DNA from: Rhizoclosmatium globosum
Lineage: Eukaryota; Chytridiomycota; Chytridiomycetes; Chytridiales; Chytriomycetaceae
Length of the DNA: 64,000 nucleotides
NCBI GenBank assembly: GCA_002104985.1
Contig: MCGO01000001.1
Span: 868,001 to 932,000, forward strand
Direction of reading: 5' to 3'
Shown in pieces: positions 1 through 64,000 of this stretch. Both the position numbers and the translations under genes were made by a program. The first letter of the stretch is position 1, and the number at the start of each line of letters is the position of its first letter. A model generated the notes under the pieces. That model saw only the letters and a list, made by a program, of their open reading frames with translations, ran no database searches and was not told where the DNA came from.

Positions 1-701
1 TTTCGGTAGAGCTTGTGGACGTGGTAGAGCTTGTGCTTGAAGTACTTGAGGTTGTGGTTGCAACTGGACCTTCAACCGAACTAGTCGCCTGCTCTGTAGT
101 AGCACTTGATACAGACGTCAAGGAGAGAGTTGAAGTGGGAAAAGCTCCACAAGATCCACGATCAATCCATGGAAGGCCCTTTCCAGGAACATCCCAGCTA
201 CCAGCCCACCACTTGGCTTCGTAGTTGACTCCCTCGTAGCTAATTTTTTGTCCACCCAAGTAGAAAAAAGCCTTTGAATCCCAGGCAGTGAAACAAGAGC
301 TTGCAATGGCAGTTGTGGCTGTGCGGTGAAGGTGTTAGTTTTGGCAAGCCAGAAACATTGTAAATACCTTTGGATGGAGCAGCGGAGGTCCCTGTCACTT
401 GAATATCTCCAGCGGTGGTAGCGGAGGGTGAAGTGCCGGAGGAACCAGATCCAGCCGATGAGCAAAGCCCATCCAAAACCCAACCCCCTTCGCCGTTTCC
501 GACAGGATCAAAGCCCTTGTCGACGAAGTACTTGTTGTGATAGTTCTTTCCTTCGAAACTTACAAAGGACTGCTCCTGGTATGCAATGTTGCGATCCCAT
601 TCAGTGTGGCAGGCAGGAGTGTCAGCGCGGGCGACATAAGCTGGGCCTGCTTTGACCAAAGCGGCAACCCCTGTCAGCAGAGAAGCCGTGATGAAGAGCA
701 T
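1..701 (-). CDS. secreted protein with two CBM5/12-like chitin-binding modules (3' end off window)
   Basis: The ATG at 701 opens a signal peptide (MLFITASLLTGVAALVKA). A first cysteine-bounded module follows, with W, FEGKNYHNKYF and GGWVLDGLC, then a Ser/Thr/Gly-rich linker. A short intron is read at 319-367 (GTATTT...CACAG) and joins in frame to a second module with CFTAWDSKAFFYLGG, YEGVNYEAKWW and PWIDRGSC. The order W, Y-x-G-x-x-Y-x-A-K-W, P-W, G-x-C is that of CBM5/12 chitin-binding modules. A Ser/Thr-rich tail runs off position 1, so the C-terminus and any catalytic or anchor segment are unseen. The likely role is binding chitin outside the cell, matching the LPMO-like genes at 5.3-10.4 kb. 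Family call fairly sure; function inferred. Confidence 0.7.
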
Positions 702-1582
702 GATTTTGGGAAAGAAATTGGGGGCGGATCATGCTGTTCTTGAAGGGGTAGCTGTGGAGATGTGAATTTCATTCTGACATTCATTTGGAGATTAAGGCTG
801 ACCCAAAGTGACAGGTGGGCAGTTGCTGACCGCTATCTTAAATAACAGCAATACCAGCCGTAAATAACTGAGGGATACGGAATGGTGCAAGTCGCCAGAG
901 TTGTTGAACTGTGACAGGAAATCTTCAAATTCGATTTGAGGAAATCTCCATGTTTCATGTTTATGTAAGCTTTGTCGACAAATATTCGCATCCTAACACG
1001 ATATCACAAAAGCGGCTTTGATGATAAGTAAAAGTTTCTACGGAGCGAGTCAATGCAAGCAAGACGAGACCCATTCCTTGTCCAAATGTGTCAAAGTCAC
1101 ATGACGGTTGTGTCTGACCTTCATAATTGAAAGACACCCGTGATGGCGTCACCAATGGTGGATGGAGCGTGGCATCTAATCGACTGTTGAATGCGAGAGT
1201 CATAATAAACTTGAAGGTTGAGAAAAAGGGGGGACTTGCAGCTGAAATCTTCAGTGGTTCCTTCCCATTCAAATTAAAGATAATTTAAAACACAGTGTTT
1301 TCAATTATGTGACTTAAATCTCATCCTACAAGCTTCTACGACTGCTCAAACGTGGATATATCATTACTTCAAAAGTACAAAGGCTGCCATGATGATGACC
1401 TTGAACATCATGAAAAGGGACCAAGTAACTACACGACGATCATCATCCAAAGAACATGCTGTAAATCGACATGCAGCACTGTTCGAAAGCACTCATGAGC
1501 TCGATTTCAGCGGATGACCGCGATATACAGGAAAGAATGAAAAAGTAAGTTGGAATTTGTTTATTTGAAAATCAACAGATAG
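702..1582. other. intergenic, no gene seen
   Basis: Some 880 bases between the chitin-binding gene and the first C2H2 gene, which are both leftward. The only long frame (961-1272, minus) has no recognisable domain, no splice context and no codon pattern to set it apart. It presumably holds the promoter of the chitin-binding gene and the 3' end of the C2H2 gene. Confidence 0.5.
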
Positions 1583-2287
1583 TCATTTGATACTAGCAAT
1601 ACAATTCAGTCTCATGTGTCGCTTCAGAGCATCCGCGCGACTAAACCATTTGTTGCAAACACGACACTCATGCGTTTCTTCATCGTTTTCAGTTGGATGA
1701 ACACTTGCGTTGTGACGTGTCAAGTCATATTTCCTACCAAACTTTATATCACACAGGGAACAATACATTTCTTCGGGAGTGGGTGGCTTATTGCAGCGAG
1801 TGCGTCTCTTCTTTTGGATTTGGGATATCGTCTTGTTGTGCGCGTAGTTACGAGCCGCTAAAGGCTGTACTGTAGGTGAAGGGTTTGGGTCAACAACCTG
1901 GCTGACGTGAACCATTCTTGAATCCATTTCGAACTGTGGCGAAGGAGAGAAGAGAGGCAACAGATTGGGTACATCGCTTGAAGGAGGACTTGGGAATCCA
2001 TGATAATGATACAAGGGAGGGGTCATTGGAGGCGGACCTGAAGGCGTCGTAGTTGCCATTGAAGGTGGACTGAAGTGCTGCTGAAGAGGGCTGACAGAGG
2101 CAGGATATGCTGAGAATGATGACACGGAATGTTCAAGCTCTTGCATCTGTTGGCCATGAAGTATGAGCTGATGCTGCAGCGAAGGTAAAGTAACATTCTT
2201 TGCTGCACAAGAGCGGAACAGTTGCCAAACGGATGGCAGCGGAGCCTCAAGTGGCGATGAAAGGCCCGATGTGCGTGGGTATGGCAT
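1583..2287 (-). CDS. C2H2 zinc-finger protein, two C-terminal fingers
   Basis: Intronless frame from the ATG at 2287 to TGA at 1583-1585. The first two thirds are Pro/Ser/Gln-rich and low in complexity, as in fungal activators. A basic patch (KKRRTRC) leads into two C2H2 fingers at the very C-terminus: YCSLCDIKFGRKYDLTRH (C-x2-C-x12-H) and HECRVCNKWFSRADALKRH, the latter with a variant last ligand (C) after the His. A nuclear DNA-binding regulator is likely; the target is unknown. It is paralogous to the next gene, with the same finger order, spacing and C-terminal placement, so the two are a tandem duplicate. Confidence 0.75.
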   Translation of the reverse strand: MPYPRTSGLSSPLEAPLPSVWQLFRSCAAKNVTLPSLQHQLILHGQQMQELEHSVSSFSAYPASVSPLQQHFSPPSMATTTPSGPPPMTPPLYHYHGFPSPPSSDVPNLLPLFSPSPQFEMDSRMVHVSQVVDPNPSPTVQPLAARNYAHNKTISQIQKKRRTRCNKPPTPEEMYCSLCDIKFGRKYDLTRHNASVHPTENDEETHECRVCNKWFSRADALKRHMRLNCIASIK

Positions 2288-2765
2288 CGTTGTATTGTCT
2301 TTGCTTCGAAGGTATTTCAAAGAGTGTTCTGGCCGTTTTTATGAGGGCACAATGATAGCCTTCAATCCAGCCTCCAAATTTCGGAGGCGACAGCTTGCGT
2401 TTCACCCACGTTCATCGACGAAGGAAACTACCTGACAGTTCCCTATACTTTTGAGTAATGTTCCAGAGGATGGAGCCCTTCCCTTCCCCTTTCTTGTGAG
2501 TAATCATCAAAGCGAGATCTCCTCCATCTCCCATTGAAATTGCCACAGCCTGCACAGCCTGCACTATACTGTTCAACTTGCCATTATAACAGTTTTCATT
2601 TATTAGGTGGAGCTCAAAGTCTCCACGAATTTCCTCCCCTCTTTACTTAATGGCGATTTTTGTCGGAAGTGTGCACTGTTCGCCTCCAATATTGCCACAT
2701 CAGCCTCCACAAAATCTTTTCACATCAATAATTACTAAAAAAATCGTACAAAAATACACATCTAT
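2288..2765. other. intergenic between the two C2H2 genes
   Basis: About 480 bases, AT-rich near 2700-2765, forming the promoter side of one zinc-finger gene and the 3' flank of the other. No further coding signal or RNA gene was seen. Confidence 0.4.
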
Positions 2766-4045
2766 TTATTCAGTTCTACCCCTTAAACACTTTACTTTAA
2801 CATGCCTCCTCAACGCATCTGGACGACTAAAAACTTTCCCACATAAATGACACTCATTCGCCATCGCCTCCTCCATCGTTTTGGGATGTGCTGACAGAAA
2901 ATGCCGTTGCAAGTCGTGTTTTCGACCGAAGGTTACATTGCATACCTTGCATTCGAATATCATTGTGGCGGTCTGCACCTCTGCTGGTTTTGCTACGGGA
3001 TACGGCGCAACACGAGGTGTAGGAGAAATAGGGAGCTTTGCTGGTGAAAGTTGCGGTGCTTGCGCTAAAGCTGGAGCGATTGTTGAGGTTGGTGTATCAA
3101 TTGATGGAGATAATGGAAGAGGGGAAACTGGATTTGACGGTCCGTTTGATTTAATGAGCATTGGCGGAGACAGTGAAGTGGATGAACCAATGATTGGTGG
3201 CGCTGGAAGACTTGAGATAGTAATGGTGATGAGGCTGAAATCACAGTCTGGGGTACTAGAGGAGAAGAGTATGAAATATTATTTTGCATAGAGTGTCTTC
3301 GAATATTGCTAGTGGCTTGCTCAATTTGCTGATATTGAAACTGATGAGAGGCAAGCTGGTTATGAAGTGATGGAAGTGCTCCACTCGTAGGATGTGAAGA
3401 TGACTGGTGGATAGCTCTCCGAAATTCTTGTGATGGACCCTGGGGCGGTCCAGATGGTACCATAATGACAAGAACTTGTGGTTGTTGAGGCGCAAATTTT
3501 GAAGCTCCTTGAGGGCTTGGTACAATCATATTCTGCAGTGCCAACGATGGATGGGAGGATAGAAGACTCGTCGCAGTTTGATATAGTTGTGAATAAGGCG
3601 AGACAAGTATCGAGGATGCTACGGCGGCTGTAGGTGAATGTTGCACTGTCATGGGTGTACTGGAACCGTTGTGCGACCCTCGAGACGTTGCCAGCATTGA
3701 CCCGCCATTATGGCTTTGTAGTTGATATTGACTAAATTGTTGAGCTGGTAGTTGGTTCAGCGTCTGCGATCCAAGTTGCATTTGGGGAGGACAAGACGTC
3801 GGCATCATTCGAAATGGATACGATTGATATTGTCGCTGATCTTGAAGGTAGCCGTTGAAACGAGGTTGAGGCGACATCAGCAATGGAAGCGATTGGTAGA
3901 GTGTTTTTTGAACTTTCTTATTGGGCTTGCGATAATTTCCAAATAGAGTTGGACTCTTTTTTGCCACAACAACGAAAAGTGTGTCGATTTCAGTCCATCG
4001 TGGCGTCGAACCACTCAAAGTATCAGTAAAGCACTCCTCGTTCAT
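2766..4045 (-). CDS. C2H2 zinc-finger protein, paralogue of the preceding gene
   Basis: The 5' frame begins at ATG 4045 (an alternative start MSPQPRFNGY lies at 3877) and is long, Gln/Ser/Pro-rich and low in complexity. The 3' frame ends at 2766-2768 with two fingers: FECKVCNVTFGRKHDLQRH and NECHLCGKVFSRPDALRRH, again with the last ligand a cysteine (VKC). The frames overlap and differ by one base. Adding one C to the C-run near 3247 joins them without a stop, so I treat this as one gene with an apparent one-base deletion rather than two genes; a small intron is the alternative. Likely a nuclear regulator of unknown target. Confidence 0.7.
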
Positions 4046-4403
4046 AACACTCTGAAAGCATTGGAGTATCTTTTATCCGTAAGGAAGCGTTATGGTTTCA
4101 ATATCTGACGGAGGCACTCATTTGAACTTGTTTGGCTTTCTTTGTGCAACCTAAAAACGTAATTTTGCATTTGAACTTGATTGGAGCACAAGTTGCCACC
4201 AGAATAGTATTGTTGAACCCAGAGCACATTTGGCCACCTGTCATTTATGCTCATATGTACAAGAAACTTCATGACTACCAGGCACAAGTGCATGGGTTCT
4301 CACACCTCAGCGAATACATACATTCGAAAAAATGTATACTCTATAAACAGGCAAGAAAGTGTTCTGAAGTAGTTCGAACTGCAATAAGGAACTTCTCCAC
4401 AAA
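4046..4403. other. divergent intergenic region
   Basis: Between the leftward C2H2 gene (start 4045) and the rightward adenylyltransferase-like gene (start 4404), so it should contain both promoters. Short overlapping frames on each strand show no domain. No clear motif picked out. Confidence 0.4.
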
Positions 4404-5177
4404 ATGGTGTCCAATGAAACACCCATTGTGAAGTTGGTCGCCAACTTTCGTCGCCTTTACCTCAGCCTCTCTCCACAGGAACTAGAATCTTACCAGTTGT
4501 TAGTTCTCATCTCGACAGGGACATTCGCTCCAGTCCACTTAGGCCACGTTGCAATGATGGAACAAGCAAAGCTTCACATTGAATCCACAAACCCCAACCA
4601 CCTTGTGCTCGCTGGATATCTGTCTCCATCTCATGATCATTATACATCTTATAAGCTCGGCAGATTGAACGTATCTGCCCCCCATCGAATTAAAATGTGT
4701 CACTTGGCCACAGAAACATCTACGTGGATGGACGTGGATCCATGGGAAAGCATTCAATCCCGTTTCAAAGATTATCCTCAAGTCGTTGTACGACTTAGCT
4801 ACTATCTCAATGAGAATACGGAACTTCAAGAGTTACTTTCCCATACATCCTTACATTTCCCGAAAATTCGAGTCGTATATGTCTGTGGGCGCGATCACGC
4901 AATGAAATGCAGTTTAAGGATATTATTTGGTGGAGTTGCAGTCGTTGAAAGAGACCAGAATTCAAAGTCGTTGGAGATTGAGCTGCAGGAGCGTATGCTG
5001 AAAATGATGGGACCAAGATTTTCTGAAAGATGTTGGATTGTTCCAGGAAACAATGACGCTCTTACTGTCAGTTCAACGCAAGTTCGGACTCTTTTACTTG
5101 AAAAGGAATCGGATATCACCCCATTATGTGGAAGTGCTGTTGCGGGGTATATTCTTGAGAATCAGTTATGGACTTAA
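4404..5177 (+). CDS. nicotinamide/nicotinate mononucleotide adenylyltransferase-like protein
   Basis: Single-exon frame of 257 residues. The nucleotidyltransferase signature GTFAPVHLGH (residues about 39-48) fits the G-x-F-x-P-x-H-x-G-H motif that binds ATP. The late motif SSTQVR (about 224-229) matches the I-S-S-T-x-x-R signature of the NMNAT family. A VCGRDHAMK stretch between them corresponds to the G-x-D strand region. Expected reaction: ATP plus NMN (or NaMN) gives NAD (or deamido-NAD) plus pyrophosphate, in the salvage or de novo NAD route. The length is shorter than many fungal NMNATs, so a divergent cytidylyltransferase-fold enzyme cannot be excluded. Same strand as the LPMO-like genes that follow, with no evident functional link. 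Confidence 0.7.
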   Translation: MVSNETPIVKLVANFRRLYLSLSPQELESYQLLVLISTGTFAPVHLGHVAMMEQAKLHIESTNPNHLVLAGYLSPSHDHYTSYKLGRLNVSAPHRIKMCHLATETSTWMDVDPWESIQSRFKDYPQVVVRLSYYLNENTELQELLSHTSLHFPKIRVVYVCGRDHAMKCSLRILFGGVAVVERDQNSKSLEIELQERMLKMMGPRFSERCWIVPGNNDALTVSSTQVRTLLLEKESDITPLCGSAVAGYILENQLWT

Positions 5178-5284
5178 AGGAATGAAGTTGCATTTGATAT
5201 CATTAATTCGCAGGGGATATTCTGGAGGAGCATGCCATATTTTGGTGGCTGAGACAGACAGAAAAAGAGGAAAAAGAAAGAAAC

Positions 5285-6707
5285 ATGATTTACATGAGCA
5301 CAAGCACTTTGATTCTCTGCTTCCTCATCCGCCTTCACCTCGTGGCAGCACATGGAATGATGACGTGGCCATCGCCGCGGGTCGTTGCCGGCGATGCCTC
5401 GAATGGATTCACAATTGCGCGATCGGCGTCGGCGGATCCGTGCCACGGCCTTTCCGCCGGCGACTCGAAGACGACGGTGTCCGGCGGCTCGGCGCTGGTT
5501 GATTATGTCATCACTGCGTTCCACAATGGTTTGTTGCGTTGCTCTGGTTGAAGCGGTATTGGGTACTGACAAGGACACCACTTTGACAGGAGGATGCACA
5601 GTCTACATCGACAGAGGAAGTGGGTGGGAGGTAAGACAGTTAAAGCTTCTGATTTGGTTTGTGTGCTCATTCTGCCTTCGTTTGAATTAGAGTATTGGAA
5701 GCGATTCGTCTTGTGGATCTTCAAACCACGCAGGCCAAATCAAGGTCAATATCCCAAGCGGAGACTACAAAGCTGTTATTCGTTGGACTTACTACACGGA
5801 TAATGGCTCAGGAGAAGTTTTCAACACTTGGTGAGAACTGGAGCGACATCTGACAACCAACCAAATATAAATCTAATCATCATTCCACAGTGCCGATGTC
5901 ACCGTCTCTTCCACGGGCACAAACACCCACTCCACCGAAAACATTGGCATGGACTCCTGCACCCAGAGTGACGACCTTGTTTGCACAGGAACAACCAAAG
6001 ACGATGGATTCGCTCAGTGTGCTGCCGTCGCCGTCCAGGGCACTGGCGTCTGGTTCCAAAAGTCTTGCCCAAAAGGAACAGGTTGTTATCAGGCTGTTCA
6101 AAGTAATCCGGCCCTCGGAATCTTGGGAAAGATCACATGTGGTCCACCTTCCGATTCAAACAACGTTGTTGTTCCTGCCGCTCATGTAGTCCAGCATTCT
6201 CCAGAAGCAGTCGTAATTACCAGTACAAGTACGACTACAACTACGACTTCAACTACAAGCACGACAACAACAACCACGACTTTGAATGACCCTACTTCTG
6301 CAAACTCAATCGCCACTACCACCACCACAACTGTTGCATCTACAGCTGAACTGATACCAGTATCTTCCACAAGCACTCGATTCTATTCGATTCAATCTTC
6401 AACTGCCTCTGTATTTGCCTCTGCTAACTCTGCACAGACGATTCTTCCATCCAACTCAACAAACACCACAAAAGCTGTCGCTTCTGCGGCTGCTACAGCT
6501 GGATTCGAGGCAATGTCTCAAAGTCTATCCAATACGGCCAATTCTGGTTTGTCTGGTGGCGCCATTGCTGGAATAGTCCTTGCTGTCCTTGCGGTAGTTG
6601 CAGCAGCTGTAGGTGCTGTTCTTTACCGACGAAAACAAGCCAGCAATGTGTCCAGCGACTTGAAGGAGCAACTGGGTAAAAGTTCCGACTTTAGCACTGC
6701 CGCTTAA
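5285..6707 (+). CDS. LPMO-like chitin-active protein 1, CBM19-like module, membrane anchor
   Basis: Exons 5285-5528, 5590-5630, 5691-5830 and 5891-6707, all GT-AG and all in phase. A signal peptide ends ...LVAA, so the mature protein starts HGMMTWPSPR. His1, a second His in ITAFHNGG and a Phe in GEVFNTC fit a copper histidine brace, laid out as in AA11-type enzymes. A cysteine module follows (SCTQSDDLVC, FAQCAAV, VWFQKSCPKGTGC, KITCG) resembling chitin-binding CBM19. Then come a long Thr/Ser linker and one TM helix (GAIAGIVLAVLAVVAAAVG) before a basic tail YRRK. Likely role: oxidative cleavage or binding of chitin at the cell surface. The AA family is not certain. First of three tandem paralogues. 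Confidence 0.65.
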
Positions 6708-6859
6708 AATGACTCTCGATTCGATTTTATTCCGCTTTAGTTTTCTCGTTTTTCTTTTAAGCACCTTTGCGCGTGCAGAAATGATACAATAGATTGCAAA
6801 TACTTCATTTTAACTTTTTTCCTATTCATATGTTGCCAAGACTAAACCAGAAGACAAAT

Positions 6860-8479
6860 ATGACGCCTTTGATGTTATTACTCGTCGCTTCGCTTCTCAC
6901 ACTCACCAACGCGCATGGATTCATGCAATGGCCACTGCCTCGATTAGTTCCAGGCGATGCGAATAACGGGTATCAAGTTGCAAGATCTGCTTCAACTGAT
7001 CCTTGTCACGGTCTCGCCGCCGGTTCCGTGTTGACATCGCCATTGACTGGCGGATCTGCAAGCATCGATTACGTTGTGACAGCGGCGCATAATGGTGACT
7101 AGTGTATGCGCTTGCCCAGGCCAGAAGTCTGACATTCAAAACGACAAATAGGAGGTTGCACCGTATTTATTGACAGAGGCAAGGGCTGGGAGGTGAGTCA
7201 AACAGAGTCTTGTTAACTGCTTGCGTTGAATTCACTAACTGAGCTATCTGCCTGCAGACAATCGGTTCTGATCCATCTTGTGGCTCTACACCTCATTCAG
7301 GATCAATCTCCGTAAACATCCCATCAGGAGACTACAGCGCCGTCATTCGATGGTTCTATCAATCAGACAATGGATCCGGAGAGCAGTTCAACACCTGGTA
7401 AGGAACTGAACGATAACTGATAAGCATGCTCACTTTCAGCCACCAAAAAACTTAGCGCCGATGTCACTGTATCATCCACAGGAAGCAACGCCCACACTAC
7501 TGTACCATCAGTCTCTACTGATGCGTGCTCACAAAGTGACGACATGGAATGTAATGGATCAGGTAAGCATTTAGTCAAAAACACTCAACACTATAATGAC
7601 AAATGCAAATCTCCACTTATCAGGTTTTAATCAATGTGCTGCTGTGAATATGATGACCCATACGGGAACTGGTTTTACAAACCGTGTCCACAGGGACAGA
7701 CTTGCGCCGTGGTGGTTGAGAGTAACCCTGCGCGTGGGATCTTGGGGAAAATTGAGTGTCAGTTTGGTGGATCTTCTTCTGGATCTGATTATGGAGGAAA
7801 TGTCGTGGTTGCTCAATCGCCGACTCCTACTCCAGTTGTTGTGGCTCAACTTCCAGTAACGACTCAGGCGGCTCCGGTTGTTATTACAACAACCGAAGTT
7901 TTGATGGTCACGACTCAAGCTGCTCCTCAACCTCCAGCTGTAGTCGTAGCGGAAGTTCTTTCCACTTTGCCGGTGATTGCTACGACTGTAACAACGACAA
8001 CAACGACAACCACCACGACGACCACAATTATTTCTGAAATTATTGTCACAAATGCTGCTGTCACCATCGATGCTATCGTTACTCCAGCTCCCTCTCCAGC
8101 GACGACCTTGACCACAACAACAACCGCAAGCGCCAATAACTCAACTCAAGATTCTGTAAACCCAACCAATACAATTACCAGCATCTCAGCAAAAGACAAT
8201 GTGTCCTCATTTGCTTCAGTTGCGGTTGTCGCCACAGGAGCAAGAGCCGCAAATGCTGACCCTTTGTATCGCACAGTTTCTGTCGATTCTAACGCCCTGG
8301 GATTCGTCGATCCAGGAACGTCCGGATTGTCAACTGGTGCAATTGCAGGAATCGTCATTGCAGCTTTGGTTGTAGTCACTGCGGCAATCGGAAGTGTGAT
8401 CGTTTATAGAAGAAAGTACACTCAAGTTCCAGTCACAGAGAGCTTGGCTGATGATTCCAATTTTGTTGCGTCTGTGTAA
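6860..8479 (+). CDS. LPMO-like chitin-active protein 2, CBM19-like module, membrane anchor
   Basis: I chose the ATG at 6860 (MTPLMLLLVASLLTLTNA) because cleavage leaves HGFMQWPLPR; upstream in-frame ATGs only lengthen the signal. Exons 6860-7094, 7152-7192, 7258-7397, 7456-7562 and 7624-8479 use the same intron sites as paralogue 1 plus one more inside the cysteine module. Brace residues are conserved (VTAAHNGG, GEQFNTC). The CBM19-like part has CSQSDDMEC, FNQCAAV and NWFYKPCPQGQTC. The reading frame slips by one base between 7640 and 7680; one extra G after GCTGTG restores it, so either the assembly lost a base or the gene is freshly broken. A Thr-rich linker and a TM helix near 8325-8410 close the protein. 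Confidence 0.6.
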
Positions 8480-8797
8480 ATAGCCCACACGCATAATTCA
8501 TACTTTTATACTTTTGACGCGTATTCTTTTTTCGTTGGAAGTTTGGTTTGTTAATAAAGGCTAATGTTATGAGTCATGGAGAAAGTTCATTTTAGAAAGA
8601 CACATTCAAACACCCAAGTTTCACTTAGACACCGACTGAACCTTTGAGGCAGTCAATTTGACCGTTCAAGGAGGCAAAAATGAACCTTTTTCAAAGCCCC
8701 TGGTCTGGGAGACCAATTACCAAGCAAAATACAAGTTCTGCTCTCAAAAAGGAACATTCCAAACCCCTTGAACGTTTCCAAAAAACCCCTTTCTTCA

Positions 8798-10380
8798 ATG
8801 TTCACAACCAAGGCTATTCTGCTTGTCACACTATTCAAACTCGTCAAAGCTCATGGTCTTATGGTCTGGCCCTCACCACGTCTTGAGCCTGGTGACGCTG
8901 GAAACGGATACTGGATTGCCCGAAGTGCAACAAAAGACGCGTGCCATGGTCTTTCTGCTGGACCTGTCTTGACTCCTGCGTTAACCGGTGGATCTGCAAG
9001 TATCGATTATGTGGTGACTGTTGCACACAAAGGTTTGAAAACAATTAGAATTAAGTTGAACACAAATCTCACATTCAAACAGGGGGCTGTCAAGTTTACC
9101 TCGATCGAGGAAATGGGTGGGAGGTAAATATAACGTGAGATTGCTTCGTATAACTGATTGGAGTTTAGCAAATTGGAGAAGACCCAACGTGTGGAGTTTC
9201 TGCCCATACAGGAAGTATTGGAATAACTCTTCCACCAGGAGACTACAACGCAGTAATTCGATGGTATTGGGCCACCGATAATGCAAGTGGAGAAGAGTTC
9301 CAAACATGGTAAATAGTTACGAACAAAAGCGAGCTTATAACTAATTAAAAGAGTCAGTGCGGATATCAAAGTGTCGTCACAAGGTACAAATCTGCACTCG
9401 CCACCTGAGCAGTTCGGCACAAACACTTGCACTCAGACTGGCGATATGATCTGTTACGGAAACGGATATAACGAATGTGGAGCTATTGATCCTGCCACGA
9501 ATAAGGGATACTGGGTACAGAAACCATGTCCTGGTGGCCATATATGCAACCAAATCGGTCTTTCTGATCCGTTGCATAAAGTTCTGGGTCTTGTCGAGTG
9601 TGGATACGGATCTGGAGCTGTTCAAGCACAAATACCCGTGCCTCCAGTGGCCTCCTCGACAAATTCTCCAGTTATTCAGCCAGTAACAACTTCAGCTATT
9701 GTATCTCCAACGCAGATTTCTGTGCCTGCCACCGCAAGTTATGAGTCAATCATAACACGCGTTATTGCGAGCAACACTTTCAGTCCGCAAAATCAAGCTC
9801 GTCAATATCTCCAGACGTTCTGGCAAAAGTCGCAGCCGTCATTGAATCAGCGCCAACATGTGCTCAAGCTTGTGTCTCAAGACTGCATTCCACCACAACG
9901 GCTGACGACCTGACTTCTATCTGCAACAATCTCGACTTATTCATTCCATTAATCGTTGGTTGTGTGAACACTCAATGTTCTCCATTGGTTGACAGTAATT
10001 TTCAAACCGATCTTCAATTGGTTGTAGGACTACTGCCTCAAGTTCCTCAACAATGTTCAGTTCTGCTATCGAAAAAAATGGTGTATGGATTCAGTTTTGC
10101 AACGGATGCTCAAAACAAAATCGTCGGAGTTGTCGCGACGGATGTGAACAACAAAACTATTGCTGTACCTTCTGCATTTGGTGAGCTTTCTTCTGGATTA
10201 AACGCCACCACTGTCTTCGTTACCGCTACGCTTCAGCCTTCAGTTTCAACAATCCCATTGACCACTGCTTTGACTAAGGCTCCAAGTGCCACTGTCCTGA
10301 ATATAAGAGTAGGAAAAGCTGAATCACGAATGGGACTTTCATTGTTTGTATCGTTGGTCTTGTTACTTCTGAGTATTTGA
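8798..10380 (+). CDS. LPMO-like protein 3 with CBM19-like and CFEM-like modules, GPI-type tail
   Basis: ATG 8798 (MFTTKAILLVTLFKLVKA) leaves mature HGLMVWPSPR. Exons 8798-9032, 9083-9123 and 9169-9308, then from 9358, match the paralogues. Brace residues: VTVAHKGG and GEEFQTC. The CBM19-like module has TCTQTGDMIC, YNECGA, YWVQKPCPGGHIC and VECG. After 9785 the frame changes by one base (lost base near 9750, or a roughly 60-bp intron at 9722-9783). It then encodes a segment with regularly spaced Cys (APTCAQACVSRL, TSICNNLDLF, IVGCVNTQC, PQQCS), like the fungal CFEM domain. The end is hydrophobic (GLSLFVSLVLLLLSI) without a basic tail, typical of a GPI signal. So this copy swapped the TM anchor of its sisters for CFEM plus GPI. 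Confidence 0.6.
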
Positions 10381-10499
10381 GCCCTTATGTTTTCTTTATT
10401 TATCTCTATTTATTCAGCATGTCCTTTCAGTCTCTGCATTAATAATGAATGGTTTTGTATTACTATTTACTTTGATTTCACAACTTTCAAAAACCAACG

Positions 10500-12082
10500 A
10501 TGCTTTCCCTCGCCCGTCTCACATCGCTGCCATCGCGCTTCTACTCAACCTCTGCGCTCCGTCCATTATCTTCCGCCGAAACCAAGATCACCCTCACCAA
10601 GGTCCAGAAGCCAATCCCGGCCAACAAGGACCTTGTCTTTGGAGCAACCTTCGCGGACCACATGCTCGAGATTGACTGGAACAACAAAACTGGTTGGGAC
10701 GCTCCAAAGATTCATCCATTTGGAAACCTGAGTCTGTCGCCAAGTTGTACCGTCTTCCACTACGGAATGGAGTGTTTCGAGGTGTGTGTTCTTTGAGGCG
10801 TCAGGGATATGATTAGGACTAGGCGCGTAGGTAGCTGCTGTTTGGCTACAGTTCAATCACTCAAAAGGAGTATGGAAGAACTGGGAGGTTTAGCGGATGT
10901 TGTTGATGCGGGGTGATACCAGTTCCGGCCCTTCCGAAGTCTGTGCACCCTACGCCACTGCCTATCTTCGCTAATACTTTGGAACGATAAACTAACTACT
11001 CTTTATTGTAGGGTATGAAAGCGTAAGTTGTGGGTCCCTCAACCGCATTTCGATTGACGTCACAGTGTCGAGATAAGATTAGAAAACGCGAACAACACCC
11101 ACTGGACAGTCACAATCAACGTTTGTGCTTTAAAGTTCAGCTCAGTTTGAACTCTTCCTCCCCTCTTTTCCCACTCAGAAATATGACTCTAACAACTCCA
11201 ATACAGCTACAAAGACAAGAATGGAACTATTCGTATGTTCCGTCCAGACATGAACATGAACCGTCTCCTCCGATCTTGCCAACGTCTTGCTCTCCCAGAG
11301 TTTGACAAGGCACAGTTGCTCGAATCCATCAAGAAGCTCCTTCTCGTCGACGAGCGATGGATTCCATCTGAGCGGGATACAGTTTATACCTCCGTCCAAC
11401 TGCCATCGGTACCCAGGAATCCCTCGGTGTCGGTCCTTCCAACCAGGCAAAGATTTTCGTCATCAACTGTCCTGTGGGTCCTTACTACAAGACTGGTTTC
11501 GCAGCTGTCAGCCTTGCTGCTACTTCAAACTACGTCAGAGCCTGGCCAGGAGGTACGGGTGACGCTAAGGTTGGAGGAAACTATGCTCCAGGAATTCGTC
11601 CTCAAGTCGAGGTTGCCCAAAAGGGTTACGCTCAGAACTTGTGGTTGTTTGGAGAGGAGGACTTCTTGACTGAGGTTGGAACCATGAACTTGTTTGTGTT
11701 CTGGAAGAACGCTGAGGGAGAGTTGGAACTCGTGACTCCTCCTTTGGACGGAACCATCTTGCCAGGAGTAACAAGAGACTCTATTTTGACTCTCGCTAAG
11801 CAGTGGGGAGAATTCAAGGTGAGCGAAAAGAAGGTTACCATGCCTCAATTGGTGGAGGCCTTGAAGGAGAAGCGTGTTGTTGAAATGTTTGGAGCTGGTA
11901 CTGCTGCTATTGTTAGCCCCATCAAGAACATCTTCTACAAAGGAACAGATTGGGCGATTCCATTGGATCCAAAGGACCCAAGCTCTCAGGCTGGTGCTTT
12001 GACCAAGAGATTCGCTGATACCATCATGGGTATTCAATACGGAGAGATCCCACACGAATGGTCTGTTGTTGTAAAGCCTTAA
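10500..12082 (+). CDS. BAT1: branched-chain amino acid aminotransferase, mitochondrial
   Basis: The N-terminus MLSLARLTSLPSRFYSTSAL is a typical mitochondrial presequence. Exons 10500-10781, 11012-11022 (only 11 bases) and 11207-12082 join in frame. Family marks: FGATFADHML, FRPDMNMNRL, SLYLRPTAIGTQ and VGPYYKTGF. The PLP lysine lies in TGDAKVGGNYAP, and GAGTAAIVSP near the end is the cofactor-binding turn. The fold-type IV enzyme moves the amino group between Leu/Ile/Val and 2-oxoglutarate. The frame slips at 11373 (GAGCGGGATAC); one extra G gives ERGYSLYLRPT as expected, so I read this as a lost base in a G-run. The 230-bp first intron is long for this window. Confidence 0.9.
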
Positions 12083-12144
12083 ATTGTGGAATAATTTGTT
12101 TCCAGTGTTCAATAAAGAAGATCTATTTCTTTTTATCAAATCAA

Positions 12145-12981
12145 ATGATTCGTCAACTCCTTCAACGCACAACTCGAGCCTCTTTCAACCTCCCAAGACC
12201 ATCATTTGGGCTCTCTCGATGTATTAGCACTTCGACTGGTACATTGTGTTTCTTACTACGCAACCCTGAACCGTGTATGCTCACCCTTTCCAAACCATCC
12301 AGTGACCCGCCACACCAACGCAACGAAGAAATTGAAGGAAGGAGAAGGGTAAATATAATAACATCTGTCGTAGGACCCTCACAGCTTTATGCTGATCAGT
12401 TTTTGCTCTTTCTCTACCCACATCAACCTAGATACGCTGTCACATACATCCTGCAAGATGGATCAAAGAAGACTGTATATGCTAAAGATGGATGGAACCT
12501 GTTGGATCTTGCTCATTCGAACAACATCGACTTGGAAGGTGAGAACTGGATTCATCCAAATCTCGGAGACTTAGTAATGCAGATGGGAAGTGCAACCTGA
12601 GCTTGCATTGAGTCAAAACCATGGCATATACGACGGACTACGATGAGATTATAATCGTGGTGTGGTGCAGGAACAGCTTATGATTGGCTCCGACACTCTC
12701 ATCCCAAAAACTGAACGCCACGTTCTTACTATTTCACAAATCAAGGTGCATGCGAAGCTTCCCTAGCCTGTTCCACATGCCACGTCATCATGGAACGCCC
12801 ATTCTATGACAAGCTGGCTGAACCAACGGATGAAGAGAACGATATGCTGGATTTGGCGTTTGGACTGACGGAGACTTCACGACTGGGGTGTCAGGTTGAA
12901 ATGTGCAAGGAATTGGACGGAATGACGATTCGCATCCCTAGTGCAAGTAGGAATATTAAGAACGAGAACATGAAGAAATGA
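12145..12981 (+). CDS. YAH1: mitochondrial adrenodoxin-type [2Fe-2S] ferredoxin
   Basis: The start [15 protein letters not shown] is Arg-rich like a matrix targeting signal. The core is [34 protein letters not shown], then after an intron (12539-12745) [14 protein letters not shown], and later TSRLGCQ. The four iron ligands follow C-x5-C-x2-C...C, the adrenodoxin pattern. Readable exons: 12145-12238, a middle exon ending at the donor near 12350, 12432-12538 and 12746-12981; the 5' part between 12239 and 12431 is the least certain. The protein passes electrons from ferredoxin reductase to Fe-S cluster assembly and heme A/coenzyme Q hydroxylation. It sits 60 bp behind the aminotransferase on the same strand. 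Confidence 0.88.
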
Positions 12982-13422
12982 AGGACTGAGTTGCATGCTT
13001 CAATAAATTAGTTGAGTACTTCTGTATGTTGGATTCTTATGCCAAAAGCGAATAACAATGGCAGCCATGAAAACAAAAGCAGGGTTGTGGCTGGAGGCTG
13101 TGGATTAGAAATGGCAGGCCTTATGTTCATCACTTTTGAATTCGTTTCAGTCCAGCAATAGTTAAAAAGCTCATATGGTAGAAGTGGAGCAATGAGTTTG
13201 ACGGCATCAAGAGTGATTGATCGCCAGAAGTACACAGATTAGTGAACGGAAAGAGGTTTCAGTTGAAGGAAAGACACACGGTGATGGGAGCTGGTCCGGA
13301 TTTTGTGATTTGCCCCTGAAATCACTTCAAGCCTCACTTTCCCCGCGTCGACAATGTTACTCTTGCAAGAATTGACTCTTGAACATCCACTGAAAACTCA
13401 AGTCAAACCTGTGCTGCCACTC
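12982..13422. other. intergenic, no gene seen
   Basis: Follows the ferredoxin stop; a possible poly(A) signal AATAAA lies at about 13002. The minus-strand frame at 13008-13235 has no recognisable feature. It presumably contains the promoter of the first small-protein gene. Confidence 0.4.
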
Positions 13423-13704
13423 ATGACTCCCGAACACTTCCTGCTTGAAACCCAAACACTGTTGCTCCAGTCCCAACCTCAACGCATCAAACCCCCTGGC
13501 ACAGATCCTAAACTACTCAAGGCTTTTCGGAGTTTCAAGTCTAGCTTGCGCAGTTATCTCCGGATACAAGGGTGGAGAGGATTGGAAGCGCGTCGACACT
13601 TTCTGGCCCTCTCTAGGAGTATGGGTCATGGACCAACAGGCCCAGCGCGGAAGTTCCGGAAACGTCTTGAATCGTCAGAGCTCTGCTATAGACACTGCCC
13701 TTGA
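13423..13704 (+). CDS. small basic protein, unrecognised family, copy 1
   Basis: About 93 residues, beginning MTPEHFLLETQTLLLQ. I chose this start because all copies begin M-[TN]-P-[ED]-x-[FY]-L; an upstream in-frame ATG at 13354 would add 23 residues. The core is FKSSLRSYLRIQGWRGLEAR then RHFLALSR, followed by a basic tail. No signal peptide, TM segment or known domain. The core should form two amphipathic helices with a positive face, and the RGLxARxxF half loosely recalls a calmodulin-binding IQ motif, which is only a guess. Six relatives lie within 8.3 kb. Confidence 0.6.
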   Translation: MTPEHFLLETQTLLLQSQPQRIKPPGTDPKLLKAFRSFKSSLRSYLRIQGWRGLEARRHFLALSRSMGHGPTGPARKFRKRLESSELCYRHCP

Positions 13705-14306
13705 ATATAACCGTTGCAAATGCTTACGAAATCAATATATCAAGTGATGTAGTGAAATCTGAACAGCACTTGTTCTGAATAGTTTATGAGCTTCTAACTC
13801 TTTTGTGTGATAAACTTTACTCCAATAAAGCGTCTCTTGTGCTATCAATGCCTCTTTTCGTTGGTCGTGCTGAGCATTTGATGACATAACAATGCATCAG
13901 GCCGAAAGGCTTGTCTGCCAAATCACCAAACAGCAAACAACACTGCCACACTTGTGGCTCTGGTTTTCTCATTTCGGCAGACATTTCGGCAAGCACGATC
14001 GAGCCCTTCACCTTGTTGTCACTGAGATTTGGTCTTGACAGAGAGATTCGTGACAGTCGAGCAAAACCAATTTCAGAGAGCTTCTCGATGAAATGATGAA
14101 CATTGGTAATTAGAACGAATTGTACTCACATCGCCTCTCTTTTTAATTCGAATGATGGTTCTGATGGTTGGGGCTTGAAAACAAGAAAACGCACATCAAT
14201 GGTTGTGTTGGATTTTTTTTTCCAGATTAGTGACGCACTTCCAAACAAAAAACCGAAGGACTGATTCACTGGATCTCTACTGGAATCGACAAAGCAAACC
14301 CGGGGG
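13705..14306 (-). other. possible leftward coding exons, unrecognised
   Basis: The minus strand at 13817-14098 gives an unbroken frame with a protein-like composition (IEKLSEIGFARLSRISLSRP, KVKGSIVLAEMSAEMRKPEP, VWQCCLLFGDLADKPFGLMH). It is preceded on that strand by a GTGAGT donor near 14132 with a TTCTAAT branch-like box, and a possible upstream exon (PTIRTIIRIKKRGD) at about 14135-14180. I do not recognise the product, and no start codon could be settled. It might be a real two- or three-exon gene between two small-protein genes, or chance. The rest of the stretch shows nothing. Confidence 0.3.
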
Positions 14307-14648
14307 ATGAATCCAGAGCAGTTTCTGCTGGAGACGCAATCACTGTTTCCTCCTTTGCTCAGCGTTAGTCAGCAAGCTGCTGCGGTACCCGCCAATGCAC
14401 ACCTTCTCTACGAAGTGTATGAGCGATTTAAGCATAGCCTTCGACAATACTTGCTCGTGAGGCGGATACGAGGGCTTAGAGCAAGAAAACATTTCCTCAG
14501 AGTCGCAAGAATCTTCTCTGGACAGCAACTATTGGTGGATTCACTCTCACGACGGAAACAATCACATCATTCATCAAATTCTGCGATACGGTTAGCGCTG
14601 TCGTGTACCAAGTATCCTCTATATGAAGTGGTGATACTGGATTCGTAG
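14307..14648 (+). CDS. small basic protein, unrecognised family, copy 2
   Basis: 113 residues in one exon, MNPEQFLLETQSLF at the start. An alanine-rich spacer follows, then the core YERFKHSLRQYLLVRRIRGL directly followed by RARKHFLRVARIF. The C-terminal third is Ser/Arg-rich (RRKQSHHSSNS) and not conserved. It is the cleanest copy of the family: full frame, no slips, canonical M-N-P-E-Q start. Function unknown; no export or membrane signal. Confidence 0.65.
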   Translation: MNPEQFLLETQSLFPPLLSVSQQAAAVPANAHLLYEVYERFKHSLRQYLLVRRIRGLRARKHFLRVARIFSGQQLLVDSLSRRKQSHHSSNSAIRLALSCTKYPLYEVVILDS

Positions 14649-14889
14649 ATTTCTTCAGCACAAGATGATGGGGCTTCTATATAAGAACATAATATTGTTA
14701 ATAAACGCTCTGCCTTGGTATGTACCATGAAAGTTGATTTGGTAAGCATAAATCAAGAAGTTTTCGTGACAAAAGACACTTCCGAGGGACGGATCTGTCG
14801 TCTCAGTAATCACAGTGCAAATAACAGAAAGACTGTTATATTTTTACTCTAAAGCAATGAGAAACATCGAGAAACAGCATGGGTTATGT

Positions 14890-16844
14890 TCAATCAAGCG
14901 ATGTTGCGGCAATCTTGACAGCTTTTCCAAGTTCAATGATTTCCTCCTCTTCGTCTTCGTCCAATTCATTCGCACCTCCAACAGCGTGTCCGTTACGATA
15001 GAAAAGTTCATACCCTTCATGGCGAGTTCCTTGATTTTTGTGAACTCAGAGCGAGAAAGCACTGCAGATCCATCAGGATCAGCGATTGAAAACACGTTAT
15101 CAATAATTTGGTCGCTCAATCCGTGTCCTTTCGCAGCAAGGGCGGCCTTCAATTCATCCTTGCTAACAACACCATCACCATTCTTGTCCAACTGGTCAAA
15201 GGACTCAGCAAAGAGCATATCGTGCCAGATACCGAGGCAAAAGTGACTGATGAGCACTTCTTTCAGACCAATAAATTCTCCATACGTGTAGTCCAAGTTT
15301 TGAGACTTTGCATAAGTGACGAGTGGCTCAATGTTTCCCAATCCAGCGACAACTTCGTGCAAAATGGCGACTTCGTACATTCTCTTCGGATCCAAAGGCG
15401 CGCCAAGAATAGAAGTGATAACATCCGTGTTTGGGTCGGTAATAATAGCATCACAAGTTTGGAAGTAGTTTCCGCTCTTCTTGACGCCTTCTTGATGGGC
15501 TGTCTTGCGGGAATAAATAATCATATCCTGAAGAACTTGGCCTGGAAGGTGCATGGTCATCATACCACAGTCGAAGGGAACTTCTTGCTCAAGATCCAAG
15601 TAAGTGAATTCCGTGACGTCAGGTGGGTAATCTTTGTTTGCACGAATCGATCCAGCCGTCACTAACGCGACCTCAGTCTTGAGAGCAGAACGCAGCAAGT
15701 TGCAGATGAAAATACCCATCGTAACTGGGCGAAGACGAATGTTCTTGCTGGATAGCGAAACACCAGGAGGATTTGCAGAGAACGGATTGACGTAAACTGG
15801 TAATGATCGATTCGTGCTTTTTAGCAACTTCGCCAATTTCTGGATTTTCTGGGTACTCGCTTGTATCTTTGAGTGTCACAGTAACAGATGGCTTGGCGAC
15901 GCCGTCCTGCCAAGTAACATCGATAATCGCGAATTTAATGGCATCCATGCCCGTCTTGATGACCTGCGAGTCTTGGAAGGTTTCATGGTACACGTCGTGG
16001 TCATGGCCGCCAAGGATAATTGGGAATAAGTTGGTTTTCGCCAAGTCTCGGTCCAAGGGCATTTCCTGGTGTGTCAATGGAATCACCAAATCGATTCCTT
16101 GCTCAGTGAACTCCTGAGATAAGGACACGGCCGTTTCTTTAAGCGGTAGGATGGTTGATTTTCCGAATGGACCAGGCTTGAAGGATGTCAACACATTTGT
16201 GCAGAGACCAATTAAAGCCACCTTCTTGGAACCGACGTTTAGAATAACGCGAGGAACCACCTGTAATATATCGCATTAATGCATTTCGCATAGACTCCGT
16301 TCATACCTTCTCCTTGTTCTTCTCATCAATTGGCATTGCAGGGATATTGGAGTTGATCCAAGTGAACTTTGATTGAGCAATACGGGCATTCAAAGTGGGG
16401 ATGTCGAAATCGTCTTCGTGGTTTCCAAAGCAGACATACTCGACTGAGAGAAAGTGAGTTCATTTGCAGCACTAAATAATGGGCACAACATACCTCCAGT
16501 CATATTCAGGACATCGACCATGCCGAAGCCCTTGTCTAAACACTTTGCGGTTACTAAAACACTCGCTGTTATGCAAGATACATACCGAGGGCGCTCAATA
16601 AGCTGGGCGAGATGAAATCGCCAGGCAGAGTGATGATAGAAAGATCAGCAGTGCACTTGGCAGACTCTTGCTTGATTGCCTCTTTGAATCGCCCAAGGTT
16701 CTTGAGGATGTACACATCGTTGACTGTGTAGATACGCAGAGTTGTGGCGCTCTTTGGAGGAGCATCAATTACTTCAATTGGTTTGCTTGAAGGAGGAGCA
16801 GTCCGCTCAGAGTCTTGTTTGGCAGCGCAATTCACGTTTCCCAT
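14890..16844 (-). CDS. 5'-nucleotidase-like metallophosphatase with C-terminal EF-hands
   Basis: The start MGNVNCAAKQ is a consensus for N-myristoylation plus palmitoylation, so the protein is probably membrane-tethered without a signal peptide. Metallophosphatase motifs: TLPGDFISPS, YVCFGNHEDDFD (N-H-E), PLTHQ and ILGGHDHD (G-H-x-H). The 5'-nucleotidase C-domain follows (VTAGSIRANKDYPP, TYLDLEQEVPF, YTYGEFIGLK). After it comes a canonical EF-hand loop DKNGDGVVSKDE and a second, looser one (DPDGSAVLSRSE), then an acidic tail. The N-terminal third holds about three short introns (16260-16590). One-base slips near 15815 and 14990 must be bridged; with the second repaired the stop is at 14890. 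Expected to dephosphorylate nucleotides or a related phosphoester under calcium control. Confidence 0.75.
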
Positions 16845-17548
16845 TGAAGTGTGTCAAGGTAGATAGCAGAGAGAGTTTTGAAGGAACTTTTGTTCAGACA
16901 CAGAAATTGGCGGGGGGCTTGTGAAAACAATGCATCCCTCTTTATGTCCTGCAGTATGATCGCATTTAATCTATCGTGACCGATTCTTGTATGACATGAT
17001 GTCGGATGCAGATTGTATTGTGGCTCATTGTGGCTATTGTGGCTCAACATTGAGATAATTGCGTTCAGAACAAAACAATAGTGATATTTAACCACTATAT
17101 CATGGAAATACTGATATGCAGAAGGATCCAGTTGATATAAGTCGAAGTTACGAGAATAAGCTCAACCTGAGAAGCTCAATCGTTGGGTACAACTATACGA
17201 TTCTTATTCGGACTGGGTCAACTTTTCAGCAGAGGGTGTTCTCATACTCAATGCTTTTTGATCACATCAACAATAAGAATTTCATGACTTCGGGTAAGAA
17301 TCAGTGAAGAAGTTGACAACTTCGTAATCCCTGTACTTAGTGCACCTGAATTACTTCATTGGCGGATGGTGAACAAGAATTAACAAGTTGAAGGCTATGA
17401 ATAACCAGGCTGCAACCAAATGTTGCTATCAACAATTCGGTGATGGAGACTCAAATTTAAGGCAAGTTGAATGGCTTTCGTTCGCACACGTCTTTTGACA
17501 ATTTCAGTCAGGTGCTCATAGGGTCCGGCCCCCCTTAATTTTTCATTG
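16845..17548. other. intergenic, no gene seen
   Basis: 700 bases between the leftward 5'-nucleotidase-like gene and the rightward third small-protein gene, hence two promoters. A tandem fragment 'tggctcattgtggctattgtggctca' is visible at about 17019-17046. No frame carries a recognisable domain. Confidence 0.4.
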
Positions 17549-17992
17549 ATGAATTCAATACAACGCATGACACCCGACCAGTTTCTCAAGGAGCTGCAAA
17601 CACTGCTTCCTCAGCCCGAATACGCACATCCCCCAACTTCCGTCGACATGCTGCTTCAAAAATCATTCGAAGACTTTAAGTCAAGTCTTCGGAAGTACTT
17701 GCAGGAAAAACGGATGAGAGGATTAGATGCTCGACGACAATTTCTTCGGACATCAAGGAATTTCCGTAGAGGTGGAGGGGTGTTGCAGAAACGGAAGGAA
17801 GAGACGTTGTTTCCCATTGCTCCCAGACACATCTTTCAACAAGACCGACTTGCCCGACTGAGCTTTCTGGATTCAAAAGAAAAGTCCGGTTTAGCTATCA
17901 GTGAGACGCAGAGGGTAGCTGAAATTGAGAAGAGGTACGAAATTGTGTCGGACTCTGACTTGATGACAAGAGAACATTTGCTTTCTGTGTGA
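17549..17992 (+). CDS. small basic protein, unrecognised family, copy 3
   Basis: Starts at 17549 (MNSIQR-MTPDQFLKELQTLL) or at the family start 17567. The core is FEDFKSSLRKYLQEKRMRGL directly followed by DARRQFLRTSRNFRR. This is the longest copy: about 70 extra residues of charged, non-conserved tail run to the stop at 17990-17992. One exon, no frame slip. Function unknown. It lies 700 bp from the 5'-nucleotidase-like start, in the opposite orientation. Confidence 0.62.
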   Translation: MNSIQRMTPDQFLKELQTLLPQPEYAHPPTSVDMLLQKSFEDFKSSLRKYLQEKRMRGLDARRQFLRTSRNFRRGGGVLQKRKEETLFPIAPRHIFQQDRLARLSFLDSKEKSGLAISETQRVAEIEKRYEIVSDSDLMTREHLLSV

Positions 17993-18515
17993 TTACCTGT
18001 CGTCTTAACAACAGCTATTTATAATAATTCGCGGCAAAAGATCGCAATAAATGTATATGTAATGCTTGTTACTTTGATACATCTGGTTTTCCCTGAAGCG
18101 CCCAACCCCAATCAGACTGAGATCTCTTGCAAACTCAGTGAACGAATAATCGTATGAATGAGAGTAGCGACGACCTATTCGATTTCTGTACAATCTGATA
18201 ATACGGCGATAGGACAAGAAACCGCGTGCTGAGGCCTCGCCCCTCCTCTGCTCAATCTCTGACAAATGAATCCACAAATTTCTGGAGATAAGACGAGCTC
18301 TGGAGATCCGAGAAACTCATTACGGATCATCAAAATGCTCCTATCAACGACTCAAGTCAGTTGATTTGACACAATGCGAGAAACCTATTATGCACAACGA
18401 ATTCGTGGTAAGTGCAATAACGGGCTTGCCTGCTTTGACTGTCAACGCAAAAAGTGCCCGAATTGCATCACCACAAAAGTTCACATCATCTCATCAACAG
18501 CTGCACCAAAAAATC
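17993..18515. other. intergenic, no firm gene
   Basis: A minus-strand frame at 18005-18277 extends to about 18330 and is Arg-rich (EASARGFLSYRRIIRLYRN). I could not align it convincingly with the small-protein family, and the start is unclear. Otherwise nothing seen. Confidence 0.35.
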
Positions 18516-18869
18516 ATGTCAGCAACACCCACCGACCTCAATCAATACCTCCTTGAAACGCAATCGTTATTCCAGCAATCACAGGGCGAGTCATGCGCTG
18601 ACAGCACTCGCCAGCTGCATCAGGTGTTTGGCGATTTCAAGTGCAGCCTTCGTGAGTACCTGAGCTCCAGAAGTGTCCGTGGTCTCGATGCCCGAAAGCA
18701 TTTCATGCGAGCTGCGCGCAAGTTCAATGAGCGGTACGGCGCGGTGGCTCCAAGACACAGGTACCCGCAAGAAAGGCCAGCGCCCTATCCATTGAAACAA
18801 CCAGCTACTTTTGGCTATTTATTCCACTGTCTCCAGCCCCGTTTGTACCTTGCACCGATATTTGGTTGA
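18516..18869 (+). CDS. small basic protein, unrecognised family, copy 4
   Basis: The start at 18516 (MSATPTDLNQYLLETQSLFQ) matches the family N-terminus; the same frame is open 50 codons further upstream. Core: FGDFKCSLREYLSSRSVRGL directly followed by DARKHFMRAARKF. The tail is Pro/Arg/Tyr-rich. One exon without slips. Last of the four rightward copies; those beyond it are leftward and belong to the duplicated EF-Ts units. Confidence 0.62.
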   Translation: MSATPTDLNQYLLETQSLFQQSQGESCADSTRQLHQVFGDFKCSLREYLSSRSVRGLDARKHFMRAARKFNERYGAVAPRHRYPQERPAPYPLKQPATFGYLFHCLQPRLYLAPIFG

Positions 18870-18995
18870 ATGTGTAGTCACTTGGAGATGACGAAACAAC
18901 AGACAGTTTTAATTTAGATAGTAATCCACGTTATCACATTAATATTTCTAATATCATTATATACCCGTAATAAAAACATATGCATTTGAAATAGG

Positions 18996-19171
18996 ATGGT
19001 ACGCGTAAGGGTAAAAAAGTTGATTCAAAAAGTTGCCCTTATTTGGTGTCTTCGAGAGTACCTGTGTGCCTCATTGACAAGATTAGAGGCTGGCCTGGGG
19101 CTCGTCCTAAAAACAACTCAAGATTCAAAAAAAAGCGTCTCAATTTCTAAGAGGTATAGCTCGGGCGTCAT
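18996..19171 (-). pseudogene. dead copy of the small basic protein
   Basis: On the minus strand an ATG at 19171 begins MTPELYLLEIETLFFES, the family N-terminus, then meets a stop. Further on, other frames give scattered family-like residues (SRRHQIRATF). The core cannot be read through. It sits in the same relative place to an EF-Ts fragment as copies 5 and 6, which supports the call. Confidence 0.5.
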
Positions 19172-19619
19172 GAATTGATTGGTTTAGTACAATTTGTGCA
19201 TTATGAACCTCCCGACAAAGGCCGGACCTTACCTGAAAACTAGGGTTCAAGAAAAGTCGCTGTTTTCATGGGCTTGATAGATCACCGAACTGATGGGAAG
19301 TAACTAAACCTGTTATTTCCAAATGGCTTGGGAACGCTCGCAACAATATAACATTGCAGAAATGTCAATGTAGTGCATGGATTGCAAAAATTGAAACTCC
19401 CTTCATAAACAATCAAAATGTGTTTTACCTCTTGCTGTACGCTCCATATATTCGGTCCAATTAAAAGTGCAAGTTCGACAATCCCAAGATAACGACAATA
19501 ATTACTTATCAGCAATTGTTAGAAATATTTGAGGATATTGCTGTTATCAGAAGTCTTTTCGTTTCAGAAGCGTCTTCCAGTTGTCAGTTTCTACAACTTA
19601 ATGACCACTTGACACGCCA

Positions 19620-19880
19620 GCGGAAATGATAGCGTAAGAGGTGCGGCAATCTTTTTAATTAAATCAGTGTCTCCGTTTGTGTATCCTTCCATATTGAATA
19701 CTTGACGACTAGACACAACATCCAAACGGCAATTCACGCACATGAATAGGCTCCATCATTTTGCAATCACCACATCCAAAACTTCGAGAAGCCAACCGCT
19801 ACCTGGTTTGCTCCTCGTGGCCTCTCGAATCAAACTGCCTCTACACCTGACTAGATTGCGCAACTAGAGCCGCTGAATTA
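19620..19880 (-). pseudogene. decayed EF-Ts fragment, duplicate A
   Basis: The nucleotide sequence here tracks the EF-Ts gene at 22530-22790 with many changes. For example 'gcggcaatctttttaattaaa' corresponds to 'agcaatctttcccatcaaatc', and the following stretch keeps the order of 'tgtatcc...ccatattgaatacttg...acacaacatcc'. No frame is open. It is the most decayed of the two partial copies, so the oldest or the least constrained. Confidence 0.6.
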
Positions 19881-20200
19881 AATCTGTAATGTGTGTTGTT
19901 CTGCGCGATGGGACACACTTTCTTGAATGAAGATGCGGTTGCCGCAAGATGCTTGTTCTGTAAACCTCATCCATAGAGCATCATTCTCGATAAAACAAAG
20001 GAAGCCAATATATCAACCTAAATTATTGACTCTTTATCTTGAAGGTGATGGACAGTGCTGTGATATGCGAGTCTGTTGGAGAATTTGACTGTGAATGATG
20101 GCGACAGATTCACAAAATACGAGAGAACCAAAACTGTCAATCAAGATTATATAATACATTTACTATCTTCACTAGCCAATATCATCACATTCACTATTCT

Positions 20201-20463
20201 TTACAGCAGCTCCCAGTCACCAAGTAACACAACTTGGAAATACGATGATTGTCGTCGACTCTGTCGCTCGAAACTCCTAGCCACTGTAAGATAATGTCTC
20301 CTCGCGACGGAGCATCCTACGCGCTTTATAGACAAATGTTGTCGTAAAGTGGACTTGAAATCTTTGAACACAGTGTCAAGTGACACACGTTTAAGAGAGA
20401 CCGCACTGTCGGAGAATCTAAAACAAGCGTTTGCACTTCTAACAGGAACTGCTCGGGCGTCAT
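20201..20463 (-). CDS. small basic protein, unrecognised family, copy 5
   Basis: The ATG at 20463 gives MTPEQFLLEVQTLVLDSPTV; the core in the next frame is FKDFKSTLRQHLSIKRVGCS then VARRHYLTVARSFERQ. One missing base near 20428 (a GG that would read GGG) separates the two; with it the product is about 87 residues. The RGL of the other copies is changed to VGC. Copy 6 slips at a similar place, so either both are assembly errors or both decayed. The EF-Ts-like fragment B begins about 540 bp upstream. Confidence 0.5.
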
Positions 20464-20999
20464 AGGTGGTTTGTGTGATTTAGCGGAATTTGTCTACAGT
20501 CTGACGAACTTTTTGCTGGCTTGGTTGATGAGATCCATCTAAAATTAGGGTTGGCTGCTTTCAATTGGTTCATTTCTTGACAGATCACCAAAACTGATAT
20601 GGAAACAACGCAATCTGCCATACGAATAACACTATTTATTCGCCAATTATATGATGTTGCTGAGTTGACAAAGAAAGGCTCAGATACACATCCTTTAATG
20701 AATTGTAAGCAATATTTCTGTTCAGTGATTTGTTTTCCAAACCAAGATTCAGCCACCTTACTCAGCGTTATCACACATGTGGAGATGAGAGGAACATTCG
20801 TAAGTATGATTATAAATACATGAATGAGTAAGCAACCAAACCTCTTACTTAATATAACAAGTTGACTTTCTCTAGGTCCAGTACCTATCAAAGAGGTTGC
20901 TTTGGTTCAAGCTAAATGACGCAATGATACAATTCCAAACTCAAGCAATAGTGATACCTAGTTTAATCTTTCGAAAGTAAATACAGCTTCTACGGCTAA

Positions 21000-21215
21000 A
21001 TCAAGTTTTCAGAACGATTCTGGTGACAGGGAAAAGAGTTGAAAGAAACAGGAACAGCAATCTTTCCCATCAAATAAATAACACCATCCGTGTGTCTTCC
21101 ACACCGAACAATCGCATCAATGTTGGAAATATTGCAAACAAAGACCTGAAGCACACGAATATTCTCGCAATTGCATCCCTCTGTTTCACATCGCATCCAA
21201 ATCTTAACCTAACAA
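21000..21215 (-). pseudogene. EF-Ts fragment, duplicate B
   Basis: The minus-strand frame reads CENIRVLQVFVCNISNIDAI, RCGRHTDGVIYLMGKIAVPV, plainly the same stretch as GENIRVRRIFVSDVATSDAS, RYGGYTHGGSDLMGKIAALV in the EF-Ts gene. It has no start, no N-terminal UBA part and no C-terminal part, and is therefore a truncated duplicate. Less decayed than fragment A. Confidence 0.7.
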
Positions 21216-21417
21216 CCCACTTGCAACTACTCTGAGAAATCTAACCACCTTGCCGGCCGCTGAACGAAAAGCCAAAATTCCATATGCCAGCCGGATATAC
21301 ACACTAGAAATCAAGAAGTCGCCAGGAATAATTAGATCCGCAATCTTCAAACCCAGCTAACCGTGGCCCATTCATTATACATAATGTAAATAATATATTA
21401 AACCTTAATACATAATG

Positions 21418-21695
21418 TTAGCTAATGTAACCCAATTGCTTAGTAACGTAACCCTGATTTTCACTTGAAGAAAGCACCAACGACAGTTGATTCTCCCTCT
21501 CGAACCTCCTCGCCACAACCAAGTAGTGTTTTCTCGCGGCTAAACCTCGTATACGCCTCCCAACAAGGTGCCGCCGTAAACTAGCCTTGAAATCTTTGAA
21601 TGCGCTCTCCAACGACGTATTTCCCAAAGAAGTGCGTAAAACAGTGGAATCCACGAAGAGGTCTTTACTTCCATTAGGTATTGCTCGGGCGTCAT
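21418..21695 (-). CDS. small basic protein, unrecognised family, copy 6
   Basis: The ATG at 21695 gives MTPEQYLMEVK; one base appears missing near 21667, after which the frame reads DLFVDSTVLRTSLGNTSLES, the core AFKDFKASLRRHLVGRRIRG then LAARKHYLVVARRFERE. With the repair the protein is about 92 residues. The core is well preserved (RGLAARKHY), which argues for constraint. It lies 490 bp downstream of the EF-Ts stop on the same strand. Confidence 0.55.
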
Positions 21696-22185
21696 GGATT
21701 GAGAGTAGTTTGAATATGTTGTTGGTCGGTTGCCTTTCTTCGAAGGCCACGAAGCAGAATCAGGAAATTTGAGTTGTCTTTGGCCGATTTTGATGGGCTT
21801 GATGGATCACCAAAACTGATATGGGCACATTTTTACAGATTCTCAATATTAGATGAATTTTTCCGGTAATATTAAATAAAGTGTTGGCCAGGCTTAAGGA
21901 ATTTTAAGAAGGAATACTCTGACACATATACATTTGTCAGCGATCGAGACCTTCTCCCAATTATCTAAAACTATGATTTCTTGGCAGCCTCAGTTTCTTC
22001 GCAATAAGTACCTTCAATTTCTAAATGGGATGGACTAACGAGAACCTTATCAGGACTTCTCAAACCTTGATAACCCCATTTGTTGCTAAGAACTGTAAAC
22101 TTTTTAAAATGCAGTAAACAACATAGTAACGAGAACGGAGGTGCATCAAATTACATCTTTAATCTTTCAAACACGCACACGGTTT

Positions 22186-23151
22186 CTATGGCTTCAACCC
22201 AGCCTGCTGCATAACTTCTTCGGCAAAGTTTGATTCCTTGACTTCAATCCCTTCACCACAAACAACCCGCTTGAATTCGACAACTTCCAGCGTTTCCAAC
22301 TTGTTGGCAGCTTGAATTCATCCAAGACAAGTCTCACGGTACCTCCACCAGCCAAAAACTGCTGTCGCTCCAACACCAGAGCTTCTAATTCATCCGCAGA
22401 TTTTGTAGCATCTTCTTTCGAGAGTTGCGCGTCAGAAATTACGGAGGGCGAGAATCCAACGACCTGTTGAGCCAATTGACGCGCCAATTTGTCATAAGCG
22501 GAGACGACTCCGAGGACACTGGAGAAACGCGGAGAGCGACAAGGGCAGCAATCTTTCCCATCAAATCACTGCCTCCATGAGTGTATCCCCCATACCGAAT
22601 ACTTGCGTCACTAGTCGCAACATCGGAAACAAAGATCCGACGCACACGAATATTCTCCCCAACTTTCGCAATCGCATCAACAGTCCTCTGTTTTACTGTC
22701 ACATCCGATCCCGAAAGCGTAGCAGACTCCAACCACTTCCCAACATCGTCACTCGAAACCTCATGAATCAAACCAGCCTCCACACCAGCCGCAGCAGCTG
22801 GAACAGCCGAATCCAGTGCACTCCTGATATCCTTCACGGCGCTCTTGAACAAGTCTCCACGCTCAACAAAGTCCGTTTCACAGTTAACCTCAACGATCGC
22901 GGCAGTAGCGTTTCCTGCGCCAGCCATACAGCGGCTAAACCCTGTTTCGCCGTTCGATGCGCCACCTTTTCCGATGTCTTTTCAGCGGCGCGGCGAAGCG
23001 ATTCGAGGGCGACGGCAAAGTCTCCGTTTGCGGATTCGAGGGCCGCTCGTGCTTTTCCGATTGGCGCGGAGGTTTCTTTTCGGAGTTGGGCCACGAGTTG
23101 CGCGAGAGATGGTTTGGTTGTTGCAGTGGAAAAGAGGCGGCGGAGCAGCAT
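22186..23151 (-). CDS. tsf1: mitochondrial translation elongation factor Ts
   Basis: The ATG at 23151 opens MLLRRLFSTATTKPSLAQLV, a mitochondrial presequence, then the UBA-like N-terminal domain (VAQLRKETSAPIGKARAALE). The core EF-Tu contact region follows: VEVNCETDFVERGDLFKSAV, an EF-Ts signature. The C-terminal part reads VVEFKRVVCGEGIEVKESNF then AEEVMQQAGLKP, stop at 22186. Three one-base slips (near 22940, 22510 and 22300) must be bridged, each repairable by adding one base. The protein recharges mitochondrial EF-Tu with GTP. Given three slips it could be decaying, but the perfect C-terminus suggests sequence error. Parent of the two fragments at 19.6 and 21.0 kb. Confidence 0.8.
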
Positions 23152-23257
23152 TTGGTTTGTTGGGTTTTGTGATGAAGGAAAAAGAGAAGGTGAGTCAACT
23201 CCTTTTACTTGGCATTTACTGCTGTTAATTACAATTTGCTATACGTTTATTAGAGTG

Positions 23258-24718
23258 CTAGCTGTGCGTAGATGCTGGAGCGTATAGTTTCGCGAAAAAT
23301 GAACTCGTCAGAATACCCCCTCCCTCCTCTGAACGAGGCACATCCACTGAAGACGATGTCGGTGTAAACATGGATCCCAAAAGATCCTGCGGTTTTACAC
23401 CGGTGTACATTCCTGGAACGGTCATTCCATTCTCTTGCATCAAGTCCTCCATAATTTCAATTCTCAACGTGTACAACTTAACAGCATTTTCAAGACGCGA
23501 TTCTTTTGCTCCAGAAAGGGATAACTGGTGATCGGCAATCTGTGACTGTGCCATAGCGATATACGCTTGTATTTTCACTCGACTCTCCGCAAGCTGTGTT
23601 TGGAGGCGCGTAGCATCTTTCCTGCAACTGATTTGTAAGAACCAATACTTACATAATAAAACAAACTCACTCGCTTGCATTCCCAAACACAACACCCGGA
23701 AACTCTGATACAGGCGGAACATCATTCCACACATTCCTCGCAGTCTCAAGCTTGTACACTGCCATATCCATTTTGGAACTAGCTCCAGAAAAATGTGCGG
23801 CGGGTAGATTGTATCTACTTACGAGGCTGAACCTGACTTCAAACTGGCTTATGTGTCCAAGTTGGTCTTTTGCTTCGCGGATGCATGATTCGGCGTCAGC
23901 CAAAAGTTCAGAGGATCGTTGCAAGTTTTCGATTTTGTGAATCATCTATATGATGGAATAAGTGGCCTGAAGCAGTAGCGTTGTTAGTCAGGTACCTACC
24001 TCAAGAATCAAAGCCTCGCTATCTGTTAAACTCGCCATCACCGATGCATGATCTTCAAACCGAGGATCATCAAGGTCGAAGAGAGTAGCATTATCAAACA
24101 CATTATCCAAGAAACGCATTAACTGCAGCTTAAACACAAAGAGTTCATTCTCAACAGCTTCCAGATCATTTCGAACATCCTGAAGTTTCCTAAGGCGCGC
24201 TACCAAATGCTGTTTCGTTTGTTGCTGGATTTCGATTGAAGTGTGAATGTGTTCTGGGTCCACCTTATGGACTGTTGTAGCCTTTCGGTTTACGTCAGGT
24301 TGCTTTCCCTTTGAGAAGAAGGATCCAAAGGCCATGGACGGACTCTGTTGCTTTTATTTGAGCCTTGTTTTCACCAATAAGTGTATGCGTACCTTGGGAG
24401 GCGCTGAAGCTTCGACTTGATCGTATATGCTGCTTTCCTCCTTCCGCAGAGTTTCAATTGTCTTGTCACACACTTCAATCTCGTACTTGAGCTCATTGAC
24501 AGCTGCCGTATTTGACTGGATATCTCGTTCGAAGCTGCGGAACTGATCGTAGTGTGTGAGGAGGGTTCCTTTTTGGGGTTGGTGTTACTCGCTATGTTGA
24601 AATAGGACAGAAGTCTACCGAATTCAGGCAGCGCTGTGAGTAGTTTCTCGAACGGTGTTTGCTCTGTTTCAACTGTCTCTTGCGTCGCCTCGTATTGTGG
24701 AAGCTCAGAGTCGGCCAT
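23258..24718 (-). CDS. coiled-coil protein, unrecognised
   Basis: Exon 1 runs from ATG 24718 to about 24394 and joins in phase to the next exon (SPSMAFGSFFSKGKQPDVNR); two more introns occur near 23950 and 23640. Stop at 23258-23260. Long helical stretches rich in E/K/Q/L (AAVNELKYEIEVCDKTIETL, KQHLVARLRKLQDVRNDLEA, AESRVKIQAYIAMAQSQIAD) predict coiled coils over most of the length. No signal peptide, membrane segment or catalytic motif. One base seems lost near 24575 (C-run). The start is 550 bp from the end of the EF-Ts unit. I do not recognise the family; a cytoskeletal or vesicle-scaffold role would be only a guess. Confidence 0.6.
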
Positions 24719-24960
24719 CTTTTTTAATTGACTTCAGCCCCCAGATAAAAGAACAAACAACATGTCAATATAAGCAGCTGAAGTAATTTATTCTCGGAAA
24801 GAGAAAGGCACAAAATTGTCCTGCGAAGAGATCTTAATTCAAATACCATTCTTCAGAATGCTATTCCGTTTTTTGATTCATCATCATATTTCCCATTCAC
24901 GCCATACTTCTTCACTCTACACCAAATAATTAACAAAAACTAGAACACAACAAAAACCAC
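24719..24960. other. short intergenic gap
   Basis: Between the coiled-coil gene start and the ABC transporter stop, both leftward. It holds the promoter of the former and the 3' untranslated part of the latter; AT-rich, with no gene. Confidence 0.4.
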
Positions 24961-27900
24961 TCACGTCTCAATGAAGACATCTTCCAGTGTAGCCCCCGAG
25001 ATCCCCCACGCCTTAACAACATCCACATCCGCCTCGTTCTCCAAAAACTCAACAACCTTCTTCACACCCTCCATCCCTCCAACAACACGAAACACCAACG
25101 CACCCGCCATTTCATCTTCCAAAGAAACAAACTTCGACACTTCCAAAACCTGGTTCTTGACCTTCAAAACCTGCGCATCAGTTCCACTAACCGCAACAGA
25201 GACCCGTCTCCCCGCTCCACCTCCTTCCCTCCCCAAATACCTCCGTTTAAGCTCCCACGGTGCACCACATTCCACAAGCTTTCCACTAACCATAATCCCA
25301 ACCTCATCCGCAAGCACATCGGCTTCCTCCATACTATGCGTCGTGAGAATCACAATCCGGTCTTGCTTAAGCGTCTGTATGAACCGTTGCACGTGGCTTC
25401 TGTTGACAGGGTCCAGACCTGTAGTTGGTTCGTCGAGGAAGAGGAGCCGTGTTTGGCCGAGCGTGCTTAGGGTCAGAGAAAGTCGTCGTTTCATTCTGTG
25501 TGTATTTTGAGTAATCAAGATTATTGAGTTTGGTGAGAGTTCTTAAAATGGAACCCACCCTCCGGAATAAGTTCCAACAGCTGAATCCGCGACTTTCTCG
25601 AGGTTTACAGCTTTGAGGATATCTATGCCCGCGTTTTCGACTTGCACGTTCTTAATACGCGCGTAGAGGTATACATGTTCGCGAGCAGTGAGTTCATGGA
25701 ACAGAACATCATGTTGGGGGCACACGCCAATCAAGTCACTTAAAGCGCGTCGTTCCCTGCCGTCTTCCGCCGTCCAGATACGAATGGATCCACTTGATTG
25801 TGGGGTTTTGCCACATAAGATATTTGTTGTTGTCGTTTTCCCTATTTTGGGGAATACAGTGAGAAAACGGACAACTTATAGTGAATACAAAAATTAAGGT
25901 ACCTGCACCAGACTGTCCCAACAAAGCAAACAACTTCCCACTCTCCAGTGTCAAAGACAAATCATCCACAGCCCTATGCTTCCTCCACTTCCTCACCAAA
26001 CTCCGCGTCGTGAACGATTTACACAGATTCTTGATCTCAAGTGTAATAGGCGGTGGAGTATACACTGCATCCACATTCTCAAATATAGAGTTGATGGATT
26101 TAATAACGCTTGTAAGAATCGCGGGATTCGATTTCTGGATTTGTTCCAAGGTTGGTGGTGGGGAGACTGTTTCTGAGGATCCAAATACAGTTGGTGGGGG
26201 TGTGGATTCTATTGCGGCTGGGAACCAGTATTTCTTTGTGAATAGGAACCAAGGCTTCATTTTCGCACCGCATTCGCCGGGGATGACTTTGTCAAAGTAC
26301 CATGCGGCACAGAAAAAGACGCCGACGTTCATGGCGAGGAGCCAGAGTGATTGAGATGGCGGGGGATGTTTGGAACAGAGTCGTCGGCGTATACGGGCCG
26401 AAGGAACGCTGGGACAGGTGTATCCAAAGATGACAAGGGAAACCCTGGTCCTTGAACAAACGTGTTTGTCACTGGATTCAGTTTCCCTGTTGTGTATACT
26501 GAAATATCGAGAAAGAGTTTTCCGAAATTGAAGAAGGGAATAATGGAGAAACCTGTTTGGTTATTGTCAGCCATACTTCTTGGAGATGTATAAACTTACA
26601 CTTCCAAAATGTATCCCCAGCAACGTTACTCCACCAAATATATCCAAACTGTTCCCCTGAGAACAAGAAAGTCTGGCACAGGAACCCAAGCACAAGAACA
26701 AACACGCCAACAACACCAGCTCCTGCTTTCGTAGCAACAAAACACGAGAGTAGCAATGAGAGCGATACCATGGCTTCTCCAAACATTCCAAACGTGAGAA
26801 CGAGAACGACGGGCGACGTTCTAACAAACATATCGAATTGGAATATGTATTGACCGAGGATCGTTGTAGCGAGAGAGTTAAGGAAGATGATAATTGTGTA
26901 GGATATCATGTGAGCCAGAAAATAGGCTCCTGGTTGGAGACCGATTGTTTCGAGTGTTGATCTGGATTGTGATTCCTTTTCTGATACCAGGTGAGAGAGG
27001 GATGAAATAAAGATGACAACCTGGTTAAATAAAGTGTAGTTTAGTTACATCTATTATTTCGAAGAAGAAGGTGATGAGCTCCGCTCGTGCTCTCGCTCAG
27101 TATATTCCAATTCTCATTTGCTCACTAAATTATAATAAGCTCGCAGCTCCGCTCATGCTCTCCCTGAGCAGTTCAGGTTGTTTTCGAAAAAGCCATTGCT
27201 ACGCTTAATGGCCTTGATGGTTTGCTTGTGCTCACTAAATTAAATAGCCTCGTCTGTTGCCAACGAACTCCACTCTCCTCTCGCTACGCACTTAATTTTA
27301 CGAAAAGTCATGAAATAACTCCATACCACAGTACAAAACGAGAACGCAGGTCCAACACTTTGAACAACACTATCCGAAATGGGCCCTTCATACACTTTCG
27401 GCCATTCATGAATCTTTACATCAATCGACGGTTTCTTGTCATTTCCCAGGTTCAGGTGGAAATAATCGCTTCGTCGATACCACGAGTCATTTGAAGGACA
27501 CTGTCTCCAAACAAGCCACCGCCATAGAGAGCTCGATTCGTTGTTGCATTGTACCACAGTGTGTACTCAATATTCCAAAGAACGAGGTCAGACGCGTCAA
27601 ACATGACGCCAAAGACTGTCGTGTTTGGATTTGCAAGAATATAGTTGTAGAAAAAGTCGGAGGACGGGACTTTTACGACACCCATTGAAGTCAGAGGTGT
27701 GAACGACAGATCTTGCAGTTGTTTGATTACTATGAGTTTTTAAGAGGGATGGGAGGCTCACCGTGTGCAGTCAAAGCCTCTAATTTCAACTTCTGAGTTT
27801 GATCTGCCAATCTTCGATTATTCAGTTCAACAAACTCGCTCATGATTCCATCGTACACGGAGTAGTTATACCAATTGACCCAATTTGTAAACTGCTGAAT

Positions 27901-28188
27901 GGGCAGGGAAGAATAATCTGGCTCAGCGTACATAACCGTGACACACTTAGGCTGTGCACACGTAGAAACACCCTCCAGTCCTCTTTCGTCCGTCGGAGTA
28001 AAGTCTCTTGCCTCACTTTGAAGTCTCGTCTGGTTTTGGACATCGATTGTTTGGAGCAGTTTGAGAACAGAAAGAAACAGAAGCGGAGCAAAGATGGTTT
28101 GGAACACGAGCGAAAACGGGTGGCGCCGAAGTTGGAGAAGGTTTTTGTGCGCGAGGAGACCGGCGACTTGCGACAAAAGTTTTAGCAT
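24961..28188 (-). CDS. ABCA-type half-size ABC transporter
   Basis: At least eight exons. The N-terminus MLKLLSQVAGLLAHKNLLQL has the basic-plus-hydrophobic start usual in ABCA. A large extracellular loop and a block of TM helices (24 to 27 kb region, e.g. MISYTIIIFLNSLATTILGQ, LTFGMFGEAMVSLSLLLSCF) follow. The single nucleotide-binding domain lies C-terminal: Walker A GQSGAGKTTT (split by an intron near 25900), Q-loop CPQHDVLF, signature YSGGMKRRLS, Walker B LLFLDEPTTGLDPV and H-loop TTHSMEE. It ends ATLEDVFIET. One TMD-NBD unit makes this a half transporter that must dimerise; ABCA proteins usually move lipids. An upstream frame at 28267-28527 could be a 5' exon, not shown. Confidence 0.85.
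27023..27329 (-). repeat. long repeat-rich intron in the ABC transporter gene
   Basis: About 300 bases, five times the usual intron here. It contains repeated short motifs: 'gctcactaaattataataagc' at 27120 and 'gctcactaaattaaatagcc' at 27230, and several 'cgctcgtgctctcgctc'-type runs. The flanking splice sites read in phase (…CTGTG|GTATGG and TAACCAG|GTTGTC). Confidence 0.5.
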
Positions 28189-28563
28189 TTGGTCGGCGCG
28201 TGTGTTTCTTGGTAGTGGTTCTGGTGGTGGTTGAAGCTGCGATTCAAAGCGGGATTTACATCGGCGTCAATGCGACAACTTTGCGGTGGATGGACGAATA
28301 AACACGGACGGATGATGAACTAGAGAATAGAGACGAATGCATGCTGTTTGCTGTGCTGTGTTTTGGTGTTGACTTCTTGGTTGAGTCTGAAAATTGACAA
28401 CCCATGCACTCACCGCACCGAGTTTCTCAACCACCCCTTTTTCGAATGAATTTCTTTCATCAGTGTACATAACCCCTGCTCTATTAACTTTGACGCCTTG
28501 AGGTTTTACCATTACGTCAAACAGCAAATGAAATGTATTTCTATTCGAATCAGGACAGAGTAT
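28189..28563. other. intergenic, possible orphan exon
   Basis: On the minus strand a frame from about 28513 reads MVKPQGVKVNRAGVMYTDER, NSFEKGVVEKLGA and meets a GTGAGT donor near 28415. It could be a 5' non-annotated exon of the ABC gene or of nothing. No other signal. Confidence 0.25.
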
Positions 28564-29990
28564 TCAAGGCTTTCCGTCCATAACCCAACCAAGTACGCCC
28601 ACAATTGCTCCGGCACCAACAGCCCACCAAGGCTGCAGTTTCCATGTGTCCATTGCCAAGAACGCGATAATCATGACTCCAGTCCACCCAGAATATTCTC
28701 CCAAGCTAGCAACCTTTCCATCTTTCAGGGCAATTGCTTTGTTCCACAAAATGAAGATAGCGGCAAAAATGAGTCCAACGGCAACACTATTGAGTCCCTT
28801 GAAAATACTTCGAAGAACAGGCAATTCACGATAATTTCTCCAGATGGGCAGGACTCCGGCCTTGATCAATAAACCAGGCAAAAAGATTCCAATCCAAGCC
28901 ATAAATGCTCCAAGAGTGGCAGACCATCCCGATTCACGGAACGACAGAGCGCCACAGTATGCAGCAAAGTTGTAATTTGGACCGGGCATAATGTTGATGA
29001 GAGCGAATCCCATAAGGAACTCAGAAGGCGATAGCCAGTTTGTTGAGGAAACAACATATTGATACAAGAGAGGAACAACGACGGCCCTCCACCGAAAATG
29101 ATGGCACCCACAAAGTAGAATGTTGTGAAAAGATTGATTGGCTGGTTATAGTTTTGAGAACGAACAATAGCGCTGAATACTAAGAGGCCTGCGAAAATAA
29201 CAAGGAGAATGATTCCAGCCTTGACAGTATATGAGAAGTAGATACGATTATCGTTTGTTTCGGGTTCAGCAGGTGCAGGAGTAGCTGGAACTTCAGGCTC
29301 GTCTTGGATTTCAACAGTGACAGTTTCTGGAGGAGGGGCTCGCTTGAGTTTATACTTTTCGATCCATTTTGGCGCTTCAGCTTCAATGTACGTGATCAAG
29401 CCCCCACAGAACATGACGAAGGGAATCATCCAAGCCACGGCCGTGAAATTGATAACGACCACAGCAGCGACTGCAGCTAAAGTACATGTAGTCTTGTCCA
29501 CCAACAGCTTTGACACAAGTTGCTTAACAGCGATTGCAATCAGAGCAATCGAAACTGCACCCAAGCTTCGTTCAATGTAGAGTACCCAGGTTGGAAGCGC
29601 ATCAGTTGTCCCAAGCTGAGAGACTCCGTACCCAATCGCACCCATTACGACAGCACCAGGAAGACAAGTGACGATAAACGCAACAATGGCAGGAATAACA
29701 CCGCCTCGGATCAATGCAATTGTGAAACCGAGCTGGATTGAGGGTGGTCCAGGAAGGGCATTTGAGATTGCATACAGCTCAGTGAACATCTCTTCTGACA
29801 GCCATTTCTTCTTGATCACAAACAGATCGAATAGAATGGCGATGGAGGCCTGGAAGGGAAAGGTAAGTGGCTGTGGACGAATAAGTTGACAGGGGAAACG
29901 CACTTGAGGTCCACCAAACGAGATGCATCCAAGTGGCGAGTAATAGACGATAACCTCCTTCACTCTTTGGCCTAACGTAGTTGGCGCCAT
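28564..29990 (-). CDS. chromate transporter (CHR family), copy 1
   Basis: Two homologous CHR halves. The first: YYSPLGCISFGGPQ, an intron (about 29845-29903), then FTELYAISNALPGPPSIQLG. The second: FVGAIIFGGGP, FLMGFALINIMPGPNYNFAA, FLPGLLIKAGVLPIWR. FGGP and N-x-x-P-G-P motifs in each half are the family signature. An acidic, proline-rich linker (PEVPATPAPAEPE) separates them. About ten or more TM helices. The frame slips by one base at about 29078; an added G gives FGGGPVVVPLLYQ as in copy 2. Expected to export or exchange chromate/sulfate-like oxyanions across a membrane. Confidence 0.85.
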
Positions 29991-30574
29991 TCGAAGTATC
30001 CTTTTCGTGATTACGGCATGACGAATTCAGCGAATTTAACCCGTGCAGATTGCGTGATTTCTGTCGCCTTCAGACAAAACGTCGTAAAACAAGCCTCATT
30101 TCTTGCCCAATGGTCAATAATATTCTCCTTCTTTGAAAACAAGAAAATAGCCTCAACTCGACGCATCCATTTCGTAATTCCGACGCGATAGAAACGTCTC
30201 ACCGACAAACGAAACAAACATAACTACCACAGAGCAGCACATCATTGCTAAACCTTCCACGTTGTCAAATATCTTCTATCCTATGCATCAATAAACTCAG
30301 GTCCATTTTGCTGATGTATCAGTTTCGTAAATCGGCACAAGCGCTAGAAAACAAGAAAGAATGAACTGAAACAACCCGTTTTAGTCTCAGCAACGACTCA
30401 ATAAATACAAATGCATCCGTTCCCACGGTTTCATAGCTTGCAACATCTGCATAGGTTTGAGATACGAGCTGTGGAGAAGCAAAGTGCGTGCCAAAATTAG
30501 CCAATCTCAGCCTTCGAAAGGTTCAAATTTGGCAGTGCGAAAGACCTATTTTGCATCCGTACTCACCAAACTCA
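29991..30574. other. divergent promoter region of the two chromate transporters
   Basis: About 580 bases between head-to-head copies. No frame has a domain. Short frames around 30457-30574 are in the wrong frame for the CHR start of copy 2, or just upstream of it. Confidence 0.4.
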
Positions 30575-32034
30575 TCCAAAAGATGATAATTCTCTGGGTG
30601 GACGCATCAAAGAAGTTCTATCTGCGTATCTTCCGCTTGCATATATAACGTTTGGTGGACCACAGGTACGGAACGTAACCTTTCCTCAGAACGTCAAAGT
30701 AACAGGAATCGAAAGGCTCACATCGCTCTACTCCTCGATCGGTTGTTGTTTCAAGACAATGGCTCTCAGACGAGATGTTCACTGAGTTGTTTGCCATCTC
30801 AAATGCACTTCCTGGGTAACCAAACCTTGCAATCGCAACCTCTGGTTCTTTACTGACCGAACCTTTTGATAGACCAGCGTCTACACAGCTTGCATTTTCG
30901 ATCGCTCTAATCCGTGGTGGAGTACTTCCGGGTATACTTGGCTTCCTCATTTGGACTCTACCTGGAGGCATTATAATGGGTGCGTTGGGATACGGCGTTG
31001 GCCAACTTGGAGCATCAAATTCATTTCCTACGTGGCTTCTATATATTGAACGGAGTCTCGCATCTGTCTCCATTGCATTAGTCGCTGTTGCCGCAAAACA
31101 GCTCATCACCAAACTTCTAACTGATAAAACAAGCTGCTCTTTGGCTGCTTTGGCGGTAGTTCTCGTTATTAATTTCAGTAGGGTCGCTTGGCTCATTCCA
31201 GTTTAATGATTGGCAGTGGCATCGTTACTTGGATTGAAGCAGAATGGAAAGATCGGAGTACAAAGCAAAAACTTCAAAAGAATGAAAATCTTGCAGACGT
31301 TAGAATTGAGCAGATGAAAATCAGGACTTGGGATCAACAGATGCAACAGAAGCAACGGGACAAGACGCGAAACCCCCGATTATGTACTTTTCGTATAGTA
31401 TGCGTGCTGGATTCATCATTATTGGATGTTTCATACTTCTCTTAATTCTGAGTGCAGTTTTCCAAAGCCGTGACGTGTACTTACCAGTGAAAATTCTCTC
31501 AACATTCTATTTCATTGGGAGTATCATCTTTGGTGGTGGTCCAGTTGTGATTCCCTTACTTATCAGTACGTCGTGGACTCTTTCAACTGGGTGACGCCAA
31601 CAGAATTCTTGATGGGTTTTGCAATCATCAACATTATGCCGGGCCCCAATTTCAATTTTGCTGCCTTTTGCGGGGCTTTGGCATTCCGAATGAATGGTTG
31701 GACTTCGTTTGTTGGAGCTCTACTTGCATGGATTGGAATCTTCCTTCCTGGATTGTTAATTCAAGCAGGATTTTTACCAATTTGGAGACATTATCGTGAA
31801 CTGCTTGTGTTGAAAAATATTTTCAAAGGTCTTAACAGTGTTGCCGTTGGGCTTCTTGCGGCAGCCGTCTTTATGCTCTGGAATAAGGCGATCGCTTTGG
31901 ATTCGAGTAGTGTTTCAAGTTTGGGCGAGTATCCTGGATGGACAGGGCTGATGGTTGTTGCTTTTGTGGCGATGGAAACTTGGAAAGTTCAACCTTGGTG
32001 GGTAATTGGCGGAGGCGGTGTCGTGGCATTTTAG
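30575..32034 (+). CDS. chromate transporter (CHR family), copy 2
   Basis: The first exon includes GGRIKEVLSAYLPLAYITFG then GPQ and ends at 30665|GTACGG; its start codon is not settled. Later parts: WLSDEMFTELFAISNALPG, an intron (gtaacc...gatag) before PASTQLAFSIALIRGG, YGVGQLGASNSFPTWLLYIE, FIGSIIFGGGPVVIPLL, FLMGFAIINIMPGPNFNFAA, ending WVIGGGGVVAF at 32034. Frame slips near 30755, 31205 and 31565 must be bridged. So it is either full-length with assembly errors or a decaying duplicate; the end is about 10 residues shorter than copy 1. Same function expected. Confidence 0.65.
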
Positions 32035-32340
32035 TTTGGCTTATTGACAGAAGACCTTAAATTGTAGCCTTTGTTCATTGAGCATATGGAATAAAGTCAA
32101 GTTCTAATTCGCTTTTGTAATTGCGTCTGTTTCTGTCATCTTTAAATTCAAAGGAAGAAAGGCACGCCCCAAGATATAATCAAAATATCAGCATTAAATT
32201 TCAATTTTATTTCTATAACGAATATCCGAGTAAAGTCTTCATTTAAGCAAAGACAGCAATAGCCAATGGTGTCTATGGTTACCATAGGTCCATTCTTGAG
32301 TCGATACAATGTCAATAAACTGATTACCTTGTGATGTATG
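32035..32340. other. convergent 3' region
   Basis: Between the rightward chromate transporter stop and the leftward phosphodiesterase end. 'ataaag' near 32090 could be a poly(A) signal. No gene seen. Confidence 0.4.
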
Positions 32341-34154
32341 TCAGCGGTAGCGAGACACGATTAAGCAATCGCCGAAAGCGGTTAGTGCGCGATCAGATGA
32401 TTGATGCGGACTTACGCTTTGGAAGAACTGACGCTGGGTTGGTTCGCTCGTGTCTTGCCCAAGTCGATTACGGCTTGGGTGCGGTAGTTGTTTTCGGATG
32501 TTGACAAACCGGATCGGAGAATTCGTGATTCCGACAATGTGAAACACATGTCGGTTTTCCTCTTTCTTCGAATGACGAATTCTCGTGCTATTACACATCC
32601 GGCAGCAGTTAACAGCCAAAGCTGCAAAAGAAATAGCAACACTTCTGGCAGAAGAATACAAAGAAGATCCAGTTGGAGCAGAGGTTGAAGCAGTTGTAGC
32701 AGAAACAACTGGTGCTGGGAATACGCCTGGAAGGACAGCAACCTTTTCAGCAGCAACGGCCTGAAGAGAGTTAGGGTCCAAACCAAGGGCCTGAAGGATA
32801 GTTGGGGCAATTTGCTGAGTGATGACGTTTGAAGAGGAATCCACCTTTCCGGCAGCAACAACACCTCCTCCGACAATAAGCGCAACGTGTCTATCATCAT
32901 CAGCATTTCCGCCGTGCTCTTCAGCTTGCTGGTGGACAACGAGAAAATAACTCCAACATTGGGCTGCACGACAATGTCTGGGACCTTAGAATCCTTTGCT
33001 GGGTCAACTCCGAAAATGTCCTTTCCGTACTTGACGTAGGCACCAGCACCATCAGCGTGGAAAGCAGTCAAGTTGGCAGAAATAGCCTTCAGGAGGGCCG
33101 GGGCTTGAACTCCGTTCTTGACCCAGATCAACATGTTGTCATTGTTGGTGTAAGTAACATCGTCAACTTTGATGCCAGCAACTTGGGCAGCATAGGCGAT
33201 TGTATCATCAATTTGAATGTTTGCCCACTTGGAGTGGTCAGTAGAGGACTGTCCGTGTTTGGCAGAGACAATGAAGAGAGTGTTGGCCCACTGGTTTGTA
33301 GCCTTCAACGCGTCAATGATTTGTCCCACAAAAGCATCAGCGGCAGCAATTTGTCCAGCCAAAGTTGCATTCGGAGTGAACTTTGCATCCAAGTAACCAC
33401 CAGTGGTCTTAGGGTCATCGGTGTTGAGCTTCTGCCCGATTGAAACCACCTGCAAGTTTCCTCCAACAAGGAAACCCTTGTACGAACCAGCCTGCTTCTT
33501 TCCAAAGTGATCGTTACCGTTGATCCAGTTAACAATTGCGTTCACGTGAGTGGTATCGTACTTGATGGTCTCAGTAGTGTTCTTGTTGTTGGACTCCTGT
33601 TCTGGGGTGTAGAGATCGACAGTTCCGGATCCTGAAGGTCCGTTGACAAACTCATAGATTGGATGCTTGTCAGTCCAGGCAGTGAAGTAACCGGCGGCTT
33701 TGGCAACCTCGAAAATAGTGTTCACTCGGAGTTCTTGGTGAGCATACCAAGGGACACACTTTCCGTTGACAAGGTTGCGTGGAAGAGCAGTTGGGTCAAT
33801 GCCGCATCCGTTGGTATCTGATTGGTGTGGTTAATCTGTCAGTGTTCAGTTCCACAACTTGAGCACTCACAAACTCCAGAATCGCATCCACCAGAGAGCT
33901 GGGTTTTATCAACATCAACAGACTCATCGTAAGCAATTGGAACACCTGGCGAGGTACAGTTGACATCAGATGGATCATACAGGGATCGAGAGTATGAAAC
34001 GTCGTAGTCTGCCGTGGAAACAATTAGAAAAGCTGAAGGTTGATCACCTAGGACATACAGAATCCGTGAGTTGCTGGGGATCCACCAGTGATCTGGGCAG
34101 CAAGGCCAGGGAACGAGTCAGAGGGAAAAGATGTCAAAGCTTGAGTAAAACTTA

Positions 34155-34408
34155 GGCTCGAATCCAGCCTCTCCTCTTTCGTTTTTCTCCAGAGGAGAGG
34201 CTGGTCCGAAATCAATTAGAAAATCGAACCACCACTGCCCCACATCCACCGCCTTTTCTCACGATCGGCCCCATCGATTTCCACCAAACTTGGCACAAAC
34301 ATAGCTAAGTACAATTTATTATGAACCTCAAATTTTGATGTCAAAGCGATGGGCGGATATCCCATAAATCGACCCTTACTGATCCAACTTACCAAGAACA
34401 GAGCCAAA
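34155..34408 (+). repeat. left terminal inverted repeat
   Basis: Mirrors 36771-37034 with scattered mismatches; the best stretch is from 'gaggctggtccgaaatcaa' to 'gatgtcaaagcgatgggc'. Inside, 'ccagcctctcctc' and 'gaggagaggctgg' at 34164-34203 form a perfect 13-bp hairpin stem close to the tip. Confidence 0.8.
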
Positions 34409-34578
34409 ACCTATCACCTGCCCTCAGACTCCATATATTTAGTATAATTATTGTTGAAACCACTGATTTTGTCACTTTAGGGCTTTACAGCTGCCCACTT
34501 TGAACAGTGCTATTCTCTATACAAAACAATGAAAAACGAAGAACATCATGGCCATTTGGCCTAGTTTATTCAAATATA

Positions 34579-34780
34579 TGTCAGAATATGACAGCGATAA
34601 TATGTTCAATAAGATGTTGAGGGAACGAGACAATGAATGATGACGATTTTCTTCCCGAAACAAGGACAGGTCAGAGATTGTGACCACGGTCCGCGCCCCC
34701 TTTTCATCCTGAGTGTCATAAGCCGTCGCTCAGCTTTCCCGTCCCTTCAAGTGATCTGCAACGCCTAAGAGATTTTGACA
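34579..34780 (+). repeat. 5' long terminal repeat
   Basis: Starts 'tgtcagaatatgacagcg', ends 'gagattttgaca'. Direct copy of 36406-36607 apart from two visible single-base differences (near 34642 and 34684). The short inner palindrome 'gtcagaatatgac' sits at the very start. Confidence 0.88.
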
Positions 34781-34781
34781 A

Positions 34782-34793
34782 GTTATGAGCCCA
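34782..34793 (+). promoter_or_regulatory. probable primer-binding site for initiator Met tRNA (internal)
   Basis: 'gttatgagccc' directly after the LTR is complementary to the anticodon arm of initiator tRNA-Met (GGGCUCAUAAC), the half-tRNA priming known for copia and Ty5. It contains the gag ATG (34785). Confidence 0.6.
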
Positions 34794-35984
34794 GCCTTGA
34801 AGCCAGACGCGAAGAGCGACAAGTCAGATGGAACGGACTTGCTACTTGACGAAACGAATTATGTCGTCTGGAAACGTTTATGTCTCATTAAGATTGGAAA
34901 GTACAATGCGCGTACTTTGAAGAAAAGGTTTCAGCCTTATGTCAATCCATACAAACGTCCTTCAGCTCCGAAACGATGGTTGAATCTTCTGGAACTTCTT
35001 GGAACTTCCAACGACAGTGATTCAAATAGCGAAACAAGTTCGGACAGCGATGTTGATGTTCAAAGTGAGGAGTCTGAAGCTGGTGATGGGAGTAACTCTG
35101 ACAATGGAAGCGACGATCATTCAGAAAAGTGCTCAGTTGACCAATCACATGCAGACACCTTTGAAGTCACTTTTGAGGATTATGAAAAGGCTTTGAAAGT
35201 TTGGCAAACGCTGCAGGAACGAGAAATTGAAGATGCAAATTCAATTAAAGCAACGATGAAAGTCATTCTCAGTAATTTAACAAAGTCAATGCAAGCAATG
35301 TATTCTCGTTTTGATAATCCTGCAAAGTTGTGGTCTGAGATTGCGCGTACGTATGATCCTGTTAATCGTGCACATGACACTTCTGCCGCCGATGCATGGA
35401 AAGCTCTTGCAATCAAAGATGGTCAGTCTATTCCCGACTTCTTGAAAGAATGTAATAGTGTCGAGGATATGTGTTCAGCAGCTGGTGTATTGATTCATCT
35501 CAGTTTTGAAGCTCGAAAGGAATTGCGCCTACGTTTAGATCACAGGTTTTCGCAGTCTGTTACAATGCTCCACGCACGTGAATTCAAAAGTATTGCTGAC
35601 CTTGAAAGTGCAATGTATGGTCTTTGGGATGCTTATGTGAAAGCCATCGCCCGAAATGCACCAAGTGGAGTTAGTGCAAATGTGACCATTACTGGAAAGC
35701 GCAAACGTGAATCTACTGAGCAAGATGATGCACCTGCTCGTAAGTACCGTGGCCGCTACAAGAAATGCAAGAACTGCCCTGGAAGTCACAACCCCAAGTT
35801 TGACTGTGATGCTTGTTGGAAATGTGGCTCCACCGGTCATGTGAGCAAGACTTGTCCAACAAGAAGACCAAAAGGGGAAGAGAAGTCTGATAAAGTTCAA
35901 GCAAATTCAGCACTGTCGGCAACGAATGTAAACGAAGGACCGCGCCATATTGGATGGACTCCAGTAGTTGGTCTTCACGGCTAA
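34785..35984 (+). CDS. Gag polyprotein of the LTR element
   Basis: 399 residues in one intact frame. The N-terminal half has the copia Gag pattern: NYVVWKRLCLIKIGKYNART, later AWKALAIKDGQSIPDFLKEC. An acidic Ser/Asp-rich insert (NSETSSDSDVDVQSEESEAG) follows residue 70. Near the C-terminus are a basic stretch and a CCHC knuckle CWKCGSTGHVSKTC (C-x2-C-x4-H-x4-C), preceded by a second Cys/His cluster CKNCPGSHNPKFDC. It forms the particle and packages RNA. The frame is unbroken although many host frames nearby slip, in keeping with a recent insertion. Confidence 0.85.
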   Translation: MSPALKPDAKSDKSDGTDLLLDETNYVVWKRLCLIKIGKYNARTLKKRFQPYVNPYKRPSAPKRWLNLLELLGTSNDSDSNSETSSDSDVDVQSEESEAGDGSNSDNGSDDHSEKCSVDQSHADTFEVTFEDYEKALKVWQTLQEREIEDANSIKATMKVILSNLTKSMQAMYSRFDNPAKLWSEIARTYDPVNRAHDTSAADAWKALAIKDGQSIPDFLKECNSVEDMCSAAGVLIHLSFEARKELRLRLDHRFSQSVTMLHAREFKSIADLESAMYGLWDAYVKAIARNAPSGVSANVTITGKRKRESTEQDDAPARKYRGRYKKCKNCPGSHNPKFDCDACWKCGSTGHVSKTCPTRRPKGEEKSDKVQANSALSATNVNEGPRHIGWTPVVGLHG

Positions 35985-36394
35985 GATTGCAAATGTTGTT
36001 TGGTCTCTTGTTGTTTCATGACCTTTTGTTTTGTAGTGCCTTACGATCGAATGAAGTAATATGTCAACGTTTTTTCGACATAACGAATGTTTTTGTATCA
36101 ACGCTTTCTGGATACAACGAATGATGAGATGTTTAACAAATGTGCGCACAACGCTGTTAACATGCTCAACAATATGAATGATACGTATGAATGAATTTAT
36201 AACATAACGCTGCGGACAAATGTATGTTAGTATGAATGTTAGGCACAACATTGTCCGAATGATGCAACGTGTACAACTCTCCGGAACAACGCGTACAACG
36301 GCATAAGAATGAAACAAATTGTAACGAACGAGTAATGTGGTTTATTGGATGGCTTTAATTGAACGATTTACCACTGTTACTGACGATATTATTG

Positions 36395-36405
36395 AACAGG
36401 GGAAG
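36395..36405 (+). promoter_or_regulatory. polypurine tract
   Basis: 'gaacaggggaag' immediately before the 3' LTR; the purine-rich primer for plus-strand DNA expected at this place. Confidence 0.75.
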
Positions 36406-36607
36406 TGTCAGAATATGACAGCGATAATATGTTCAATAAGATGTTGAGGGAACGAGACAATGAATGATGACAATTTTCTTCCCGAAACAAGGACAGGTCA
36501 GAGATTGTGACCACTGTCCGCGCCCCCTTTTCATCCTGAGTGTCATAAGCCGTCGCTCAGCTTTCCCGTCCCTTCAAGTGATCTGCAACGCCTAAGAGAT
36601 TTTGACA
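36406..36607 (+). repeat. 3' long terminal repeat
   Basis: Same 202 bases as the 5' LTR, following the purine tract and followed by the ATATA duplication and AT-rich flank 'atatataataaag'. Confidence 0.88.
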
Positions 36608-36770
36608 ATATATAATAAAGAGATGAACTTATGAATCTTTCTGTAACTATTTAGCTTGAAACAGTGTTCTCAAATAAAATTGTTCTTCAGGCATGATAGA
36701 CTACGAAATTCACTATTTTAGTTGTTTAAATGTTAGTAGATAACGTGGCAGATATGGGAAGGAGTTTATA

Positions 36771-37034
36771 GCTCTGTCCTTGGTAAGTGGCATCAGCAAG
36801 AGTCGATTTGCAGGAAATCGGCCCATCGCTTTGACGTCAAAATTTGAGGTTCATAATAAATTGTACTTAGCTATATCTGTGCCAAGTTTGGTGGAAATCG
36901 ATGGGGCCGATCGTGAGAAAAGGTGGTGGATGCGGGGCAGTGGTGGTTCGATTTTCTAATTGATTTCGGACCAGCCTCTCCTCCGGAGAAAAATGCCCCC
37001 AACAAAAAGAGAGAGGAGAGGCTGGCACCGAGCC
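36771..37034 (-). repeat. right terminal inverted repeat
   Basis: Reverse complement of the left arm, including its own 'ccagcctctcctc...gaggagaggctgg' hairpin near 36970-37025. The loop differs from that of the left arm, showing that the two arms have diverged. Confidence 0.8.
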
Positions 37035-37401
37035 TACAGCCAACTGGGCAATGCGGGAGTTTGGAAGGTTCTTGGTGATGCTGGAAGCAGGTTGGAGAAT
37101 TTAAAACGATGCGAACATCTCACTGATCACTTACTAGTCCAAGTCTCCTTGATGGAAACCGTCAATGGAAAGCAAGACGACGTTCTTGCCAATTGAGATT
37201 GAGCAAAGGCAGAGGCAGCGAAGGCCAGGATAAGAGAGAGTTGCATTTTCTGGAGGTTAATTCTTGCTCTACTTGCACCCATTTCTTTAAATGGCCGTAG
37301 GCGCGTGCACATATTTGTTACGGAGATACGGGAGAAGTGCGTGCCCACTTTTTTTCATTTCTTGGCTCAAGCCCAGCATTCAAAACGGAGAACATCACAC
37401 T

Positions 37402-39772
37402 TTATTCCCACATCCGCCGAACGCTATTACTACTTGTCCCACTCATCTCTTCTTTCCGTGTGATAGAGTTGATACGAAGCGGCGCCAAATAAACAGGTCT
37501 CTCAACCCAATCCATTTCATTCCGAAAGTAGTTATGTGCTTTCCGAATCCCAGTCCACCACACGGACATCGCTCCTTTAAACGAGGCATACCTATTATTG
37601 AAGAAATTGGTTGGCTTTTGTCCCACCCCTTGACGCCTGTCCAAAGAAAATGGGATGGTTTCCAAACTCGCCTTGTAGGAGTCCTTCGTCTACTGAATGA
37701 AATGTGGGATGATGATGCGTTACTTGAAGTCTTTCGCTGTGGAGCATTTGCTGGACGGCCGAGATGGGTTCTGTGTATTACTTTGAGAAACTTGGGTATA
37801 TTGGTTTGTGTTGATTTGCTGATTCTGCTGCCAGGTAGATAAATTAAAGTAGGCTACGGATTGGTTTTGCTCGTAGTCTCCAAAGGCCTTCTCGATTCAT
37901 GCATTGGTATTTGAATGTGATGCGCTGTGGGGCATAATGTTGATGGTATGTGGAATGGTCATGCATTTCTTGATGGATTGAATTTGGCGTAGCGACATTA
38001 GATTGCTTGTGAGACTGCATGGCATATTTGAATCTTCGAAAATGATGGTAGAGTATTGGGCGAGATGTATAGAGCATATCTTGTTGTACAATTTGTTGTG
38101 CATTCAACTGAGTTGGTATAGGCTAGGTTGTTGTGGTTGCTGATAAGTTGCCAATTTTGAGACGATCGGTTCAAAGTTGAGGGTCCCGCCAACGACACAG
38201 GGCCATGGTTTTTGTTCGAAGGTTGTGAAATAGTGGAGTGCTGGCGATAAGGCGACGGCGGCTGCAAGCGAAATGGATCACCATACGGTGAGGAGACGTG
38301 CATGGAGTGCGTGTTTGTAGGTTGCTGTCGGTGATATGAAGTTTGCTGATTTGGAAACTCAGCAGGCGGATTTTGAGCAGAAGGTTTTGCGTAATTTGAC
38401 GATCCAAGAATTTCAGCTGATGGGGCATAAGCAGTGCGACTCGAATTATTCGCGGTAGTTTCTGATTTGGCAGCTTTTGGTTTTCGGTTGAAGTCCAATT
38501 CGTCATCTTCCACCTCAAAACTGCTTTCACTGTCTGTACTCGATGAATCTCGCCGTCTTTTCTTTCCTTTGCTTGCCGATCCAATTTTCGTGCTGCCGGT
38601 TTCAATCCACCAACACCATATCGTCGCACTGGAACACCACCCTGTTCCCGAAACAGAGTCTCTACTTTTGCATCCAAGCCGGCAAACAGTTCACATTCCA
38701 TCGGCCGTTTTAGCCCATCCGTAAGACTATCCACATGACACCGTTCCACATCACGCTCATAGAATAATTATGATACGGTATTTGTTGCCATCCGACCAGT
38801 AAGCCAATCGTACGTTTGCATAATCCATTGGGAATAAACCGACGGTTTCCGCGTAAAGCAACATTGAGAAATCGCGACCCTTGTTCGACGGGATTGTCGA
38901 CGTATGTGGTTTGTGTATGTGGTTCAACTTCTCTGTTATTATTATTTACATTAGTAAAAACGGTCGTGACGAAAAGCATGAGGGTAATTTGTGCCTGAAG
39001 TAAGAAATCGATTTGGGGTGGAGATGGAGAAAAAAAAGGAGATGAGGTTGCTTCCCGTCTGACGTTTTGGTCACATGACTTCAGAGTTTCATCTCAGAAG
39101 GAGTGATGCAAGACAGCGAAGGCGGGATGATTGCTCTTACCGGTACAATAAGAATGCACCCTGAGGCCTACTAGGACTCCACATCTTGATATCCTGAGTA
39201 ACAAATTTAGATAACAATGTTGACCCAATTAAACCCTCCAACGTGTTTGTTGAAGTATCGAAGAGTCCACTCACCCGCCATCGCACCATTTGGTTTCCAC
39301 CACCAGTCTCCCGGAAGACAAGAACAGTGCCGGATGGGATCTCATTCTTGAGTGCAGACACACTTCCCAATTTTGCAACGTCCAAGCAGGAGAGCCTTCC
39401 GTCAACAACAGCCTCCATAACTGATATAAGGATCGCGTTAGTAATCCGTTTAGAAAAGAGACAGAGGAGTTGGGGTGCTTGTCGCTTTAGCACCTGCAGG
39501 TATTGCCATCAAGCCTCACCAACTAGTGGCGGCTGACAGATGATGCAGTGGTAAAGGGCGGGGAAGGCGTCAACAAACCCAAAGCAGCATCAGACGAGTC
39601 TTTCAGGAACCCAAACCAACTCGCAGTGGTCCGGAGTGATTGTGTGCTTGGTTCACCCTCCTGCTCTTGGCTGTTAAGCACAATGGGAAGTACATTATGC
39701 TGAGAGAAGCAATTGATCCCGATCCACCGAGGTTCGCGGTACTGTTGCTGAAGAAGCCATTTCGTTTGTCAT
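37402..39772 (-). CDS. WOPR (Gti1/Pac2) transcription factor 1
   Basis: The ATG at 39772 gives MTNEMASSATVPRTS. First WOPR half: WFGFLKDSSDAALGLL, IPSGTVLVFRETGGGNQMVR; after an intron MWSPSRPQGAFLLYR; after another REVEPH. Second half: RRFIPNGLCKRTIG, then a glycine turn and ERDVERCHVDS. A long Gln/Ser/Pro linker leads to the C-terminal motif CPCGGLG then RKAHNYFRNEMDWVERPVYL, APLR. Several one-base slips (near 39690, 38760, 37555 and in the linker) make this the least clean member, so recent decay is possible. WOPR proteins bind DNA and act as master switches of morphology in fungi. Nearest member to the transposon insertion. Confidence 0.7.
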
Positions 39773-40386
39773 CTTAACTCAAATCGGATGAGATTGAGGC
39801 AAGACTTTCGATTTTTCCTGGAGGCTCCCCGACTTCCCAACAGTCCTTGCAAACGAGAGATTCTTCCCAAATCGAAAATCTCCATTTTTCGGGAGTATAG
39901 CTTATATCACCTAAATTTTTAGAATCGAGACAAGACCCCTACTGCAAGGGTATTGTGAAACAATAGCACCATACTCTCATATATAATCAAGTAGAAGGAT
40001 ATGACTTATCCAGCTCACGCCGATGCGTCACGACCGTATCATAGAGAATATAAGTGTTGACAAATTCTAAGATGCAAATCCCTAACGGTCCAGACTTTGA
40101 GACAGAATCAAAACAACATAGAATCAGATTATCGAGGAAGACATGACAGCAAAACCAGATTGAGCCGCAAGTAATCTGACTCATCACCAAAACACTATTT
40201 CTGAGCGCACAGCCACGAACCTAACTTGCCGATATATCACCCAAAGCCACCCTCAAGCAAAGAGTCTGGTCTCCCGTCTCTAAGACCAAGCTGAGTCATT
40301 TTTGCTGCATAATTACTAAAACAACAAGAATCCGGAAATTATCTCTATTCAATTTGAAAAGCCAAAGCGTTCAACCTCTCGGCCCT
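39773..40386. other. intergenic, no gene seen
   Basis: About 600 bases between WOPR genes 1 and 2; holds the promoter of gene 1. 'tttttcctggaggctccccga' and AT-rich runs, but no frame with a domain. Confidence 0.4.
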
Positions 40387-41895
40387 TCACTCCCTCCTCC
40401 GACTCCAAAGCGGCGCCAACCAAACCGGCCTCTCTGTCCATCCCTGATCGTACTGTAAATAGTTGTGCCATTTCCGAACCCCTAATCCGCCACACTGACA
40501 GGCCGTCTCGCAACGCGGTATCAGAGACTTGAAACATGGGGTGATATTTGTTTTCGTTCTGGAAATACGCGCGATCGTCGGTGGCTTTGAAGGGCGCTGG
40601 GATTATGGGTATAGGTTGTTGTGCAGGTGTGCGTGGTGAAGCCTCTTGAAGGTTATAACGTGGCTGTATAGGGTGTGGTCTAGCGTATGGGGTTTGGTAA
40701 TGCGATTGGTGGTGTGCGTGGGTTGTTGTGCGTTGCGGTGAGGGTTGGTAATACTTTTGTGGTGGAGTGTCAACATCATCTGAAGAATCAGTGTGTCGAT
40801 TGGTGCGATTGGCTGAGGACGACGAGTTTTGAGTCGGCTTTCGTTGTCCGAGGTTACTTGCAATTCAGTGTCGATTGATTTTATATATTGTTGGAACTCT
40901 GGGAGTTTTGATGGAATTTGGAACGTTGTAGTTGCTTCAGCTGCAACGGACGACCTGGAGTCTTCGTAGTAAGGTTCGGCATCAGCAGGATGGAAATAAG
41001 AGACAATGCGATACTTGTGGCCGTCTCCACCTGTTACTCCTATTGTTCTCTTACAAAGGCCATTCGGAATAAATCTGAGTAATCTAAGTCAGCAACTGTA
41101 ATCCTCAATCTGATTATAAATATCCAAACCTGCAGTTTCCACGAAGAGACATGTTTACAAATCTAGTACTCTGCTCTTTGATATGGGCGGTCCGGTTTGG
41201 CAATGTGTTTGACTCGACCTCTCTGTAAATCAGAGACTGATTAGCTATCAAATTGAAAATGAACGAATAGGAATAGAGCAGCTTCGGAAAATCTCGCGGA
41301 AGGAGTGCCCACAGAAAGATCAGCAATGGGGAGATCCAACAGCAAAGAGGGCACATGGCCTGCTCACCTGTACAAAAGCCACTGTCCTTGAGGTCTTGAA
41401 GGACTCCAACGTCTGCCATCCTGAATAATAAATGTCAGATTTCTTATAACCCAGTTGGGCATATATATATGAGGGTGTTGAATCGCCCCGCTTCAATTTC
41501 CCAGATTGACAATCAAACTCAAGCACCCGTTTCACTCCAAATGCCTCACTTCACCCATTCCCTCCCCTCCCACCCTCCAAACACCATACTTCACGATAAC
41601 CAAAATAAAAAGGAAGTCTCACCCTCCATCGAATCATCTGAGCCTGTGAATCCTGAAACACAAGAACAGTCCCAGATCGGATGTAAAGAGTTCCCGCCGG
41701 CGCCTGGTTAAACGACTGCAACTGCCCGGCAATACAAGCAGCCACAAGCAACGCCGCATCAACTGGATCTTTGACGAACCCGAACCACGTTTGAGAAGGT
41801 TCAACAGCGTTAGCCTCAAAGGAACCTGACATTGAAGTGGACCCCGGATTTGTGCTTGGCAGTCCAGCTGCGTTGGCGTGGTTGGGTAGTGACAT
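40387..41895 (-). CDS. WOPR transcription factor 2
   Basis: ATG 41895 (MSLPNHANAAGLPS). First half: TWFGFVKDPVDAALLVAACI, IRSGTVLVFQDSQAQMIRWR; intron; DGRRWSPSRPQGQWLLYR (about 41420-41367). Second half: EVESNTLP, RFVNMSLRGNCRF, an intron near 41080-41130, then FIPNGLCKRTIGVTGGDGHK and YRIVSYFHPADAEPY. The linker is rich in His/Thr/Gln and its frame shifts at least once (40600-40640). C-terminal tail: CQCGGLGVRKWHNYLQYDQG, WTERPVWLAPLW, stop at 40387. The four-exon layout matches genes 3 and 4. Regulatory target unknown. Confidence 0.8.
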
Positions 41896-42787
41896 TGTGT
41901 GTGCTTCTTGGATTTGAAGTTTTGCAAGATGGATGTGGAGTCGGACCCAAAGAGGAAAGGGAAAAGTGGTGATGGATTCGGGATGAAGATTTTTGAGGGA
42001 CTCCAAATCGAAGTGAGATCTTGAGGGTTTGTTTGGATGAAAAATTGAATTTGTCTCAGTGGCATTGTGTATCACAACAACTTGGCACTGCAGCAAACAA
42101 AACCAAAAAAGTAAGATCCGGGAGCCTTTTCATACAGTCGGAGGAGACACCGATTTCTAATTGGATCACCAAAGCTTCAAAGTTGAAGTCCTGCGTTGCG
42201 GACCTTCACAAGAACGATTCATTTCTACTCCGAAAGTCTCAAACATCATTGTACATAACAAAAAGATATGTGTAACTTGATGCGGAGAATGGAGATCAAC
42301 AAAAAGACCGAATGCATGCCCCAACTTCATTCTTCCAACCATGCTGACAAATTGAAAACAGCTTATTGAGGAACAGCCATATGATTACTTTAAAAGTATC
42401 AGTTTGTTTAATGGTCAATCAACGTCAAAGGGACATCAAACAGTGGTTGACGGATGAACAACAAACATCCAATGAACACTCTCCAAGCCCAATTGAATTT
42501 TTGAAGTGCAGTCACTCAATTGACATCACTAATCCTATTAATATGACTTTTGTATCCAGTATACACTGAATCGTTTTCTATGAATTGCATACACGCGAAG
42601 AAACAATGTGATTCAACTGTTTTGATTATAAACGAGATTGTTACACGAGCATTTGTTTGACATCTTGTCAATACAATAATAACAATACGCCGCTCAGTTT
42701 AGCTCATATCATCTAACATTCAAACATCTTCAGCTCCTGTCAAAATGAATCACCAACTTCCTGTCAAGTCCATTTCTTAAAACGTAA
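41896..42787. other. intergenic, no gene seen
   Basis: Near 900 bases, the largest gap in the left half of the WOPR array. A frame at 42366-42569 has no domain. The part 42400-42780 is AT-rich. It presumably holds the promoter of WOPR gene 2. Confidence 0.4.
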
Positions 42788-44368
42788 TCATAAAATCCTT
42801 CCAAATAAACTCAAAAACCAAACATCTTTAAAAAAAGGTACAATGCGCATGACAAGTTTATATGCATCTAAAACAAACAAATCCCCCTCAAAAGGAAAAA
42901 ACGACCAACCCAAGTCACCGTCTATCCAACTGCCCCTCAACGGCGCCAACACCACAGGCCTATTCACCCAACTCACATCTTTTCCTTTAAAGTAATCAAC
43001 AGCTTTTCGAGAACCGCCGAGACCTCCACATGGACATGTTTGCTCTGATGGAACTGGTGATGGGACGGATGGTTCGACTGTAGCGTTCGTGGGCACTTCT
43101 GATTGTGGACATTGACGCACGTGGAACTGTTCAGGTTGTTGCATGGGTTTCATTGGTGTCTGTTGTGGCTGTTGTGGCTGTGGTCGAGCATAGGGAGTAG
43201 GTGGCGACGGTTTTGTACGATTGGCTGTTTCAATAGACTCTGATGATTTCTGAGGTTTCGGCTTGATGGGTTTTTCTTTTGATTCGGACGAGGTTGGAAG
43301 GCCAGCTTCCGGAGAGAGTTTTTGTTGATTTGCTTTTTCAATGAATGGTTGGAACTCTGGGTAGTGCGATGGGGGTTTAAGGCGACCGCTCATTCCAGGG
43401 GTGAAGAGGTGTTCGACGTCGAGAGGGAAGAAGTAACTGATGACGCGGTATTTCAGACCGTCCTGTTCAGGAATCAGGTGGATTCAGTATTGATGGGACA
43501 CGTAGTTGTAAGAACTCACACTTCCGGTCAAGCCGATAGTACGTTTTGCGAGTCCATTTGGAATGAATCTGCAATTTGCACGGAGAGCCATGTTTGTGAA
43601 TCTGTGTGATATTAGAAATCACAAGCTCTCCACCCCATCACCAACAATTCACCATACCGATTCGACTGTTCCGTCGGAGATCCAACAAACGTATTTTTTG
43701 TTGCGCCTTCCACTTCTCTGTTGAGGGAAATGGAGATTAGAATCCTCGTGGCGTTCAACACTGGGAGATGTAAGCCGTATCACAACTGCTGCCTCAACAG
43801 AACAGCTGTCATTCCAACACAATGATATTGTACGGATCAGTCAATGTTACATTGCATCCCGCAGGTTCCTTCGTTCCGGTAGTGAAGTTGAGGGGGGCAT
43901 ACCTGTAAAGCAAGTACGGCCCCTGCGGTCGACTAGGACTCCATCTACGTCCATCCTGCATTCAAATAAACCAAATAAGCTCCCTATCCAAAACCGCCGA
44001 ATCAAAACGAGTCCACCACCGGTACGTACCCTCCATCTGACCATCTGAGAGTACTGATTGTTCTCCGCAAAGACCACCACGGTTCCACTCTCAATCACAG
44101 GCGATGCCGTCATTGTCGGGCCGGCATTCAGGATTGGCATGAGGCCAGAGAGGGCTGCTTCGAGAACCAGCTGGCCTTCAAAGGGAGACTCGACAAACAG
44201 ATTCGAGAGATAAGGCGGCGGCGGTCTCTGGCGGGTGGTTACTTGAGCTGGAACGAGTTGTTCGTGCGGGCGATCCCGGGATTGAATCGCGGCTGTCTGG
44301 GCTTCCGCTGCCGAAATCAATGCATCGAATCCAGAGTGGCGGTGCTGCTCCGAGGGTCCCGCGTGCAT
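42788..44368 (-). CDS. WOPR transcription factor 3
   Basis: ATG 44368 (MHAGPSEQHRHSGFDAL). First half, somewhat divergent: LFVESPFEGQLVLEAALSGL, IESGTVVVFAENNQYSQMVR; intron; DGRRWSPSRPQGPYLLYR. Second half: REVEGATKNTFVG, MALRANCRFIPNGLAKRTIG, intron, DGLKYRVISYFFPLDVEHLF. A Pro/Gln/Lys-rich linker follows. Tail: CPCGGLGGSRKAVDYFKGKD, SWVNRPVVLAPLR. The frame continues about 35 residues past the usual end to 42788; one lost base in the G-run near 42942 would place a stop just after APLR. Same exon pattern as gene 2. Confidence 0.8.
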
Positions 44369-44593
44369 TGTTTGGGTTCGGTGGTGTTTGAAACAAGGTT
44401 GCACTTCTTTGTCACCTTGATTTTTGGTTGGTGGTGGAGGAAGAAAAAGAGAAGCGACTCTGAAAATTTGAGGTGTGTGTGTGTGCCTCAACCCTGATTT
44501 TGTTGTGATTTGGCATTAAAACGGTGGAGGTAAATATGTATCATCTCTATTGCACTGATATAAACATAACCCAATAATGCTGCTACAACCCAT

Positions 44594-44770
44594 TCAGGCA
44601 CGGTGATAATTCCAAAGTGGCGGTAACGAACAAGGCCGCTTCCACCAATCCGGTTCACTGTGAACATAATAATAAGGGTGCATTCCACCTAGTCCACCAC
44701 AACTGCAAACATTCCCTTTCTGATACGCCATCTCCTGCGAGTAATTATACCGCATATCCACTTGTTGCTG

Positions 44771-44814
<44 letters not shown>

Positions 44815-46100
44815 AATACTCTTGTTGCTTCTGTTGCACTATTTGTTGCGGTGATAGCCGTTGCCGATGCTGTTGAAACTGAAACGGTTGTGATTGTAGT
44901 TGTTCTTGCTGAAATTGCATCCCATGAGAATACTGCCCCTTCATAGGACTTACTCCCCCCTGCCCCCCACTTCCTGCTCGTTGCGGAGACTCTCCACCGC
45001 TCCAATCCCCGCTCCCTCTTCCTTCCACACTAACCCGTCCTTTTAACTCCTCGAAAAACTCATTCCGACTTGGAATAACTAGACCCGCTCCACTTCCGTA
45101 TCCTCCACCATCACTACGATAATATCCCTCCACATGCACAGGATAAAAGTAATTGATGACGCGGTACCGGTTCCCATCACTTCCATACAACGTAATCGTT
45201 CGTTTTGCGAGGCCATTTGGGATCAGGCGTGTGTTTGGGCGGAGAGATGTTGTGAGGAATAAAGAGGATATTTCTGGTTGTGGTGGTTCCGATAGTAACG
45301 GTAAAGCAGATGATTCGACTTCTCGGTATAGAAGGAACGGGCCGCACATTTTGGAGGATGACCAGGAGGCGCCGTCTATTGGTTTTTGTTGTGTTTTTTT
45401 TTAAATAAATAGGTTTAGATCCATTTGAGATTCAGGAGATGCAAGAGATTTTAGGATGGAAGAGTTTCGCCAGACACAATAAAACCAATTTAAAAAACGC
45501 AGCTCCATATCTTTCGTGCTTTCCCTTTTCGGTCCGTTTAACTTCGTCAGGCAGATTGAACCCAGCACTCAAAGCACCCGCTTTGCTGATGAAGCACTGA
45601 ATACTACGGCCATCACTCAACACTTCCCACAACTACATTCACCTCTCTCAAATAAAAAAAAATAATAATAAAAGATGATATTCACCTCTCCACCGCATCC
45701 TCTGCATCTGCGAACTATTCTCCGCAAACACAATACAACTCCCGCTCCGAATCTTCATGCTGCTAACGCCAATCGGCAAGTCATACAGCGCCTGCAGTTT
45801 CCCCGCGATAGTCGCTTCAACAAGGAGTTGGGCGTCGACTCTGTCTTTGACGAACCTGTTAAAGCAGGGTGGGGTTACTTGGATGATGACTCAAACAGGG
45901 AAGGTTTCTATGTTTTACCCGTAGAAGGTTTCAATGTAGTCTTGGATGTGTGGAGGCCGGTAGCTTGGTGAGTGGCTAAAATTGATTATGAGGGAATGAG
46001 GGTGGTTAGAATTCCGGTGTGTGTCAGGGGTGGGAGACAGGTTAAGCGGGTAAGACACATCCAAACAACCGCTGGATCCATGTGCGGCGTAGTGAGAAGT
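44594..46100 (-). CDS. WOPR transcription factor 4, polyglutamine linker
   Basis: Exon with DYIETFYG, then an intron (about 45930-45860) before RFVKDRVDAQLLVEATIAGK and IRSGSCIVFAENSSQMQRMR; intron; DGASWSSSKMCGPFLLYREV; SLRPNTRLIPNGLAKRTITL and YGSDGNRYRVINYFYPVHVE. The linker contains a run of about seventeen Gln (44764-44815). Tail: CSCGGLGGMHPYYYVHSEPD, WWKRPCSLPPLW. The 5' end is uncertain: the DYIETFYG exon is open to about 46120 without a clear ATG, so a further 5' intron is likely. Last leftward member; its promoter faces the P450 gene's 3' end. Confidence 0.8.
44760..44815. repeat. CTG/CAG trinucleotide run
   Basis: 'ttgctgttgttgttgctgctg' and following CTG repeats; on the coding (minus) strand CAG/CAA, giving polyglutamine in WOPR factor 4. 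Prone to length change. Confidence 0.9.
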
Positions 46101-46631
46101 TTCGAGTTGGAAGATCTTACGTGGTCATGGGCTGAGTTCGATGGCTTCGTTTTGATGGGAAGAAAGAGGGAGGCAGGGAAGGCCAGCCCCCCTGTATTTT
46201 TTCTTGTTCTTGTTGGAGATGGAGATGAATGTTAGATTCTCTCGGTTAAAAAACTTGTGTAACTGGCTATCGATATCAACAATGTGCCGCTTGCTTGCAT
46301 CTTTCCTTCTCGAAACATGAAGCATGAATACGATAAAACATGTCCGTAGCAATTCCGACAACCTGCTTGGATGCTTTCATTATGCAAGCATCAGTTGCGG
46401 CGGTGTTAAGTGTTGATTTCGGTTCAGGGTTTCTATTGTTACACCAAGGTTCGGAGGAGGCTTTTGCCGATCACAAAAAAAGGAATTTTCTTATCTGTAC
46501 AGAACACAGCCACGTTTCCCAGAGCAAGCAACGCAAACGAAATAAGTAAAGCGAGAAACATCACATCAGATGAACCGAGAAAGAACAAAAGAAAGAAAAA
46601 CAAAACCCAACAACGAAATAAGACCCTGAAA
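46101..46631. other. intergenic between WOPR 4 and the P450
   Basis: 530 bases; may contain a 5' exon or untranslated part of WOPR gene 4 and the 3' part of the P450 gene. No domain found in the frames at 46125-46361 or 46410-46630. Confidence 0.4.
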
Positions 46632-48791
46632 TCACTTTCTCTTCTTGATCAACACAGGGCAACCCTCCAAATGCCTCAAGACACCACCCTGTTCACTTCC
46701 AAACTCCTCCATCCCCTTCACAACAGCACCAACATCAACACCTTCACGCCCTTTCCCAGCAACAACCTCATACCGCCTCACAATCTCCGCAACACACACC
46801 TTAACAACATCAAGCGCAATCTGCTGCCCAGGACACGCAAACGGACCCGCACTAAACGGATAATACGTAGTCTCAAACACCGGCGCCGAAAGCTTCAACG
46901 CATCCTTCACACGGTGAGACGTCTCCGCCGGAGTCTCAGCCGTCGTCGGCGTGTACTTGCGCCCATTGAACCTCTCTGGCTGGAACGCAGACGCACCTTC
47001 GCCGAACGCGGTTGTGTTTCGGAGGGTGGAGAGGAGGTCAACGACAATGTGGGTTGACTTTGGGAGCATCCATTGTCCGGGGAGGCGGTATGCGTTTTCG
47101 GGGGAGACGCGGTTGTAGGTTGTGACGAAGGGGGGCAGGAGGCGGAGGGTTTCGAGGGTGAAGGATGTGAGGGATGGGAGCGATTGCACGTGGGTTTTTG
47201 TGATTTGCTTTGCGGTGACTTTTGAGAGTTCTTGGTAGATTTGTTTTTGGTGGGTTGGGGAGTGGGCGAGGAGGTAGAGGATGTGTGGGGTGAGGGAGTA
47301 GAGTGGGGATTGGGCGGCGGTTTGGACGCTGTATTGAGTTGAGTTGTTCAGTAAGGTGTGAGATTCCTATGAATGACAAAGGTACATACGCTTCCAATTG
47401 CTCAAACAAGTCTTCCCATTCGGCATCACTCAAGTCGGTCTGTCCTTCTGGAAGGGCTGCCAACTTTGCATCCAACAGCTTTCCAGCAAGACCACCACGC
47501 TTCTTTCCAGACTCGCGGAACTCCTTGGCCATGGTTCCGTACTCAAAGTTGATGATGTTTCTAGCCTTTGTCTTTCCGTTGCGGCGGACCAAGTAGTCGC
47601 GGGATCCAGGGAGCATCAAGTATTCACTGTACTGCACGTAGTTGCGGATAATGTCAAAGTACCAAGCGATACCTAGTGTTTTGATGTTAGTGTGTGATTC
47701 AGGGAGGTTGTAATGGATGTATAGTGCTCTAAAGCTATGCAGCTTCGACTGAGGGTAACGAGCTCCATTCGAAGCCTCGCTTCGTGAAGTTCGTTCGCTA
47801 ACGCTCACAACTATCTTTTTTTGCTCGCTTCGCTCGCTATTCATCCTTTTTTTCCAGCACCTCAAACTCTCCCGTTCGCCATTATTTCGCTCGTTCCTCG
47901 CTCAGTCATGACCTCACTCGTTACAATGACATACCAGTTGGCAAGACAAAAGTCAAGTTAGCAAGACATCTTCTAGCCTCAACAACCTTCTCTCTCCTCT
48001 CAATTTCCTCCTTTGCATTAGCAACAGTTCCGGTAGCATCAAGACCAAGAACCCAAAGGGAAATGACATCGACCCACAACTCTTCAAAGACGGGACACAA
48101 GTCGAGAGTGTCCTTTTGAGCAATAGCTTCATTGAATTCAGGGAAGGTCTCTGATGCAAGACGGGCATGGAGGTGGTCAATAAGAGAAGCCGTGAGGGAA
48201 GGGTCTTGGAAGATTGAAACGAGAAGAGAGTGTTGTTTTGCGTGAGTTTCACCGTTTGTAGCCATGACACCTTTTGCAGTGTGGTTCACGACAACCCTAT
48301 TCAGTTTTCACCACCACCACACAATCAGTATTTCCCGCATCTTTCATGCTACAATAAAAGCAACACACACCTGTTCGCAATAAACTTGTCAGACAGAACG
48401 ACATTGACAGTGTTTGGATCTGAGGCGACGACGAGCGGGGCGGCAAAGAGCCACTTGACATGGTACGTTCCGAGCGAGGCGGCCTCCTTCAAAAGAACCG
48501 AGGGCGAAACAAGAGCGCGGCGGGTCAGCGCGGCCAAAGTGACTTGTTGCGCGGGCGCGGGTGTTTTCTTGTCGTCTTTGACACAAACGATCGAATCAGC
48601 CTTGGTTTTAGTTGTTTTAGTTGGTTAAGAGAAGGTATAGAAGGTACACGAAGGTACAAGAAGCTTACCTGTCCTGCGATCAACTGCTTCCACCAAATAA
48701 ACAGTACAATTCCTCCCATCAACACTAACGCCAAAAGATTCGTCTTGACGTACGTGACGCCCTTGGTCACAAGCGATGCTATGTCAAACAT
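46632..48791 (-). CDS. cytochrome P450
   Basis: ATG 48791 (MFDIASLVTKGVTYVKTNLL) opens a membrane anchor ending WWKQLIAGQ. Introns: 48608-48668, near 48300-48370, a long one at 47676-47930, and near 47340-47395. K-helix ETLRLLPPF (E-x-x-R), PERF box FQPERFNG and heme loop FSAGPFACPGQQIAL (F-x-x-G-x-x-x-C-x-G) are all present. The I-helix reads EAAVQTAAQSPLYSL, lacking the usual acid-Thr pair (A-G-x-D/E-T), so oxygen activation may differ or the enzyme may use peroxide or isomerise. ER-bound mono-oxygenase fold, substrate unknown. It is the only non-WOPR gene recognised between 37.4 and 64 kb. Confidence 0.85.
47676..47930 (-). repeat. long repeat-rich intron of the P450 gene
   Basis: About 250 bases with runs such as 'cgaagcctcgcttcgtgaag' and 'ctcgcttcgctcgctattc', partly palindromic. 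Splice joins are in phase (CCAACTG|GTATGT and CACTAG|GTATCGC). Similar in style to the ABC gene intron at 27 kb. Confidence 0.5.
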
Positions 48792-50171
48792 GGTTGTCAA
48801 AGTGGTTGTGTTGTTTGGTTGTGAGGGAGAGGTGGCGTTTTTCTCTGGAAAAAGTTGCGCGAGAACTCGGATCGATGAAAGAGGGAAACTGAGAGAGAGC
48901 CACCCAATTACGGCTCTGATTGTTATCACAGAGGAAAAATTTAGATGGTGGCGTCACATTGAACATCAGAGAAAGAAGGAAGCAGAAAAGGAGACGTGGA
49001 ACTTGGTCTGGTGCACGGTTGGATGCCTGGAGTATCTGTGCCATAAGTGGATCAATGGAATACCGGAATCTGCCAGTGAACTCTCTTCAACAGTGATCTG
49101 GAGGCTGTCTGAGGTGGCGTCAATTAACGGCCGTCGGCCGTCAGATGCTGCTAGGCGGTCCCCGCTTTCCTCGACCTTGCTCAGCTTAATACCGACCTGA
49201 CAAACCCCATGCCATAATGCCAAAGATCTTCAAATACCGCTTCGATCGCTGTCTGTTTCTCGTTCAACACTCTTTCCATAGCAGAACCCCTAACAGCTTC
49301 ATTTTGCATTTGAACGGGGTGCGAAATAACTCGAGTGATCTCTTTCTATCTCTGGGGGCAGTTATATAGCTCGTGAATGAATGCATATGGGAGGGTTGGC
49401 GCGATGAACAGGCAACGCACTAAAGTTGTTCACCGACTCAAATACTTATCTACTCCAATGCCTGCTCGTTGGAAGCGTTTCGTGAATTAGCAATTCTCAA
49501 GAAACCGCAAATCAATAATGTGGCAGCCTTGCCACTCGTATGCTCCAACATGTTCTAATTCAGGAACAGAACCTTAAGAACAGCTTTCCTTGTCGAAATT
49601 TGGCATCATTCGATACGGTTATCTATTGTCACCGGAAATATACTCAGGTTCCTATGTTGAAATGAAACGTTCCTCAATGGAAACGTGATAGATCGGTGTT
49701 GTACAGACAACTCTTTTGTAATCGGCGATATCAGAGCTCGTATAAACTCACATAATACTGGGCACTTATCAATATCCGTTTTCCGTTCCATGAGTTATAA
49801 TCGTGAATTTGCCTGGACTTTTTCGATTTGGAATACCTAAGATGCCATTCTGTTGCGTTGAATTCACTTTGTCGATTCTCTGGTGTGATTTATCCGATGA
49901 ACATATGAGTGTGGTTAGCAGAGAAAACTTGAAAAGGAGAGGATAATCCCGTGGAGAGAGGTATCGACACTCGGCTGATTGTATAGCAAAGTATGACCAA
50001 GAATGAATGCATATTCTTGTTTGTCCATGTGCATCCGAAAAAGGAGGGGTTGTTCGTTGACGGGGTGAAATCGTCGGGGTTAAACGGAACGCAAAGAAAA
50101 ATTGTCTCTTTCGTCACCACCAACTCAAAAGGTCGATATCACCACTTCTTGACCTTCACCAGCCTAGTCCA
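48792..50171. other. divergent spacer between P450 and WOPR 5
   Basis: 1.4 kb, the largest gap in the array and the point where transcription direction switches. Frames at 48860-49200 on both strands show no domain. It should hold the P450 and WOPR 5 promoters. No clear repeat or operator seen. Confidence 0.4.
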
Positions 50172-51469
50172 ATGATCTTTGACAGCATCTCAATCCCATC
50201 TGAGATGCCTGTTGCTACAGCAGCTCAGCAACTACCTCAAATGCTGCTACCACCACAGCTACAACTGCCACTGCTGCCCCTGCAGCCTCACGCAGGTTCA
50301 CTGAAACTTGGAAGGGATTCATCCAAGAGCCGCTCGATGCCCAACTTGTCATTGAAGGCTGCGTATCTGGGCTCCTCCAACCACTCAACATCATTCCAAT
50401 GTCCCTTTCAGACCTGACAATCCGCTCAGGAACCGTGCTTGTCTTTGCAGAGAACTCAGCAATGGGCCAGATGGTTCGATGGCGAGATGGATGCAGGTGG
50501 TCGGCATCTAGGCTTCAAGGCCCCTTCCTCCTCTATCGGTGAGTAGGGTTCTTAATTATCTAAAGATTCTTGATGACTTAATAATGGTATATCAGCGAGG
50601 TTGAAGCGTCATCAAATACAAGCTCTTCGGAACCAGAACGGGATGTTCGCTTTGTGAATACGGTTGTGCGTGGGAAGACCAAGTTTGTTGCGAATGGAAT
50701 GGCGAAGCGAACGTTGACTTTGACGGGATCGGATGGAAACAGATACCGTGTCATTTCGTACTTTTATCCAGCGGATGTGGCGCATTTGTATGGAGACCCT
50801 GTTGTGACGGTGTCGGAAAAAGTGCAGATGTTGTCGACTCCTTCTCGAATGCCAGAATTTGCTCGATTTGTGGGGAAGACGGGTCCATTGCCTAGCTTTA
50901 CTATGCCGGATTTATCGTACCAGGCTCTCAGACGGCCTGCTGCTTCGTCGTCATCGTCTTTATTGGCATCAAGGCAAACTGAGTCACCACGGAATCAATT
51001 CATCCCAACACAACAACAACCCCAACAGCAACCCCAACAAATTCAACAGCGTCCATTCGACTCTCACCCTCACCACCAACAACACCAACACCAGCACCAC
51101 AGCCATCTTCAACACCAAAAGCCAACGCCGTACCCATCCCCCGCCCAACCATCCTACACAACCAAACAGAAACTCCCCATCACAGAAACCCCAACCCCAG
51201 ACGGAAACTTCTTCGCAACCCACCCAATCTTCAACATCCACAACCACCCTTCAGCCGCACCAGCCTCCTGCCCTCCATCCACCACTACCACATCATCAAC
51301 CTCCCATTCCTCCTCCGAACACTGCTGCGGATGTGGAGGCCTTGGAATCCGGAAAGCGACAGACTATTTCAGGAACGATCCGTTTTGGACAGAGTTTCCT
51401 GTACGCTTGCGCCGTTGCGGAATATGAAGAAGAGGGGTAGTGAGTGTGATGAGGGCGAGGAAGCGTGAT
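50172..51469 (+). CDS. WOPR transcription factor 5
   Basis: ATG 50172 (MIFDSISIPSEMPVATAAQQ). One base seems lost near 50235 (CC for CCC); the next frame then runs through an Ala/Thr stretch into FTETWKGFIQEPLDAQLVIE, LTIRSGTVLVFAENSAMGQM, RWRDGCRWSASRLQGPFLLY. An intron at about 50539-50596 precedes EVEASSN, VRGKTKFVANGMAKRTLTLT, GSDGNRYRVISYFYPADVAH. The linker is Gln/His/Pro-rich. Tail: CCGCGGLGIRKATDYFRNDP, FWTEFPVRL; adding a G at 51401 continues into APLRNMKKRG and a stop at 51467-51469. Here the W-S-A-S block has no intron, unlike genes 1-4. Confidence 0.82.
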
Positions 51470-51998
51470 GTTATCTGAAGTAGGGAGAACTCTTGAGAAG
51501 AGGGGGACGTTTTTTTTGTATACAATTTAGTACAGTGTTTTTTTTCTTTATGTCTTGTTTTTGCGGACATTGCTGGGGTATGTTATAAAGTTTTGATATC
51601 TTGCATTGATTTGAAAAGGTTCTGTGGGTGTTCGATGGAATTGTACAAAGCACACGTAATATGCGAATAGTACCTGATTTTGTTCATCTTCCTGTGTTTT
51701 TGGCAGTTGAGTTGGGGTGATGTCGTGATTTTGGAGGGACTGGTTTCTTGAACGCCGGCTGAGTCATTCTGCGATTCCCAGTATCATACGTGTAATAATG
51801 AAGTATTACAATGCAAGTACAGCTCTTAGGCAGGACGGATGCGCTCAAAACCAAGTCCAAAATTTTCGTTTAAGAAGAACAGGATCTCCAGTTTTTTGAG
51901 GTTGACAAAACTGACTCGGAAAGGGCTCATTCTCGGAACACAACCATCTTTTCTCTTCCGCAACTGTCTCCTTCAGAACTACAATTAGTACCACGTTC
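51470..51998. other. intergenic, no gene seen
   Basis: 530 bases; T-rich near 51510-51560 and a possible poly(A) region of WOPR 5, then the promoter of WOPR 6. No domain in any frame. Confidence 0.4.
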
Positions 51999-53227
51999 AT
52001 GGATCCACTCGCCGAGCTATCCCTTCTCGCATCGCATCTCCTTGACAAGGACGACCAAGTCCGAGGGGTCCGGCCCACCTACCCCCATATACCCACCCAC
52101 TCACACCACCAATCATGTTCTATTGTACCACAATCAGACACCCACCTGCTCCTAGTCACCTGCAAAACCCCAGTCCTCGGATCTCATTCAATCACCTCCA
52201 ACCTCCTACTTTTACCGGATACGTCAAGTCGCCTCTGGATGCAGCTCTACTAGTCGAAGCCGTTGTAACACGGACACTTCCGCTCGTCCGGATCACTGAA
52301 CACATGTCGTGTATTGCGTTGGACAGCGGGACTGTCTGCGTCATGAGGCGGGATGAAGGGGAAGCGTGTTTAGGAATTATGGAGAAGGTATGTAGCTTTT
52401 GAATTCAGGTTCCCACTCTTACGTTGTTGAGAGTATGTGGGAGTTCAAATGAAAACTTGGTTGGCTGATTAAACGAGTTTTTTTTCAGAATGGATGCAGT
52501 CGATGGTCTTTTGGAATTAAGCAAGGACTGTTTATGTTATATCGTGAAGTGGAACCGGCTTCGTCAGCGTTGAAATGGAGTGGTGATGAGAATGAGGGTT
52601 TGCCACGACTAATTCCTGATGGTCTCTGCAAAAAGGCAATACCGATAATAGGAAGTGACGGAATTGAATATTTGGTCGTGGGATACTATAAAGCAAGGGA
52701 TGTGGTAAGTCCGCTGCTCTTTGCTTTTAGAACTCATTGGATCCCAACATCCTCCATCTCAACCGGGTCCTTATTTTATTCTTCCAGGTCCATTTCTACA
52801 CTAGACCACCGTATCCCGTGTCGATAGATTCAGCTCAAAATACCCTAATCTCACGTCCGAGTCCACAGCGTGTCGACGCTTTATTAATTCCCTCAGAAAC
52901 GTCATTCTTGCACACTTAATGTCAAGAGTGGATCCAAGTTTAATTCCAGTCGCTCACTCATACATTCCTCCGCTGAAACCCCATTCACACTTCCCACTAT
53001 TTACGGATTTAACTGTATCGGGGTGTACATGTCCAGAATCCTTAAAAGAGACACGGTTATCTGATGGTGATTTGGGAACTGGAAACTCATCAAGGATAGA
53101 AATAGCGAAACTTGTGTGGACCGAATGCCTTATACATAATGATAGTTGGATCCAGAACGGCTGTATGATGATGAGGATGAAGAGAAAGAGGCTGAAATGG
53201 GTTGAATTACTCATAGTAGTTTGCTGA
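51999..53227 (+). CDS. divergent WOPR-like factor 6
   Basis: ATG 51999 (MDPLAELSLLASHLLDKDDQ). First half shortened: TFTGYVKSPLDAALLVEAVV, LDSGTVCVMRRDEG; intron (52389-52488); CSRWSFGIKQGLFMLYREVE. Second half: PRLIPDGLCKKAIPIIGSDG, IEYLVVGYYKARDVV; intron; HFYTRPPYPV. Here the usual W-x-D-G-x-x-W-S-x-S-R is W-S-F-G-I, and K-R-T is K-K-A. The usual C-terminal W...APL tail is absent, although CTCPESLKETR keeps a C-x-C. One base is missing near 52915. Twin of gene 7. Confidence 0.7.
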
Positions 53228-53462
53228 ATAATAGTAAAACTAATACACTTAATGAATACAATCCTTTGTGAAAGTAATCCGACTTACCGGAAGTACGGAA
53301 CGGATCAAATAAACACATCCGCAACGTCACGTTTTTCCACGGAGCATTTGGAAGTCAGCGACCTCAATCTCCTTTCTTTTCCAAAAAGGCTCATCCCCGG
53401 AGCACAACCACCATCCGGAACAAATCTTCAGCTTATCTCTATCCGAGAAATATCTAATTACG

Positions 53463-54705
53463 ATGGACCCTCTTTCACAACTGTCCCTTCTCGCTACTCA
53501 GCTGCTCAAAGAAGAACCTCCGATAACTGTCTCCTCCGCCTCTCATGCGCCGCCTCAACCACACCCACCACACATACCTCCCCCTCCACACCAGCGACAC
53601 ACTACCATCAGAACCATCCACAATCCATGCAAAGACCATCTGATCCTGGTCACCTGCAAATCTGTGTGTAAGGGCATCTCATTTGAACATGCCCAACGAC
53701 CCACCTTCATCGGATACCTCAAAACGCCACTGGATGCAGCGCTACTAGTCGAAGCAGTTGTCTCAGGCACACTTCCGCTGGTCCGGATCACTGAGACAAC
53801 GTCGCACTTGCTTTTACAAAGCGGAACAATATGTGTAATGAAAAAGGAACATGGCGATATGGTGTTGAACGGCTGTAATAAGGTTCGTTAGTCTTCTCGG
53901 TTCCGGATTGGTTTTGCCTCTCCGGAGAAATACAAAGTGGTCCCGTTTCAATGAAGTGACTTGTGATTCTTATTACTTTTAACAGCAGGGCTCTCGATGG
54001 TCTTTCGGAATTGAACAAGGTCTGTTTACGATATTCCGCGAGGTGGAGCCGTTGGCGAAAGTCCAAGAACGTTGTGGAATTGGAAATAAGGAGGATGAGG
54101 GCAAACCAAGACTCGTGACTGATGGTCTCTGCAAGAAATCTATCTCTATAACCGGTAGCGACGGAATCGAATATTTGGTTATTGGCTATTATTACGCAAA
54201 GCATGTGGTGAGTTGAAGTCTTCGTGATATCTACCCAAGATCAGCCTATCTAATTATGTTAACTTCCCGTAATGTCCTAACCACTATTAAAAAATAGGTT
54301 CATTTTTACACGCGACCACCATTCCCTGTTCCTGGAGCACCACCACCGAAGGCGCCACTGAATTCCCTTATTATACCCTCCGAAACGACCCAGTTCAATC
54401 ACCTTCTACCTCGTATTCATCCGTCTTTAAATCCACCTCGTCCAACCGATATACCGCTCTTTCAAGCATATTGTCCTATATTCCGAGGCATTGAAAACGC
54501 AGAGTGCACCTGCCCCCCATCTCTGAAGCCTCTTCGGTTTCGCCATCAACAGGCAGCGGATGCCTCCGTGAAAAAGATGATTGGCAACACGCCGGACTCA
54601 TCTCCAGAGCGTAAACGAAGAGGAAGTTTCAAGTTGTGTTGGGGAGAAGAAGGTGGCGACGATGATGATGAGGACTTGGACAATAAGGAATCAGTGATGG
54701 GTTGA
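53463..54705 (+). CDS. divergent WOPR-like factor 7
   Basis: ATG 53463 (MDPLSQLSLLATQLLKEEPP). Same exon plan as gene 6: RPTFIGYLKTPLDAALLVEA, LQSGTICVMKKEHGDM; intron (about 53886-53986); GSRWSFGIEQGLFTIFREVE; PRLVTDGLCKKSISITGSDG, IEYLVIGYYYAKHVV; intron (54209-54298); HFYTRPPFPVPGAPPPK. The C-terminus is acidic (EEGGDDDDEDL) after CTCPPSLKPLR and lacks the W...APL tail. The proline-rich N-terminus is longer than in gene 6. No frame slips seen, so this subtype is maintained rather than decaying. Confidence 0.75.
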
Positions 54706-55034
54706 GTCTTAAATTTAAATCCATTGTGTATATAATAAATGCTTTGTGATATCGCTTGCATCGCTGTGATTGCTGGTGGATACGGAAAGGACTTTTCACT
54801 GCTATCCCACAAGCCTCTTCTTTCCCAAAACATGTCTGGAATAAAATTTAATTGGGAGATGGGAGTCGGGTTTTCCGTCAAGGGTTTGGGGGTTTCCTCA
54901 ACTGGTTGATCCAACAGTGAACTTGAAACTGAAAGCGGAAAAACCTCACAACATACAGACCAGTGGCCCATTTTGGGCTGACGGATCAAACCTTTATCAT
55001 CAGCTTTCTCTATTGATTTCTGTCCGTTTGGTAT
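54706..55034. other. intergenic, no gene seen
   Basis: 330 bases; 'aataaatgctttg' near 54736 is a possible poly(A) signal for WOPR 7. Promoter of WOPR 8 expected. No domain. Confidence 0.4.
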
Positions 55035-56443
55035 ATGATGGTGAAGGACTTCATCAATACACGCAATCAGCCGCAAGCTTTCTCTCAGGTCGAAGAGCAG
55101 GTTCACGAACCTAATTCAATTCTTATTGAGACATTTTATGGTGAGTTCTCCGTCTTTGCAAGCTCGTTTGATTGTGTATGGTGCTTAGCTCACTCGCCGA
55201 ATACCATATCATATCAACTTCAGGTTTCATCAAAGACAAAGTGGACGCACAAATCCTCGTTGAAGCTTGTATAAAAGGTACATATCCCACTCCCGATAAC
55301 CTCCTGAATGCCGTCCAAGGCAAATCATGGCTGACGCATCCTCCGCCGTAAAAAATTAGGCCATCTCGATCCGATTATAAATCTACCAATTGTGATTAGC
55401 GGTCTCGTTATTCGATCTGGAACCGTTATCGTGTTCCCGAAAAGAAGGATCAAACTCAAATGGCAAGGTGGAGGGTGAGTGGCTTTATCTTTTGAGTGAT
55501 GTCAGATCGATGGATCACCCACTCATCTATTTCAAATACCCAGGACGGAGGCACTTGGAGCGCAAGCAGAATTAGTGGACCCTTTCTGTTATACAGGTGA
55601 GATTTGGAACTCGGCGGGCTTGTGATGGATCTTTCTGTCAATACAAAAGGCGGAGCTTAAGCTATCATTATTACAGGGAAATTGAATCGACAACCAAAAA
55701 GCAAACTTCTGTCAATATGGGTGCCGGGAGTATGGTCCAGTATTTACGACCCAACACTGGCCCTTAAAGGATCACTCCATCAACGCCCAAATCGAACCAA
55801 GCCGCGAAGAGCAACTCAACGATCGATTTATAACCACAAGTTTGAGGCCAAATACTAAAATGGTCGAAGACGGACTTGCAAAGCGAACGATAAGTCTTGA
55901 CGGCAGCGACGGCAATCGGTTCGTTCAATTTGTTTCCTTCTCTCATCAGATTACTAAACTTTCATTGATAGATATCGTGTAATAAGTTATTTTTACCCAA
56001 AGAACGTGGAGTTTCTGTATTCTGGCTCGGAAGCGGCATCGAGGGATGGAGCAACTGATGGCGAGGAACGGCTGCGAACCCATCACAAATTCCTGAATAC
56101 CAAGCATCTATTACAAAAAATACAATCAACGCAGAAGAGAAGGAAAATATCCTCGAAGGAATCTTCGAACGAAGCGGACGTCGCAAAAACGGAAGGGTCC
56201 TCATCCAACCCAACTTTCTCTTTTGCACGAGCAGCAGAGACAGCGTATTCTGACTCAGTATCTCCATCTGCATTACATACACATCTTCAGCCATTCCAAT
56301 TGCCATCTTCCATATCTCATACGCCGCCATGTCCTTGCGGTGCAACGAGGCTAATAATTGCGAATCATCTTGCATATTTATCACGCGATCCTCAGTGGAT
56401 TCATTCAGGAGTCTGGTTAGCGCCGCTATGGCGACATCGATGA
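55035..56443 (+). CDS. WOPR transcription factor 8
   Basis: ATG 55035 (MMVKDFINTRNQPQAF), first exon ends SILIETFYG|GTGAG. Then FIKDKVDAQILVEACIKG, intron at about 55278-55360, HLDPIINLPIVISGLVIRSG and TVIVFPKRRIKLKWQ; intron; DGGTWSASRISGPFLLYR; intron; EIESTTKKQ. One base is off in this exon; FITTSLRPNTKMVEDGLAKR, TISLDGSDGNR; intron (about 55918-55970); YRVISYFYPKNVEFLY. The tail CPCGATRLIIANHLAYLSRD, PQWIHSGVWLAPLWRHR keeps the W...APL motif. The most intron-rich member (five or six), with introns at the sites seen in genes 4, 9, 11 and 12. Confidence 0.8.
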
Positions 56444-56757
56444 GTTTGGGAGGTGGGGCAGCTGCATTTTTTCTACAAAATCAATAAAATAATGAAGTTT
56501 AGAGATAGAAACCAGATAAGAGAGTGTTTGATGAAAGAAGGGGTTTGGAAGGCAAGCGCGGAAGATAAGGATTTGCCTCAAGATCACATGACCGCTCATG
56601 TGTTTGGGCTGACCTGATAAGACGTTTAGGGATGTCAAATGGTATAAAACTCTTAATGTAAAACCCCTACCGCGTTAGTCCTCTGCTTCTGTTGCAGTTG
56701 ATACTCAAGGTGGTTCAAAACTTTTGGTGTCTCACATTCAAACACATAAATTGAAAA
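56444..56757. other. intergenic, no gene seen
   Basis: 310 bases; 'caataaaataatg' at about 56480 is a possible poly(A) signal. No coding signal. Confidence 0.4.
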
Positions 56758-57904
56758 TGTCGCCACGAACAGGTCACAAGACCCGCATACTCTCCAGTCT
56801 TTCCAGGCCCAAGCCCAAAAACCTTTTTCATTTCTCCTCTAATACTCGTTTAGCCAAGACTCCAAACGATGTCAGCGCTCCACTATACACAGCAACCAGC
56901 GCGTATGACCTTCAAACCATCTCCGGTTCAAGTTACTACAAGATCACCAGGATCACACAATCTAGCTGTTGTCACAACACTCCCTACTCCACCTCCTGCA
57001 AAACCACCAGCGTCATTCTTTGGGCATATTCGATCGGATATCGATGCTGCTATACTCGTAGAAGCATGCATTCGAGGGGAGATGGAAGCGTTGAATAGGT
57101 TCGTTGCCAATCCCACACATGGGGGAAATCTACTAACAGCACTTATACAACCTTAGCACAAACACTCCAATGAACTCAGTGCAGATACAGAGCGGCACTT
57201 GTGTTGTCTTTACAGAGGGAATGAAGAAGGGTGAATTGGTGCGATGGAGGGTTGGTGTCTTTCACTGAGTTCCCCACACCCAATTAAATTGAAGCTTACC
57301 ATTGATAGGATGGCATGAATTGGAGTGCGAGTAGAATCCAAGGACCCTTCTTACTTTATCGAGAGGTATATCCAGGCAAGCAACCACGTCCACCCGTCAC
57401 TCGGGAATCATCAACAACTGAACTTCGCTTTGGAAAAACCACTGTTCGAGGCGACTACTCGCATGTACGTGGAGGATTGGCAAAGAGAACGATTAGCATT
57501 GTTGGATCCAATAGGCAGAAATACCGAGTTATCAGTTATTTCTATCCATGCGAAGTAGCCCATTTGTACGGCGAGTTGACGGTTCTTCCAAACGCACTTC
57601 GGGCTCCGTCTGAGTTAGCACAATTTACGAAATACTTGTACAATCGTGGTCGCAAGGCTGAAATCGTTTTACAACCGTTGAGTCTTGTGCGTGCAGTACT
57701 CCCAAACAATATTCAACAAATGGAGCACGACCCTATTCGGCAAACATAGGGAACCGTTATAATCCATACCCTTCTCCATCGAGCCCTGTAAAGCTTAGCC
57801 TGAGTAAATGCGCTTGTGGTGGACTTGGATCTAAAACTCACGGAGGTCATAAGGATTGGGAGAATGAGAGTTTAATATTGGCACCCATTCAAAAATTCAT
57901 TTGA
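56758..57904 (+). CDS. WOPR transcription factor 9
   Basis: Start either at 56758 (MSPRTGHKTR, needing one lost base near 56860) or at 56869 (MSALHYTQQPARMTF), which is open without repair. First half: SFFGHIRSDIDAAILVEACI, RGEMEALN; intron (57098-57157); STNTPMNSVQIQSGTCVVFT, ELVRWR; intron; DGMNWSASRIQGPFLLYREV. Second half: VRGDYSHVRGGLAKRTISIV, GSNRQKYRVISYFYPCEVAH. Near 57748 one more slip leads into CACGGLGSKTHGGHKDWENE, SLILAPIQKFI, stop 57902-57904. Short linker, compact member. Confidence 0.78.
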
Positions 57905-58181
57905 GGAATAAAACTAAGCTCTCACGCATACACTATGGTTACTTCATCACTGACAAGAAACGATCTTCACGATCAACAGCCACGAATACAGCGCTCCCAC
58001 GAAAACGCCGATGGAACCCACGATTTCCCAGTATATTGAGGCACCAATCGAAGGGTAGTGGCCCCACGAAACAGCTTGAACTCCACGAATTTTGCCTTCC
58101 CCACGATTTTGCTTTCCTCACGAAAGAACAACCAAAAAACGTAAATCAATCCCACGGTTTTCACCAAAAACACTTCGCCAA

Positions 58182-58881
58182 ATGCTTCTCTACGTCAAGA
58201 CTGAGCAGGATGCAGTGGTAGTCGCGGAAAGGGCTGTTCTTGGATCCGGACCAATTTACGTAATGGATCCGACGACTGCCCAAGTTGATATCCAAAATGG
58301 AACCACTCTTGTATTCAAGGATAAAACGGTGAAGGGACAAGTTGTGCGGTTTCGTGACGGGCGATCGTGGACTCCTTCTAAAGCTCAAGCAGACGGTTTT
58401 TTGCTATATCGTGAGACCTCGAGCAAAGAAAAGAAAGATAAAGGGTTTATATACCTAATGGACTTGTCAAGCGAACGATCTCTGTTATGGTTGGAGTGGA
58501 AGCATATCGGGTCATCAACTACCACTATCCATACGCTGTCAGCCATCATTACGATAACCACGTTCGACCTACCAACCTCAGTGGCAGTGATTTTTTATTC
58601 ACTCCATCACAGATATCTGAATTCCGACCATCAGTAACGCTGCCACTTTCTCCAGAATCAGAGACAGAAGAGGATTCACCGCAGTTACCAAACATCCACG
58701 TGCTCTCTCATTTCTCACTTTACCTCAACGACAATCAAGATGCTTTGTTGATGGCGACAAACTTCGGAAAGTCAAGAATATACCCATGAAGAAGACTTCT
58801 AATCAATCACTGAAACGGCTACAGCCGTCGTTTGATTGGAGTCATGCATCCTTGATTTTGCCTCCACTCCGTCAGTTTTAG
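58182..58881 (+). CDS. WOPR transcription factor 10, short and intronless
   Basis: ATG 58182 (MLLYVKTEQDAVVVAERAVL); 30 codons upstream are also open. First half: IQNGTTLVFKDKTVKGQVVR, FRDGRSWTPSKAQADGFLLY. Second half in the next frame: IPNGLVKRTISVMVGVEAYR, VINYHYPYAVSHHYDNHV. It ends SFDWSHASLILPPLRQF after another slip near 58790. No intron interrupts any block and the acidic N-terminal exon is missing, so it is the smallest member. It could be a retroposed or decaying copy, but the terminal motif is kept. Confidence 0.68.
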
Positions 58882-59433
58882 AGCACACCTTTGTAGCATA
58901 AATAAACCATAGACTTAATTTCATTATTTGACGCTTCATGATAAAAGTAGAACTTTGGACAGTTATGCTGAAGAAAGGGCCGAACCTTGCAACAACGGCG
59001 GAGGTTAAGCGACGACGACGATGTTGATGGGTTTAAGGGTGTCTGCTGTAGCTGCAATAGTAAAAACCAGTTAACAGACATTGTATAATGAATAAGAGAT
59101 ATCTGTTAGATGCACGCACAAGGAAATCTTTCCTTTCGGGAGCAAGCCAAAAAGAGGAGGGCACGCTCTTTGACAATCAGCTAACCACAAGCCCGCAACT
59201 CCAATAGTATCATGCAACTTAAAATGGGAGCTACAAGACATGCCACTATCCAGGTTTCAAGCTGTCAAACGAATCGAAATAGCTTACGTGCAGCCGCTCG
59301 AAGTTTGATTAAATCTTAGGGGCTTCTTCGGGAAATTTCATTTTCCCCCTTCGTTTTTCTTCTCCATCACACCCCTTTCAATCTCGATCTCTTTTCCCCT
59401 TTCATCCATTTGCTTTACAAGATAACATACGAT
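58882..59433. other. intergenic, no gene seen
   Basis: 550 bases; ends with a pyrimidine-rich stretch (59340-59405) just before the ATG of WOPR 11, as in many fungal promoters. No domain. Confidence 0.4.
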
Positions 59434-60682
59434 CATGTCGTCCAGCTCATCTGTCAGTCCGCCTCCAGCACAGGCAACACAGCCCATGTGCCAATGCAGT
59501 GCCCAATGCTAGAGAGATCTGAAACCAACATTCATCAAACCTTCACCTTACCATCTCAGGGTCCATCTACCACTGCCATGCCACTTCAGAAGGCGAATGA
59601 ATCCGAAACTTACTTTGGGTATGCACAGTTCCTTCCCTCGTTTCATCCACTCTTCCCCGGACCATCACTAATCGAAAACATCTTCCACACTCACAGATTC
59701 GTCAAGGATGTTAACGATGCAGCGCTATTGATTGAAGCCTGTGTAGCAGGCGAACTCCAAACAATGCAGGATCTTCCTTATGGCATGACTGCGCTTCCGA
59801 TCCGATCAGGATCAGTCATTGTCTTTGCAGAAAACAGCTCAAAGTCCCTTCGAGTTCGATGGAGAGATGGTGCCCTGTGGTGAGGATTTCTTTGCTTTGT
59901 CAGCTTCGTTTGGTGCTTTTATTGATTTCGAACTGAATAGGTCCTGCTCTCGAATCTGTGGGCCTTTCTTGCTTTACCGTGAAGTTGTATGCACAAAAGA
60001 TGCGGCGGGAAATCCGATTCCGAAAGCTGTTTCAAGTGTGAAGGAGAAGAAGTCCCCATTCACAGTCTCCAGCGTCCGAGCAAACTCTCGACTTGTCCCA
60101 TGCGGTCTTGCGAAGAGAACGATTTCTTTAAACGGATCCGACGGGAACAAATACAGGTGAGTTTTACTTTTTATACACGTAAGGGTTCGTGAGCTGATTT
60201 TACATCTCCGACAATAGAGTAATTTCTATTTCTACCCTCAAGATGTTTCTTCTTACTATGAAAGAAGTACAAATAGACAACCCTCTTCCCTGGTGACTCC
60301 CTCTCAGCTTCCGCTGTTCCAAAAGTATGCCGACAGGGTTCAGTTCAATGCTCTTCCAGAGATGGCACCTCCAGCCGCTGCATCGACAATTGCAACACCA
60401 GTGATTCCAAGCAGCGTCATTCCACCTCGACCTTCGTCGGTTCCGTCACCAGTTCCTCCCTTAGTTCTCCTCTCAAGCCCACGTTCGAGTGATGTAGAGT
60501 ATAAGGAATCACCAACATCTTCGTTGCGTATGGCAGCGGTGATGCGGAACTCACATCATATCAACGCTTATCATCCATACGCTTCGACGAATTCGTCTTT
60601 GTTGCCGCCACGCAAACAATTTGACCGTCGATGGGTTGAAGGACCTGCAATTTTGGCTCCGCTTGTCAAGCATGACATCTAA
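59434..60682 (+). CDS. WOPR transcription factor 11
   Basis: ATG 59434 (MSSSSSVSPPPAQATQPMCQ); a lost C near 59507 links to ERSETNIHQTF. First half: HRFVKDVNDAALLIEACVAG, LPIRSGSVIVFAENSSKSLR, VRWRDGALW; intron (59881-59940); SCSRICGPFLLYREVV. Second half: SSVRANSRLVPCGLAKRTIS, LNGSDGNKYR; intron (about 60157-60218); YFYPQDVSSYYER. Ser/Pro linker; tail RRWVEGPAILAPLVKHDI without the C-x-C-G part. The intron splitting R|VI of the YRVISY block is shared with genes 3 and 8. Confidence 0.82.
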
Positions 60683-61004
60683 AAGACTATCAGAAGTTAT
60701 TTTCTTTGAGTTAGAGGCGATGTGTATAAATGATGATTGTTTGGGATTATTGCGTTTGACTGTTTTTCTTTTAACTTTTTGAGCTCCTACGTTGGGCTAT
60801 GTTGTTTATTTTTTTTTTTATTGCAATAAACGTGTTCACTTAACTGGTGGCTGTGTTGGTGATCGTATTATGGCTTTTAGTTTGGAGGCTTTTTGTGAAA
60901 GAATTAGAAGAATTCTCTACGTAACGAGTCCAACAAAACGTTCCGAGGGACTTTCGCTTTCGATGTTAGAAGTTAGTAAAGCAAAGGACGAAAACACATT
61001 TTAA
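60683..61004. other. intergenic, no gene seen
   Basis: 320 bases with a T-run at 60809-60820 and 'caataaacg' at about 60823, a probable poly(A) signal of WOPR 11. The frame at 60792-61004 has no domain. Confidence 0.4.
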
Positions 61005-61981
61005 ATGGGAGATGCGGAATCTGATCACCATTCAAGTGAGGCAACTTGCCGAATTTTCATTGTCAATCTCTTAACTTTTGGCATATACTGTTCTCCGACA
61101 CACTTCAAGTGGATTCCATCCAATAGGCACTCAGCAGGGTTTATCGTGTCACTACATCAAATGCAACAAAAAGGGAACTTCTCCGAGACGTTCAAAGGGA
61201 TGGTTTCCACCGAATTCGATGCCTGCTTACTTATTGAAGCCTGTATCGGTATGTCTCGCTGCTTGCTCTAATCAGTATGTTAACTAAAGCAAATAACGTT
61301 CAATCCATCCAGCAAACGTGCTTCACACTGTAAACACTCAGATCCATTCATCAATCAAAATGAAAATCCAGAGTGGCACCTGCGTTGTATTTGCGGAAAC
61401 CAAGGACTCGTTACATACAGTGCGATGGCGTGATGGACTGCAATGGAGTGCAAGCCGGAACCAAGGCTCGTTTCTATTGTACAAGGAAGTCGACGACCGC
61501 AAAAAGATTAAGCCTGATGGTTTGTCAAACGAACTATTACGCTTGAAGGGTCTGATGGTATACGTTATCGAGTTGTGTCTATTATTGCCTGGCGGATCTG
61601 AATGTGTTGGGCAAGAGGAAGTACGGAGAGGGCGACGGTGTCCTGAAGCTGAAGAGTCCTTCTGAGTTGGAAGAATTTAAGCAGTTTTATGCTTTGGTTG
61701 AGAAAAATCCGGCGGTAATGGATTCCAGGCCAACAACTTGTAAAACCCTAAAACCAAGAAACTTGAAGTCACAGCTTTCATATTCCAACCCGCTTCAGCA
61801 TTTCTCATCATTAAACGATCAGATGATGTACTATCCGGTGAATTATTATCAACCTTGTTTTTGCGGGGAAAGTCTCAATGGGCAAGAGTTTAATAACCTT
61901 ATTTTTCGTCACTCTTGCTCCAACTGGTGGAACGGGCCTGTATTACTGGCGCCATTAGTGAGATGTGATATGGAGTTCTGA
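61005..61981 (+). CDS. WOPR transcription factor 12
   Basis: Open from ATG 61005; the true start may be later (MQQKGNFSETFKG, about 61160). First half: FKGMVSTEFDACLLIEACI; intron (about 61246-61312); MKIQSGTCVVFAETKDSLHT, VRWRDGLQWSASRNQGSFLL, YKEVDDRKK. The second half is cut short: IKPDGLSNELLRLKGLM instead of P-N-G-L-x-K-R-T, then a slip near 61610. Tail: CFCGESLNGQEFNNLIFRHS, NWWNGPVLLAPLVRCDMEF. The loss of K-R-T may weaken DNA contact, or be due to a further lost base at 61530. Tail and first half are clear. Confidence 0.75.
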
Positions 61982-62490
61982 TTTGTAAAAATAAACGGCC
62001 GTTGAATAGATAAACGATATATCATACATCACCTTGTATCACCACGTTTATAAGATATACTTCTTGAGGAGTTTTTCATAAACTTGTTTCGTTTGATACG
62101 TTGACAGCATTATGATGTTTGACAATGAGCAGAATAGGAGGACACGGCAAGCCGCCAACCCCGTCTTATCGATTCCGGTGGCCCTTTGATAAGGCTCGGA
62201 AATTGGCAAAATTTGCTTGTTTCGGATTGCGCTGTCCCACGGGGGATGAAGCCGCCGATAAGCTGTATCTTTTTCGTAGTTTACAGTCATTACACATGTA
62301 TACTTTAATAAAGAGGATATCAAGAACAATAAAAAATAGATTCGAGACTGTCAGCTCATGTGATGTGCGTGGTCGGGCAGTCTGGCCCTGCTATCTCTGG
62401 ATAAGAAAAAAATCTTGCCTTATCATCACAGGAAGCATAAAAACTCGCGATACCCGTTTGTCAGAAACTCAAAGACACCATCCCGTCATC
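61982..62490. other. intergenic, no gene seen
   Basis: 510 bases. Frames at 62048-62329 (minus) and 62119-62490 (plus, open into WOPR 13) have no domain. Likely 3' region of WOPR 12 and promoter of WOPR 13. Confidence 0.4.
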
Positions 62491-63335
62491 ATGTCCTTGC
62501 CAAGTCCATCATATGCATCAACCATCACTCATACTGAGCAGTTTGAGAGCGATTACGTTTCGCCACTGACAACTTCTGGCAAGTTCTTTGAGAGCTTCTA
62601 CGGCGTTGTTCACAGCATGGACGACTGCAAGATCCTTGTTGAACAAAGTATCCAAGGAAACATCCCACTCTTCACTGCCAAGCAATCAGCTTCTCCTTTG
62701 CGAATCCGGTCTGGCTCAGTCCTTGTCTTTGAAGAGTCCTGCATGAAGTCATTTCGCGAAGGCGGAAAATGGAGCTGTTCCCGTAGCAGAGGCCCCTTTC
62801 TGATGTATCGCGAAGTCGAGCAGATCACTGCAAGAACTTTAACCAAGTGCACAAACGCAGCTATCGCGAAAGCCCTGAATTTAAGACCAATGGACTAAGA
62901 CCAAATACCCGTCTTATTGTCAATGGCCTTGTGAAGAGAACTGCCAGTGTTATTGGCAGCAATGGAATCAACTACCGGGTCATTTCGTATTTCTACCCAA
63001 AGGATGTTGATGCTGCGAATCCAGCGGCTCATTTGAAGGCCCCATCGCAGATTCCTGCTTTGTCTCGTCCAGTATCAGTGGTTCGCTCTCCAACTCCCGA
63101 TTTCATTGTCAAGTCGCACTCTCAAGCCATGTCTCCAAAGTCTCCTTCTCCTGATTTTATTCCTCCTTCGCCTCCCGTTCAGCTTATGCAATTCCACGTC
63201 CAGCGTGAGGTACCGTCTCTCTTCTTCAAGAGCAAGCCTGAACAGCTTGCAAGCATTCACAAAGTCATTGGCTCTTTGGACTCTAACTGGATGAGCAGAC
63301 CAGTCTTTTTGCCACCGTTGGCTCGTCCATGCTAA
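62491..63335 (+). CDS. WOPR transcription factor 13, intronless
   Basis: ATG 62491 (MSLPSPSYASTITHTEQF). FFESFYGVVHSMDDCKILVE runs straight through the point where genes 4, 8 and 14 have an intron after FYG. Then LRIRSGSVLVFEESCMKSFR, KWSCSRSRGPFLMYREVEQ. One slip at about 62850 leads to GLRPNTRLIVNGLVKRTASV and IGSNGINYRVISYFYPKDVD. Short Ser/Pro linker; tail DSNWMSRPVFLPPLARPC. No intron anywhere, while sisters have three to six, so it may stem from retroposition. Upstream ATGs in the same frame exist but the chosen start matches the family's short N-terminus. Confidence 0.8.
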
Positions 63336-63665
63336 ACATTTGCATTTCATCTTTCATTTCATTATGCCACTAGAGATAATCACTGTTAATCATTTTACGT
63401 AATAATACCATATTTTGCATTTCTATTTTTTGTTCAACCAGGGATGTTGTGTGGATTGCAAAGCATTTCATCAAAGTGCTGGGGGTTTGCACACTCAAAT
63501 ACAGCCATTCAGCATCGAACTTCAATACGCAGCCGTCAATATGAAAGAATAAATAAGTACGACACACAATAACGTATATCCGGTCCAAGACTTCAAAAAC
63601 AAAATGCGGCTGTCCCGAAATCAAATTCGAAAAAAGACAGCCCACTTTCCTTCACTCCAAAGTGT
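63336..63665. other. intergenic, no gene seen
   Basis: 330 bases, AT-rich, between two rightward WOPR genes. No domain in any frame. Confidence 0.4.
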
Positions 63666-64000
63666 ATGTCTGACCAACTATCGCCTCAACATCCCGGAAA
63701 CTGGCAGTACCCAATTCCCAGTGACAGTAGCTCTGAGCGGCAGGCTCAAGATGCTCACCAGTCGCAATACAACCAATTAACAGCGTATCCGGTTCCGCAA
63801 GCCCCTGACTCATCAAACCAATACACACAACAGCACCAACCACTGCCTTCCATTCACCAGTTTTACCACCAGACACAACATCAGACACCGACACAGATTG
63901 TTCAAAACCAACCCCATCAATCGTACGGCAACCCCATCCCGTTCCAAGTCAAAGTTCCGCCACCGAATGATACAATCTTGGAAACGTTCTACGGGTGAGC
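63666..64000 (+). CDS. WOPR transcription factor 14, first exon only (runs off window)
   Basis: ATG 63666 (MSDQLSPQHPGNWQYPIPSD). The visible exon is Gln/Pro/Ser/Tyr-rich (QYTQQHQPLPSIHQFYHQTQ) and ends PPPNDTILETFYG followed by GTGAGC, a donor site. The same I-x-E-T-F-Y-G at an exon end precedes the WOPR domain in genes 4 and 8, so this is very probably the N-terminal exon of a further member. No WOPR residues lie inside the window, so the call rests on that junction and on position. Confidence 0.65.

What the first reader, a model, noticed from the sequence alone, without database searches (positions are those of the whole stretch)
37402..64000. Tandem array of at least fourteen WOPR (Gti1/Pac2) regulators
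Seen: thirteen complete WOPR-type genes plus one 5' exon in 26.6 kb, recognised by the paired blocks I-R-S-G-x-V-x-V-F, W-S-x-S-R-x-x-G-P-F-L-L-Y-R-E-V and P-N-G-L-x-K-R-T-I...Y-R-V-I-S-Y-F-Y-P. Known: most studied fungi keep only a few WOPR genes, and these (Wor1, Ryp1, Sge1, Gti1, Pac2) are master switches of form and virulence. Inference: local duplication has built a regulator family that could act combinatorially in zoospore, encystment or rhizoid programmes. The array continues past the window.
Basis: partly seen in the sequence, partly recalled or inferred. Interest (0 to 1): 0.9.

Follow-up and report, generated by a model that had tools for sequence, protein, structure and literature searches.

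The report
Ancient WOPR regulator array in chytrids
A run of about twenty neighbouring genes for WOPR-type fungal switch proteins sits in the chytrid Rhizoclosmatium, and many of them match genes that appear to lie side by side in other chytrid genera too, so this looks like an old, kept cluster rather than a recent local copying event.

Summary
The window (Rhizoclosmatium globosum, contig C1) carries 13 WOPR genes plus the first exon of a 14th. Twenty lie between 38.8 and 77.1 kb and an outlying 21st at 90 kb. All 21 match Pfam Gti1_Pac2; a model of an A05 orthologue aligns to the DNA-bound structures 4m8b and 4qtj/4qtk. The genome holds about 70 WOPR places, roughly 45 after collapsing apparent contig partners.

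Correction to the interpretation: this is not a recent local expansion. Nine array members pair in the tree with genes of other genera. All nine Obelidium proteins on one 152,575-base contig fall in array clades; its other six pair with Rhizoclosmatium genes outside the array. Many array-type proteins share a C-terminal module (CxCGGLG...W...PVxLAPL): 65 of 127 relatives, 0 of 1270 shuffles. Three DNA-loop positions are nearly fixed within orthologue groups but differ between paralogues.

Artefact is unlikely. Frame breaks exist (A01, A12, A05 5' end). Stage-specific or combinatorial function is untested, and the known WOPR site is not enriched upstream.

The parts
37405..39612 (-). A01, WOPR gene; domain 38800-39612, C-terminal module 37474-37571 (in two frames)
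   Evidence: frame breaks relative to P0086 of JEL0117
40403..41895 (-). A02, WOPR gene; domain 40960-41781, C-terminal module 40405-40503; N-terminal limit is the first likely ATG, not proven
   Evidence: groups with Obelidium P0072 and Siphonaria P0077 (starred, not supported in the reduced tree)
42935..44368 (-). A03, WOPR gene; domain 43400-44197, C-terminal module 42935-43039; N-terminal limit approximate
   Evidence: orthologues Obelidium P0055, Siphonaria P0065 (77% domain identity)
44597..45890 (-). A04, WOPR gene; domain 45113-45857, polyglutamine tract, C-terminal module 44612-44713
46632..48624 (-). cytochrome P450 gene between the minus-strand and plus-strand halves of the array (not a WOPR gene); upper limit uncertain
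   Evidence: PF00067 3.3e-26 on 46635-47366; the frame 47924-48307 gave no Pfam match
50172..51427 (+). A05, WOPR gene; domain 50315-50797, C-terminal module 51323-51409; 5' end differs in frame from JEL0117 P0001
   Evidence: domain 100% identical to P0001, 91% to Obelidium P0064 over the part P0064 covers
51999..53227 (+). A06, WOPR gene with degenerate DNA loop; domain 52217-52805; gene limits approximate
53463..54705 (+). A07, tandem sister of A06; domain 53712-54315; gene limits approximate
   Evidence: dN/dS to A06 0.19 over 130 domain codons
55223..56443 (+). A08, WOPR gene; domain 55223-56023, C-terminal module 56330-56431
56869..57901 (+). A09, WOPR gene; domain 57022-57575, C-terminal module 57803-57889 (in another frame)
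   Evidence: public protein P0003; orthologue Obelidium P0061
58080..58789 (+). A10, divergent WOPR gene; first half 58191-58442, second half in the frame 58442-58786
59494..60682 (+). A11, WOPR gene; domain 59695-60265, end of C-terminal module 60617-60664; 5' limit approximate
   Evidence: orthologue Obelidium P0027 (74% domain identity)
61203..61981 (+). A12, WOPR gene with a frame break in the second half; end of C-terminal module 61916-61957
   Evidence: relative without the break, Podochytrium P0020
62491..63335 (+). A13, divergent WOPR gene; second half ends 63008, end of C-terminal module 63279-63320; 5' limit approximate
63573..64000 (+). A14, 5' exon; its WOPR domain lies beyond the window at 64149-64818 (continued coordinates)
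   Evidence: orthologue Obelidium P0040

Best explanation
This is an old tandem cluster of WOPR-domain transcription regulators that was already present, at least in part, in the common ancestor of several genera of Chytriomycetaceae-type chytrids and has been kept since. Shown: about twenty neighbouring genes with a WOPR domain, orthologue pairs across genera that share contigs or neighbouring locus tags there too, and a shared C-terminal module. Inferred: each protein binds DNA through the WOPRa/WOPRb fold and its minor-groove loop, recruits a common partner through the C-terminal module, and differs from its neighbours in when it is made and, through a few fixed loop residues, in which sites it prefers, so that the set divides up developmental switching in the chytrid life cycle.
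Against: No expression, binding or knock-out data were available. The Wor1/Ryp1 consensus TTAAAGTTT is not enriched in 21 x 900 upstream bases: 1 seen, 0.28 expected, reached in 48 of 200 resamples; with one mismatch 9 seen, 7.3 expected, reached in 20 of 60. Auto- or cross-regulation through the known site is therefore not supported. Six members are long-branched or weakly placed (A06, A07, A10, A13, A19, A21) and seven (A06, A07, A08, A13, A18, A19, A21) depart from the R[WF][RK]D loop motif, so part of the set may not bind DNA in the usual way. A01 and A12 have frame breaks in this assembly. Twelve array members have no well-supported one-to-one partner in another genus. In the reduced tree the A02 group is not supported, and Obelidium P0053, which pairs with non-array C146, falls in the same open fork as A04 and A08 when C146 is left out. 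Linkage in the other genera was read only from locus tags and equal contig lengths, not from DNA. The trees rest on 144 columns and many deep forks are open.
Confidence: 0.62

Rival explanations
1. Birth-and-death family: tandem copies arise and decay with only a few members (such as A05 and A03) under strong selection, and the array is mostly a by-product of unequal crossing-over.
For: Long-branched members A06, A07, A10, A13, A19, A21 and frame breaks in A01 and A12; several array members (A04, A08, A10, A17) have no clear one-to-one partner; Obelidium has three A03-type genes on its array contig where one was found in R. globosum.
Against: Nine orthologue groups kept across genera, with array-type genes linked in several of them; even the degenerate pair A06/A07 shows dN/dS 0.19; some frame breaks are small shifts where relatives read through.
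Confidence: 0.22
2. Arms-race array, comparable to vertebrate KRAB zinc-finger clusters (recalled): WOPR paralogues diversify to silence transposable elements.
For: Tandem regulator array; paralogue-specific residues in the loop block; a zinc-knuckle gag-like frame between 203-base direct repeats 99% identical lies just left of the array.
Against: The loop residues are fixed within orthologue groups, not fast-changing; the best conserved member is 91% identical across genera over the compared part, unlike an arms race; one neighbouring element is not an association.
Confidence: 0.06
3. The proteins keep the WOPR fold but the array works mainly in mating or cell-type identity (as Pac2 does in fission yeast, recalled) rather than in zoospore or rhizoid programmes.
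For: Passages on known WOPR proteins tie them to sporulation, sexual development and morphology alike.
Against: The one piece of the array tested (57,022-60,700) has no second haplotype copy in the assembly. Surroundings were not searched for mating-type genes: only ten open frames were scanned with Pfam, so this hardly counts against it.
Confidence: 0.1
4. Assembly artefact: copies multiplied by the assembler.
For: Other WOPR contigs of this assembly are near-identical pairs or triples (94.7-99.6% over 5.6-9.8 kb).
Against: The array piece tested is unique, 37.4-64.0 kb has no long internal repeats but A06/A07, members are 25-65% identical, and orthologues occur in other sequenced genomes.
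Confidence: 0.01

Closest known systems
WOPR (Gti1/Pac2) regulators: Wor1, Ryp1, Sge1, Mit1, YHR177W, OsaA, Ros1, Pac2
   Same: Same Pfam family, both WOPRa and WOPRb blocks, and for the A05 orthologue modelled the same fold as the DNA-bound YHR177W and Wor1 domains.
   Different: [quoted passage not shown] here about 70 places and an array of about twenty. WOPRb carries GSDGxxYRVISYFYP where YHR177W and Wor1 have FHLIAYYTEKD and IHLISYYSKQD. Many array-type proteins end in a CxCGGLG...W...PVxLAPL module, not found in any of the 21 further relatives (which include one Synchytrium, one Parasitella and deep Chytriomyces types).
Clustered regulator families of other lineages (Hox, KRAB zinc-finger clusters; recalled, no call)
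   Same: Tandem paralogous DNA-binding regulators kept together over long time.
   Different: Different protein family and kingdom; no evidence here of collinear expression or of transposon targets.

Membership tests
WOPR / Gti1_Pac2 (PF09729) | Profile match to PF09729 | tested here: met
   19 of 19 models at E <= 0.001 plus pieces of A10 and A12 over the cut-off; weakest printed score A06, 26.9 bits against a cut-off of 23.6
WOPR / Gti1_Pac2 (PF09729) | Both conserved halves, WOPRa and WOPRb, joined by a variable linker | tested here: met
   Alignment A1 covers both halves in 17 of 19 rows; the A01 row stops after CKRTIGL and the A20 row lacks the first part (A20's first part is a separate match at 76,644-76,715). 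A12 has a frame break in the second half and A10's second half is in another frame
WOPR / Gti1_Pac2 (PF09729) | WOPR fold as in DNA-bound 4m8b and 4qtj/4qtk | tested here: met
   [not shown]
WOPR / Gti1_Pac2 (PF09729) | Sequence-specific DNA binding | not testable with these tools
   Both loop motifs kept in 14 of 21 members, both lost in A06, A07 and A18
Tandem array conserved across genera | Orthologues clustered in other genera | tested here: met
   Obelidium 9 of 15 proteins on one contig length, all 9 in array clades; neighbouring tags in Siphonaria, Podochytrium and Rhizoclosmatium JEL0117. Contig identity is inferred from equal contig length
Tandem array conserved across genera | Same gene order in other genera | not testable with these tools
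   DNA of those contigs was not available to me; only A15-A16 order (Podochytrium P0026) could be read, from one gene model

The most novel reading that the evidence does not exclude
A Hox-like WOPR cluster: an ancient ordered set of some twenty fungal switch regulators, each with its own fixed residues in the DNA-binding loop and many with a shared partner-binding tail, switched on in turn through the chytrid life cycle from zoospore to thallus.
Probability: 0.14. Interest if true: 0.92.

Novelty: new variant of a known kind. Interest (0 to 1): 0.68.

Why it matters
WOPR proteins are known as lone master switches of fungal form and virulence. A fungus with about seventy WOPR places, some twenty of them in one cluster whose members several genera share, would be a rich natural set for learning how WOPR domains evolve specificity, and gives an obvious list of candidate regulators for chytrid development, where the life-stage atlas text names no transcription factor. 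It also says that the picture of two WOPR genes per fungus does not hold for this group of chytrids.

Tried and rejected
Assembly artefact: rejected. Recent species-specific expansion: rejected (AU test). WOPR-site feedback: tested and not supported. Four words were tried: TTAAAGTTT 1 seen, 0.28 expected; TTAAAGTT 1, 1.00; TAAAGTT 3, 2.92; TTAACTTT 3, 1.07 (19 of 200 resamples reach it). The upstream stretches were cut by a fixed 900-base rule from the domain start, so they include coding and intron sequence of neighbours. De novo upstream words, not corrected for the number tried: TAATGAA in 9 of 21 against 2 of 41 background pieces, AGAGATA 8 against 1, AAGAAAAA 9 against 1; not pursued. Tandem-repeat and inverted-repeat searches showed nothing that would obviously drive duplication. 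The C-terminal module was not folded alone; its stretch of the model has low to middling pLDDT. Searches for a published account: WOPR + chytrid + expansion (1 paper, PMC8396895, passages, not on this); Gti1 + Pac2 + Chytridiomycota (2); WOPR + crystal structure + DNA recognition (2, listing only); WOPR + gene family + tandem duplication (1, a maize paper, listing only); Rhizoclosmatium globosum + transcription factor (2); Gti1 + chytrid (2, the same); Rhizoclosmatium globosum + RNA-seq (15, 10 listed); WOPR, Wor1, minor groove, any two (31, 10 listed); Chytriomycetaceae, gene cluster, transcription factor, any two (38,712 papers, 10 listed, none on this). Of what I saw only PMC10406608 bears on it: passages list Gti1/Pac2 among the most dynamically changing transcription-factor families but describe no array. 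PMC8778642 has no occurrence of Gti1 or WOPR in its main text. The library holds open-licence papers only, so this is no proof that nothing is in print. A third database search with deep members returned 27 proteins, mostly Chytriomyces, one Obelidium, one Synchytrium, one Parasitella and three unnamed; its candidates were capped, so absence of array-type genes in other chytrid orders is not shown.
Full report
What is there. The window is part of contig C1 (868,001-932,000) of an assembly of 56.9 Mb in 420 contigs. The organism is Rhizoclosmatium globosum: contigs of 1,023,498, 885,996, 692,062 and 587,774 bases carry named R. globosum proteins in the protein database and have the same lengths here. 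I wrote a spliced profile aligner and scanned window coordinates 1-92,000, using three fetched stretches beyond the window. With the open frames it gives 21 WOPR loci: A01-A04 on the minus strand (38.8-45.9 kb), A05-A20 on the plus strand (50.3-77.1 kb) and A21 on the minus strand (89.9-90.4 kb). A21 stands apart, and similar-scoring hits on C184, C292 and C293 leave its membership of the array open. A cytochrome P450 gene stands between A04 and A05. Nothing of the family was found in 1-37 kb.

How many in the genome. Merging the places found with the Pfam model and two protein queries gives 49 further loci outside the array, 47 on 21 other contigs and two on C1 at 450 and 497 kb, about 70 in all. 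Many contigs are near-identical partners: 94.7-99.6% over 5.6-9.8 kb where I had fetched both. Collapsing these leaves roughly 45; that is my own tally, resting in part on equal hit scores only. A second, more distant type sits in smaller groups, such as four in a row on C118 and on C279. [quoted passage not shown]

Not an artefact. A 3.7-kb piece of the array matches only itself in the assembly. The only repeat of 60 bases or more found within 37.4-64.0 kb is A06 against A07. Array domains are 25-65% identical, median 40%. A05's domain is letter-identical in Rhizoclosmatium sp. JEL0117.

Age. Two protein searches returned 106 different proteins, all from Rhizoclosmatium, Chytriomyces, Obelidium, Physocladia, Podochytrium, Siphonaria and Entophlyctis. 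A tree of 134 domain rows and 144 columns places A02, A03, A05, A09, A11, A12, A14, A15 and A16 each with partners from other genera with starred support; a reduced tree of 41 rows repeats this for all but A02. Holding 15 array rows together as one clade costs 562 log units, p-AU 7e-62. Left out of that test were six long-branched array rows (A06, A07, A10, A13, A19, A21) and all rows of Chytriomyces, Physocladia and Entophlyctis. By plain identity, 16 of 21 members are closer to a domain of another genus than to any array paralogue, several only by one to three points; A04, A06, A07, A19 and A20 are not. So at least nine of the paralogues are older than the genera.

Kept together. In Obelidium mucronatum 15 proteins were found. 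Nine sit on a contig of 152,575 bases and all nine fall in array clades, P0074 without a one-to-one partner. Six sit on contigs of 294,079, 402,532 and 559,873 bases and group with Rhizoclosmatium genes outside the array. A perfect split of 9 and 6 has a chance of 1 in 5005 if contigs were unrelated to clades (my arithmetic). One of the six, P0053, pairs with non-array C146 but falls in the same open fork as A04 and A08 in the reduced tree, where C146 was not included. Chytriomyces cf. hyalinus has five on a contig of 251,513 bases, including the A05 orthologue. Siphonaria has A05- and A02-type genes with consecutive tags; Podochytrium has A15- and A16-type domains in one gene model in the same order and an A12-type gene two tags on; JEL0117 has A05 and A03 two tags apart. 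I could not read the DNA of those contigs, so order beyond tags is unknown.

A new tail. Many array-type proteins end in a short module, roughly CxCGGLGxxxxxxYFxxxPxWxxxPVxLAPL. A model from 37 examples finds it in 65 of 127 database relatives (28 not used in the model) and in 0 of 1270 shuffled sequences; none of the 21 further relatives has it at E below 1. In the array it is found for 14 of 21 members: A01-A05, A08, A09, A11-A14, A16, A17 and A20 (several as partial hits with E of 0.0002-0.003, A01 in two frames). A18 and A19 end instead in a PLxLPPS motif that Physocladia P0008 shares (by eye). The paired cysteines suggest metal binding or a protein contact; this is inference.

Loop residues. 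Comparing nine orthologue groups column by column, identity is 0.77 within and 0.46 between groups; in the block RWRDGxxWSxSRxxGPFL it is 0.95 and 0.65. Inside that block three positions (61, 64 and 67 of the A05 domain) are 91-100% the same within groups and 18-23% between. A loop enters the minor groove in the solved complexes (passage in PMC4567300); that this block is that loop is recalled, and whether these three residues touch DNA was not checked. The positions were chosen after looking, six of the nine groups have two members, and A05 supplies 21 of the 33 within-group pairs, so treat this as a lead.

Selection and decay. A06 and A07, which lack the loop motifs, still show dN/dS 0.19 at dS 1.24 over 130 domain codons, so they seem to be maintained. 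A01 changes frame twice in the second half where P0086 of JEL0117 reads through, and once at the tail. A12 has a frame shift in WOPRb that Podochytrium P0020 lacks, and the 5' end of A05 differs in frame from P0001. These may be assembly indels or strain-specific damage; I cannot tell. Only two array members (A09 as P0003, A01 as P0106) came back as R. globosum database proteins, so public annotation may not show the array well; the searches are not exhaustive.

Function. The known relatives switch developmental states, and the array offers many candidate switches in a fungus with sharply distinct stages. I could reach no expression data: the main text of the life-stage atlas has no occurrence of WOPR, Gti1 or transcription factor (PMC8887899, term search), and its supplements were not available to me. 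The known WOPR site is not enriched upstream. The developmental role is therefore inference from family, age and constraint.

Verdict. I rate it a new variant of a known kind, with good interest for fungal regulator evolution.

Noticed in passing
window 34579-36608: Gag-like frame with a zinc knuckle (34779-35981, PF00098) between two 203-base direct repeats 99% identical (34579-34781 and 36406-36608), next to the left edge of the array; looks like a small LTR-type element. Observed only.
   Followed up: partly
G000 contigs C118 (40-49 kb) and C279 (81-91 kb): A second group of four WOPR genes in a row, of a more distant type, seen on two contigs with near-equal hit scores; their DNA was not fetched.
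   Followed up: partly
G000 contigs C50/C237/C376, C13/C38, C13/C21, C146/C92, C404/C10, C166/C10: Near-identical contig partners (94.7-99.6%) carrying the same WOPR genes, which suggests that both haplotypes of a diploid are partly kept in the assembly.
   Followed up: partly
L011:6500-7159 (window coordinates 88500-89159, +): An open frame contains PLVLPPS and PLLLPSS stretches like the C-termini of A18, A19 and Physocladia P0008, without a WOPR domain found beside it on that strand; possibly a decayed or alternative family member.
   Followed up: no
Chytriomyces cf. hyalinus contig of 992,932 bases: Three deep-branching WOPR proteins (P0100, P0113, P0114) share one contig length, which hints that WOPR groups on one contig arose more than once.
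   Followed up: no
window 5877-8479 (+): Two neighbouring Ser/Thr-rich frames (5877-6707 and 7631-8479) that end alike, with a GAIAGIV-type membrane stretch followed by YRRK.
   Followed up: no
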